Assembly: GCA_003971905.1 (NCBI GenBank)
Contig: RSEE01000077.1
Span: forward strand, 186,001-250,000
Direction: 5' to 3'
Length of the DNA: 64,000 nt
From: Moniliella sp. 'wahieum'
Taxonomy: Eukaryota; Basidiomycota; Moniliellomycetes; Moniliellales; Moniliellaceae
Part shown: piece after piece, positions 1 to 64,000 of the stretch
Position numbering within the stretch: position 1 is the stretch's first letter
How the letters are laid out: each line of letters opens with the position of its first letter
Notes under the pieces: generated by a model
Seen by the model: only the letters and a program-made list of their open reading frames with translations
Database searches by the model: none
Told to the model about the DNA's origin: nothing
Made by a program: the position numbers and the translations under genes

Positions 1-595
1 CAAGATACTGCAGAGGGTTGGTGTGGGTGCATGCTGCGGCCCGCTTCAAAGGCGACAACACAACGGGATGGATGGAAGAATGATTGGATGAGCGGTAGGA
101 CGATGGGCCGAGGAAAGGGGAGGACACAGGGAATACTTTAATGAGAGTATTTAATGAGAGTCGGCCATGTCCGTGCCAAGCAGGGTTAGCATGGGGCGGA
201 ATAAAATCATTGCACCGAAGAGCGGAACAGCATGACTGCGGTGGTGCCCGGCAGAAGGCCAGTGCGCGGGGGGGCCGCTGGGCCTGGCTGGGCCCTGGGC
301 GGTCGTCGTTGCCGTTACCATCGCCATCGCCATCGCCATCACCCTCGACGCTGCCTCCACCGCCCCCACCACCCTCGCCTCTGTCCCATCTGTCGCCCGC
401 CCGCTGCTTTGGCCACACACCCTCCGCCCTCGCCTTCCCCCGCCACTGCTGCCCTCCCCCTTGGCTGGAGCGATGCCTGACTCGCTCCGCCGGCCCAAGC
501 TTGTTGTATCTTCTGTCTCTCTTGCCCCTCCGCCTTCGTCGCCTGAGTTTTCATCGCACCACTCCTTGTGCTAAACTCCCAATCTCTTCCGCCCC
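1..595. other. Upstream region of CCR4
   Basis: No gene is supported here. A strongly C/T-rich stretch (about 330-595) leads to the CCR4 start codon and is typical of a fungal promoter and 5' UTR. Between 315 and 350 there is a short CCATCG-type hexamer repeat. Open frames on both strands are low-complexity Pro/Arg reads with no recognisable domain. Confidence 0.5.
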
Positions 596-2968
596 ATGTA
601 CTCCTCCCCATCCGCAAGTCCAGCGCCCCAGGCTGCGTACCTCTCTTACCTGAACCAGCAGCACGGCTCGGCCGCGGCTGCTGCCGTTGCCAGCCAATTC
701 CTTCCCCATTCCATGCCGCTGCGCCTGGAAACTCTTCGGGCGCTATGGGTGCCAACGGTCTCTATTCGCGCTACGCTGGCTCGAGTAATACGGGCACCCC
801 CTCGGCCGTCTGGCCGGCCCCACGCAACCTGGCCAGCCAGAGCGGACACCAGCAGCATCCGTCCCTCTCTTCGCTCGTAGGTTCTTCCACCAACGGCATT
901 CCAGGATCACCTGTCAACTATGCTACTGTCCACAGTTCTGCGGCTACACCAAGTACCCGCAACTTTCCCCCACTCAACTCACCTCGCCTCCTCAACACCC
1001 ATTCACCCGCTCACTCTCATGTTGTAGCGAATGGCAGCAGCGCATTGTCGCCTGCCGTGATCAACTCGCCCCACTGGAAAGCCCAGAAGAAAGGTGCAGA
1101 GGTATGTGTTTCCTCATCTTTGTCAGGTTCGCTTGATACTTACTCAGCTTGGCCACCGCCCCAGATATCTCGTCAATCGGGATCCCCGCATCACCACGCC
1201 CGTGCCGCTGCAACAGCAGCACGAACAGCCGCCAACGTGGTGATGCATCCAAGGCTCTCCTACCTGCGAATGGACTCCGCCCTGAGGCTCTCAAGCCATC
1301 TGGATCAACTCCGATGCCGAGTTCAGACGAGCCGGCTAGCTCACCAGCCAAGCGCGCCACCATTCCCGGCAAGATTCCTCCTCGAGAAGTAGATGAGGAT
1401 CAGTCTTGGACCCAACTGGATTTGGGGGGCATGCACCTGCGTGCTCTGGCGCCCGAATTGTTTCGTTACGAATTTTTGACTTCGCTCTTCATCAATCATA
1501 ACGATCTGACCATGCTGACTCCGGAGATTGCCAAGCTCAAGCATCTTGAGGTACTTGACGTATCGCAGAATCGGCTGACACTGCTCCCTCCCGAACTAGG
1601 CCTCTTGCCGACGCTGAAGGAATTGTTCCTATTTGACAACGCGATCACAGTTCTCCCCCCTCAGTTGGGCATGCTGTACCAGCTTGAAATGCTGGGGATT
1701 GAGGGCAACCCGCTGGACATGGAGCAACTCACTGAGATCCAGCAGAATGGCACGGTTGCTCTCATCCACGCTCTGCGGGACAAGGGCCCAATCCCACCTG
1801 AACCCGTCAAGCGAAAGTGGATCAACTTGACGGCCGAAGCCGAGGAGAACGAAGGTCAAGATGAGCAGGACACCTCCCACCTCGACCGCCCCGATGACCG
1901 GAGCGAGACAGTGTGATGGGCTACAATGTTCTGGCTGACAAATTGGCGACCGAGGCGATCTTTGGCTACACCCCCTCCTGGGCCCTGCAATGGGAATACC
2001 GCAAGGAGATCATCGCCAAGGAGATCCACCAGCTTGGGGCCGATATGGTGTGTCTCCAAGAAGTGGGGATGCAACAGTACGACGAGTTTTTTCGCCCCGT
2101 TGCTGCATACGTACGGCTATGCTGGTGTGTATTATGCCAAGTCCCGGATCAAGACTATGCGTGACGAAGAGAAGCGTCGGGTGGATGGGTGCGCTGTATT
2201 CTACAAGCGAGCCAAGTTCCATATGGTGGACAAGTATGTGATTGAGTATGGACAAGCCTGTCTTCAACGAGACGACTTTCGCGCCAGCGAGGATGTCTAC
2301 AACCGCGTCATGCCCCGCGACCAGGTTGGAGTGATCTGCTGCTTTGAGTACCGTGAGTCGGGTGCAAAGCTTATTGTGGCCAACACGCACTTGCACTGGG
2401 ATCCGGCCTACTCCGACGTCAAGTTGGTTCAGTCTGCGATGCTGATGGACGAGCTGCAGAGAGCCTGCAAAGTGTTCTCGAAGCGCAAGACGGACGTTAC
2501 GCTTCCTCCGGGGCGGTTGCGCCTATTTACCCCGATGGCAATGCCGTACCCACCATCCTCTGTGGCGATTTCAACTCTGAGCCCAGCAGGGTGTGTTTGA
2601 ATTCATTTCGACGGGCCAGTTGTCGGGCCAACACGAGGACTTTTGGACAAGACGTATGGCGACGTAACGGTCAAGGGGCTGCAACATGGGCTGCCTTTAA
2701 AGAGCAGCTATGGTGCCATTGGGGAGCTACCCTTCACCAACTTTACCCCCGGCTTTGTGGGGGTACTAGAGTACCTCTTCTACTCGACCGACACGATTGA
2801 GACGACGGCGTTGCTGGGACCATGGACGAAGAGTATGCGTCGAGGTGCGTCGGTTTCCCCGACGCCCACTTTCCTTCCGACCACATCCCTCTCGCAGCCA
2901 AGTATCGTATTCGCCTACCCCTCGACACTAAGGTGATTCGTCCTTCGCCTGTGTCGTCCGATGCGTAG
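596..2968 (+). CDS. CCR4: CCR4: catalytic mRNA deadenylase of the CCR4-NOT complex
   Basis: Ccr4 is the Mg-dependent 3'-5' poly(A) exonuclease of the cytoplasmic CCR4-NOT complex. The N-terminus is Gln/Ser/Ala-rich and carries the fungal Ccr4 block PHHHARAAATAARTAANVV (about 1185-1243). Leucine-rich repeats follow (about 1410-1740, with LKHLEVLDVSQNRLTLLP), then the endonuclease/exonuclease/phosphatase fold: MGYNVLAD, YTPSWALQWEYRKE, VCLQEVG (metal-binding Glu), NTHLHWDP, CGDFNSEP and the C-terminal FPSDHIPLAA catalytic Asp-His. The start at 596 opens MYSSPSASP. An intron fits at 1102-1164 (GTATGT...CCAG). The frame changes near 700-740, 1243, 1911, 2100, 2505, 2580, 2640 and 2822. All but the one near 2100 equal one missing base, and the conserved sequence runs straight across each. 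The family is unambiguous; the exact protein is not recoverable as one open frame. Confidence 0.95.
1102..1164 (+). other. Intron in CCR4
   Basis: GTATGT donor and CCCCAG acceptor, 63 nt. Removing it joins the KAQKKGAE end of the Ser/Pro-rich N-terminus to ISRQSGSPHHHARA, as in other fungal Ccr4 proteins. A second possible acceptor (TACTCAG, ending at 1147) lies inside, so the 3' site is less certain than the 5' site. Confidence 0.7.
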
Positions 2969-4065
2969 GGGGGTAGGGTTTCTCGCTTGTCGGCATCATT
3001 GCATTGCATTGCACCATGCCGCTCTTGATCTCTTGATCTCTTGATCTCCTTTCCTCTTGGCCTGCTGTTTGTCTATATCCTGTCACGCGCAACGTCCCGA
3101 TGGTCCACCTAATCGCAGTCCGCCTCGTACTCGTCCCCGACATGTATTGTCGATACTCTTTGTACTTTGGGGTTGGCTTGTGGTGTCGCTCAATCAAGAT
3201 ATCGATCATATGGATAGCAGAGACGGATTCTCCTCTCATCATACTAGCTTTGCAACCCCGATATAATGCACTGTATAGGTGTAAAAGGCACTCTACCTCT
3301 TTCCAAGGGCACTATTGCTTTTTCACGCACTTTTGTTCAACCTGGTCAATATAATGACCGGACCAAACCTTATCTCCATCACCGAACGGTCCCCACGCTC
3401 TGCCCCCCTCAAATGGGCCACTTAAGATGTAGCAGAGGCAAAGTTAACGAGAACCTATAAGCTCTATACCTCCCAATCGGAACCGACCCATGACTCGCTT
3501 AGGGTCGTATTAGCCTGGATGGATAGGTTAGTAGCGTTACTCTCGCCGCGGGCGGGAGGTCCGATCGAGTTCTTCCTTGCCGGCCTCGCTGGCCTCGCGG
3601 CCTTGGCAACCATCGTCACGCTGAATTGCGGCGGATACCAAGTCGGGACTCGAAACTCGAGACTTGGAGACCTAGGTCGATCGCGGGGCAAGGATCGCGG
3701 CCGGTCTCGAAGGCCGACCACGGCGTGCGGCTCGTCACGCGTCATGGGCTTACGAGTAATAGTAGTAATCCAGGCCCGAAGAGCCCGAGCCCGAGCCCGA
3801 TTGCCCGTCAAAAGGATCCAGCTCCTTGTGAATCTAGTAGTTGGTTCTTGCACCGGCGCGACGGTATATACGCAACGCACGAAGGGAACAAGGACGAGCA
3901 CCGGTGGTGGTGACCGTGGGTGTATACCCGGGCGTGGGCGTGGTTGTAGCCGTGGACGTGGCGGTGGCGAGGGGACGCCCACGCGCGTGTCAGGCGCGAG
4001 TGTGCCTCGCTGGTTTCGCATCTTGTTCCCGGTCGAAGTGGGCTCCGCGTGGGTCGCGCTCCTGA
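2969..4065. other. Intergenic region, no supported gene
   Basis: The first 500 bases after the CCR4 stop are its 3' flank, with a small TCTTGATC repeat near 3025-3048. From 3464 to 4069 both strands stay open for about 190-200 codons, but the reads are Arg/Pro/Gly-rich with no domain I recognise. The minus-strand read could belong to the tentative gene just downstream. Confidence 0.4.
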
Positions 4066-4970
4066 TCATATTAGGAGGATGATCCGACAGGAGGAGCGAT
4101 CAGGGCCGTGATGGGCCGCGAGATGAGCGGAGAGCCAGCACCGTACCCGACTCGAGTGGGGAGGTGCCATGGTGGTTGTTGGGCATATCGTCCGCGCCTG
4201 CTGGATAGTAGGGCGCTGGTAGAGGTCGAACGGTACCGTCTGCACCGCCTGCACCGCCTGCACCGCCTGCACCGCCTGCACCGCCTGCACCGCCTGCACG
4301 CCTGCACCGCTTCCCGGCACGGCAGGGTACGTCACGCCCATTCCGATGTGCGCGTGAAGCATGTGTTGTTGCATAACGGCGAGTTGGTGGTTGACCTGGG
4401 TCTGCAAAGGGGTGGCATGGAGGCGATGATTTAGTCGGGTTCATGGTTCATGCCTATCAGCAATCCCATCGCGTCCCGGGGTAAAGGGAGGTAAACGGAG
4501 CGTACCGGTACCGAGCTTCGGTAGCCGCATGCCAGGTTTGTCTCTGGCTCTGGTTCTGGAGATGGGTTGGAGGAAGTGTGTGCGCCTGGAGGTGGCGGTG
4601 GTGCGTGGTCCAGCGGGCCCAGGTGGCTTGGTCAACCCCACAGTTGAATCAAGCCTCAAGTTGGCGCCGGGGGGTGCCATGACTTGGAGGCTATCGAGGC
4701 CGGATCCTAAATCGCACATGCCACCATGCCAATGATACAGCATGGTGCGAAGCAACTTATTGGCTCCGCCTCCCGTCGCACCGGCTGCGCCGGGCCAGGC
4801 CAAGGCCATGTCCGTGTCCAAGTCCAAGTCCGTGTCCGTGTGCGGCACTCGCAGATCCACCATGGGGGGCGGCATGTGCAGCGTGGACGCCGGTGCTGGT
4901 GCATGCGGCGGTGGACCGTCGGGACGAGAAGAGCGACAAGGCAAGTACCATACTTGAGCAATGGCAGCAT
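4066..4970 (-). CDS. Tentative low-complexity protein gene
   Basis: I do not recognise this gene. Minus-strand reads look coding in patches: a His/Pro/Gly-rich N-terminal part (about 4940-4450) and, after a possible intron ending in CCCCTTTGCAG near 4409, a block beginning TQVNHQLAVMQQHMLHAHI followed by an (Ala-Val-Gln)n run encoded by a 9-bp minisatellite at 4240-4310. Several frames would have to be joined, as in the secure genes of this window. Gln/His-rich composition suggests a transcription-related protein, but that is a guess. It could also be non-coding repeat sequence. Confidence 0.25.
4240..4310 (+). repeat. 9-bp minisatellite CTGCACCGC
   Basis: About eight tandem copies of CTGCACCGC. 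The penultimate copy (CTGCACGC) is one base short, which breaks the three-codon phase of the Ala-Val-Gln read on the minus strand. Confidence 0.9.
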
Positions 4971-4975
4971 GAAAA

Positions 4976-5046
4976 GCCTCTTTGGCTCAATGGTAAGGCG
5001 TCGCCTCGTAATGCGAAGATTAGTCGTTCGATTCGGCTAGGAGGCA
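4976..5046 (+). tRNA. tRNA-Thr(CGT), one base short
   Basis: The acceptor stem GCCTCTT pairs with AGGAGGC and is followed by discriminator A. The D-arm (GGCTCAATGGTAAGGC), the anticodon CGT in CTCGTAA, and a T-arm AGTCG-TTCGATT-CGGCT are all present. The anticodon stem reads TCGC before the loop and TGCGA after it, whereas fungal tRNA-Thr normally has TCGCA/TGCGA. One base (expected A) is missing between TCGC and CTCG, so the gene is 71 nt instead of 72. As written, only a 4-bp stem with an 8-nt loop can form. A run of seven T follows at 5052-5058. Confidence 0.85.
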
Positions 5047-5051
5047 TATAA

Positions 5052-5058
5052 TTTTTTT
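5052..5058 (+). terminator. Pol III terminator of tRNA-Thr
   Basis: Run of seven T starting six bases after the discriminator base of tRNA-Thr. Confidence 0.85.
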
Positions 5059-5288
5059 AGTGTGCGTCTCCCGATTTGTTGAAAGTTGAAATACAGACTC
5101 GCACGACAGGGCACCCAGAGCTGGGACCGACACCTCCACGTCACCTGCTTAATAGCGTCACTAATTCCTGCTCACCGGTGAGGTGACCTTCCACGTGGCG
5201 CTGATCCATGGTAGAGAGGGAAGCGAGGGGTGGGGGGTTGTGAACGTTCACCCCCACCACCACCGCTTCTGTCCCAGGTTGTGCCATT

Positions 5289-5949
5289 ATGAAGTTTGTC
5301 GCTCTTGCTCCTGTGCTGCTGGTTGCCGCGGGGTTGGCCAGTGCAGCGGCGCCTCCGACGTCTCTGCAGATTGGCGTCAAGAAGCGTGTGCGGCGGGCGA
5401 GTGCCTGGTCAAGACGGTGAGCGGCGACCGGGTCGAGATGGAGTACACTGGCCGGTTGTGGGAAGGCGAGCAGTTTGACTCGCCGGGTCGAGATGGAGTA
5501 CACTGGCCGGTTGTGGGAAGGCGAGCAGTTTGACTCGTCGGTGGGACGGGGCCCGTTCGAGTTTGTGCTAGGCCAAGGCCAAGTGGTGCGTGTGCTTTTG
5601 GGTGCTGTTGGGTTGGCAGGAGGGTGTGCTGACGTGCTGACGTGCTGACGGCTGCCTGCAGATTAAAGGCTGGGACCAGGGGCTGACGGACATGTGCATT
5701 GGGGAAAAGCGCAAGCTGACCATCCCACCTGCCTTGGGCTATGGCGAGATGGGCGCGGGGGGCAAGATCCCGCCGGGGGCAACGCTGGTGTTTGATGGTA
5801 CGTGTCTGGGGGGGGGGGGGGGCTGATTGTGTGCTGGGCTGACGCGGGGGGTGTTGGGTGTGGTGTGTGCTGGCCCAGTGGAGCTGCTGGACATCAAGGG
5901 AGCGCGTGCGGATGCACTCAAGTTTGCGCACGCCAAGGCGGACCTGTGA
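5289..5949 (+). CDS. FKBP-type peptidyl-prolyl isomerase with signal peptide (FPR2/FKBP13-like)
   Basis: FKBPs catalyse cis-trans isomerisation of prolyl bonds. The N-terminus [19 protein letters not shown] is a clear signal peptide, pointing to the ER or secretory pathway. Next come LQIGVKKRV, the core [72 protein letters not shown] and the C-terminal [12 protein letters not shown]. Introns at 5586-5661 and 5798-5878 restore the fold exactly. The tail ends in KFAHAKADL with no HDEL-type signal. Two defects break the frame: one missing base near 5387, and a perfect 55-bp tandem duplication (5428-5537) that repeats [17 protein letters not shown] in a second frame. Both look like sequence or assembly faults, because the conserved domain is complete once each is counted once. 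Confidence 0.93.
5428..5537 (+). repeat. Perfect 55-bp tandem duplication inside FKBP
   Basis: Positions 5428-5482 and 5483-5537 are identical. The unit covers the codons for the first core strands of the FKBP domain. Fifty-five is not a multiple of three, so the copy shifts the frame. Confidence 0.95.
5586..5661 (+). other. FKBP intron 1
   Basis: GTGCGT donor and CTGCAG acceptor, 76 nt. It splits VLGQGQV from IKGWDQGL. Just before the acceptor the branch-like CTGAC occurs three times in a row (within 5628-5650). Confidence 0.9.
5798..5878 (+). other. FKBP intron 2
   Basis: GTACGT donor and CCCAG acceptor, 81 nt, joining TLVFD to VELLDIKG. It contains a G run longer than 12 at 5807-5822. 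Confidence 0.9.
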
Positions 5950-6096
5950 GGGCGTGGGCAAAGCGGGTACTGAATTGGATGGGGTGGTTGTTGCGTATTA
6001 GCTCTGATTTGATTGTGCGGGTGACGTAAGGGGCGCGTGAGGCGCGTGGCGGGTGCTTAGGTCATCGGGTGGCGGCGGGTGGGGGCTGGGTGGCCA

Positions 6097-6166
6097 GGGG
6101 CGGGTGGCCTGGGGCGGGTGGCCTGGGGCGGGTGGCCTGGGGCGGGTGGCCTGGGGCGGGTGGCCA
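6097..6166 (+). repeat. 14-bp G-rich minisatellite upstream of the F-box gene
   Basis: Five tandem copies of GGGGCGGGTGGCCT (the last ends GGCCA), 150-215 bp before the start of the F-box/WD40 gene. The G runs could fold as G-quadruplexes. This stretch, with its flanks 5950-6311, holds no gene. Confidence 0.9.
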
Positions 6167-6311
6167 GCGGCGTGTCGCCCGATCTGGCCCGGCGCGCCAA
6201 GGGGGCGGGTGGGCGGCACAGCCAACAGACTGAGGTGCGACTGAACGCTCAAGCTCAACGCTGAACGCGCTCAACGCTCAACGCCCCCCCCCTCTCTCCC
6301 TCCGCCACGCC

Positions 6312-9300
6312 ATGAGCCGCCTCGGCACGCCCGTCGGCGAACCACGCGCCAAGCATCCCGCCCGCACCACCCGCATCCACCCCGCCCCTCCCCTGCGCCC
6401 GCCGCTGCGCCCGCCCCCGCCCCCGCCCCGCCCCCGCCTCTGCGTCCGCGCCCGCCGCGCCCCCCACCGCCCCCCCACCGCCCCCTCCGCCCCCGCCCTC
6501 CCCCCCGCTCCCCGAGCACGACGTCCCCCTCACCGCCGACCTGCCGCGCCTCGTCGCCTCCCTCCCCCCCGACCAGCTCTCCCGCCTCGCCGCCCTCGCC
6601 CTCCGCGGCCTCACCGACCCCGACACGCGTCTCCGCACCCTCGCTGCCGCCCAGCTGCCCCCGAAGACACCGCCAGCTGCCCGGGGTGGTCGATGCCGTT
6701 CGCGCTCGCATCTACGCCGTGCGCTGCGACCCGCTCGCCATCTTGCCCACCGAGGTCGGCATCCGTATCTTTGAGTTTATCGACCACCCACGCACTCTGG
6801 CCCGTGCTGCGCGCGTCAGCCGTACCTGGCACCGTTTTGCCACCACGCCAGCTGTCACACGTACGCTCGCCCACCGCTTGGGCTTTACCGTGCCTACGTA
6901 CGCGCCTCACTTGCTCACTTCACCTGACCGTACCCGTCGCTCGAATGGCTAGGCATTGGTATCAACAACCAGCCTCGGTTTGTCACGCCTCCGCCGCCCC
7001 CGCGCGCACTGGCGCCCCCACCTGTGCGCGACGACCATTCGTCCAAGTAATCGTGATTGACGATCTTGGATCCCAATCTGTTCCTCCGCTCAGTCGTCGT
7101 CGTCGGTCCGATGCCGACGAGTCCAGTGCCCCGCCGCGGAAACGTCCGCGTCGGTCTGCGCCCAACCCTTCCCGCGCGGCGCCGGAGCCCAAAATCGATC
7201 CGGCCGTGGCGCATCGGGAAGTACTCAATCTTCTCGACAGCCTACAACGTCGTTACGTCGCGACGGGCGTGTCGGTTGAAAGTGATGATGAAACGTTGCG
7301 CATGCTGACCAAGGAGCTTGGGTACCTTGACCGTGCTCTGCGAGCGCGACTTCGTCCGTCGGCGGAATCTCAAATTGGAATGTCACTTCTCGATACGCTG
7401 GAAGGTATTGTCCGTGCTGAATCGGCGCAAAGGAGGGGGATCCCTGTTTGCCACGCGTCGCGTTTTCAAGTCTTCGATTGGACAAGGTGTGGTTGCAGAA
7501 CCTGACGCGCGCCAAGTTGATCGAGTCGCTTTTATTTTTTGCCGAGCTGGGACCAACGTCAGTCAACATGTTTGACACCCAGTCGTTCCTCTCTACCTTT
7601 TTGAGTGCGCCTCGGGATGAGGCCAGAGTGCCAGTTCCTGAAGTTGTCGGCGGTGCGAATGCGGCCGGGGCCAAATGGTCAGGAGAAATCAAACCTGGTG
7701 ACGCAGCCATCCCCCACCCCGGGCAAGCACGGAGGCATCGAGATGGCCAAGGATGCGTCGTAATGGAGAAACCTGCGTATGATGGTAAACAACCGACTGT
7801 GTCGTGTCTCGATACGAAAGGAGGATTGCTGGATACTCTCAAGCCGTCGCCGGAAAATTTAATTTTCGACCTTCCTTCCGAAGGGCAGGAGGTGGCCACC
7901 GTCCCGGGCGCATCCTCGTGAAGCGCTTGCGCTTCAGTATGAGGTGACGCGTGCGTGGCTCGACCGTGGAGGCCTTCTGTCTCAACATTACCTGTACCCT
8001 GAGGTGATGATAACCGACATGGTGGCCGATGACGATCGGATCGTGCTAGGCATGGGCAACAATGCGATCCACATTATCGATGCCCGAACGGGTTGTTGCA
8101 AGAGACGTTGCATGAGCACACGAGTGGAGTGTGCTTGGCGCTTGTACCTCCTTGGCCTAGCTTGCGACCATCGGGATTTGCGGACCAAGTGCCGCGCGAG
8201 GGCATCCCAACGACCAACATGGTCTTGACCGAGTACGATTCTCGTCCAGAGGCTTACCTCGAGGCGTACCCTTCCCCGCTCCTGTCTGCCTCGGAATGGG
8301 AGACGGTACCTTGGCTCCGATCGTTGAGTAGCACCCAGCGCGCCCTGCTACAAGTGTACCGCAGCATTGAGCAAAAGCTACTTGACCATCCTACCTGGTC
8401 GCATTCGCGCGGGAAGATGGCTGATTCCACTGCGGGCCCTAGCAGCTACAGCGGTCGTCGCGGTACGAGCAAGCCCATCTGGAAGCTGGACCGGCATTAC
8501 ACGGACTGGGCGAGCCCGTCTCGAGAAGAGAATGTGCCGCTGATGCTGCGGCGGGATTGGACTGGGCCCGACTCGGTGATGGAAGCTGCGATGGAGACGG
8601 AGCGAGCGGCATGTATGGCCGCTCGCAACACCCAGGGCTTGCCCAATGCGCCTCCTATCACGCAAGAGTCGTTGATCCCCTCGTTGGCGCGCACGCGTGC
8701 TGAAAAGGCGATGGAGTTGGAAAAGTCGTTGGCCAACAAGCCATTGTTAGTTTCAGGCGGGTGTGACCGGACGGTGATGGTGTGGGATTTAACCACCGGC
8801 CAGCTGGTGCACATCCTGCGTGGACATACCGCCACGGTACGATGTGTGTCTCTGCTGAATGTGCGTGGCGTGTTGGCGGTTACAGGCAGTCGGGATCGGG
8901 ATGCACGTTTGTGGGATGTACGAAGCGGGTTGTTGGTGCACACGTTCCGTGGGCACCAAGAATCGATTCGGTGCATTGCCGTGTCAGAGGACTGTGAGGT
9001 GACGTCGGACGGACTAACGATTCCGTTGAATCCTGCTGAAGCGCCCAAGGCGCCTCTGTTTGCCACGGGGTCGTACGATAGCAATGTCCGGGTATGGGAT
9101 GCGGAGACTGGCAAGTGCCTGCACACGTTGCAAGGGCACACGCAGCAAGTGTACTCGATCGCCTTTCGTCGGGGGACGATCGTGACTGGATCGCTTGACA
9201 CGACGGTGCGCGTATGGGATGCGGTGAATGGGTACGTTTTTGTTCAGTCCAGACGCAGCAGCAGCAGCAGCAGTCAAGGGTACGTTTGTACTGACATTAT

Positions 9301-10174
9301 TGATAGCCGTCCTTTGGGTGTACTCAAGGGCCACACGTTGGTGAGTGTGATCACCATCCGTGGCAACATGGTCGTGACAGGCGGGAGTGACGGGCGGGTA
9401 CTGGTGTACGATCTGGACAAGTTTACGTGTATCCACCGTCTCTGCGCGCACGACAATAGCGTTACGTCACTGCAATTTGTACCTGGTCTAGCGCGGGGGT
9501 TGATTCCGCAATACTACCTTGCGCGTCGACGTGCGAGCCAGCGGCCTCGGAACGAGCGTGGCACAGCAGGTGCCGGTCTGAACCCGCCTGCGTGGGGCAC
9601 GGTGGACGAGGAGTACTGGAGCTACGATCCCGAGTCGGACGATGCGCGTTGGCTCGTATCAGCCAGCAACGATGGGACGACCAAGTTGTGGGACTTGGCC
9701 GACGGAGTGTGCGTGTGCGTCACATTGGTCCAACAAGCAAGCATGTACTCAAGTTTGTCTGTACCAACGACCGAGCTGTGATCGCGTCTTTCCCGTGACG
9801 CATCCCATGCCGCGGATCGAGCGGTCGCGGTTGGACATTGCTCCTTCCGCCCCTGAGCACCAAGGCGAAACGCTGGCTGGTAGTCAAGTCGGGAAGCACA
9901 AGTACCGAAAGCGGGACCGAAGCGGGCGTGGATGGCGAGGAGACGTGTCGCAGTCCTGGGGTCTTCCGCGTCCAGCCGCGCGTCCTCACCCGCACCCACG
10001 TCCAGGCCTGCGTCTGCACTTTGGCGCAAGGGATTCGTGGATGCTCCACCCGCGGCAGTCTGTGGGCGAGGAGGATGGGGACGAGGCAAGTGCGGGACAG
10101 GAGGGGAGGACGAGGACGAAGAAGACGAAGAGGACGAGGACGAGGAAGAGAGTGAGGCCAAAGTCAATGTGTGA
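6312..10174 (+). CDS. F-box/WD40 protein, Cdc4/Pop1-like SCF substrate adaptor
   Basis: Such proteins bring phosphorylated substrates to the SCF ubiquitin ligase. The N-terminus is Pro-rich (start MSRLGTPVGEP at 6312). A helical block LPRLVASLPPDQLSRLAALA precedes the F-box (about 6728-6890: LAILPTEVGIRIFEFIDHP, then VSRTWHRFATTP). The WD40 propeller starts near 7995 (MITDMVADDDRIVLGMGNN) and includes SGGCDRTVMVWDLTTGQLVH, TGSRDRDARLWDVRSG, TGSYDSNVRVWDAETGKCLH, TGSLDTTVRVWDAVNG and SASNDGTTKLWDL. Between F-box and propeller lies an unusually long insert (about 7094-7900) with a basic RKRPRR patch and helical sequence. A 47-nt intron fits at 7047-7093. One-base-loss shifts occur near 7470 and 8090, and others elsewhere. 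The first stop after the last WD repeat is 9798, but two more such shifts would carry the frame into an acidic tail ending EESEAKVNV at 10174, so the 3' end is uncertain. Confidence 0.85.
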
Positions 10175-10679
10175 GCGCAGGGCGGCTCCGGTGTGTTGGT
10201 GCTATTTGGCTATTTGGCGGCTATGGTATGATTGGCGTGTGTGTACTAGGGATGCGCCTCATGGATCTCATGGCCCGTTTTGCTCGAGCACAAAGGCAGG
10301 AGGTAGGGCGGGTAGCAGCTCAGGCCGTAGCAGAGTGGGCAGTAATTATGAGTGGACCAGAGGCCTGCCCGCCAAGGTACAACAATTGAAATCGCAATGT
10401 CTGGTTCTGAATCGTCGAGTTTGAATTGTGACATGTGAACGCTGGATGCGAGTGCTGCTGGCACGTGCTCAGCTGCAACTGTTCAATGTTCAATGTTCAG
10501 CTGAACCCCCATTCCGCCCCGCAGCCTCGGCGGCCTCCGGGCTGAGCCTGAGGCCTGGAGGACCTGAGGCCTTACCGTCACCTGAGGCCCCCCGCGTCTG
10601 GCGCCCACGCTCGCCATCACCACCCCCGCCTCGTCCCGCCTCCTTGCTCTTCCCACCTCCGCCTCCCCCCCCGGCGGTG
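10175..10679. promoter_or_regulatory. Intergenic/5' flank with recurring short motifs
   Basis: No gene seen. It carries a GTTCAATGTTCAATGTTCAG run (about 10482-10501) and GGGCTGAGCCTGAGGCCTGG (about 10548), both of which recur near other gene starts in the window. C/T-rich sequence leads into the next start codon. A regulatory role is inference. Confidence 0.35.
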
Positions 10680-11908
10680 ATGCCCGTGAGCGACTCATCT
10701 GCCTCGACACCTCCTACCAGTGCTAGCCAGTCCGACTGGCCCCCCGCCATGCTGCCCACGCTCACACTCACCCCCGCCTTGTCGCATGAAGTTGGTGATC
10801 CGGTGGGCGACGACCCGGACGAGTCTATGGGAAAATCCCACCACAAGCTCGACCACGACACGTTTACGGATGAAGATGATTTGTCCGGTGACGACCTATC
10901 CTTCCCCACCGACTCGATGCGTCTTGGCTACCTAGACTCCAACACTAGTTTCACCACGTTTCTGCGTCCCGATCCAGATGCGTCCTCTGTGCCGCCGCAT
11001 ACTGACTCGGCGTCGCAAGAGGAACCTACGGAAGACGAAGAGGCGGCCATTACAGCGACACTTGCTCGTTGGTCCGAGCGAGATCGGCAGCGACGCAAGA
11101 CGGTGCGCCAACGACGGCCTGCGCCAACCTCCACTCAGCCTGCTGATACTGAAGCTGGCGCCACCAACCCAGGACTGCTTCGTCGTCTATCTACGCTTCG
11201 TCGTCCGCGTGCCAGTGCAAAAGCGAGCGTTTCATCCGCCGCACCACCAGCCTCGGGAACCGTACCATCGGTGAACCAAGCACGTTCCACCACAGCACTT
11301 GCTCCCGGCGCGCAGTCACCAGGCTCACCTCGTGGCAACGCATCTCTTTCCGCTTCACCCGGCGCGGGGAGCGGCGAGTCAGTTACGGGGTTGGGTCTGG
11401 TGATGCGGGACCATCAAGAGGTGGATATGGTGGATATGGTCTCACGTGCCAAGAAGGGGAAACGGCCTGAAAAACCAGGCTTATCCAACCCGCGACCTAC
11501 GGTCCAAAAACCTTTGGTCACAGCGGGCCCGGCACCCGTACGAAGCATGTCTCTCCACCCCCCGCCTCGGGAGTACGGGCGACGTGGACGGGCACGTGGA
11601 CGAGGCCGTGATCGTGATCGTGATCGTGATCGTGATCGTGATCGTGATCGTGATCGGCACCGGTCTCATCCGTTATCTCTTCGTCCTCTTCCCCTTCTTC
11701 TTCTCCTTCACATTCACCTTCTCCTTCGCCCCTCTCTTCAGCAGAGGCTAGCCCATCTCGTCCCCGCTCCCCGGCGTTTATGCATGGCAAACCTGATGAG
11801 CCAGTTAGGGAGCGAGGGGTATGGCTCACCGACTTTCTCTGTTGCCTATCCAGTTCAACTACCGAAAGAAGCCCAGGCTGGACGGACCAACCCTCTCGAG
11901 TAAGATAA
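10680..11908 (+). CDS. Hypothetical Ser/Pro- and acid-rich protein with an (Arg-Asp)n run
   Basis: I do not recognise the family. From the start MPVSDSSAS at 10680 the product is mostly disordered: an acidic block (DEDDLSGDDLSFPTDSMRLG), a basic block (RWSERDRQRRKTVRQRR), Ser/Ala/Pro-rich linkers, then an Arg-Asp dipeptide run encoded by eight perfect GTGATC copies (11608-11655). In the original frame the read ends at 11903. With one missing base after the repeat it continues Ser-rich (SHSPSPSPLSSAEASPSRP), then RERGVWLTDFLCCLSSS, and stops at 11908. The second version has more protein-like sequence and matches the shift pattern of neighbouring genes. The tail motif may be the only folded part. 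Confidence 0.5.
11608..11655 (+). repeat. (GTGATC)8 hexanucleotide repeat
   Basis: Exactly eight perfect copies (48 bp) in the coding region. The in-frame product alternates Arg and Asp. The length is a multiple of three, so copy-number change would not shift the frame. Confidence 0.95.
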
Positions 11909-12161
11909 AAAGAGTGTCGAACTCCTTCGTTCTTCCAGTGACTAGTGACGTCGCCCCGCCTTGCCTTCATCCCCTCTTTTCCCCTCCCGTCCTAAGGCCT
12001 AAGGCCCATTCACTTCCTTTGGGCCTGGTCAGGAGATTGCATGGGTGTCCCTGGATGTACTCTTTTCGTTTGGCTTGGTTTCATTTCGTTTCGTGCGTTT
12101 CCTTTTTCCTGTTCTTTGTTTTTTGCTCGTCCTGGACACTGCGCACTTGTCGATGTTTCCC

Positions 12162-12283
12162 CCCCCCTCTTGCCCCTCTTTCCCCTCTTTCCCCTCTTGC
12201 CCCTCTTGCCCCTCTTGCCCCTCTTTCCCCTCTTGCCCCTCTTGCCCCTCTTGCCCCTCTTGCCCCTCTTGCCCGCCTTGCCC
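12162..12283 (+). repeat. 9-bp C/T-rich minisatellite
   Basis: About 13 tandem copies of CCCCTCTTG with CCCCTCTTT variants. It lies in the 11909-12550 interval, which holds no gene and separates the Ser-rich gene from tRNA-Glu. The strong strand asymmetry gives spurious long open frames on both strands. Confidence 0.93.
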
Positions 12284-12541
12284 CACTGTAGTACGCACAT
12301 GGTTATACCCTCTCTATTGTTCCTACGTCAGTGGCCCCAGGGCCCACCCCAACCTATCTCACTCGTGAACCCGTTCTTGACTGCCATCATGCACCCTGCC
12401 ATGGGTAGATGAGATGCCATTGTTGCAGCCAAACGAGATGGAAAAGGAAAGCAAGTAGTGCGATGCGATGACAGAGGGAGCGCCTAGACCCCCTGATCAG
12501 CTCGATCAAGAGTTACTAGTTACATGTTACACTGACGATAC

Positions 12542-12550
12542 AAAAAAAAA
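12542..12550 (-). terminator. Pol III terminator of tRNA-Glu
   Basis: Nine A on the + strand, hence nine T on the transcribed strand, starting right after the discriminator base. Confidence 0.9.
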
Positions 12551-12638
12551 TTCCCCAACCGGGAGTCGAACCCGGGTCTTCACGGATCAGACCGAGCGTC
12601 TTGAAAGCGTGACATCATAGCCGTTGGACCATTGAGGA
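12551..12638 (-). tRNA. tRNA-Glu(TTC) with 16-nt intron
   Basis: On the minus strand, acceptor TCCTCAA pairs with TTGGGGA (one T-G wobble), followed by discriminator A. The D-loop AACGGCTATGAT, anticodon stem TCACG/CGTGA, loop CTTTCAC with anticodon TTC, and T-arm CCCGG-TTCGACT-CCCGG are canonical for fungal tRNA-Glu. A 16-nt intron (AGACGCTCGGTCTGAT) sits one base 3' of the anticodon, the standard eukaryotic position. The mature form is 72 nt. All stems are intact, in contrast to tRNA-Thr. Confidence 0.97.
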
Positions 12639-12889
12639 GTGATGTGTAGTTCTCGCAACAGAAGCCCAACTGCATTCACTCAACGAGTAGATTTGTAATT
12701 CCCCTTCCGCCCGGGCCAAGTTTCAAAATTGGCATTACTAAGAAAGAAGGCGAGACTGCGCTGGTGCCTTTATTTACCTTGGCTATCATCCTGAGCCTGA
12801 CCACGCCTCGGTCCCGCTTAGTCCTGGTCCTACCAGCAAGAGCAAGCGCGTCCCGACCGCCTTCTTGGTCTCCACCGTCCTCCTCCATC
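12639..12889. promoter_or_regulatory. Divergent spacer tRNA-Glu / QCR9
   Basis: This short 250-bp spacer acts as upstream region for both the tRNA (-) and QCR9 (+). I see no gene in it and no motif I can name with confidence. Confidence 0.4.
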
Positions 12890-13375
12890 ATGGCTCTGTC
12901 CCGCAGCATCTACAACGTGCTCTTTAAGCGCAACCCCGTCTTGTACGTCCTCTTTCTCCGTGATGGCTGGATGGTTCCCTGCGGAGGCGCAGCTAACGCC
13001 CAAGTTCGGCACAGTGTGAGCGCTTGCTTCTTTGGCGGCTTTGCCTTCATGGTTGGCTTTGACCAGGTCACTACGGCCTGGTGGGACAAGCACAACTACC
13101 CCGTACGTTACCGTTACCGTTACTCTTTTCCCCTTGTGCTTCATGCCTCATGCTTCATTATGCCCTCCCGCCCACATCGATCGACCCCGCGCGTTGGTAC
13201 GAGCACCGGGTCAATTGCCCTGCGGGCGCGGGGGTGGGGGCGCCTTGACAGACACCCTTGTTACCGATTTGGGGGGACGAGATGACTGACCCAGTTTGTG
13301 TTCTTCTGTGTCCAGAAGCAGTGGAAGGACTTGCGTGGCAAGTACCTTACCAGTGCTCCCGAGGAGGAGGAGTAA
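12890..13375 (+). CDS. QCR9: QCR9: subunit 9 of cytochrome bc1 complex (complex III)
   Basis: Qcr9 is a small single-helix subunit of ubiquinol-cytochrome c reductase in the mitochondrial inner membrane, needed for stable Rieske/cytochrome c1 assembly. Three exons (12890-12942, 13015-13102, 13316-13375) give a 66-residue protein, the length of yeast Qcr9. It starts MALSRSIYNVLFKRNPVF, has a membrane segment VSACFFGGFAFMVGF, then WWDKHNYPKQWKDLRGKYL and an acidic APEEEE end. Intron 1 has a GTACGT donor, a perfect GCTAACG branch site (about 12992) and an ACAG acceptor. This is one of the few genes here with no frame disruption. Confidence 0.96.
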
Positions 13376-14069
13376 GTAACTAGTAACGAGTAACTAGTAA
13401 TCTCAGATGGTCTAGCCCCTGTCGTTTCTCCATGGTAGACGGGAGAGCGACTGCTGCTCGTTCCTGCTATGATCGTCACTGCCCAATCGCACGCGCCTCT
13501 TTGAATTCGACAGGTAGTCCCTCGTGAGGGAGGAGACGGAGAGACTGGTCTCAGGAGGCAAAGGGGAGTAGCCTAATGGTGCACGCATACGCCGCAGCGC
13601 GAGAGGAAGAGATGCGGCAGGTATGTTGATTTCGGGGATCTGCCCTACTTGGCGAGAGAGTGGGGCGGCCGGGCGGGAATTTGACGGCGATGATGATCGA
13701 TTGCGCTATGGTCAGTGGTATGGGAGTAGAGAGCCATTTGGTTGATCCTGCCCAGCCAGAGCAGGCAGGCGGTGTTGCGGGGATGCGCGCGGCGTAGGCT
13801 GAGCGCTGTCGCTTGTGTCATGGTGCCATGTGCCATGCAGGAGATGCAGGCAAGTGTGACGTGGCGCTCATTAATCAGTCCAGCATCAGCCCCTGATTAT
13901 CTAATGCTTACTTGGCTGCGGATGGGTTGTCAGTTGAAATGTTAGTCAATCGTTAAACGTTACGAGGCGAAACGAGCTAAACGCCGACCAACATCAGCCC
14001 TGCTCTCGCGCCCACCGGGAGCATCTCCAATCGCATTCACATTCGCATTCGCATTCGCATTCGGAGTCT
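13376..14069. other. Intergenic region
   Basis: No gene seen. Two copies of GTAACTAGTAA (13376-13387 and 13390-13400) lie directly at and after the QCR9 stop. A short CATTCG hexamer repeat (about 14036-14062) ends just before the start of the Zn2Cys6 gene. Confidence 0.5.
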
Positions 14070-17000
14070 ATGCCCGACACGGCGCCTTCCACTGCGGCCC
14101 ACTTGCCCCCGCCGCCCTCCCATCCGCGTAAGCGAGCTGCCGATGCCCACGATGACGACAGCCCAGAGTCCGCTTCGCCCTCTCCTGCCTCGGGCAAGAC
14201 GCCAGCTCACCCCCCTGTCAAGGCCGCGTGTCTGTTCTGCCGATCTCGGTCCGTGCTTCCTCTCCTGCCTCACATGCCTGTCCCCGCGCCCAATTGACCC
14301 AATTGACCCTCTTGACCCTCTTGACCGCGTGACCCTCTTGACCCTGCTTAGGAAATCCAAGTGCGACGGACAGAGGCCATGCAAGACATGCATTGCTAGG
14401 AAGCGCGAAGATGAGTGTGTCTACACCGCGTCGAGGCGTGGTGCGAAGCGTCGGATGATCGACCCCACCGAACTGCGTCAGCATCTGCAAGAGCTCTTGG
14501 GCCTGAGCTCGTTGCCGAATGACATTCGCGTGCCTGGCCGTGTGGCGCAACTGCAACCGTTTCAGCGGTCCGACTTGAGTTCCATGAGTTCCTACGAGCT
14601 CGCCTTGTTGCAGGAAGCCATTCAAGCTGAGCGTGCACGCCAGCAAAGCGCAAATGTCACCGCGCCATCTGGGAGCAACATCAAGGCGCCTTCACTTCCT
14701 TCCTCTTCTTTGGTGTATTCGTCGGGACGAGGAGCTTCTACAACCCCCCCAGCCACCTACTTCCCTTGCGTTCCAGACAACCTTTTGCCCCGCCCTCAGT
14801 GCCCAATGCGCTTCCACCACCCGACGCGGGAACTGCTGCCGACTGCTCCGACCTGCGTACTCTTGTAGCTGGTGCGTTGGAGAAGCTGAACGTGGAGGAG
14901 AGCGTCGCCATGCAGCAGCAGTTGGCTCTCCACACTCTTGACCCACTTGTTACGGGACCGGGTGGAACGAGTGGATCGGCACCTATTCCTGCTGGCACCG
15001 GTGTCCAAGACGCATTTCAATTTACCTTTCCATCCACCTCGGTGAATTTGGTTCCGTCCCTGCCCGAAGGGAGGGGCGTGCCTCCACAAGGACCCAACCA
15101 ACTGGATCGGTTGGCTCCCTTGGCGGCTCAAGTGATTCAGCAACAGAGTCAGAGAAGAGCGGGGTCCGTCTCGGCTTACGACCCTACTGCCACTCGACTA
15201 AGCAGCCCTGATCGTACTCGTGACCTGCTCACCTCGTTTTACCTTCATCTGTACTCGTTCCTGCCCGTCTTACTGCCCCCACCACCTGGAGACATATGTG
15301 GGATGGTATAGCTCTCACCGCTCACCGTTCCTCTTGGCCTTAGAGGCCGTGCTGCCGTTCCTGGAGGACAAAGTGGAAGAAGAACCATGCGAAGGGCCTG
15401 ACGCGTTCAACTCGTCCTCTCGCCAAGCGCGTCGTCAGTCTGCTGCCCGCTTTGCGCGCCAAGCTGGCGATGCGATCGAGGAAGCTCTGGGGCGATGGAA
15501 GAGCAAGCCGATTGGGGCGTCTTGTTGGAAATTATCCAAGCGTTGGTCATCTTGTCGATTTTCGAGTACGGTTCGGGCCGGGCCGTCAAAGCGCGGATCA
15601 AGGCGGACCAAGCACTGAGCTTGGCCATGTCTCATGGTCTGCATCGTATGTCGTCCCTACCTGCGTTTGAGGCGCTGGTATCCCCCGATCTCAGCCGCCT
15701 CCTCCACCTCATCCCGTACCTTGTTGGGCAAGTTTTCCGCCCCGCTCCTGTTCGAGATGAGTAAGCGGATTTGGACGGCCTGGACAGGGTTGTTTTATGC
15801 CTCGTTCAATACGGGCAAGCTCTTGACCATCTCTGCGGATGATCCAAGGGTTACCTCTGCCTTGCCCTCGGGAACGGGCATGGCAGCGGAAAATGAGTGG
15901 GAAAAGCATGTTTCCACTCTTCGGTTTATGTTGTTGGTGCAAGAGCGTGTATCGGCGTTTGTGCAATCGCTTTCGCCCGATACGGAGCAGCCCACTCCCT
16001 CACCCGGACCTACGTTTCACGACCCCCTGGCGCCCAGTTCGGTTTTCTCACCTTTTCCACGACGAGTGGGAGTCGTGAGCATCTGGCGGATAGTATGCGT
16101 TCGATCGACAAGGCGTTAGGGAAGCAAATTGAAGAGCTGGAGAAACAGCCACTTCCATGGCACTTGCCCACCTTCCAAGGTCGGCCCAAGACCCTGCTCC
16201 AAGTCGAGAAGCCTGTCGAGTTACATGCGGTTGATGAATTCAGGCCAGCTCTGGGCTGGTTGTGTCTCCATCTGTACTCGGCACTGCAAGGTGCTTCGAT
16301 ATTCGAACGCAAACTCTGTTTCCTCAAGTGCATCCCAGATGAGAAACCTAAACCTACGCCCCATCCCACTCCGTCCGTGTCCAGCCCCCCAGCTGATCAG
16401 ACCCCAGCCACAGCTGCTACCCTACCTGCTACCGTACCTGCTACCGTACCTGCTACTGCCCTCGCCGTACCTACACCCGCACCCGGCACGACGTCAATCA
16501 CTTCCGTTCCGGTCCCTGGACTGGACGTGTTCAGTACAGTTTTTGCGCCGGACACGTTAGCTGCCGACTTGGAGCCGGCTGTAGGGCCAGTGGAAGCAGG
16601 TTGGGCTTGGGACGACCTGGACCAGCTCACGGCCCAGCTCAGTACGGAGCTTCCGCAAGCTGCGGATACGGATTTGATGGGCGATTGGTTGTTGCGCATG
16701 ACCGGCCTTACCGCCCCGAACGGGGTGGACGTGGAGGGGAACGGGACGGAGGTGGTAGAGCCCGTTTCAGGGGCGCAGGCCACACAGGCACACAGGCAAC
16801 ACGGGCAACACAGGCCACACAGGCTACACAGGCTACACGCCTACCATTAGCTGCCGAAGCCGAGACGTCGCCAACATGGTTACCAGAAGTGGTAGGCAAG
16901 CCGAGGGGGAGCACCCGTTCGAAGCGCGCTACTCGCTGGAGCGGTGCGTGTACGCGTCGAAGCGTCTTCTCGAGGTGCTAGGTCACGAGCAACTGATGGT

Positions 17001-17353
17001 CAATCCGTATTTGGCATGTGAACATGTCTTGGCGGCATTTACGTTGCTGGTACAAGGTTGAGCGTCAGTACCAATCTGGATGCGAGCGAGGTTGTGCAAG
17101 GTAATGGGATGGGGCTGGACCTGATCCAGTCGGCCGAGCAGTCAGCTGCCCTGTCTCGCCCCGAGATGGCAGCAGCAACTTATCGCCCGACCGACAAGTC
17201 GTCTTGAGCCAAATTTGGTTCCATGTCAGTCGCATTCATGCTGCGCTCACCCGCCAAGCGCACCACTGGGACATGGTCGTCCCAATGGCTCAGGAGGTAC
17301 AAGTTTGTCTGCAGACGAGCGAGATGTTGTTTGACCAGTCGCAGAACGCATGA
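14070..17353 (+). CDS. Zn2Cys6 (fungal-type) transcription factor with MHR domain
   Basis: This is a nuclear DNA-binding regulator. The binuclear cluster is split by an intron (14249-14351): KAACLFCRSR joins KSKCDGQRPCKTCIARKRED and EC, giving all six Cys. A linker with helical LAPLAAQVIQQQSQRR follows, then a fungal transcription-factor middle homology region (about 15220-17350), including LLTSFYLHLYSFLPVLLPP, VILSIFEYGSGRAVKARIKA, RIWTAWTGLFYASFN, ALGWLCLHLYSALQGASIFE and CVYASKRLLEVLGHEQLMV. A Pro/Ala/Thr-rich and acidic insert (about 16340-16860) interrupts this region. The frame must change several times. A stop at 17207 exists in one frame, but a one-base shift continues into the amphipathic end SQIWFHVSRIHAALTRQAHH, stopping at 17353. 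The regulated pathway cannot be told from sequence. Confidence 0.9.
14249..14351 (+). other. Intron splitting the Zn2Cys6 cluster
   Basis: GTCCGT donor and GCTTAG acceptor, 103 nt. It contains repeated TTGACC/TTGACCCTC units (about 14297-14345), which supply several branch-point-like TTGAC sequences. Splicing joins CRSR to KSKCDG. Confidence 0.85.
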
Positions 17354-17772
17354 CCTTCCCGTCTTGGTTCGGCTTGGGCTTAGGCTTGGCCTTGCGCTTC
17401 GACTTGGCTTTGCCCTCCACTCCTCGTACAGGATGGATGGATATGGATCCACAAGTACACATTGCATGCCTAACGGATTTAAAGGACGGAAAGGGGTGCA
17501 GAAGCGGGTATCAGAGCATCCATTCGTAGCAGCTCAGAGCAGGGGGGTGTCTGTGCGTGTGTGTGTGGCGGCGACCGTTTTGTCGAGACGGCCTCACCAG
17601 AAAACACTACACCTCATCGCCATGCCGATGAGGACCAACGCTGGTCTCGTCAGGCCTCAGGTCCGTGCTGACGCATACCAGGCCTTGACGAAGGCGCAAC
17701 TCTTCCCTCATCGACTCGATCATGGACCGGTATATACCTGCCGAAACGCAAATGCAATGCAATAAGGAGTTT
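17354..17772. other. Convergent spacer
   Basis: 3' flanks of the Zn2Cys6 gene (+) and ISC1 (-). A short TTGGCTTxGGC-like repeat occurs near 17367-17410. No gene supported. Confidence 0.5.
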
Positions 17773-19258
17773 TTATGAGTTTGAGCCGGCGTTTTGCGAC
17801 TGGAGCAGAACGTACGTTTTTCCCACTCGCCCCAGATGAGGCCCGTGTAGAGGAACGTGGTGCCGGCGGCGCCTGAAGCGAGCGCCAAGCAGGTCAGCAG
17901 GACGCGCATGGGCGGTGCAGGATGCGAAGCCAGGCACAGGAGTACAGCCAGGGCGAGCGTAGTGCCAAAGCCGGAAAGCCATCGCAGCTGGTTCGTTTTG
18001 GCCTGCTCTAGCCACACGAGGGCTGCAATGCATGAAGTGAGGCAGTCAATGGCAGCTGTAGCGTCCGGTACGTCGTCGGTGGGGTGGGTAACGTGTGCGC
18101 TTCCTTGATGGCGTGGTAGGCGCCGAAAGGGCAAACGTGGCCTCGACACCAAAGTGATCCGAGACGTTGAGGTTGAGGGGGGGGATAGGCTGTGTGCATG
18201 TAACGGAGCATGCGAGCGGGATCAACAAGCTCGGGGACGAAACAGAAGAAAAGCCAGTGCATACGGTACCGCGCATACAGGGCGGAGTGTAGTAGATGTA
18301 ATCCAGACGTTTGCCTGCGCCCGCCAAGGCGCGTGGGTCCAGTGGTTTTCCGGCGGTCCATGAGTTGAGGGGAGAGTCACAGGTGACGCCGAGCTGGGTC
18401 AGTGCGCGAGCTGGATCAGGCGCCCCAGTGACGTCCCCCAGAGGACGAGGTAACGAAACGGCCATCTCGGGCAGATCTGGGTGGAGAGCAAGGAAGGTAT
18501 CCGTCAATCCCCCACGTGGCGCAGCAAGCGAGCCGAGAGCGAGGGCGGGGTGCAGTTCAAATCGCCCATCTGCAGGAAAAGAACAGGGGGAAGTGTCAGC
18601 TGCCCCTCAGAGCCTTCGTGTGGAAGAAAGAAGCGGGACAGAAGAGCGCCGGAGGGAGAGTGAGGGGGGGGGGGGCGGGGGGGGACGTACAACGAGAACA
18701 TGGCGACCTTGCTCGGCGCTATCCCGGGCCCATTGGGCCAGTTGCCAAGTTTGGGTGATGCGGGGAGATCGGGTCCATTCCGGTCCGTCCTCTCCACCTG
18801 CAGCGACAGTATGGGTGATCCAAACGTCGAGGCCCTGGGGCAGTCCGGGCACGGCAACCGTAGCGCATCCGGCACCTTTGCCTACAATCCAGTCCCCCCT
18901 GGCAACAGCAGCTGGCAGGCCATTGTAGTCGTAGCTGATGGAGCGCGTGCGTAGGATGGGGAAGCGGCTGAAGAGCGCAAGGCCCATGCCCCAGGCTCCG
19001 CCATAGAAAAACTTGCTGTACGGGAGGCGGGTGGACAGAGCGGCCTGCAGCTGGACATAGTCCACGTGTGATACCCACAGCTCCTGCAGCCCAACCAGGT
19101 CGTACTCGCTCTCGGCGAGCGACTGGGCGATGGCCCGCAGACGCATCTGCTTGTGTGGACAAGGGCTCAGGAAGGCCCCACACATTGAGCGTCAAGACGC
19201 GCAGCTGCGTGGGCGCCGGTGTGGGCACGCTGGAAGCGCCAGCAGGGGCAGCGGCCAT
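17773..19258 (-). CDS. ISC1: ISC1: inositol phosphosphingolipid phospholipase C / neutral sphingomyelinase
   Basis: Isc1 hydrolyses complex sphingolipids to ceramide in ER and mitochondrial membranes. Visible in order: QLRVLTLNVWGLPEP at the N-terminus (start 19258), LVGLQELWVSHVDY with the Mg-binding Glu, FFYGGAWGMGLALFSRFPI, the GDLN motif (after an intron with GTACGT donor and TGCAG acceptor, about 18690-18570), KRLDYIYYTPP, and the catalytic SDHFGVEATF. The C-terminus carries two hydrophobic helices (about 18000-17830: TTLALAVLLCLASHP and LLTCLALASGAAGTTFLYTG), as in yeast Isc1. Frame changes occur near 19150, between the GDLN exon and the following block, and near the end. The last read finishes LLQSQNAGSNS at 17773. 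The gene is divergent from the secreted lipase. Confidence 0.93.
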
Positions 19259-20384
19259 GATGGATGGTGGGGTCCAAGCCGCCTAGCCCGTAGTTACTTG
19301 TCCGCCTGAGATGCAGCTGAGCCTCAGGACAGCTGGCTGTAGTTGGTACTGAGTGGAGCCTGCGCAGGGCCTGCTCGCTAGCTTTCCGATTTCAGAGAGA
19401 TCTCTCAAATCCAGCGTGGAGCTTCACTTGAAGCTCCGAAGCAGGAACCCAGGTCACGTGTGTGACATCTGATCACATGTGTGAGGGGTGATGTGCAATC
19501 CCATTGGTGGTGGCTGCACACGTGCGTACGTACACGTGTCACGTGCCCCTGGGACGAGACGGACGAGGCAGAGGGATCTTCGATCTGCGCATTCTGACAC
19601 GGGCGGCGTGGGGGCGGGGGACTGGGCTGGTGCCTGCCCCAGCACACTGGCCCCTGACAAGTTGACAGGGCGCGAGCCGAAAGAGGGGGCTTGCCTCAGT
19701 CGCCCCCTGCGGGTGGGGTGCGCAAATCCCTCGCAGGCGCTACAGTGCCCCCCGGCTCGAGGGCGAATTCCGAGCCAGGCGCAGAGGCAGGGCGGTGCGT
19801 GTGTGTTGGGTGCTCGCGGGGCGCGTGGCATGGGGCCAGTCGACAGCCCATGTGGAATGGCGCTGGGCAGGGCAGCAGCCACGCCATGGGGGGGGCACGA
19901 GGCCGCTGCGTCTGCGCGGTGCCTGAGCGCACAAGCCTCCGCCTGCTGTTCCCGCTCGGCGCGCCCTGCGCTGCGACACTGGCCCCACGCCTGCCCCAGC
20001 GCCAGCCGCACGCGCAAGACGTACGATCCACCGCACACGGCAGCCCGGCAGGGCTCCCTCCAGCATGCAGCATTCAATGTTCAGGCCCAGGCTTCGCTCG
20101 CCGAGCCGCGAGGCACACCGCAGACAACCCCACCTGTCTTTCCTAACCCTCTCTCCGCCCCGCAATCCCTCTCCGCCCCGCTTTGCCTGCGGAGACAACA
20201 CCCACGCTTCTCCTCTTCTAGCCCCACCACCACCACCTCCTCCTCCTCCTCCATCCCCATCCCATCCCCATCCCCCCCCCCCACGTTCTTTACTTCCGTT
20301 GCCTTCTGCCTTCGGCCCACCTTCGTTACCGGTTACCCCCGCTCCACTCGGGCGTACACCTCCCACCCTGACCCTTGTCTCACC
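19259..20384. promoter_or_regulatory. Divergent ISC1/lipase promoter region with four CACGTG boxes
   Basis: Four perfect CACGTG palindromes lie within 91 bp (19455-19460, 19519-19524, 19533-19538, 19540-19545), plus TCACATGTGTGA-like sequence at 19473 and an inverted CCAAT (ATTGG, 19503-19507). This is the binding pattern of bHLH proteins (Cbf1/Pho4 type), and TCACGTGTGTGA resembles SREBP sites. The cluster is 200-290 bp from the ISC1 start and about 840-930 bp from the lipase start. The long + frame across 19488-20380 is not supported as a gene. Just before the lipase start the DNA is C/T-rich. Confidence 0.55.
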
Positions 20385-21952
20385 ATGCGCGCTCCCTGCT
20401 CCTTCTTTTCGCCTGCACGCTCCTCGCCGCCCTCGCCGCCCTCGCCGCACCTCCGCCCCTGGAACGGGGCGTTCTGCTTCGTCGCGTCAACAGCTCCGCC
20501 ATCCCCCCCCCACGATCGGATCCTTTCTATGTCCGCCTGCCAACATCAGTCTACAGGCCGGGCGATGTCATTCGCCATCGGGTCATCGATGCCCAGTACA
20601 AGATCTCTGGCGCCGGCCGCACCACCCAGATCCTCTACCGCACCACCAACACCTTGGGCCACCTTCTGCCACCGTCACCACTGTAATCGAGCCTGCTCGG
20701 GCACCCTGCCGCGTATGCTCTCCTACCATATTTGGGAGGACGCGACCAATCGCGACTGTGCACCTTCCTATACCATCCTCCAGGGCAACAACGCCCCCAA
20801 CATTATGGTCCTCGGTATGTTGACTCCTTCCCCCCCCTCCCCCCTCCCCTCAACGTCCCTTGTTTTTTGCTTGTTTGACTGACAGCAGTCCTTCTTCGTA
20901 CGTGTGCCGCGCGCTCAGGTGATGATGTCCCAGTCTGGTGGGCGTTCCTCCTGGCCAATGGAATCAGTGTGGTGGTGCCCGACTACGAAGGGCCCAAGTC
21001 TGCGCTCTTTGCTGGCTTCCAAGCGGGACATGCCATCCTCGACTCGGCGCGTGCGGTAAAGAATCACCTGAACTGGCCAGCAGACGCTCGGATTGCGATG
21101 ACAGGGTACTCGGAGGGGGCGCACGTAACTTGCTGGGCGGCCAACCTGGCGCCGTCGTATGCGCCTGAACTCAACATTGTCGGTGCGACGCATGGTGGCA
21201 CACCGATCGATATGGAGCTTACCCTGCGTCACTTTGACAACACCTCCTTCTCGGGCTTTACGTTGGGTGGCATGCATGGCATGATGGCCGCCTACCCCAA
21301 ATTCAACCGTACCATTACCCAACACGCGCAGCAACGCGTGCTTACCGATCTGGCTACCATCTACGCCCCACCCGTTTGCCACGCCATTCTACGCGGGCCC
21401 CAGTTCGCCAACATTCCTTACATGGAGATGCTCAACCTACCTAGTGGCGACCCGTACAACGATCCCGTCGTGCGCTCCGTGCTCAACCGCGAGACAATGT
21501 GGAGCAACAAGTCGTCTGTGGGCGTAGGATACCCCAAGTTCCCCGCATGATCTACCAAGGTCGTCATGACGATGTGATTAGCTACGATGCAGTGCAAGCC
21601 TATGTCGACCAGCAATGTTCCCAGCCCGGCGTGCAGATCCAGTTCAACATATACGAGGCCAATGCGCACACGGCGCCGCAGTGGTCATTGGGGGCGACTT
21701 GAATGCGATGCAATTTGTGTTGGAAGTGATGGAGACCAACGGTAAGTTCCGCACGCCTGTACCGTGTGGCACACCTACGCCTTCCCTTCTCAACATAGCA
21801 ACTGGGGGCTGGACGACATTCTCGGTGGCAACATTTCAGCTGGTTTGCAAACGCTGCAAGCGCAGGCGGCCAATGTGGGCTTTGGCAACCTTGGCTTTGG
21901 TGATTTTGGCACATTTATCGAAAAGACATTGGAAGAACTGTTCCAGCCTTAA
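20385..21952 (+). CDS. Secretory lipase, LIP family
   Basis: This is an extracellular triacylglycerol lipase of the Candida/Malassezia LIP type. The start codon at 20385 is followed, after one missing base, by the signal peptide LLLLFACTLLAALAALAA. The mature part has SDPFYVRLPTSVYRPGDVIR, YHIWEDATNRDCAPSYTILQ, VVVPDYEGPKSALFAGFQAG, the nucleophile motif TGYSEGAH, the acid region IYQGRHDDVISYDAVQAYV and the His in YEANAHTA, so the Ser-Asp-His triad is complete. An intron near 20815-20918 joins MVLG to DDVPVWWAFLLANG, and another lies at 21742-21798. The last exon, NWGLDDILGGNISAGL to EELFQP, ends at 21952. The frame shifts, each equal to one lost base, near 20393, 20660 and 20715. Function as a nutrient lipase is family knowledge. 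Confidence 0.92.
21742..21798 (+). other. Last intron of the lipase gene
   Basis: GTAAGT donor and ACATAG acceptor, 57 nt. The flanking exons encode LEVMETN and NWGLDDILGG. Confidence 0.75.
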
Positions 21953-23505
21953 CGGTCGGTCAAGCAGTGCTTCTCCTTCCATTAACCATCCCCACCCTCC
22001 CACTCGCGTTTCCCACCAGGTATCCTATCCTACTCTGGCCCTCCTTCCCTCTCTGCTATCTTGGTTCATATCCCTTCGTTGTATACTCGCAAACTGTTCT
22101 TTCTACTTTTTTCAGTCTGCGATATCGATATCTACCCCCGCTTTTGCCACTCCTTGATACTATCCCTCTTCGCCTCTACCCCGTTGCGCATTTCCTCCTA
22201 GCCTCGTCTCGAGGTGCAGACATTGAATTGGTCGTAGGAATGGGTAGTCCCTCCTATTCGTATCTGTACACTTGACAGTGTGTTTGTGTTTGGCCTAAGT
22301 GCTAGGATATGGCTACAGTAAGTAGTGTTTTTTTCTGGTCCCTCAACGTTCAACATGCTTAACATTGCATACTCAACATCCTTAAACCTTAGCCCATGAG
22401 GGGTTGCATGTTGAAGACCCGCATGTGGTTTGGCCCGTACGTTTGCCAATCCATGGCAGTCCCTCGATCCGTCCCTCAGTCTGGAGATCTACAAGCTCCC
22501 CCCGATCCCATGCGCGCAGCCCGAACAGGAGAGCTTGATGAACCACAAAGTTGAGGGGTACTTTGTTACCTTGAAGGGGCAGAGTCCACTCACAGTTGAT
22601 CGAGCTTGGACGCCGCTCTGGGCGATCTGAACGGGGTAGAGACGATTGAAGCGAGGCCTCAATTAGGGCGTCGGCTCGAGGCATGGTAGCAACGGTGCGC
22701 ATGCCCCGAAACGAGATGAGGACTATAGTAGCGTGCCTGTAGATCACAACTTGTGCACGGTTGGGACAGTTGAGCAAGGCAAGACTGAGTAGGACAGGTG
22801 CTCTCGTGCCGACAGCTCGAGACTCTATAGGTCGCTGCGGGGTCCATACAGATGAGACTGAAAGTTGGAGACCGACAGGGATGCCTGGAGGAATGAAGAC
22901 GGAATTGGGCAAGACCAATGGGGTCGCTGCCATGAAGTAGGTCAGTGGGACTGCTGGTGAGCTATTGGGAGGGAGTACGCGTGTGTTGTGGTGGGGTTTA
23001 AGGATGGAAGTGCAATGTTGGTGAGGCACTTCATGGCTGCAAGGCCTGCTGGGGGGGACGGGACATGGATCAAAAGAGGCCATATCAACAAGGTCAACTA
23101 TCTACAGGTAAAATCTATCAGGAACAGGCAACGCAAATAGAGAGGAAAAGGATTCCGTGTGGCTTCAGCAAGGAGCACAGACCTAAGTATAAGGAAAAGT
23201 TTCCATACCCTAGGACCCGGAACAGTGAAACCCGTCAGAGAGGCCCAAAGTAAGGGGCAGAGGTTTTCCCCCCTTGTTCTCTAGTCTCTGCAGCGCTGCA
23301 GCTCCGGTGCAATACACCGTCAACGTGTCAACTGAGCTCTCTGGTCTTACACGTTAGGCAGGGATAATCGAGATATCGAGATCGACAATCGAAGGGAACC
23401 TCTTGGTCGCGCGCAACGCCCAACAGCGTCCATCCCTTGTACTTGCGTCGCGCCTTGGGCGTTTACTAGTTTTTACTACTCGTACACAACCCAACGGTCG
23501 ATCTT
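21953..23505. other. Intergenic region after the lipase
   Basis: C/T-rich 3' flank to about 22200, then unremarkable sequence. A 233-codon open frame on the minus strand (22382-23083) has no domain, no clear codon pattern and no neighbour logic, so I do not call it a gene. A CTCAACGTTCAACATGCTTAAC block lies at about 22338. Confidence 0.45.
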
Positions 23506-23572
23506 AAGCTTCAAGTCAAGCTTCAAGCTTCAAGCTTCAAGCTTCAGCTTCAAGCTTCAAGCTTCAAGCTTC
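23506..23572 (+). repeat. AAGCTTC heptamer array
   Basis: About nine copies of AAGCTTC (HindIII-containing), slightly irregular. A shorter copy of the same motif recurs at about 45545-45560. Confidence 0.9.
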
Positions 23573-25718
23573 ATCGATCACCGGATAACGGTGCAGAAAT
23601 GCGCGAACGCAGGGTAGCTGCGGTGGTCCCTGACCACCTGATCGGCCGGCTGACTGGGGCCAGAAGGGGCCACTAGGGTCGCTGTATTCTGTCTGGGTCA
23701 CTGGGTCAGCGTTCACCCGGCCAAGCGGGTCAAGCAGGTCAGAAAAAGGATGAGATTTCAGATCGATCACATCGATGGTCACCGGTCAGGGCGTTAGCGC
23801 ACAGCAGACGCAAGGCAGAGACGACCACTGGCTGACCTGGGCAACCTGACGGTTGGTTGTGTTCGGATTTGATATTGCGTGGTGTTGCACGTAGCAGGCA
23901 AGGTGTAAGAAGCAACGCTAGGAGCTAGTAGCTAGGAGCTAGCAACTAGCAAGTAGCACCTAGCAACTAGCAAGTAGCAACAGGGGTGTAACAGGGGTGT
24001 AAAATGAAGACAGGTCAAATAGTAAGTACCCCACAAGTGCAGATCCCTCCAACGCAGGCATAGTTCCCATGTGACATGGGAGATGGACATGGGAAGAGTG
24101 AATGTGATACGCCACGTCACGCATGCGGCTGGCTGTTCTTGGGCCAGACCTTGCACGCGCGCTAAGCCAGCCACGCAGCCGCCATCAATCTGGCGCGAGT
24201 GGTGGATGCGCTCAGGCGCTCAGGCGCTCAGCTGCTGCGGGGATGCGCATGGGAGCGGCGGTGGCAATCGGAGGGGCAGCGGGACTACCGCCAAGCGCCC
24301 AGTGACTAGGGACTAGGGACTAGTGACTGACGCCGTCACCGGGTCACCCGCCACCGTCACCCGCCACCGTCACCCGCCACCGTCACCCGCCACCGTCGTC
24401 CACGGCAGTCTCCTGTCGCAAGCCTGTCGCAAGCCTGTCGCAAGTCCTGCCGCCCACCGCAGCCGGCCAGAACCGACGGCAGGACACGCCTGCAAGCCAC
24501 CCACGCGCCCAATGCACCCGGCACACAATGTGCTTCATAAGTAACCAACTCCAGCGCAAGCCAACTGGTGCTCTGGTCTTCTTTAAGTCTACCGGTCCTC
24601 TCTGGTCCTCTCTGGTCCCCGGGGGTCCTCCTGTCCCCACTCGTCCTCGAAACTGAGTCCCAGTCCTGACTAGTGACTAGTGACTCTCCTCCCGTCCCCC
24701 TGCGACCGACAGCAGAGTAGAGAACGCACAGCTTGGCCCAGAAGAAACACAGCGTTTGACTACCAGTGGACCTTGTGGGCCTTTGTCGTTCAACGTGTTT
24801 GAGTGCGTTGAGCGGCTGAGGCTTCTGGCTCATCAGCGCTCGGCACAGAACAACGGTGAACGTACTGAACATAGACGTGTTAGGCCCTGCGGGCCTGCGG
24901 GCCTGCGGGCCTGAGGCCTGAGGGCCTGAGGCCTGAGGCCAGGGTGCACGGCCAGTAGCCGCTCCGCAATGCGACACTCCCGATCGCATCCAAGCGCTTG
25001 CGCTGAGGCCGGCCTGAGGCCTGGGGAAGCACATAGTGATCAGACATCCTCTGTAGTCACTCCTCGATCATCGCCCTAATCGCAAGATCTCTTGTTGACT
25101 TCTTCCCACCACCTCTTCTGTGCGTTCTCGCTTGAGGACGCGCACACGGCTGCTGCCTTCTTCTGCAGCTTCCTGCACCTGCTCCTGCGGTCTTTTTGCC
25201 GGATCGAGATCCCGCCTCATCCGCTTGGCCCACCCAAGAGGACGAGAGAGGGCCAAGCAGCTGCATCATCAACATCATCCATCGCCGTTCACCGTTCACC
25301 GTTCATCTCCCGCTGCGTCTTCTTTCGCCAGACGGTCACTAGCACTAGTCACTTGACGAGTCACTAGTTCACGCCCCATCCTCTCGATCTCATTCCCCCT
25401 CCACTCTCCTCGCACTACATCTGCTTTCCACTTGTCCCCGCTGCTGCGCCACACGCGGGTTGAACGTGTGGCTGGCACTCGACGCGCGCATCTCCGCTTC
25501 TCTTCCGTTGTTGCCAACCAAGCCCCCTCCCTGTCAACCACCGGAACACACATTTGGCACTTGATTCTCGCGGGTCTGCGTGTCACCACTAGTCACTAGT
25601 CACTAGTTACTCCAGCCCAACCATCCATCCTTCTCGCTTCCTGACTGCTGCAACGACGGGCTTCTGTCTTCTTCCTGCTTGCTCTCTTCGATATCCCAAT
25701 CCCGTCCGCTTACTCTTA
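23573..25718. repeat. Gene-free stretch made largely of short tandem repeats
   Basis: It includes: AGCTAGTAGC/AGCAACTAGC repeats (23927-23980); ACTAG repeats (24303-24328, 24667-24686, 25333-25372, 25586-25609); four 13-bp CACCCGCCACCGT units (24345-24396); three 11-bp CCTGTCGCAAG units (24412-24444); TCTGGTCCTC units (about 24598-24620); and GGCCTGCGGGCCTGAGG units (about 24890-24945). No gene is supported. The end of the stretch is the 5' region of the kinase. Confidence 0.7.
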
Positions 25719-29302
<3,584 letters not shown>

Positions 29303-29859
29303 ATAACCTGGTTTCGATTTGGCCTGAATTGCTTTACTTGACTCGTAGCTTCCCTTGCCCTTTGTGTCATTGGATTCCCCTTGGCCGGTTGCCCTTCCTC
29401 TTGTCCTGCTTCAACGTTCTACGTTCGTTCTGATTTTCTGACGTGTACCATCCTCCTCCTGTGCCTATACATGGCTTGAGGCGTGCCGATCCGTGTCCCA
29501 TCGAAACATGTCCCACGGCGCTCTGGTACAGCCTTGACTACTATCCCAAATGCCCACCTCGTTATCCCTCTCTCCCTACCACCAACACTTATCAGTGACT
29601 CCCTTCCTCATCTTTCATTCCCCTGCACAGATTCTGCGGTTGAACTTGCTTTCTCTACCCACGCTTAGTACCCCCCCCCTTGCCCTCCTACCTGGGTTTG
29701 CTGTCTCGCGTTTTGCTTTGCCAATATCCAAGCATACGCAGTGTATGACACTTTGATTCCCCCATTGTTGGACGAATGTAGAACCGTAATACCGTAATGC
29801 CGTAATGCCGTCTGCCATAGTGCACCTTATAGCGTTCCACCTCGTCGCGGTGCACTCCC
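29303..29859. other. Convergent spacer kinase / aminotransferase
   Basis: C/T-rich 3' flank with no supported gene. A small repeated ACCGTAATACCGTAATGCCGTAATGCC block lies at about 29783-29810. Confidence 0.5.
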
Positions 29860-31443
29860 TCAAGAGGTTTCCAATGGCTTTCCAGCCGCTTGCCAAGCAT
29901 CCTCAATCGCAAGCTTGAGCAACGTCAGTCCCTTGCGCATATCCGACTCGCTCGCTTGTCCATACGCCACACGCAGGTAGGGCGAGACACGTTGGTCGGG
30001 GTAAAAGAGGAAGCCTGGCACAGCCACCACACCTCGCTTCAATGCATACTGCACCAACGCATTCGCGTCGCCCTCGGCATTGTCGCGGCTGGGGGGCAAG
30101 CGGAGCTTGAGCCAAAGGAACATGCCTGCGCGGGAGAGACCCAGGTGGCCAAAGGGGAAGCAGGCAGAAACAGAACCAGAAGCAGGGGGGGATTGGCATG
30201 GCAAACACACTTTTTGCCACTGCCTCCATTGGTCGCGCTTGGTACGGTAAAAGAGAGCGGCGCGATCGCACGAGCGCAAAAAGCCTTCCTCGCCCCAATA
30301 CTGGAGGAGTGTAGCTGTGATGGCAGCGGCCGGTCCGCTAGCCTGCATACTGGATGCCGTGCCTACCGTATCAATTGCCTGTAGAATAGGCACGGCAGCG
30401 GTCACGTACCCGATCCGCATTCCGGCCGAGATGACCTTACTAAACGAATCCAGGCGGACCACGCGGCCATCGCCCCAGGTGGCGACTTGTTCTGTTCGAG
30501 AGCGAGGTACGAAGGGGTGCGAGGTCGACGGACCGCATCTTCCACGCCCAATCCCTCGTCAAAGGCAAGGTAGTAGTACGGATCGTCTTCGATGATCAGC
30601 AGGCCGTATTGACGGGCCAAAGCGAGCACCTGACGCTTCCGCTCGGCCGTGGCGGATGTACCGGACGGGTTGCCGCCCACAGGCACGGTATAGAGAGCTT
30701 TGGGAAACGATTTGTGTTTCGTTTCAGGATGGGTAGTCCAGTTGGCAAGGATGGCGGCGAGGGCGGTACTGCTTAGGCCGCCGGCGTCGGTTGGGACCGG
30801 GTGGGGGTAGGCATTAAGGATGCGGATGCAGGGCAAGACGCCGCTGCAAAGGATGGGAGGGTTAGCACAGTAGAAGCGTTGGGGAAACGCATACACGATC
30901 AGGATGGAATGAATGCATACGGGTACGCTGGCGCCTCGACTAGGATCGTGTCGCCCGAGCTGAGCAAGGATTTGAATACCTTGTCAATCACATCTTGCAC
31001 CCCAGCGCCAAAGGCGATGCCCCATGGAGTATGGAAGGTGGGTTTGGCCGTCGGCGGCCGGCACATAGAGGGGACGGTTGTGGGCGAGGGTGGTATGATT
31101 GACAACCCAGTCGTACAGAAGCGTGAGGCCATGGGCAGGCCCATACTGTAACGCCTCGTTGAGCACATGGGCATCCACCGTCAATTCTGGAGCGTCGTTC
31201 CGTCCACCCGGTCAGGCACCGTGACCTTGAGTTCCTTAAAGCTGAACAGCTCGGCAGCTGGCAGGCCGCCTCCCAGGGAGACTTTGCCCCGCACCTGGTC
31301 GGGAGTAAAGAGACCGCGGATTGCGCCTTGGGGCCAGTTCTGGGCCAGGTGGGAGAGGTAGGGGTGTAGTCGAGGTGGGGCGTGGGGCGGTGCGCTGGGC
31401 CTGGGCCCGACGGGGGGAGGGCAGGGGGGGTGGGGTGGGTCAT
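29860..31443 (-). CDS. PLP-dependent aminotransferase, ARO8 / aromatic-aminoadipate type
   Basis: Class I/II aminotransferase of the Aro8/kynurenine-aminoadipate group, which transaminates aromatic amino acids or 2-aminoadipate. From the start at 31443: YLSHLAQNWPQGAIRGLFTP, VSLGGGLPAAELFSF, ALQYGPAHGLTLLYDWVVNH, VFKSLLSSGDTILVEAPAYP, then after intron 30844-30920 (GTATGC donor, GTGCTAAC branch site, TGCAG acceptor) PVGGNPSGTSATAERKRQVL, LLIIEDDPYYYLAFDEG, and the PLP-lysine motif RLDSFSKVISAGMRIGYV. The C-terminal domain has GMFLWLKLRLP, GVVAVPGFLFYPDQ and SPYLRVAYGQASESDMRKGL, ending at 29860. At least three frame changes lie near 31370, 31190 and 31000. It is divergent from SKI3 across about 590 bp. 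Substrate choice between aromatic and aminoadipate cannot be decided here. Confidence 0.9.
30844..30920 (-). other. Aminotransferase intron
   Basis: 77 nt, donor GTATGC, branch-like GTGCTAACCC, acceptor TTTGCAG. It joins VEAPAYP to GVLPCIRILN. Confidence 0.85.
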
Positions 31444-32030
31444 GGCAGGTGGATGGGGAGAGTGTCGATGGGGGCAGGACCAAGATGGGGGGGACCAAGA
31501 TAGACAGCGCATGCCAGGGCCGATATACATGAACATGACGCCGACGGAGACCACGGCCAAGGCGATAGCGGGCTGGCACGGGCGACGGCCAAGGCGATGA
31601 TGGTGTGTTGTCGTGATCGCTGCGTGTGGGCGTGTGGGCGTGAGGGGTGAGGTTAGGTGAGGGCCGTGCCAATCGACAGTGGCACGTGGGCGCGCCCAGT
31701 GGGAGAGCACGAGCGGGTGTCTGAGGATGGGCAGCGCATCCCATATGCTAAGCTCAAGCCCCGTTATGTCCGAGCGAGCGGCGTGGCCGGTGGGGTCGGG
31801 GCCAGCGCAGTGGCACAAACGTTCAATAGTTCACTTGGGCCCACCCAGCTTCCAGCACACTGCAACGTTCAACGCCCGCTCTTGCAATTTCAACTCTGCC
31901 GCCGGCCTGAGCCTGAGGATGCGGCGACGGACCAGGCAGCAGGAGCCAGGGCCATTCGCCCAGCGTCCGATTTCCTTCGCTACGCCGCTGCTCGAGCAAG
32001 GGGGGCCCGCCTTAGCACCCACCATCGCCC
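31444..32030. promoter_or_regulatory. Divergent promoter aminotransferase / SKI3
   Basis: No gene. It contains one CACGTG (about 31683), a TTCAATAGTTCA and an AACGTTCAACG block (31818-31876), and GGCCTGAGCCTGAGG (about 31906), about 110-210 bp before the SKI3 start. The last two motifs also occur upstream of 10680. Confidence 0.4.
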
Positions 32031-35000
32031 ATGCCGTTGAAAGCACAGCTCAAGGCCGCGCGCAGCGCCTTGGCAGCCCGTGACTACGGGCTGGCGCTGA
32101 CCAGTGCCGAGCGCGTGCTTGCATTCGAGTCGGACAACTACTTTGCCCTCGTCTTCCGCGCTGCCGCCCTCGCTGGTCTCGATCGTCTTCCCGACGCCAC
32201 CCAAGCGTTCGATCGCGCCATTGCCGCCAAACCCTCTGACTCCCTTGCCTGGGACGGTAAAATCAAGATGTACATCAATGCTGGAAGCTGGAATGAGGCC
32301 AGGAACACGCTCCATGCATATGCCGACCAGCTCTTGGCCCAAGGCGAGGCAACGCCCTTGGCCACGAGCCTCGAATTGCTCCTCAAGCTGACCCAAAACA
32401 TGCCGGAAAGGCCGAGGTATGTCGTCTTGTTTTCTTGGATGGAATTAGACCCGAGCTGACTGATTGTGGGGGCTGTGCAGCTGGCCCAAGTGCTGCTCCT
32501 CTTCCTCCCGGGGTCGCGCTACTACCCGCTCTTGTCGACCTTGCCACCTCCGGACCAGAGCCGGCCCAAAGCAACAACAACGTTTCAGACGCAGTTGTAC
32601 GTGCACGATGCCCATAGCACTCTGAGCCTGTACCAAGAGGTGCTTCAATACTTCTTCGATATCGAGGAGGAAACCATCAACAAGGACGTGCAGGCACGGC
32701 GGATGCGGTTGCCTTCGACTGCGACCAGCCGCGGCCTGGGCAGAACAACCGCGATGCGCTGACCAATGCGGCCGGGGTCGACATTTGGGCCCACTCCCGC
32801 ATCCCGTCCTTGCTCCAGGGCGTGCTCGACCACCCGGGCACGACTGACCAAGGACGCCGCTGGGCTGAGGCAGAGCTGCTGCGATACCAGTATCGGCTGT
32901 TGCTGGCCCTTCCCCCCAAGCAGGAGGGTGATAAGGCAAAGGGCCAGGGCAAGCGCCCCAAGGGCCCGGACAAATCGGCGCTAAGGAGCCAAGTGCAAGA
33001 AATGGCGCGCGGGATGGTCATTCTAGGTTTGCCAGATGCGTTGGCATGGAAGATCCACTTGGACTGGCAAGACGCTACCTTGGTCCAGTGGTCGGATCAG
33101 TTGAGCCGGCGTCGTACCGAGTTGCGCGAATGCGTCCAAGTCTTTGCCGCCGCTGGAGCTGAAGCAGCCGAGGCGATCCAGCTGGTTACGACCAAGTCCC
33201 GAAAGGCCAAGGCATTGACACAAGACCAAGTGGCGCACCGGGAACGTGTGGCGATCGCCGCATCAGCCAAGGCACTCCTGATCAAGCTGCGTGACCCTGG
33301 GCTGGCACAATACGAAGAGGCCAAGCGGGCTCAAGAGCAGCTTGCGACCGCTGGTAAGCCTCTGTGGATCAGGATGACATTGATTTGGACTTGGCCCAAG
33401 CGGCCGCGGAGCGTGCTGAGTTGGACCCCTTGTCCTTGGCCATGGCCGCGTCCGAATTAGATGAGACGCTTCTACTTCCTCGGCGCTTGAGCGCGCTCTT
33501 CTCGCTCTTGGATACCGACTGGAAGGCTAGTGAGGACAATGCATTGTCTGCTCTGCAATTTGTTCGCACCCTGGAAACTGCCACGGGCCTGTCTCTCCGA
33601 GGTCAAGACGTCCTTGAATGCCACTGTCGCTTCGGCGTTGGTGCGCAGAGCGATCGCCCAAGGTGCATTGGCCGCTAGCGCACCCGCTCCCACCACGGTT
33701 CAGAGCCGGAACGAACAGAACCCCCTCTTGGTGCGCGCCCACAAGTACATTGATGGTGTGCTCCGTCACCAGCCCGATCGCATCGATACGCTGTTCGAGC
33801 TTGGCTTGGCGCTTGAATGCGAGGGCGAATGGTCTTCATCTGCCGAGACGTTTACCCGGTAGAAGAGATCAGCGCAGCAGCAACAGAAACGGAGGCGGAG
33901 ACGGAGACGGAGACGCGGGCCCTGAGTCTACTTCAGCGGCCGCAGGTGGAGGCGGAGGCAGAGTTGGGTTGGTGCTCGGCCCAACTTGGTGAATACGAGC
34001 TGGCCGCAGCCCAGCTGGAAAATGTGCTCCACCAGATTGGCGGGAGAGCAATGGGAACACATTGACGGGTCTGAAACCTACCGGGCCCGCATCTGGTGGC
34101 GGGCGGGCGAATGCGCGTGGCGTTGGATGCGGCAAGTGATGGAGCAAGACGATGTGGTGGTGGAAGAGGTGTCGGCACATAAACACAAGGCATTCACATC
34201 GTTCATCACCTCGCTCAAACGTTCGCCCTCGTTTGCACCAAGCTTTACCTCGCTCGGATTCTACTACCAAGAGGAAGCTCGTTTGGTTGCGGCCTCCAAT
34301 GCCCAGCAAGCGGCTGCCTACATGAACGAAGCGTCAAATGCTTCCAAAAGGCATTTGAGCTTGATGCTCGCGAAGCCGCGGCAGGCTACGAGTTGGCTCG
34401 TGAGTTTTCCCAAGAGCGTGAATGGGAACTGGTGGAAGTCATTGCTCGTCGAGTGATTCAAGGTGAGGGCGGGGAGAGCAGTACTCGCGGCAAAAACAAG
34501 ACTCCTGCCGCTTCGGCGACGCGCAACCCTTGGGCCTGGAGAGCCATTGGCACGGTAGAGCTACAGGCGAACCATGCCGAGAGGCCATTGCTGCGTTCCA
34601 AGTGGCTCTACGTACGGAAGAGAACTCCTCCTCGTTGTGGCACTTACGGCGATGCCTATGCTCGCGGTGGGAGGTTCACCGCTTCCCTTAAGGCCTTAGA
34701 GCGAGCCTGGGAGCTTGCCTCGCACGGTCGCTTGCAGCAGGAAGCGATCGAGGCCGACTGGCCCTTGCTGTACACGGCGTCGGAAGTGTACAACTGCATG
34801 GGTCAGTATGAGCCTTCGCTCGCCTTGCTCCGTTCCATTCTTGATGCTCTTCCCTCTACCAAGCCTGAGAGGGGTGTGGTGCAAGTGGCGTATGCCGAGA
34901 CCCATTTGCTCGCCGCACGCCATGCTGAGGCTCATGGCTATCCGGGCGTAGCCGCAGGGGCTATGTCCAAGCGCTCACCCATGCCTTGGAGGGAAACATG

Positions 35001-36909
35001 ACAGCCCGCGCTGTGTGGAAGGTGGTTGCTGACGCTGCCTGGGCTCTCGGTGGGCTTCCGCCCCGCACTGTCCAGGGTCAGGAGGTGACCCTTCTCCAGC
35101 GCGTCCTCAAAGCGGCTGAAACTCTCCAGGCCGATCAAAAGTTGCCTGCCGTGACGACGGGCTCGCAGTCCGCTCTGCAAATGGTGCTTGCTGAATTGGA
35201 GGCTGAACTGCACCGGAGGCCAATGCGCTGGCGTCCGCGTACACTCTGGTAGCAGTGCACGTGTACAAGTGCTTGCTGTCTCAACGCGGGAATGGGTGAG
35301 GACGTTGCGGCCGCGGCCTGGTACGATCTTGCTATGGCCCTCTTTAGTGTGGTTCAACGTTCCAGCAATCGCACCTTCCGAAACGGTTCGCGAAATGGAG
35401 CCGCCGCAAGCCCAAAGCGAGGCGCTGGGCGGTGCGTGAGTCGCTACGTCTAGATGGAAGTCCGCTCGATCGTGGGCACTGGTGAGCAACCTTACGCGCG
35501 AGACAAGCCCAAACTTGCTCAGCACGCTCTGATTCGTGCCATCGAGTGCGATCCCCAGGTACGTTGCTTTTTTTTTCTCTGAGACCTAAGAAGACATTAT
35601 TGACTCGCTATGGTGGTATCTACAGTCGCCCATCCCTTGGACTCAACTTGGTTTGCTCTACATTGGGGCCAACGAAGGGCAGTTGGCTAACCAGGCTTGG
35701 TGCGGGCCCAATCGTTGGATCCAGACTATGCGCCAGCCTGGGCTGGTCAAGGTGTGGTTGCTTCTCGTTTCCATGGCGACACGGAAGCAGCGAAAATGCT
35801 GTTTGACCATGCTGTTCGCCTGTCTGAGGGGTCCCTTGCCGAAGCCGACCATGGCCTTGCGTACGCTGTACAAGAGCTTTTGTCCAGCCCCTCACCGGGT
35901 GTCCGAGCACCCACAACCAAGGGCGAGCTGGAGATGGCCTCTTTGCCTTGGATGCTTACCTAGCGCAGCCATCGGGCGCAGTGAATGTGGGTGCGGGACT
36001 TCTTGCAGGCTTTTGCTGAACGGCGGGGCATCGCACTGGCGACCGATCGGATGGAGCGGGCAGCTAAGGCTCTGGAGCTAGCCTACGAGGCGTCTGAGGA
36101 TGCGAGCACCATGGCGCGGTATGGTCTGGCACAAACCAACTTGGCTCGGATCCGACTGGCTGAGGGTCAAGCCCAACAGGCCGAGCTCATCTTCGAGGAG
36201 GCCTTGGCTCTCCTTCCCGAGCCAGAGGAGTGTGGCGGGCGTGACGCCTGCGTTGATTTGGCGGGCCAGGGTGCAGGCCCAAGCTGGAATGGCACTTGCC
36301 CGCTTTGGCAACTGCACGACGCCGGTAACGCATCCGAAGCGGTTGGCACTTTGGAGGATGCACTGTCGATGCTTAGCTCCGGACGAGACGAGGTTACAAG
36401 CGCCGCGGCCAGACGGAGATTCCAGGTGCGGAGCTTCGCGGCCCTGTTGGAAGAGGAAGTGCAGAGCGAAGAGGAGGCCAAGAAACGATACCATTCGCGC
36501 ATTGCTGCCGCGTTGGCAGGGGTACTGGACGGGTTGGAGTGTGTCGTGGTGCAAGCGCTCTACACGCGGGTGCACACGAGGCGGCATCCGCGGCACTGCT
36601 GACAATCGTATCAGAGCGGCCGCATTGCGTACGTGCGGTGGCCCAACTGGCCGCTGCAGGGCTTGCACAGGGCGAGGAGGACCTGGTCGCCGCAGCCCTG
36701 TCCGAGCTGCCCGCTGGGGCGGACGTACGATGCTGGTTGGCCTTGGGAAGGCAGTCACAGAGACTGGCGAAGAGGCGGTGGGCGAGGAGCAACCCCAGAC
36801 GGGTGTGCAGCAGCAGACCATGGTCGCCTCGGCTGAACAGCCACGCGGAGTGGCGGGGGTGCATGCGGCACCCTACGACGCGCGCACCTGGGCCAGTGTG
36901 GTCGCATAG
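32031..36909 (+). CDS. SKI3: SKI3: TPR scaffold of the Ski complex
   Basis: Ski3 holds the Ski2 helicase and Ski8 together and feeds mRNA to the cytoplasmic exosome for 3'-5' decay. The start MPLKAQLKAARSALAARDYG opens the first TPR, followed by VLAFESDNYFALVFRAAALA and AIAAKPSDSLAWDGKIKMY. Later TPRs include LWHLGDAYARGGRFTASLKA, YNCMGQYEPSLALLRSILDA and AQSLDPDYAPAWAGQG, a strongly Ski3-like segment. Introns fit at 32417-32480 (GTATGT...GTGCAG) and 35559-35625 (GTACGT...CTACAG). The gene spans 4.9 kb, suiting a protein of roughly 1,500 residues, the usual Ski3 size. The end is ARTWASVVA at 36909. Frame changes are frequent, so individual TPR counts are not reliable. Confidence 0.9.
32417..32480 (+). 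other. SKI3 intron
   Basis: GTATGT donor, GCTGACTGA branch region and TGTGCAG acceptor, 64 nt. Confidence 0.85.
35559..35625 (+). other. SKI3 intron
   Basis: GTACGT donor, T9 run, ATTGACTC branch-like sequence and TCTACAG acceptor, 67 nt. It is followed by codons for SPIPWTQLGLLYIGANEGQ. Confidence 0.85.
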
Positions 36910-37754
36910 CCTGCCGGCAAATGAACATGGATTTCGAGGGCACATGTGTTCTCACAGCATAGACTGCCAATGAGGCGTAAGCGGAGGAGCACTGAAGCAC
37001 ATGACAAGAGAGCGGCATAAGAACGTCGAAGGCCCAACACCTTGGTATGAGACCCACTGAAGAGGGAAAAAATGGGCGAAAGGTATAAGAACGCCGGCGG
37101 GTATCGGGCGGCGCACAGAAGAGAGGTGGCACCTTGGCCACCACCGCCACCGCCACCTCTCTCTCCGTTACGTGCTGTCCTTCTTCAATGTGGTACACGA
37201 TGTCATCACCGGCGACGATACGAGTCGGGCTTTCTTCCCCATCTCCTCTCCTCCAACCAAGCTCTCCCCACCATTATCTGGTGCACCCTTCTCGCAACTG
37301 CGCCTCCTAAGAGTACCCAGTTGGGCACTCGGCACTTGGTTGATCTTCGTCAAGTTGTTGACGCCCTACACTACGCTTTTGTTTCGCCCTCCTGTGTTAG
37401 CATGGTTGGACAACGCTAGCGATGCTGAGTTGAACTGTGGCAGAGTAGCCTACGCCTGCGCTCTCCCCTGCGTGTTTGATCAACGTTCAGTAAGCTCAGT
37501 CGGACGCCGAACACGCTAGTACAGGCCCGCCCCCCTCTCTTGCTCTTGCTCCTGCGTCGCAACACGCCCACAGCCCACACTGCCTCATTGGAGGTTGAAG
37601 CTGCGCTGAAGGCGAAGACAACGCATGTCGTGCCATCTCCTACGCCAATACTACAACAGAGACCAGAATAGGAATGTGTTTGGTATGAAGTGCAATTCAT
37701 AAGAGTCAACCAGCCCCTGGTAGAAGCAAGGTGAAAAGGAAAAGATTGGGAAAG
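36910..37754. other. Intergenic region
   Basis: An open frame at 37172-37519 (+, 115 codons) has a short hydrophobic stretch but no recognisable domain and overlaps other open frames, so I do not call it. The rest is the 3' flank of SKI3 and the 3' flank of the U2 gene. Confidence 0.4.
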
Positions 37755-37942
37755 TGAGCGCCAGCGACCAGTGTGTAAGGGAGGCGGCACTCGTGGCGAC
37801 CTCGTGTGCAAGCACAAGCGATGGAAGCCGAAGACGCAAAGAGTGGAATGACAAGTACAGCTGGGCAGTGCCCAGCGTAACAGTTGTCAAACTGTTAAGA
37901 ACAGATACTACACTTGATCTAAGCCAGAAGGCCAGAAGAGTT
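37755..37942 (-). ncRNA. U2 spliceosomal snRNA
   Basis: The minus strand reads AACTCTTCTGGCCTTCTGGC, then TTAGATCAAGTGTAGTATCT and GTTCTTAACAG. This is the invariant U2 5' domain: the U6-pairing segment, stem-loop I, and GUAGUA, which pairs with the intron branch site. GGCTTAGATCAAG matches the yeast form. A stem-loop II (GCTGGGCACTGCCCAGC) follows at about 37861-37877. A possible weak Sm site (ACTCTTTG) lies near 37840. The 5' end at 37942 is good to a few bases. The 3' end is only estimated from the usual length of about 190 nt. It is the RNA partner of the short CTNAC-branch introns seen in the window. Confidence 0.93.
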
Positions 37943-39685
37943 GGGGAAAAACAGCAGAGATGCCCCCCGAGGACGCCCTTAATAGACACGCGCCATTCAA
38001 CCCTACCCTGGTTGGAACGAATATCCAATTCTCAACACTCGCAGGGAACCAGTGTGCCGGACCGGTTTATTGCGGAAGCGTTACTTCACTGGCGCTGTGC
38101 CTGCATCTCTGCGGTCGAGCCTCCACTTCCTGTTTTGGTGCATTTCGCTTGGCTGTTCGCTGTGAACCAGCTGGTGCGGAACGCGCATGGCAGGTGCGCG
38201 GAACAGTCAGGCTCAGACACAGGCCCATGCCCACGTACCACGCATCCCCCTTTTCATAAAACAGAGAGGCCGTTTCCCAAGTGCTGACCTAATAGCACGT
38301 GTAGCCCAGCCACTCGCCTCAGCGCCTCAGCACCATACATGGCAGCACCTTACATTAAATCCACCTAACCCCACCATCCCCCTGTTTTTTGGGACGGTTC
38401 GCAATTCTGCACGTCATCGCCCAGCCAGTCCAGGCCAGTCCTGCTCTCCACCGCACCATCACCCCCCCCCACCTCCTTCCCGCTAATGGCCTTGCCGAGG
38501 CTGCTGCGCAATGAATTTCATGCCGCACAGCAGCGTCGCGTTCACCTTCTCTGTCTTTCCTTTCTTTCCCGCCTCTTCCCCTGCTATGTCATAAGTCACA
38601 GAACGCTTCGTCAACAGGACACTCCGTCAACAGGGCACTACACGACCGGGTAATCCGGACGGTGGAACGGTCAACCTATGTGGATCCGGTGGCCCAGCAG
38701 GGCGGATGGACGAGGGAACGGTGCCTGCCGTGGCTCCAGTAAACGATGACGATGACGGTTGGGCAATGGAACAGTCGCCAGCATAACCGTTGCTAAGCTG
38801 GTTACGGTGGCTACGGTTACCGATCAACGCTGGCCCATGGAACGGTGGACAAGCTGACAACGACGGAATGGTGGCGATGGTTGGGACGACGGAGAACGGT
38901 GGCGAAGGTGGCGGCCACGGAACGGTGGCGAAGGTAGCCCATCCTGACCAAGGATAGAACGTCAGGCGGGGCTCCTGACAATGTGCTTTCCTGCTACTGA
39001 CAACGGACGGGCATGCTACGCCACCTGAATATGATGGAATGTTAAAACCTATGTCGAATGTTGGAGTCTCTGTGGACGATGAAACGGTGGACAGTGGGGA
39101 TGGGTGGGGAAAAAGGAACGGTGAACCAGGGGTAAGGGGCATATGGAACGATGGACTAGGGGAGAAAGGTGGCCGTGGGTGTTTGCAACCAACACGGAGA
39201 AAGGCTGGGGCTTCGCACGGTGAAAGCATTAGGAGTACGTATACCGGGCCGTAGGCCAGGGTGGTCCTCTAGTTGGACGACAAATTGGACGAGGCTAAGA
39301 AGAGACATGACGTGCGACTTCGAGGAGCGCATCAGCACTGGACTCTGTAGGAGGGAGATTGCTTCGGATGCCGACAGGTATTCATTCAGGCTGCATGGAA
39401 TGGTGCCTTATATACCAGAGGAGAAGGAGAAGCTATCACACGGTAGACCACGCGTGATGAGGGAAAAGAGAACACAAAAGGGGCAAGGAAGATCTAGAAC
39501 AAGGATCATACCCACATCCTGTGGGAATGGTGTGTGATCCGTCAGACTCGCCCGAGGAGAAGCGATCGGAGGTCGACAAAGGGGCGGAGCCGGGCGTGGA
39601 ATGGTCGTAGATAATGATGGGCGCAGACCCTGAAGCACTGTCGACCGCACGGTATGCTTGGAAGGTGCACTGCGGGGGTGCACAG
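37943..39685. repeat. Gene-poor stretch with dispersed GGAACGGTGG units
   Basis: Upstream of U2 I see no gene. From about 38660 to 39160 the decamer GGAACGGTGG and close variants recur at least eight times at irregular spacing (for example 38716, 38840, 38893, 38917, 39082, 39117, 39145). These generate a 200-codon minus-strand frame of Thr-Val-Pro-like repeats, which I treat as an artefact. A translated role cannot be excluded. Confidence 0.5.
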
Positions 39686-40441
39686 CTAGTAAGTAGTCCA
39701 CATGGCCGGGTCCTGCTCATCCCGCAGCAGCGTCGCCAACGGATGCTTGTACCGCGGCGCGACAAGACCCATGGGTCGAGGCAGGTGACGAGATGGTGTC
39801 CGTGCGGCGGCGGCGACGGTGGGCGCGACGCAGCGGGATCCGGGCAGGCGGATGGCGGGCGGGGTCGCGCAAATGCACTTGGCATCGCTTGGCAACGCGC
39901 AAGGGGTCCTTCCCCTGCACCGAGACACGAGCGAGAAGGGTGAGGTTAGCAGAAGCGCTGGGCCTGGGCCTGGGCAACGGGCGAAGCGGAGAAGAAGGAA
40001 TACGCACGTTGAGCGGGATGTGCATGCCCTGGATGCTGTCCATGAGCACGACCGGCGTCAGGGGCCGGAGGCGGTGTGGAAGGGGGCAAAGTAGTTGAAC
40101 AGCGCAGTGCGCAGGTTGTTGGGGGCGGAGGTGAGCTCGGGGTGGTTGCAGCGACGGGAGGAGAGCTGGTCGGGCTGCCAGGCGGAGGTGAGGTGGCGCA
40201 TTCGCCGGTAGGCACCACGGCGAGGCGGATGGGCAGCGGTCGATCAGCAGGTGCAACTGCAGGGGCACTCGGTGCAGAAAACGATGAGCAGCGGCGGCGC
40301 ATTTGGTGGGTGGAGGTGGCGGTGGGCGAGGCGAGGCGGAGATGGAGGAAGCGGGAGACGATGGCAGGCGCGCTGCAGAGGATCTGGAGCGCGTGCTCGA
40401 TGGCGGGCATGCCGACGGCGACGGGGGCGACGGCCATCGGA
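39686..40441 (-). CDS. Unrecognised protein gene
   Basis: I do not recognise this family. The minus strand starts MAVAPVAVGMPAIEHALQIL and shows coding-like patches in successive frames: SAPAIVSRFLHLRLASPT, LLIVFCTECP, MRHLTSAWQPDQLSS, PNNLRTALFNYFAPFHTASG and VLMDSIQGMHIPLN. An intron with a GTGCGT donor and GGTGCAG acceptor (about 40012-39921) fits next. The last exon gives DAKCICATPPAIRLPG and ends PRPMGLVAPRYKHPLATLL plus RDEQDPAMWTTY at 39686. The conserved-looking end and the intron argue for a real gene of about 200 residues. The frame changes are of the kind seen elsewhere. Confidence 0.4.
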
Positions 40442-43400
40442 GGGAGGAGCGGGATGGTTTGGTTTTGGTTGGTTCGGCAGTGCCGCTCGCCAGGGGGGGG
40501 CGTCGACGCGTATATAGCACGGGGCACGTGAAGCGCTGGTTAGCCAATGTATTGCCGAGTAGGCCCGTGCCCTGGTGGTCGCACTGAGGGAGCCACTGGT
40601 GCTCACGTTTGGTTAGTCACTGTACTGCCGAGCTGCCAGTCAATTTACTGTGCAGCTGGTTTCCCTCTGATGCCGGCCTGTAGCCTGCTCTCTGGTTTCT
40701 CCCCCAGAGAGACGCGTACGCTTGCTGTGCTCACACGCGGTTAATCATTCTATTGCCGAGCCTGCCTGCCCCTGGAACACTGCCGCAACCCGCCAGTGTT
40801 CGGGGGTAGATAGATATATAGCCTGCCTACTAGGCCCTTGTGGCTGGCCCTGATGGCCTGTGCCGCCTTTTGACTGCGCACACCCGCGCCCCCTCTTAAT
40901 CTCATGCTCCTCTGCGGTGCATCCTGCCTCCTCACCATTGGTCCCTCTCATTGCGCCCTGTAGAAACTGGTTATCCCCCTCTCTGCAGCCAGCACATCGC
41001 GAGTGATGCTCTCTGTGCCACCGCGCAACAGCACCATCTTCTTCCCCTGTCCACACCAACATCACCATCGTTGTTGCCTGCACCGCCTGTTGCCCATATT
41101 CTTGGTCCCTCCCCTACCGCTCGTCGTCCTCGCCTCTGGTCCGCATTGCTGTCGTACGTCTCCATTCTCTCTCCCGCCACCTTCCGTCCTCCTCGCCTCG
41201 TCTTATCGCTGTGGACGTCCCCTCTGCCCCTCCCCCGTCCCCGACTCCCACTGTCTGCATTGCTTCTGTCGTACGTGTTCTCTTGCCCGCCAGTGCTCTT
41301 GCTGACCCGCCTACACAGATTCCCCTCGCGGGCCATATTGTCCTTGTTTCATCTGGTCCGCAGCGCCAGTCATCGTACGTGCCCGCTTCATCCGCATTCC
41401 CCTCGCTGCTGCTGACCCACGCTGACCTTGTGAGTCGCATGCATGATGTGCATGCCCCGTTTCGTTCGCCTTCGACCCACCCTTGTCCGTCTGCTCACTT
41501 TGGCTGTCTTGCTTACATGGTTTGCCTCGCCTCTGTAGTCCTCTCACTTGGTTGGTCTGCCTTGCCATCGTACGTCGCCCGTACTTCGCGCTTGGAGTTG
41601 TCCTGCCACTGACACTGACTGCACAGCTGCTGCACGGAATTCCACGGTTGGGTCGTCTCGCCTTGTTCGCCTCGGCTCATCTGACATGTTTTGCTGTTGT
41701 ACGCCCCTTCTGCCATATGCCAACGCTGTTCCTGACCTCGTCCGCCCTACCACTGTTCATTCCGACTTCATCCCGCTTGCCCTCGCTACTGGCTGACTTG
41801 ATCGCCGGACCCGTGAGTCCGTCGCACATCGTGTGTCTCTCACTAACCCTGTGCTACTGCTGATTTGGCCAGCTTCTCCCTAGTGCGCGCTCTCCTCACA
41901 ATAACCTGTCACCTGCTGTGTAGCTCACTTCTTTACTACATTGATGCTTCTGTCCTACGTCGCGCCTATCCGTGGTTGCCGTGTAATCGCAAAGGATTAT
42001 GGCCTTCATCTCTTTCTTATGTCTCATGGACCACCCCTTTCGGAACGCACAGCTCTCTACTGAGATGCAGAGAGGGAGAGAAGAAAGGGTTCTTCGCATA
42101 CTGCAGGAGATCATTCAAGATCGATAGTCTGTGTATAGCGATTCGAGAGAGGTTTTGATCTTCGTCAGTCCCGCTCGTGGTCTCCACCCCCGTTGCCGCC
42201 GTAGGTTGTCGTGCTGTGTATGTGGCTACACACAGAGATCTGTGGGTATATCGGGATTAATTATACACGTCAAGTATAGTATACCCGTCTCTCTTGTGAT
42301 CGATTCAGCTGCCTTCTCAGGGAACGATCGCGATATGATATATGGTGGTGGTAAGGTCATCATTCATGCCTCAAGCCGAGGAACGGTTGTACTTGGTGCA
42401 ACCAATACATCAGGTATTTGTTGGCTCGATCCATCTCCTATGCCATATGGGATCGGGACTGCGTGAAAAGAAACGGGTTTTGCTGAAACGGTGCGCGAAA
42501 TTTGAAGAAAAGGTTCTTTACTTGAATGAACGCTGCACTTCAGGCTTCAGGAGCGCAGCATTCTCAGCGGGCTATCCAATTTCCAAGGCCATCCATTGGA
42601 GACCTTTTCTGCGCGTTCCATATATGATGCTCAGCCCATGGGCGTGATCAACCTTTACCACCACAGTAGGGTACCATGCGATACCAGCTTTACTTTTACT
42701 GGACTTGTGTATATGTTGCTGGTTATCGATTTGATCCAGATTTGCGGGTAGCTGTGTTCGTCCTTAAGGGTTTTTTAAGGGATTAAGCGTTACGCGCGCG
42801 TTACGCGTTAAGCCTCTAAGCGCCAAGCGCTAAGAGTATATACGCCGTTACATCGGAGTAGTACCTCTCGGGGGATATACGTTGGACACTTCCGAGGCCT
42901 GTATGACGTGTGTGGGGGATTCGTGTGGCATATGGTGGGGAAGTACCCAGGTACATCCAGGATTCCTACTGGCGGGTGGCTCAGGCTGAGCACAACGCAC
43001 ATTGCGAGAAGCGCTGAAGCGCTGAAGCCGAGCGTATGATCGAGATCTGAGATCTCAATGAGATCTCAGTCTGAGAGCCGAGAAGATCGGAACGGACGTG
43101 TCACGTGTAGCACCGGTCGCAGACGCGTGACGCGTGACGCGTGAACCGTGAACGCGTGAACGTTGAACAGTGTATGTTGAAGTTGTGGCGCTGAGGCGCT
43201 GAGGCGCGGAGAGTAACTAGTAACCGGTACCCGATAACTGGCTGAGATCATCGATCATCGATCAGCGTACTGAGTCGAATAGATATGTATGCAAGCTAGA
43301 ACCAAAGCCTCGATCCAGATCCCGACGGGACCAGTGCAACACCTGTGCAAGTACACGGGGTACTTTTGAAGCGGACCCCATCAAGCATAATGCATTACCG

Positions 43401-43997
43401 GATTATCGATTACCTCTTATAGCTGTGTTGATGCAGTTGATGTCTCTCTCTATACAGCGTTTGGGTGTCCCATTAAATGCCCCACCTCTGGGGTTGATCG
43501 ATTTCAACCAAACGCAAATGCAGAGAGAATTATTAGGGAAAAAGAGGATGGAAGACGTGAGAGAGGGTTGATGGGTTGATGGTTGATGGATCGATGATTG
43601 ATGGACTGATCAGTGAGAAGCAGCGGACGAGGGAGAAAAGAACAAGGAAAGCTCAAGACCTGGGGGGCTGTAGGCGGTAGGCGTAATAGAGGAGTGAGAG
43701 GTATTAACGTTTAACGTGGCCCTCTCCATGGCAAGAACAAAATTGTGGAAGCGTAATGTAACGTTGACAGCAACAGTAGTCGAGAGGCAAATCAGAATTA
43801 AGATGTCGGGTGGAGGAATGCACAGAGCTCCACACGCGTGTTTCGGTAGAAAAGACGGATGCCGGTGCTTGTTTAGAATGGCAGTGTGTGTAAGGGAATC
43901 GTGATCTCATCCCCATGGTCCAAACAGAGGCTGAGGCAACCAACATCCAACATCTTAGAAGTATGTGTTTGGAACAAAAAGAGAAAATCGGCAAGCA
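40442..43997. repeat. Largest gene-free interval, with decayed repeats
   Basis: From 41100 to 41720 a C/T-rich sequence repeats loosely every 105-195 bp around a CTGGTCCGCA...TCGTACGT core (TCGTACGT-type cores at about 41151, 41268, 41372, 41568 and 41695). From 42200 to 43700 the DNA is visibly less G+C-rich and contains small palindromes and tandem words, such as AGATCTGAGATCTCAATGAG (43043), GCGTGACGCGTGACGCGTGA (43124) and GGTTGATGGATCG (43580). No gene, RNA or transposon is recognised. Confidence 0.55.
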
Positions 43998-45255
43998 TCA
44001 TGTCGTCGCCAGCAACCCAAGAAAGTTGACGTTGTGGAAAAGGAAGGAGAAGAAGGGAGGATTAGGATCAGTTAAAGGGGGCGCCGGGTGCGTCGACGTC
44101 TTTATCGTTACTGGTACCGGGAGGCACAGAGAAGAAATGAGGAGCGGGTCCATGTTGTGGGAACCAAGACGATGAGGAGAAAGTACCTCGTCATGAGGTA
44201 AAGCAGTGGCCATATTGGTCAATGGACTGACAAACGACGAAAGCGTACTGGCTGCCGTCCTCGAAGACAATGATGAGGGGGAGTACTCCAATTCAGGCTC
44301 AGGTTTGGGAACCATTCGATGGGAAAAGTCAACAGGGTAGGATGGTTGATGGTCGAATCCCTCGCCCCAAATATCTGGTGTGTCAAGGTCTGTCCCTCTG
44401 GAACTGGCATCGGATTGCATCCGGGCTTTTTCTCGGCCCCATTGTTGCTCATGAGCCGAAGAGACGGGTCCCAGAAAGATTGGCTTCGATCTCTGCGAAT
44501 CGAGGCAACGGTTCATCATCCGCTCCCTCCATTTTCTCCGTCCCGGTCGAGCCTAACGTAGCAGCGTCCGGGCCAAAAGGAGACGGCAGATCTTGGGAGG
44601 TGGGAAGGGGAACCGTCGGGCGCACATCAACAGGACTCTTGAGCGAGGGTGCCGAAACAATCCTACGAAGCAAATTGTTCTCTTGTTGCAAGCGGCCAAC
44701 GAGGGAAGACAACGACTGGTTTTGTGTCACCATCTCACTTTCTTTGATTTGAAGCGAGTCAACCAGAGTCTCGAGCTGGATAATCATAAGCGAGGTAGGG
44801 TCAGTATCTTGTGGTTTATGATGAACTGGGGTTTACTGACCTCATTCAGGCGACTCTCCTTGCGTCGGCGAAGAGCACGTTGAGCATTACGGTTCTGCTC
44901 GCGCCGACGAGCCATACGTGCTTCGCGTGGGAGACGGGTAGAAGAGTATGGACGACCAGTGGCCTTGCTCACTTTTCCGGGCCTGGCCTTTGCAGACTGA
45001 GAGGAGGTGGAAGTGTCAGAGGGGCTTGCTGAGAGACGGGTATGGGTTGTGCCTCTTGCTCCCAAGGAAGTGCCGTGAGGCTTGGCACGTCCGAAGGCCT
45101 CGTTGTTGGCAGCAAGGCATCAAGTGGTCCGTAGTTGCCGGTAAATGTTGATCGTGGGTCGTAGTGGAGAGGAGAGGGAATACGGTGTCTTCCATGGCTT
45201 GTGTAGCAGGTGCAGGTGCAGGCGTGCACACAGGGGGAGGAGCGTCGTTACTCAT
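43998..45255 (-). CDS. bZIP transcription factor, AP-1/Yap-like
   Basis: This is a nuclear DNA-binding regulator. The start MSNDAPPPVCTPAPA lies at 45255. The basic region is RREQNRNAQRALRRRKESRL (about 44880-44830), close to the Yap consensus with its Gln and Asn contacts. After a short intron (about 44840-44777, GTCAGT donor, ATCCAG acceptor) comes the leucine zipper: LETLVDSLQIKESEMV, then LSSLVGRLQQENNLLRR. The C-terminal part is disordered and acidic (GTDLDTPDIWGEGFDHQ), with VPKPEPELEYSPSSLSS, and reads on to 43998. I see no Cys-rich redox domain typical of Yap1 itself, so oxidative-stress control is not established. Frame changes lie near 45160, 45040 and 44480. Confidence 0.85.
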
Positions 45256-46642
45256 GGGGGCAGATCGACAAAAAGAGGGAATAAAAGAGGTGGAGGAGAG
45301 AACTAAAGGCTGAGACGGAAGAGACGATGGACAATGCGACGGAAAAGCGATGGAGGCAAGAGGCTGAAAGAAGAAGAGCAGAAGCAAGGAATACTGATGA
45401 GGCGAGGATAAGGATGTTTTGAGAAGCAGGGTATGGTGCGGTCAGAGGGCAAAGGTGCGTGACGCAGTGCATGCTGGTGCTGAGGTTGGGCCCTATTTAA
45501 TTGGCAAATTTATCGAAGCACGCCGATGATGCAATGATGGCCTTCAAGCTTCAAGCTTAATGCCCTCACGCATCTTCATGCTCTTCATCATGCCCGCCCA
45601 ACTTAATTCTCAAAAGTATACATACCACAAAACCACCGAGATCTTGCCGGAGCCGAACGCCCCCAAAACTGTGTTACTACTAGGCGGGTATTCACTTGTA
45701 GCGTCTCTGGCTTCTGCGCGCTATTACCTCTATTACCCACGGAGTTGGGAGATCTCAGGATCTCAGGTCTCACCGGTCACTCCGGTCACTAGAGCACAAG
45801 GACTTGTTGCCCCTGAGATTCCGAGGCTCTTGAACAAAAAAAGCTCTTTAAAAGTCATCGAGCTAGCTTTCTCCGGAAAGGGAGAGTTCCGATGGGGCCA
45901 CACAACGTGTACATGTCAATGCAAAATGGTACCCTCTCCCCCGATCAGATCGATCAGCGTGCTTGGCCTTGGGGAGCAGTGCACACATACACGTCCATGT
46001 GATAGTATGGTTGGGGTATTAGAGATGTCTGCCACATGTCAGGAGTGATTTGCCGTGCGCACGCCCACATCCAACACACAGGTTTTGTCGATGGTGCGCC
46101 CAGGCTCAGCGCTGAGCCGCTGAGCCAGTGCTGAGCTTCCGTACTTCGGCGCAGCGTCACGCGTCAACTTCAACAGTCCAAGGTCCAACCCCATTGGTAT
46201 CAGAACCCCGAAAACCGACCGCATCGGGTGGCCTGCGGCATTGGCACAGGCGGCACCCACGCAGGCCGATTGGCACCAGCACCTGGGACTGGTCTGCGCT
46301 ACTGCTCGGCCCAGCGCCCAGCTACGCCCGAAGGTCCCGTGTGGGATGCGGACCCTCGCAACCTTAATCACCAGCGATCGGGGATTTTCGATTCCGTCCA
46401 GGTCTGCGCTTCGTAGGTCCAAGGGTTACCGCCAGGCGCCTTGTACGCTAGCGCTCCCATGCCCATGTCCATGCCCCTGCCCCCGCACTTGATTAATGAT
46501 TTGGTCCCCGCACGGTGGTTTGGGCTGCGTTCGGGCGCAGCCACCTGAGGCCAGGTGGGGCAGGCGGCCACATCAGGCATCAGGTGCGTCAGGCGGATGC
46601 GCAGACGGACGCACATCCGACCGTTCAAATCTAGACATCGTT
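45256..46642. other. Intergenic region
   Basis: 5' flank of the bZIP gene with A/G-rich sequence, then a lower-G+C stretch. A 162-codon frame at 45560-46048 and a 127-codon minus frame at 46039-46422 lack domains and are not called. Palindromic GCTCAGCGCTGAGCCGCTGA lies at about 46106. Confidence 0.4.
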
Positions 46643-47052
46643 ATGGCAAGCCACCAGCCACCACAGACCCCCACCGACCACAACGTCCAACCACTCCACC
46701 AGGTGCATCATAACAGTAATGTACTCCGCTTGCACCAACCCGATCGCTACTCCTCCCCTGTGTGCATGCATGCAGCCTCCGCTCTCCCTTGGTCCAATTC
46801 ATCCCAGCCAGCACCCGGCCGGCCAGCGCGGCCAGCGATGACGACAGCGACGCAACGGATAAATACCAAGCTGCGTACCGGGCCACGATTGCCATCTTCA
46901 ACAAGCTTGCTGAGGAAGGTCAACAGCTGGGGGTCCAGGGCATCGGGTCTATACGTCTTGCAGTGGGACTGGGAAGAATGCTTAGCGTATGTTGCGCTTC
47001 GCAGTGCAGAGATAACATGGCAGTTCGTGCGCTTGAGCTCCATTCGACTTGA
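46643..47052 (+). CDS. Tentative small protein gene
   Basis: I do not recognise it. The read starts MASHQPPQTPTDHNVQPLHQ and, with a one-base shift near 46830, continues SDDDSDATDKYQAAYRATIA then IFNKLAEEGQQLGVQGIGS, which has an amphipathic, coding-like character. The end at 47052 is arbitrary and a splice site may come earlier. It could equally be chance open sequence. Confidence 0.25.
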
Positions 47053-47907
47053 GCGCATAGTACGCGCCCGAACGACGCTCAGTTAGCGTATCCACTGCTA
47101 CAGACCAGTGATATAAGATCCAAAAGAAATGCACTGTCCTCCCCTGCGACCAAAAGCGCCCAAAGGAATACCGGTATGGGACATGGGAAGCTTCCCGGGA
47201 CATGGGGGAAAGCCGAGTGCGACTGACTATCTGTCTCCCCCGCAAGTGGATCTGCGGAAGTGGCAGAAGGGGTATAGCTGAATCGTGATGCATCTTGTAA
47301 AAATGGTAGAACACAGATCATCGATCATCGAGCATCTTGACGATCTCGATCACCTTCATCATAATCAGCGAGCGCTCAGCCTGAGCCCGCACGGTCCCCC
47401 GGTTGCCCTCTGCAGGATGCTCTCCACCGAGGGGCCATGTACCACAGGTACTGGCGTGACATGTGACATGTGATGACGCCAATGCTGTTCCTACGTCCCA
47501 TGTCGCGCGTCACGTCTAGCATCCTCTGCCTGCCCCGCTTCAGCTTCAGCTTCACCTCGCCTCGAGAGCGCCGACGTGTGTGGCTACGCAGCCCAAAACG
47601 GCGACTAGGGGGAACTGCGATTGTGGGCGCGTATACGCTGGAGGCTTGGGATCGTATAGTTTACACGCACTAGCACAAAGAAGGGGGGAAGGGCACCCGG
47701 ACAGGCACCCAGACACCCAGACAGATACCCAGGCACCCAGGCACCCAGGCAGACAGACAAATGGGCAGATGGGCAGACAAGCAGACAGGCAAGCAAGCAA
47801 ACAGGTAGGCAAACAGACAGACAGACAGATCGCGACACGCACGCTCAGCGCTTGCGGGTCCTTTAACGCGTACTCCCGCCACCACGCGGAGCCGGTGGCA
47901 CGTTGTG
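47053..47907. repeat. MED16 3' flank with degenerate tetranucleotide tract
   Basis: 47690-47830 is a loose CAGA/CAGG/CAAG tetranucleotide tract (for example AGACAGGCAAGCAAGCAAAC), followed by the MED16 stop. The tract gives Cys/Leu/Ser-rich nonsense reads on the minus strand. No gene is supported in this interval. Confidence 0.6.
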
Positions 47908-50900
47908 CTACAGCGCAAACCAGCGGCTGCCACAGAGACACGAGGAAGCGAATCCGCCCTGGGTGGAAGGACGGGTGAGGCGCCGCAGGCCGGGCAGATA
48001 CCCAGGGCGTAACCGGTCTGCTTGGGGAGCTGGAGCTGGTGTGGGGGGGCAGAGAGAGGCAAGTGGGAGCGGGGGTGATGCCCACAGCTGCGGGGGTGGG
48101 TACCAGAGCATCCAGTCCGCCACCGGGTGTGGTAGGGGGGAGAGCAGGGGGAGGAAGTTGGGTAAACCGCTGGTGTAGCCGGAGCGAGCGGCAGACGTTC
48201 TTTGGTGAGCATATCGCGTGGTGGGGCGGTAAAGCGAGGTCAGCTACGCCACCGGCAAATAGTACCCCGTTGGAGCGGGACGGATCCACAGGTCGCATCC
48301 ACTCTTCGTCCCAGTTCGTTTCCCCTGCCGCCTGGGGGGCCAGGAGGAGCGCCAGCCCGTCCTGGATGCACCCGTTGTGTGCGTCCCCCAGTGCGGCAAA
48401 CAGTTGGGCCAGGGCGGTATCGCGAGACTGGGTGCCAGGGGGCCGTGGATCCCAGACGGGACCCTCGGCTGCACCTACCGCCGCCTTGCGCGTCTCCAGT
48501 ACCTTCGCCACAGCCGTCAAGTCGAGCACGCTATGGCGGGCTTGTTGCTGGAGCAAGTGCGAGACGACCTTGGCTTGATCCAGTAGACTCTGGAGCACAG
48601 CGGGTTCGAGCCAGGGCACCTTGGTGATCGGTGTGACTGTCGAGGTTTGTTCCGTCGGATTGCGTTGCAGATACTTTTTGTCCTTGCGGTCCCGTAAATC
48701 CCGCCGCGCGGCTGCGCAGCGTAGTGGGCAGCACATCAAGAAACTCTGTGCTTGGGGCGGCGTATCGGGCTTCCCCTTGCGAGCCACTGGTGAAATGCCA
48801 ACACGTGTCGGACCGCGCGCAGCCACAGATCGCACCCCGTGGGACCCAGGAGGGAGCGCACCCACAACGACGAAGCATCCTCCTTCCATACCCGTCTCCA
48901 GGCGCTGAACGCGCATCCTCATCAACCTCCACATGGAGCAGGGCGAGACGGAAGAGGAAACAAAGCTGTTCCCCGACCCATTCGGAAAAGCGGAGCAAGG
49001 TCCAGGCATGATCAATAACATAGTATCCATCGTTTTTGCGCGCCGTCGCTTCCGCTGGGAAGGGGAAAGCTCAACGTTGGCACGTGCCATCCTCTGAGAT
49101 TGGTCAAAGAAGCGTACGATGGTGGCTAGCTCCAACAGTGTTCTCGCACCCCGGTGGCCCTGGGCTGCTTTGGTCAGGTCTCGTAACAAACTCGCGTCTT
49201 GGTACGATGCGCCTTGTCTCAACGGAAGGCGAGGAATGCCCCCTTGAGCAGGTCCCGCAAACGGGATCCATCGCTTGCTTGGTTCCGAGCCGGATCTGCT
49301 GAAGCACAAGCTTACCGTGCGAGTCGATCTGGGCAAAGAACCCAAAGTCGCTCGAAAAGGCCGGCGCGCAATCGAGAGCGCCATGCACGCTCATCCGCAT
49401 GGGAGAAGGGGAAGTTGAAGCTTCCTTGGCCACTCCTGTAAGGGGGACCAGGGGTAGAGATAGCCAGTCCTCACGTCCGAACCTCCCTTGGTCTCGGAAA
49501 GGCCCACGAACAAATTCGACCGCATCGTGACAAAGCCCGATGGGGGCGGGACGAATCGTGCGATGGCATGGTCCAGCTCCTTGTCGGAGAGCACTGTGGT
49601 GACCCAATCAGTTTCCTCTGCCTCGGTGCCGCCAGTCTGGGAAAAGGGAGGAAGAAGGGGAGCTTTTGTATCTTGTGTTTCTTTCATCATGGGGCTGTGG
49701 TTCCCGAGGTGCTGAAACGCTTGTGACACCTCGTTTTGCGGTTGCACCGCCTTCAGCTCCCATGCGATCAGGCGGGTGCCCGATGGCGACAAGGCAGCTG
49801 CGGGCTCGTGTCTTGTTGAGGGGCAGGATCCCCAAGGGCGATCCATCTGGGGCGGGCGGAGCCACAGCAGGCGCAGTTCGCCACACACAGTGCCGTGCCA
49901 GAGGAGACGTCGGAGGCAGATGCGTCTCTCGTCTCGGTTCTGGGCAAGTGGACGAGTTGGACATCTTGGATTCCTAGCAGGACGAGTCGCTCACTGCATT
50001 CGGTTGCAGGTGCGCTGGCGGGACGAGGGGCGAGGAGGAGGATTGGAGAGAATCGTTGCGCGAGTGAGGAGGGGTCTGACTGCGAGCCGCGATGGCAAAG
50101 GAGATGGGCCAGACGGGAGCAAGTGGACAGGTACGCATAATGTCGCCCTCTACACCCTCGAGAGACCAGGAGAGTTTCACCTCTGTCAACCAGATGGCCT
50201 CCTCCCATGGATCAACAGAATGAGACGGGTTCCGTTCCCTGTCCCCATCAGTACTGCCTCGGCCGTCCAGCCCGAATGAGAAGTTGCCGTGCGCATCAAA
50301 AGCTATCGTCATCACAACGAACAGTTAGTACTAAAGGGAAGGGCATGCCACAGTCAACTCACAAGAAAGTCCCGATGTACCGGTAGAGGAGGAGCACAGT
50401 TCCCGTGTTTGCATTGCGACCAAGATCGAGTTGCTCTCCTTGATCAAGCCAATGCTCGACCGCACCACCCACGAGGCGCGCGCAACTCCGAATTGGCATT
50501 CACGTAGCTTCTTGGTCTAGATGGCAACGGCGAGTCGAACGGTTCGATGCTTGAGACGAGGCAAGGCATGCACCCAGTAAGCTAGCCTCGAGGATAGAGA
50601 ACAAACGAGGGAGTGTCCCCTTTTCTGCCCATCGAGTCAGGCGATGGAACTGATACACCTTCCCCTGGGATCCAACCAAAATGAACGCCTCTTCTTCTCC
50701 CTTTTTGTGCCCGCGGAAAGGAAAACTGGGGTCCTCGTACTGGCGTACGGGATGCCGGTGCCGATGAAAAGGGGTCCAGCATGGGCCGTCGGCCCAGACC
50801 AAGCCAGCACAACTCCACAGGTTCGTCCGACAATTGGTCCATCCCCTCATTGGGTTTGACCAAGTTCTCGACCGCTGTGCGAACCGAGGCGCGATGCACA

Positions 50901-52050
50901 TCTCCGCTTACCAAGGCCGAGCCGGCAAACAGTTCTCCAAACGTAGGATCCTGTGGCAGACCCGACGTTGAGGCAGAAGCGGTAGCCAAGCAAGACGTAT
51001 TCGACACGAATGCTGCACCAGCACCCAGTCGTTCAACGCCCCGGATTTGCCTCGAGACCAAATGCAAAGACGCCCTAGCGGAATGTCGGTGCACGCATGG
51101 CCGGGCGGGAAGTAGGCGACTAAAGTGCGTCCCGAGGGGCTGAAGGATACCAGCCGAGCTGCTGCCAAGGCCGATGAATCCAAAGCGGACGCAACATGAT
51201 TGGTGGCTGCCTCGGGAGGAGCAGTGGTCGGGAGGGCATGCGCGTCTTCGTGTGGAGGGTGGGGGAGAAGGTACGGCGTTGGTCGAGTAGGTCCGAAAGG
51301 TGACCTCGCTGAGGGTCAAAGGGAAGTGGTACACCAGTTGGTCCTTTGTCACCCGAGGTGGTCGAAGATGACGGGCCGGGAGTAAAGAGGGCGGATAAAG
51401 TCGATGGGCGATAGACGGGTGAACTCGCGATCTTGGGGGGGATGCAGCCTGGTACTTGTGTACAGCCGCAGGCACGAGCGAGATGCAAGGCTGAGAAGAG
51501 CGTGGGGGGGTAGCGGCAGGTGTCGGCAAAGGCGATCAGGTCATCGCATGACCAATCGATGGGTGCTGAGTAGCCCCCAGAGCATCCGTTTTGCTGGTAC
51601 CTCGCTCGTCTTTCAAAGCAGCATCAGCTGGTGCGGTCTGTACAGCGTCGGCGAGCTGCAGCCACGCACGGGCTCGGGTCCGGACGGGAGAGGATGGAGT
51701 GGACGAGGGCTTCAGGATAGAGAGGGGCGAATGGTTGTCAGGGAGGGAGGATGGGGGATGCTGCGGCAGTGAGGGTTTGCGGTGGTGGGCGAGCTAAAAC
51801 AGAAGGGAGGGGGGCGACGAAGCGTCGTGCACGGCCGGTGTGTGGCAGCTGAAGCGATGCTTGTCGGTGCCGGCGGGGAGAGCACGGACGGGGAGGCGGC
51901 GGAGGGGGCAGGAACAGGGTGTGGGGCGGCAGGATGCGGGTAGGGGCCGCTGAGGCGCGGCTGCTTGGTGTGTGGGAAGGGCAGGGCATCAATGACAGCG
52001 AGGTCGTCCCACTTGCGCTTGGGGTGCGCAGCGACCGACGTGGGGGTCAT
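47908..52050 (-). CDS. MED16: MED16 (SIN4): Mediator tail subunit
   Basis: Med16 sits in the tail of the Mediator coactivator and relays activator signals to RNA polymerase II. The start MTPTSVAAHPKRKWDDLAVI lies at 52050. A long Pro/Ser-rich N-terminus is followed by a WD40-like region: IDWSCDDLIAFA, LVSFSPSGRTLVAYFPPGHA, RLCIWSRGKSGALNDWVLVQ, FILVGSQGKVYQFHRL and WEEAIWLTEVKLSWS. A helical C-terminal half follows (SLLRDLTKAAQGHRGARTLL, SVLDLTAVAKVLETRKA, TALAQLFAALGDAHNGCIQ). The end combines CPACGAS with SSCLCGSRWFAL, a Cys-x2-Cys/Cys-x-Cys pair like the C-terminal zinc-binding end of fungal Med16. Identification rests on this layout, and no single long motif is decisive. Frame changes are numerous. 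It is head-to-head with APC4. Confidence 0.8.
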
Positions 52051-52642
52051 TGTCGATCGGGAAGAAGGAGCAGGGGGGCAGGGGGCAGCGTGTGCACGAG
52101 AGTCAAGCGCAGCCCCTTGGAGTGGGCTGGGTGGTGGTGGTTGGGGAGTGGCAAGTGCAGGCGGTGGTGGGGGGGGGGTGGTGGTGGTGGCGTGGTGAGG
52201 AGGTGGTGAGGAGGCGGCGAGGGATCGACTTGTTCGGCCGGCGTGGTCGGGGCGGGAGGGGCTGGCTGGGTTTGGGTGGGTTTGGATTTGGATTTTGTTT
52301 TATTTTTGTTTTGATTTTGCTTTTGGTGGGCGGATGCGGGTTTGGCGGTGTGGATGGATGCGCACAGCGTACGCGTCGACTGGTGGGGCCGCCGACGCGA
52401 GCAGGACGCTGCCGACGCTCTTCTGCCCGCTGCTCTGCTGCTCCGCCCCGCCGCCGCCTTCTCCCCGCCATGCCGGGCGCCCACCCCCACCCCCACATGG
52501 CCGGCCAGGCGTCGCTTCCCGCACGCACGCGTCTTGTCGACCAGGCGCTGAGCCCCGCTATGGACGTGTTTGCTCATCACGCCCCGCCCCCCCTCCTGCC
52601 CCCGGCGCGGGCCCCGCTTGCCACACGCCATGCCACCCAAAC
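52051..52642. promoter_or_regulatory. Divergent promoter MED16 / APC4
   Basis: About 590 bp between two divergent start codons. The MED16 side is G-rich on the + strand (runs of G at 52070-52200), followed by TTTGGATTTGGATTTTG-like and TTTTGTTTTGATTTTG-like repeats (52284-52325). No gene is supported, although both strands have open Pro/Gly/Arg-rich frames. Confidence 0.45.
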
Positions 52643-55557
52643 ATGTCCCTCGCCCAGCGCCGCATGAGCGAGATGCTCCTGCGTCGTCAGGCTGCCAAGT
52701 CTGGTGCGGCAACTTCCCTTTCGCCCGCTGCCAGTGGCCCCAACTCTGAGCCGGCCCGGGGCGCTCCCCTTCGGCTGGAACTATGGGCTTGGCAGCGGAC
52801 TGTGTCCGTCTCTGGGACGCGAGTGTCCCCGGCCCAACATCTTTACCCCATCCACCTCCAACCAGCCCGAACGTGAAGATTGCTCGGTGCTTGGAATCGG
52901 ATGGAGCCCCGATGGTACGTATTGTGCTTGACCCAACCGAGCGTCTCCTGACCGTCTGACTGCCGTTCTGTCTAGGTCAAAAGATGCGATCCATATTCTT
53001 TTGACCCGGCTTGGCTCTTCGGCGCCCGCCAAGCCACTGCGGTTCTTCTTCTCGACGTGCAACAGGTGCTGTGATCAAGTGCATTCGAATGGGCGAAACA
53101 CGGGCCCTGGCGGGCGTCTTGGACCAGCCCACGCCACCTCTTGTCGGGGGGCATGACCAAGCAGCAGACATCCTCCGAGACCGATTTGGATCCCGCTTCT
53201 ACCGTAACCGTGCTGCACACCCTTCGCAGTTTAGCGCCGCTTCCGTCTCTACCTGCATTACTGGCCTATGCTCCTCCTCGACAAGAAAGCAGTGGTGCCA
53301 CACAGGGGCGCATGCTGCCACATCAAATGCGGCTGCACCAGCTCATAGACGGCACTGGTCTACAACAATCCTCTGAAAAGCACGAAGTGGATGGATGGGA
53401 GAGTGGTACCGAGCCAAGCGGCTGCGCAGTGGCTCAAGGTTCCCGTGTCGGGGCCGTGGGAAGGGGCATGCGCCTCCAGCTACTTACTCTCTTGCCCAAA
53501 TCCCCGTTTTGCCATTTCTCCCTCCAGATGGGGGATGGTGGACACGAGTTCCCCCCACCTGGAACGGGGAGGCGTGGAGGTGGTCGCTCTCGGCGAGCGC
53601 GGAGTAGAACAATTGGAACGAGATTGTATCGGATGTGCTTCTTGTTCGCATCCCGATGGGAAATCACATTTCTGGCTCAGGGAACCGTCCGGTCGCCTGC
53701 CTTCCCGCTGATGGGAAACTTATCGATGTCAGCTGGTCTGGTCCCGGTGAGGCGCTGGTGGCGCTGGTCCAGGACGGAGACCAACCCATGCCGTATTGTA
53801 CCACACTCTTGTCGAGCCCACTCGCACCTCGGACCGGGGTTGACGGAGCAACGCAAGTCACATATCTACCACCCTCCACCATTCTCATGGCATATACTCT
53901 GGATGTACTCCATGCCATGCGCCATGCTTGGCACCACACCTTTTGCCCTGCTGCCAAGGAGTGGCAGACGCACGCTGACGAGATGCGATCCAAGTTCTCC
54001 GTCAATTGGAAGTTGGAACTCATGGCTGCGATGGCGGCGGGACGGATGGGGGATGGACTGAGCCACATTATGCTCAGCGAGATCAACGAAAATGTGAGCA
54101 CTTGTTGTCACTTGCGATCGAGGCTTGTTTACTGACGTCCCTCCTTTTCACGGCAGGCGTTAAATCGGTTACAAGACCGCATGTACAGTTCTCTCCGATT
54201 TCTTCGACGAGCGGCAGCGACCGCCCTAGGTCCCTGTTGCGAACGTCTGCTCCTCGTTTTGCAGGCCCTGCGGGCTCACGGGCTGGCGAAACCAGGGTTG
54301 GAGGCAAGCGAAGAGGAGACGTTGCCAACACCTCTTACGCCTCAGTCTGGCTGTGGAGATCGAGTCAGAGAAGGAACTGTTGGCGTTGGGTGAATTTTAC
54401 CTGTGGTGGCGGGGCGAACATGACCTTCAAGAAACCGAAACGCTTGAAGGGTACACGGTAGGACACGACGTGCTCACCACCGTCGAGTTTGTCCAGCGTG
54501 GCTTTGTCAACCCATTATTGCTCCGGCTCTTTGGTGCGTCGGACCTACTCGCCCCCCCCGCCCCAGCCTTGGAGAGCAAGTTGGATCTTGACGCCATACT
54601 GGCTGAGACCGAGGCATTAGTAAGTACCCCTCCCTTGCAGGCCGGGGACGTGCTTGTGCCAGCTGCGCACTCCCAACGTACGAGCAGCTGGGCCAAGTGT
54701 TCCAAACGAGCTTTTCCATTCCCGGACCGGGCGACACGACCGAGTCGGGGTCGGGAGACCTGCCTCCGCTGGAGGTTCGAGGGGGCTTGTGGGCCTGGCG
54801 GCATGCGGTCCAACATGTTTCCCAACGTTTGCAGCTGTGCCCGCTTGAGATTCCTGTGCCGACGCAAGGTCCGTCGTGGTCCCTGTCTGCCCCGCCTCGT
54901 TCGGGTTGGTGCCGGTGCGACAAGTCACATCCTTTGCGCCCGGCGCGGATGCGGATGCCACAGCATCACCCACTCCGCAAGGGACTTGCATTTACCTTGT
55001 ACCTCTCACCGGAAACCGACGGATTCTTGTCATGCACCATCCCGATCCTGATCCCGACCACTCCCACACTCACTCCATCCACCTCGTCTTCCTACACGGT
55101 CCGAATGTGAGCCAGCATATCGTGATTGAGGTAGTGCTCTCTCCCCCTGACAAAGTTGGGGCCGTCAAGATGCTCCGTCATGGGCAGGAGGGGGAGGGGA
55201 GGAGGAGATCGTGCTCCTCCTTCACACACCCAACGGCGACAGGCTCATTCATACCTCGCTCTCCCAAGTGCTGCTTGAAGCCCAAGAAGCAACTCTTTCC
55301 TCTGCTCCATCCCCCTTACGATTGCGATGGCGTCTGCCCCCTTCGGATCGGGTTGAGGGCAGAGCTACGGTGGGAACAGCCATACGGCTCTTACGTATTT
55401 GCCGCTTCCTCGGGCCGAGAGAGAGTGGCCGGTTGTCGGTGTGACGGAGAAACGGGGCGGTCTGGCTGTGATTCTGTCGGCGTCGGAACCTGCTGCTGCC
55501 GGCCCAGAGGCCACGAGGCAAGCGCTGGTCTATTGGGATTGGACCCGTGCAGAATAG
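52643..55557 (+). CDS. APC4: APC4: anaphase-promoting complex subunit 4
   Basis: Apc4 is a platform subunit of the APC/C ubiquitin ligase. The start MSLAQRRMSEMLLRRQAAKS is at 52643. An N-terminal WD40-like domain follows: LAADCVRLWDASVP, CSVLGIGWSPDG and DAIHILLTRLG, with an intron at 52915-52975 (GTACGT...TCTAG). The diagnostic part is the long helical domain: TILMAYTLDVLHAMRHAWHH, WKLELMAAMAAGRMGDGLSH, LNRLQDRMYSSLRFLRRAAA, CCERLLLVLQALRAHGLA and KELLALGEFYLWWRGEHDLQ. This matches the family's order: helix pair, then the conserved small-to-large GR turn, then the ERLL helix. A second WD segment closes the propeller (GNRRILVMHHP, RGGLAVILSASEP) and ends LVYWDWTRAE at 55557. Many frame changes are present. 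Confidence 0.82.
52915..52975 (+). other. APC4 intron
   Basis: GTACGT donor, GTCTGACTGCC branch-like region and TGTCTAG acceptor, 61 nt. Confidence 0.8.
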
Positions 55558-56817
55558 CAAATCCGGCCAAAATGATATTGGGTTCCATTGGTGCGCCCTG
55601 CGGCGCCTACCAACTGAAGACTGAAGACTGAAGTGATACGTAGTATTACTAGTGGTGGAGATGATGATAAGCCAGGTTGCGGTATATTGGTAGCCACCGC
55701 GTTGGATCTTGATGCTGTCCGTGCGAAGGGCAGTGTCACATGTCATGTGGCCCGGGCGGCGTTGCAGCGCGTTGGACGTTGGAGTGGGTACTATGGCTAT
55801 GACAAAGATCAAGCGGCGAGCGAGATGAACCTGGGCCTGATCGATGATGCTGTGGATGGATGGCTGAAAGTACGATTGCGATTGGTAATAGGGAGCAGCG
55901 CTAGCCTGTCGAGGGTCGAGTGTGACATGTGAGGCCGTCGAGGATGAGCAGGGCGAACGTTGGGCGTTGAGGCTGGGACGCGTGCCATCTGTAGAGAGCC
56001 AGAGAGGCGCGCGAAGGGGCACTTATTAGTTGCTGGCACAGCCGCGTACTGCTCCACTGGGCACTGACGCGGGGTCGGGTCAAATTCAACGCGAGATGGG
56101 TGGGCGGCAGGGAGGGGAGAGAAGACAAGGCAGGGCAGCGCGTGCTGTGGATGGGATGTGGGAAGGATGTGGAGAGGACCTGGGAGAAGATCTGGGATGG
56201 GATGGGGATGGGACCGATGAGGTTGGCGACGGCCATGGGCTGAGAGGCCGAGTAGACCAGCAAGCGACACAGCGGAGACGCGGCCAGAAGAAGGACAGGT
56301 GGTGCAACACTGGCGCCGGGGGGGGACCCACCTGCCGAAAGTGGCCAGATGCGCGGAGGCGGGCACGGGGGCAGTGGCGGGGGGGGCGCAGGGCGCCAGT
56401 GCGGGTGGTGGCGTTGGCTTCGCGGGGCTTGCGGCGCCTGGGAGCAGTGGCGAGTCCTGGGAAGCGCAGCCGCGCGGCTGCAGCCTGCCGGCTGGTGTGC
56501 GGCGGTGAGCTGGCGGGCGCCGTCGTGCGCTGTCGTGCGCGTGCTGCGGTGTGCTGTCCTGTGCTGGCCTGCGCTGTCCTGCGCGGCCTGCGCCGCGCTG
56601 CCCAGCGGCCGCCAGTGCGCCCCCGTGCGCGCGGGGTTGTGCGTTCTGGGGTTGGTGGCGGGGTGCGGGCGGGTGCTGGCCGGAGCGCTGCGGGCTGCTG
56701 CTGCCGGCCGCCTGCCTGCGTGCCGCCGGGCATGCAGCGCTCCTCGACAGTCCCGCCGCCGCGCGCTGCCCCCCCCCCCCAGTTTCCACCACCACCACCA
56801 CCACTTGGGCCCCGGCC
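55558..56817. other. Intergenic region, very G+C-rich
   Basis: From 56000 to 56815 the sequence is extremely G+C-rich and open for over 400 codons in several frames on both strands, which reflects composition, not genes. A run of GTGCTGCGGTGTGCTGTCCT-like degenerate repeats lies at 56530-56600. C/T-rich sequence precedes the RasGEF start. Confidence 0.45.
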
Positions 56818-59800
56818 ATGCTGCTCAAAGACGCATTCAAGTCCGGCGGCCAGAGCCTCCTCGCCCTCGGCCCCGACCGCGACCGCGACGCCCGCGATGG
56901 CATCGACCACCTCCCCACGCCAGCCGGCGCCGCCGCGCCGCCGCTGCTTCCATCGCCTCCGCCTCCCACGCTCCTGCTCCTGCTCCCGCCCCCCCCCGCT
57001 CCCCCCCCCTTCCGCCCATTCCCCTGTCCCCGCCCCCTCCGCCCCGCCGCTCCTGCATCCACGTCCTCGTCCACCCCAGCCTCCTCCTTCAGCGGCAGGC
57101 GTGACTTTGACTGGATCCGCCGCGGCACCTCCGCCTTCTCCAAAAAGAGCCGCCTCTCTGGCGCCTCGGGCCAGGGAAGCACACGCCCACCTCGGGCCCG
57201 CTGCCCAGCTCCCGCCCCGCCTCACTGGCCCCATCGTACCGCCGGCGCGCCTTCCCCCAGCGCCTCGCCCTCGAGCGTGACCCAGTCCCTCACTCCGCTC
57301 CCCCCTCGCTCTCCCTCGGCCAGCCACCCTTCCCCCACTCCGACACCTGCCTCTGCCTCTTCCCATAGCTTGGAGAAGGAGAGGCACAAGCATCATCACC
57401 ATCACCATCACACCCCCAGGCCCCTGGCAAACCCCGCACTTCCCGCCACGACTCTCACCATCACACCCGCCGTCGCAGTCAATCCACCACCGATGCTTCG
57501 CTGGCCGAGCGTGTGTCTACTGATGGCCGATGGACGATGACGACCTGTCTCCGCGTCCATCGATCACTAGTCAGTTCAACACCAGGTCCCACTCGTACCG
57601 TTCATCCAGCACCCGTTCCCCACCGCCCTCCTTCCGCTCGTCGCTCAAGGCGAGTACCGAATCGCCTCGCCCCACGCCGGTGCTTGACCTTCCGGCCCCT
57701 ACCCCCCTGGCCCCCGCGGTGGCAAAAGGTTAGCATCTGCAACCCCCTCGGCCGCTCTTCGCTTTCTCCACCCGGTACAGTCGCGGATTCTGCACACTCT
57801 TCCACCACCGCATCGACGTTAACCCACGCAGTCGTCGTGCCTCGGCCCGGGTCGCTCGTTCCCGCATCGAGCGTTCTACTGCCTTGGCGGTCGACCACGA
57901 CGAGGCAAACTATGGGGGAGGCCCTGAGTTGGATCCGAGTACGCCTGAAAGCCAGCGCCACTCGCTCACGAATTCTTCTGGCCGCAACTCCTCCCGCCCT
58001 ACCACGGGTGGATCCGGGTGGCGAGTCGAGCCGTCTGGCTTGAGTGGCGTGGCGCGCTTGCGTTCCTCTGCTCACGAAGCAGTTGCCAATGGCACGTACT
58101 ACTCGGATGCCGAACTTGAGACGAACCGCAGCGGATCCCGCGCCCCCCGTCTAGCAGTCTACGCCCAGCTCGGGTGTGGACCGGCAGTTGGGTCAAGAGG
58201 TGATCCAGAAGTGTCTCACTGGGGTGGGGCTCCCTCGGCTACAACCCTCGACTTGGCTCAGTTCGATTCCCAGGGCATCATGGCAGTCCCTACGTTTGGG
58301 CGCAGCCAGGACAGCCTTTCTTCTTCCTGTAGCTTTCATCTTCCTCCTCTTCTTCTGGCTCTGTTGATGGGGACGGTAAGACGAAACGCCTGAGTCATGC
58401 CCTTACTGAGACCGGTTCACCTCGTCTGGGCCGGGTGGAAACCACGCTCTCGGGTGATGCAACCACTCAGCCCCACGATTCGGACGAAGACGATGGTCCT
58501 GATGAGCCCGAGCACACCCTATCGAACCAGAGCTCAGCTTCGACACTGGCTCTTCGGCCGCGAGGCGGGGGCGCCCCTCTTTCTCTGCAAGCGTTAGCTC
58601 ACCCTGCTCCCCATACGGGATCTAACTTTGCGTCGCGCTTCAAGGCGGCCCGTGCCAGTACCCAAGTGGATGCCCAGGGCTTGACAGAGAAAGCTTCGGT
58701 TACCACGTTGACCGGTGCCCCTGGGTCTCTTCCTCGCCTGTCGCCCAAGGATTTCCCGCGTCTTCGATGGAGCCTTTACGCGCTTCTCTAGCCAAGCTAA
58801 TCCCGCCTCAACGGGGGGCAGAGAGCGCAGCGGAAGTCGGTCCACACGCTCCAGCATGTTGGACGAAGATGGGGTTCGCACCATGGGTATTGCTGTGGTG
58901 GGGCAGCACAAGGAAAATCGTCCGTCATCCGGAAAGGTCTTCGTCAATATGGCCTCTCGCGCCCGACGGGGTAAGCGACAGATTAAAGCCTAGCTATCCG
59001 CGGTGTCTTGGATCAGCCTACCGCGGAGAACATTCGGGTTTGGAGCTCGACTCGGCTGCGTTTGTCGCAGCCTCAGGCACAGAACTCGCTTGGCCCGCCG
59101 ATTTGGCTGACTTGGACCGTCCCGGTCACGGCAAGATTGAGGGTGCTGTTTGCTACGATGCTGGCTACTTGCCATCGCTCAAGGGTGTCCCTGAGCTACT
59201 TGGTATGTTGTTTTGACCTGCTTGTTGGACTCTTGCTGACGTATTCCTTCAGAGTTCTTCCATAGGCGCATATCCCCACTATCGTATTGGCGTGCAAATC
59301 GGACATTCCTGCCAAGGCCATCGATCCGTTTTGGTGCGCGAGTTGGCATCCAAGTTTGCCGCTCGTTGACCGAGTGCACAACTGCCTTGCTGCCGCCTGG
59401 TGCGGCTGCTGCTGGGATGGAGAGAAGAAACAAGAAAACGGTTAAGAGATGTTTCCAGTACCTGTTGCGTTCCATGAGCCAAGCTCGGGTTGCAACGCGC
59501 TGATTTGGAACTTGGGTACGCTACGGCCACCGTTCGGCACCGCCACCATCACCAGCCCAATTTGCCCTCCACCTCCACTTCTGCGGTCAAGGACACTTCT
59601 CGGCACAGGTCCGGATCTGCGTCTCAGGCTGCCTTGAGCTTACTCCTACCGCGGGCGGAGGGATGTTGGACCCGGAAGAACTGGCGCCTGCCGAACGTGA
59701 ACGGATTCAAGAGGAAGAGCAAGCTGCTGTCCTGGACCTGAGGCCCTCTCGATTTCCGATTTCCTCGCGTCCATTGCGCTCACCGGTCCTTCTTCGTCCT

Positions 59801-62118
59801 CATCTGGCTCGGAGGATGGAGAGGTGAGGGCGGATCCTGATTTGGATGGGGCGGATAGCGATGAATCTCGACCTGGTTGGTCCCGTACTTCGCCCGCCAG
59901 TCGTTTATCAGCACCGCCAGTTCTTCCATGGAACCTAGGGAGCGTGGACGCGGGGACAGCGAGGGTGCAGAAGAGGAGGATCCGACTCCGATGCTCAGCC
60001 AGGTCTCCATCCCTTCGGTGCCAGGCCAAATTGGCGGACCATCTATTCCGACCAGTGGGGCGGTCCGAGCCGCACCGTCCAGTGCAGCCGATGATGCTTC
60101 CCGGTTCCCTCTTGCTTTTGGCAAGAAGAAGGCGCGGGCCAAGGAGCCGGTGTATGTTCCCTTGCCAGATCTGTTCATCGCTTCTTCACTGCTGTCGTGG
60201 CTCACTCGGACACCGACTTCATGTCGGCCCTGCTGGTGTTCTATCGTGCTTTTGCCTCGCCCGAGTTCCTCCTTTCTGCATTTATGGCTCGGTTCAAGGA
60301 CCTGGCCGACGATGAGACTCAGTTGCCAGATGGTCTTGCTGATGCTCCGTCAAGCAAAGCGCTCGATAACCCAACTTTGGTTCACCATGCCCTCGCTCGC
60401 CTCGTCACTGTCTTCCAAGAGTGGGTCCGTCAGTTCCCCGGAGATTTTCGGCCCCCACAATGACCGACTCGCTGGACACGTTTGTCATGCGCATCAGTCA
60501 AAATCAAGCCACGACAAGTATGGTGCCCGCATTGAAATCGGACCTGCAGCTCTGCCAAACGGCTATCGACTTGGACGTGATGTGGTCCGTTGATGCGTCG
60601 GCGGCGCTCTTGGTTTCCCCCTCGACTTGGGCCGAAGTGGGAGCGTCCGAATCAGCCGCGGTACGCCATGACGCCTACCGTAACTCGGTGCTTCTCTCGT
60701 CGTCAGGCCAGAGAAGGAGGATCCGTCGACCACGTCGGCTAAGCAAGCGCTCGAAGCGCTTAGCCCCTCTGGACTTTCGATGTTGGCCCCCGCTGCTTCG
60801 ACAAGCGGAACAGCTCTTCTTCTGGTGTTGCCGACCTGGCTCCCACGAACCCCGCCTCGACTGCCCCCGTAAATGGCGTCCCTCCTAGTTTGAGGTTGAC
60901 CACGTCGGAAGCGGGCCAGCGCGCTCGCAGCTCGTCTGTTCTCACAGCCTCGTCGGGACAAGGGAGTGTGCAGTCATGCTATACCGCTGGTTCGGGCCCA
61001 TCGGAACAAGGTTCATCCAAGACTGTTGGCAAAGAGGGCGTACCGGAGGAGCAAGAAGAATTGACGGAACCACGCCCTTCGCTGCATCCCATCGTGCCTG
61101 GTGGCATCCACGGACCAATACAATGTCCTCTACCTCAACCACGGGAGCTTACTCGGTAAGCAATGCGTCGACCTCCACATCGGCCACCTCGGTCGCTGTG
61201 CCCCCGAATGGGCGATCGGATCGCCCACCGCAGGTCTCGACCTGCCTTCCGAGAAACAGTCGTGACGCTGCGGACGATATCGAATGCGGTCCTGGTGGCC
61301 GACGAGGGTGCGTTGGCGGAAGAATTGACACGGGTAGAGTGGAGCCTGTTCGCGGTGATTGGCCCACGTGATTGGTTGCGCCATGCGTTGGTCAAGCCGC
61401 GCATCGCATCCCGCACGGCTCGGTCGCTCAGAGCATCGAATTCTTCAACTACACCTCGGCCTGGGTTGCGTCATCATCCTCGCCCAACCTAAATTGAAGA
61501 CCCGTGCAAAGGCGATGGAGAAGTTGATCCGAGTCGCGGTGCGGCTGCGGATGCTGAACAATTACAACACTCTCTATGCCGTTCTGGCCGGCTTGGCCAG
61601 TACCTCGATCCATCGGTTGCGGCACACACGTGCCATCGTGCAAGAAGATAAGGAGCTGAACAAGCGTCACCTCTCTCTTGCCCGCCTTATGAAGCCCGAC
61701 CGTGCTTCGGCGGCGTATCGGTTGGCATTGGAGAATTCGACGGGTCGATTATCCCCTTTATTGGCGTGCATCTGCACGACATTTTGTCCACCGCCGATGG
61801 CAACCCATCGCGGCGTGCGTCGGATGGGGCGGTTCACTGGCGCAAGTTTGCCCTGATGCATGATGCCATCTCGACGTTAACCAAGTCCCAAAGTGCTGAT
61901 ACGAGGGCGCCGGTAGAGCACTCGGACTTGACCAGGCTCATTGTTGACGTACCCATCATGGAAGAAGACGTGCGTATCTACTCTGTCGGCGTGGTTTTTG
62001 TTGATGGGATACTGACTGACCATTATCGATGTAGGTGGCCTACCACACCTCCCTCGCCCTCGAACCCAAGTCGACAGGAGCGGCCCAGACACTTCTGCGC
62101 AAAATGCAGGGCTCGTAG
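56818..62118 (+). CDS. RasGEF: Ras-family guanine nucleotide exchange factor
   Basis: Exchange factor that loads Ras-type GTPases with GTP. The N-terminal 3 kb is disordered (start MLLKDAFKSGGQSLLALGPD, then Ser/Pro/His-rich). A RasGEF N-terminal motif follows at about 60190-60460: DTDFMSALLVFYRAFASPEF, ALARLVTVFQEWVRQFP, DTFVMRISQNQATTSMVPAL. The catalytic Cdc25-like domain is at about 61270-62050: IEFFNYTSAWVA, KLKTRAKAMEKLIRVAVRLR, MLNNYNTLYAVLAGLASTSI, ELNKRHLSLARLMKPD, IPFIGVHLHDILST and HSDLTRLIVDVPIMEEDVRI. The end, VAYHTSLALEPKSTGAAQTL then LRKMQGS, stops at 62118. An intron at 59203-59252 (GTATGT...TTCAG) is supported. One-base-loss shifts occur near 60185, 60455, 61400, 61460 and 61755. 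Which Ras-family GTPase it serves cannot be read from sequence. Confidence 0.92.
59203..59252 (+). other. RasGEF intron
   Basis: GTATGT donor, TTGCTGACG branch site and CCTTCAG acceptor, only 50 nt. Confidence 0.8.
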
Positions 62119-63507
62119 GCGTACCACCTCGCCCATACCCCTTCCCCCCTTTGTCATCTTTTGCTGCCGATCTGTGCGGTCCATATATCCCCTCTGTCTT
62201 CCTCCACCCCTTGCTTCCTTGTGTCTCCTTTCCCCCCCTCCTCCTCCTCCCCTCCTCCCCCCCTTTTTTCCTTCCCATGTCCTCCCTTGGCTTGCCCTTC
62301 CCTCCCCTTTTGCTTCTTCTCGCTTTTCTTTGACTTTTTCCTGGCGTTACCTCGCTTTCCCTGGTTTCTCCTGGCTATCCTTGGCTTCCTCGTACCCTTT
62401 CTCCTCTCTTTTCCCAGATTGGGGTAGGGAACGGGACCCCCTATGTGTTGGCCCGGGAACCCCAGATCCCACTCCCTCTGGCCACTACTGACTGGATCAT
62501 ACCACACGCTCAACATATGTTTTGATGCCGATCCCATTCCCCCTCTTAGTTGGCGTGTGAGACGCAGCCTTTGTGTACGCACCCTCTCGTGAACGCTCCC
62601 CCCCCCCCTCCCCGGCCCCACTCCCACTCTCTCTCCCACGTTTTTCCGACCGAACGACCCCCCCCCCATCTCCCCCTTTCCGACGGCTTGAACTGTCGCT
62701 CTATCCTGGCCTAGACTGCCTCACCTCACCCCCGCCTCTCTCTCTTGGCGCCCTGGCTGGTTTCACCATCCTTTGTGGTCGCTTCCTTTCATCATTCTGC
62801 TATATTCTGTCCCATGGCAGATGGGATGGAGTTGTGGAGTTGCAGTAGCTCGTGTCTGTTGTCTGTCGGTAGGCCTTTTTATGAACCTTCCTCGCCGGGT
62901 TGCACTTTTTTTCTTCTTCTTTCTTTCTCTCCCGTTCTTCTCCCCGTCCTCCCCCCACACTTGCCAGTGGTTGGGGGACCACTTTCTCTTCTCTCATGGA
63001 GCTTATTTTGACAAACGCGCGATTCCCTTGTTGGGTACTATTTCTAGTCAGCGTCAATGTGGCCTGGTAGGTTCGGGTGGTCATGTGCGCGCCGGGACTT
63101 GCGCTGGTTACCGCTGGTTACGTGAAGCCCCAGAGAGCACTGGGTAATGATTGCCGGTTACCGGGGTTGCCATTCGTGTTGGGTGGCCAAGTATGGCAAT
63201 TCCTCATGTATGGTGGTGATCCTGCTGCTTCGCCACTAGTGTGCCAGTTATTCAGGGACGCTGCCTCATTTTCCCACTGTTCTTTCTACCTGCTGCCAAC
63301 CGGCGTCGGCGTCGAATACGTCTCTGCACGGGCGGTCCCCCTGGCTACCCCCTGGCTACCGCCCCCCCTCGGTACGTGACGTGCGTCTGCACGGGCGGAA
63401 TGAGATCTGGTTGAATGGGTCCTAGAATGGTGGGGTAGTATTGATGCCGCAATAGTAGCCAAGAGTAAGGAAGAGCAGTCTGACAGGTTAGCGGTTAACC
63501 ATAAGGC
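62119..63507. other. Convergent spacer RasGEF / WDR89-like
   Basis: 62140-62420 is almost pure C/T (polypyrimidine) with repeated TGGTTTCTCCTGGC/TTGGCTTCC-like words, and further C/T tracts run to 62960. No gene is supported. Tandem GCTGGTTACCG and GGCTACCCCCTGGCTACC words lie at 63108 and 63340. Confidence 0.5.
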
Positions 63508-64000
63508 TTAAACGAGCCTGGTGAGCCTGCTCGCGGTCCCTTGGTCGACTGAGCCGCGTGCCGACCTGCCTGCCCCAGCAGCGGCACCTGCGGCGGCGCC
63601 GCGCGACGAGCGGGAAAAGCTGGGAGAAAAGCTAGCTTCGGCCTGGTGGGAAACCGAGAGGGGTTGTTGGATCCTAGCCAACAAGGCGGATTGGACCATG
63701 GAGTTCTCCAAGGACCAGATGCATACCTTGCCATCTTCCCCTCCCGTCGTCAAGGTGCGCGTGGCTGGGTCCACATCCACACAGCGTACAATGTCCGAAT
63801 GACCTTGCGAGCGGAACGAAGGTGGTCCATTCCCCAAGCCCGACGTCTGCCCTTCGGGAGGAAGCACACCCAACAATGTCCAGCACGGCGTTTCACCTGG
63901 CCGTTCGGGCGAAGGGGCGTGGATGATAGCCGTGCCGCCCGACTGGTCGCCCGTGAAGAGTACCAGACCATCAGACAACCCTTCGATGCCAGTCTGCGAC
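63508..64000 (-). CDS. WD40-repeat protein, WDR89-like (3' part only)
   Basis: The window holds the C-terminal part, and the gene runs off the right edge. Visible are GLVLFTGDQSGGTAIIHAP and the WD repeat GHSDIVRCVDVDPATRTLTT followed by GGEDGKVCIW. The GH...IVR...GGEDG..C.W pattern is typical of the last repeat of WDR89-type proteins. The tail is Ala/Gly/Ser-rich (RGAAAGAAAGAGRSARGS) and ends LTRLV at 63508. The WD40 call is firm, the WDR89 assignment is tentative. Confidence 0.65.
   Translation of the reverse strand, partial: SQTGIEGLSDGLVLFTGDQSGGTAIIHAPSPERPGETPCWTLLGVLPPEGQTSGLGNGPPSFRSQGHSDIVRCVDVDPATRTLTTGGEDGKVCIWSLENSMVQSALLARIQQPLSVSHQAEASFSPSFSRSSRGAAAGAAAGAGRSARGSVDQGTASRLTRLV

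Follow-up and report, generated by a model that had tools for sequence, protein, structure and literature searches.

In Euplotes, reading frames shift at many places throughout the genome while the genes are otherwise whole, and the published description places these shifts at stop codons, which specify +1 or +2 (PMC10235951). Gene-breaking indels are also well known as a fault of long-read assemblies, as described in three reports (PMC8445201, PMC12007338, PMC8812927). The stretch of DNA analysed here, 64,000 nt from one contig (G000:C77:186001-250000) and referred to as the window, is reminiscent of Euplotes in the number of its shifts and in the otherwise whole genes that contain them. Judged from the sequence, the repeated frame steps would almost certainly be single-base deletion errors of the draft assembly, and they are best explained as a problem of sequence quality involving no new biology.

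The assembly consists of 69,493,810 bases (69.5 Mb) in 223 contigs. When the CCR4 stretch of the window (positions 1400-2950) was used to query it, four more copies were detected, on contigs C8 (98%), C39 (83%), C15 (83%), and C34 (74%). For comparison, segments were retrieved from C8 (70 kb), C39 (70 kb), and C15 (60 kb), and C34 was used for CCR4 only. Nearly the whole window is collinear with C8, while only parts of it are matched by C39 and C15. In these two contigs positions 12551-29299 of the window appear in inverted order, indicating that the two pairs differ by a rearrangement. The four-copy alignment comprises 11 conserved blocks with 13,601 gap-free columns, which take in some introns and untranslated ends. 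Over these blocks, identity is 97.4% between the window and C8, 97.2% between C39 and C15, and 76% between the pairs. The copies form two near-allelic pairs, and most gaps are attributable to a single contig. Two such pairs (97% within, 76% between) are present together with a fifth CCR4 copy at 74%; the genome may be that of a hybrid or a duplicated diploid.

In six gene spans, introns and linkers included, the window shows a total of 55 one-base gaps relative to C8; in the reverse direction, C8 is without 23 other single bases that the window has. A first-pass annotation of the window had described repeated steps of the frame in one direction in nearly every long gene, almost all of them equivalent to missing bases, and these counts bear it out. 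Gaps of two to five bases are also present, the single missing base being the commonest event and not the sole one. The first span, on the plus strand at 596-2948, contains a CCR4-like gene with leucine-rich repeats followed by an endonuclease/exonuclease/phosphatase domain (Pfam LRR_8 matched in the window, Exo_endo_phos in the C39 and C8 copies). It has seven gaps relative to C8, six of one base and one of four, and the one extra base reported earlier near 2100 was recovered at 2092-2100 in the five-copy alignment. An FKBP-like gene (plus strand, 5282-5947), whose name stems from the first-pass annotation alone, has one one-base gap. A 55-base tandem duplication at 5428-5541 within this gene is found only in the window and in none of C8, C39, and C15; it may represent a true allele or reflect misassembly. 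The F-box/WD40 gene (plus strand, 6312-9892; Pfam F-box-like and WD40) shows ten one-base gaps, and over this span C8 in turn is missing ten different single bases. Three were detected in a secretory lipase gene (plus strand, 20860-21942; LIP, PF03583, 127 bits), 27 in a protein kinase-like gene with its linker and C-terminal part (plus strand, 25880-29293), and eight in a RasGEF gene (plus strand, 60300-62118). Of the approximately 26 shifts placed initially, those in CCR4 (8), FKBP (1), and lipase (3) fit these numbers, while those in F-box/WD40 (2), kinase (at least 7), and RasGEF (5) were too low. Genes on the minus strand are affected as well, contributing 7 of 76 gaps in the window and 15 of 49 in C8. 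In the aminotransferase gene (minus strand, 29860-30983; Pfam Aminotran_1_2, 20.8 bits), 12 single bases are missing in C8 versus five in the window.

The consequences for the encoded domains are apparent from profile matches. In the window, the kinase domain is recognised in two pieces (profile positions 4-41 and 188-263 of 263) lying in separate open frames, both below the curated cut-off, and RasGEF is represented by two partial Pfam matches in different frames (profile positions 56-156 and 147-180; four open frames searched). The comparison with intact relatives suggested by the first-pass annotation was performed on the near-copies inside the assembly: in C8 a single open frame of 444 amino acids specifies the entire RasGEF domain (profile positions 2-180 of 181, 155.9 bits). 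Likewise, the CCR4 gene of C39 has an open frame of 450 amino acids carrying Exo_endo_phos (66 bits). The CCR4 nuclease domain of C8 itself is broken over two open frames, showing that C8 is not clean either. Bases missing from the window are found where the assembly holds further copies of these genes, and those copies are without different bases. Together with losses outside the conserved blocks and in a U2 RNA gene, this speaks for deletion error in the assembly, the cause already preferred at first pass.

Comparison of the four copies with each other allowed losses to be attributed. In the 11 conserved blocks, one-base deletions private to one copy, the other three having the base, number 33 in the window, 25 in C8, 30 in C39, and 44 in C15. 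Private one-base insertions are much rarer (1, 3, 6, and 9, respectively), and private three-base deletions amount to 5, 0, 1, and 3. Real coding variation would favour lengths of three; with 132 one-base versus nine three-base private deletions over the four copies, the excess of frame-shifting events is far beyond chance. Counting private deletions of any length, 48, 31, 41, and 59 were obtained for the window, C8, C39, and C15, corresponding to one per 283, 439, 332, and 231 columns. For 80 of the private one-base gaps (132 in total), the remaining copies all have an identical letter at the site (24 in the window, 16 in C8, 16 in C39, and 24 in C15). The private one-base deletions compare with only 11 one-base gaps common to two copies; 58 complex gap events and 33 events common to two copies were kept outside the private counts.

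The private losses depend on sequence context. Their frequency per 1000 bases is 1.66, 1.71, 5.37, 4.34, 13.53, 12.82, and 20.41 for homopolymer runs of one to seven bases. Dominance of indels, preference for homopolymers, and frameshifts in otherwise intact genes are shared with long-read assembly errors as portrayed in the reports cited above. In comparison with these, two features differ, the strong predominance of deletions over insertions and the location of 79 of the 132 private losses in runs of only one or two bases, and a long-read origin of the present assembly is no more than probable. Over 61,899 aligned bases, single bases are missing at 339 places in the window and at 195 in C8, totals in which a few gaps may be counted twice because aligned pieces overlap by up to about 40 bases. 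Relative to C8, the window has 2.96 one-base gaps per kb inside 12 conserved blocks and 6.37 per kb elsewhere, and true differences between haplotypes must account for some of the latter. An array of 9-base repeats at 4235-4310, read from the sequence, contains one unit that is one base short.

On the preferred reading, the shifts are consensus errors, each contig having lost single bases and, less often, two to five bases. Private deletions in the conserved blocks occur once in 230 to 440 bases, varying with the copy, and the risk is higher where a base is repeated. Any lost base moves the frame in the same direction, so that genes on both strands appear to step alike. The source of the errors could be reads of low accuracy, probably long ones, without enough polishing, and near-identical haplotypes may have made matters worse by splitting the coverage.

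Some observations do not fit purely random error. The lost base is skewed: the window is without C at 137 places and without G at 75 (p = 2e-5), and C8 without G at 77 and without C at 29 (p = 3e-6). In the four-copy blocks the window again lacks C more often than G (16 versus 6), while the numbers are about equal in C8 (5 and 4). Such a skew would not be expected if both strands had been read equally, and it counts against error that is random throughout. By contrast, the clumping of the C8 gaps is a mark of sequencing error: over 16 bins of 4 kb, the variance-to-mean ratio is 7.4 in C8 and 2.3 in the window. Between 28 and 32 kb of the window 40 one-base gaps of C8 were counted versus one between 32 and 36 kb, as if local coverage or polishing had changed.

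Gaps common to two copies deserve separate consideration. Among the two-copy events with a length not divisible by three, eight one-base gaps are common to C39 and C15. By inspection, three of them look truly shared inside genes, in FKBP near 5357 and 5555 and in the kinase linker near 28798, where chance, as estimated from the private counts, would give about 0.1. In the linker, both contigs also lack two bases near 28639, which makes three together with the gap near 28798. Of the other five, one lies in a tRNA gene, one adds up to 18 with a 17-base gap, and three are misaligned private events. The window and C8 also have common one- or two-base gaps near 5860, 7439, and 20888, which were counted against random error. 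The gaps shared by C39 and C15 require an error that recurs, a change that was inherited, or a consensus that is shared. One could imagine that most shifts are errors while the few common to these two contigs are genuine, inherited frameshifts, tolerated or read through; this combination is considered improbable, if somewhat less so than the alternatives below. Shared gaps and the C/G skew point to a component of error that depends on context or strand, or to a few genuine changes, and they do not make biology a workable explanation of the shifts as a whole.

True pseudogenes or real heterozygous frameshift alleles would also leave broken frames, and with several copies of the region the loss of one might be tolerable; the approximately three gaps common to C39 and C15 could be read in this way. 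All four copies, however, are broken at comparable rates and mostly in different places, and the genes do not show the relaxed selection expected of pseudogenes. Substitutions between the window and C8 fall on codon positions 1, 2, and 3 in 7, 4, and 36 cases (five stretches), and those between the window and C39 in 67, 46, and 358 cases (four alignable stretches). This excess at third positions indicates that the genes are under purifying selection. In RasGEF, positions 61420-61740 are even free of substitutions relative to C8 in 321 sites, yet a one-base gap is located inside and others are nearby. Decay of the genes is therefore very unlikely to account for the shifts, and a minority of the gaps may be real lesions.

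Genome-wide ribosomal frameshifting of the Euplotes type, in which many slips per gene would still yield a whole protein, could explain why the frame moves in one direction many times per gene and why protein similarity runs on across the shifts. In that case a stop codon should be found at the sites, and translated sequence only should be concerned. To place the gaps in codons, the longest open frame was taken as a rule of thumb, and 119 of 125 could be placed. If reading continues in the original frame, a stop is reached 0 to 330 codons beyond the gap, and the distance is zero in only two of the 119 cases. No stop or codon shared by the sites was found among the 119 placed cases. Codon positions 1, 2, and 3 are hit 21, 16, and 35 times in the window (n = 72), an uneven distribution that counts against purely random error, and 17, 17, and 13 times in C8. 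In contrast to Euplotes, the sites here differ between copies of one gene, no stop or common codon marks them, and they are not restricted to genes. Gaps extend beyond coding sequence, as seen from the higher rate outside the conserved blocks and from one copy of the untranslated U2 RNA. In addition, C8 needs no shift to encode the full RasGEF domain. Programmed slippage on this scale is hardly credible here.

The window contains an entire U2 spliceosomal RNA gene (minus strand, 37749-37942), and nine matches to it were obtained in the assembly. In an alignment of seven copies, the C39 copy is without three bases. Judging by span, another of the nine matches, on C4, is short by one base, and a C16 match is truncated. 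The U2 evidence is thus mainly one three-base loss. In this copy (C39:220025-220215) the missing bases directly precede the stretch that recognises the branch site. Matches to 5S rRNA were of varied length. 5S pseudogenes are common, and neither the 5S matches nor the list of tRNA genes was counted as evidence.

Insertional RNA editing, which would restore the missing bases in the messenger RNA, would account for events that are nearly all missing bases with C the commonest in the window (137 of 339), but editing would concern one or few letters at sites kept between copies, while here all four bases are lost, the commonest one varies by contig, sites are mostly private to one copy, and regions outside the conserved blocks are hit more, leaving it an equally negligible chance. 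Introns are ruled out, as stated at first pass, by adjacent aligned codons bordering the gaps on both sides.

With single-base deletion error in the draft assembly as the preferred reading, gene calls, domain counts, and pseudogene counts derived from this assembly should be regarded as unreliable until it is polished. The analysis also illustrates that near-copies in a single assembly can separate such errors from biology without any reads. A search for the flagellar family IFT46 gave no match, and the controls gave none either. Among other matches, a 'fungal' zinc cluster was recognised (PF00172, 23.9 bits), and an opsin is encoded on C8 with entry 7bmh as its best match among solved structures; both fit a fungus.
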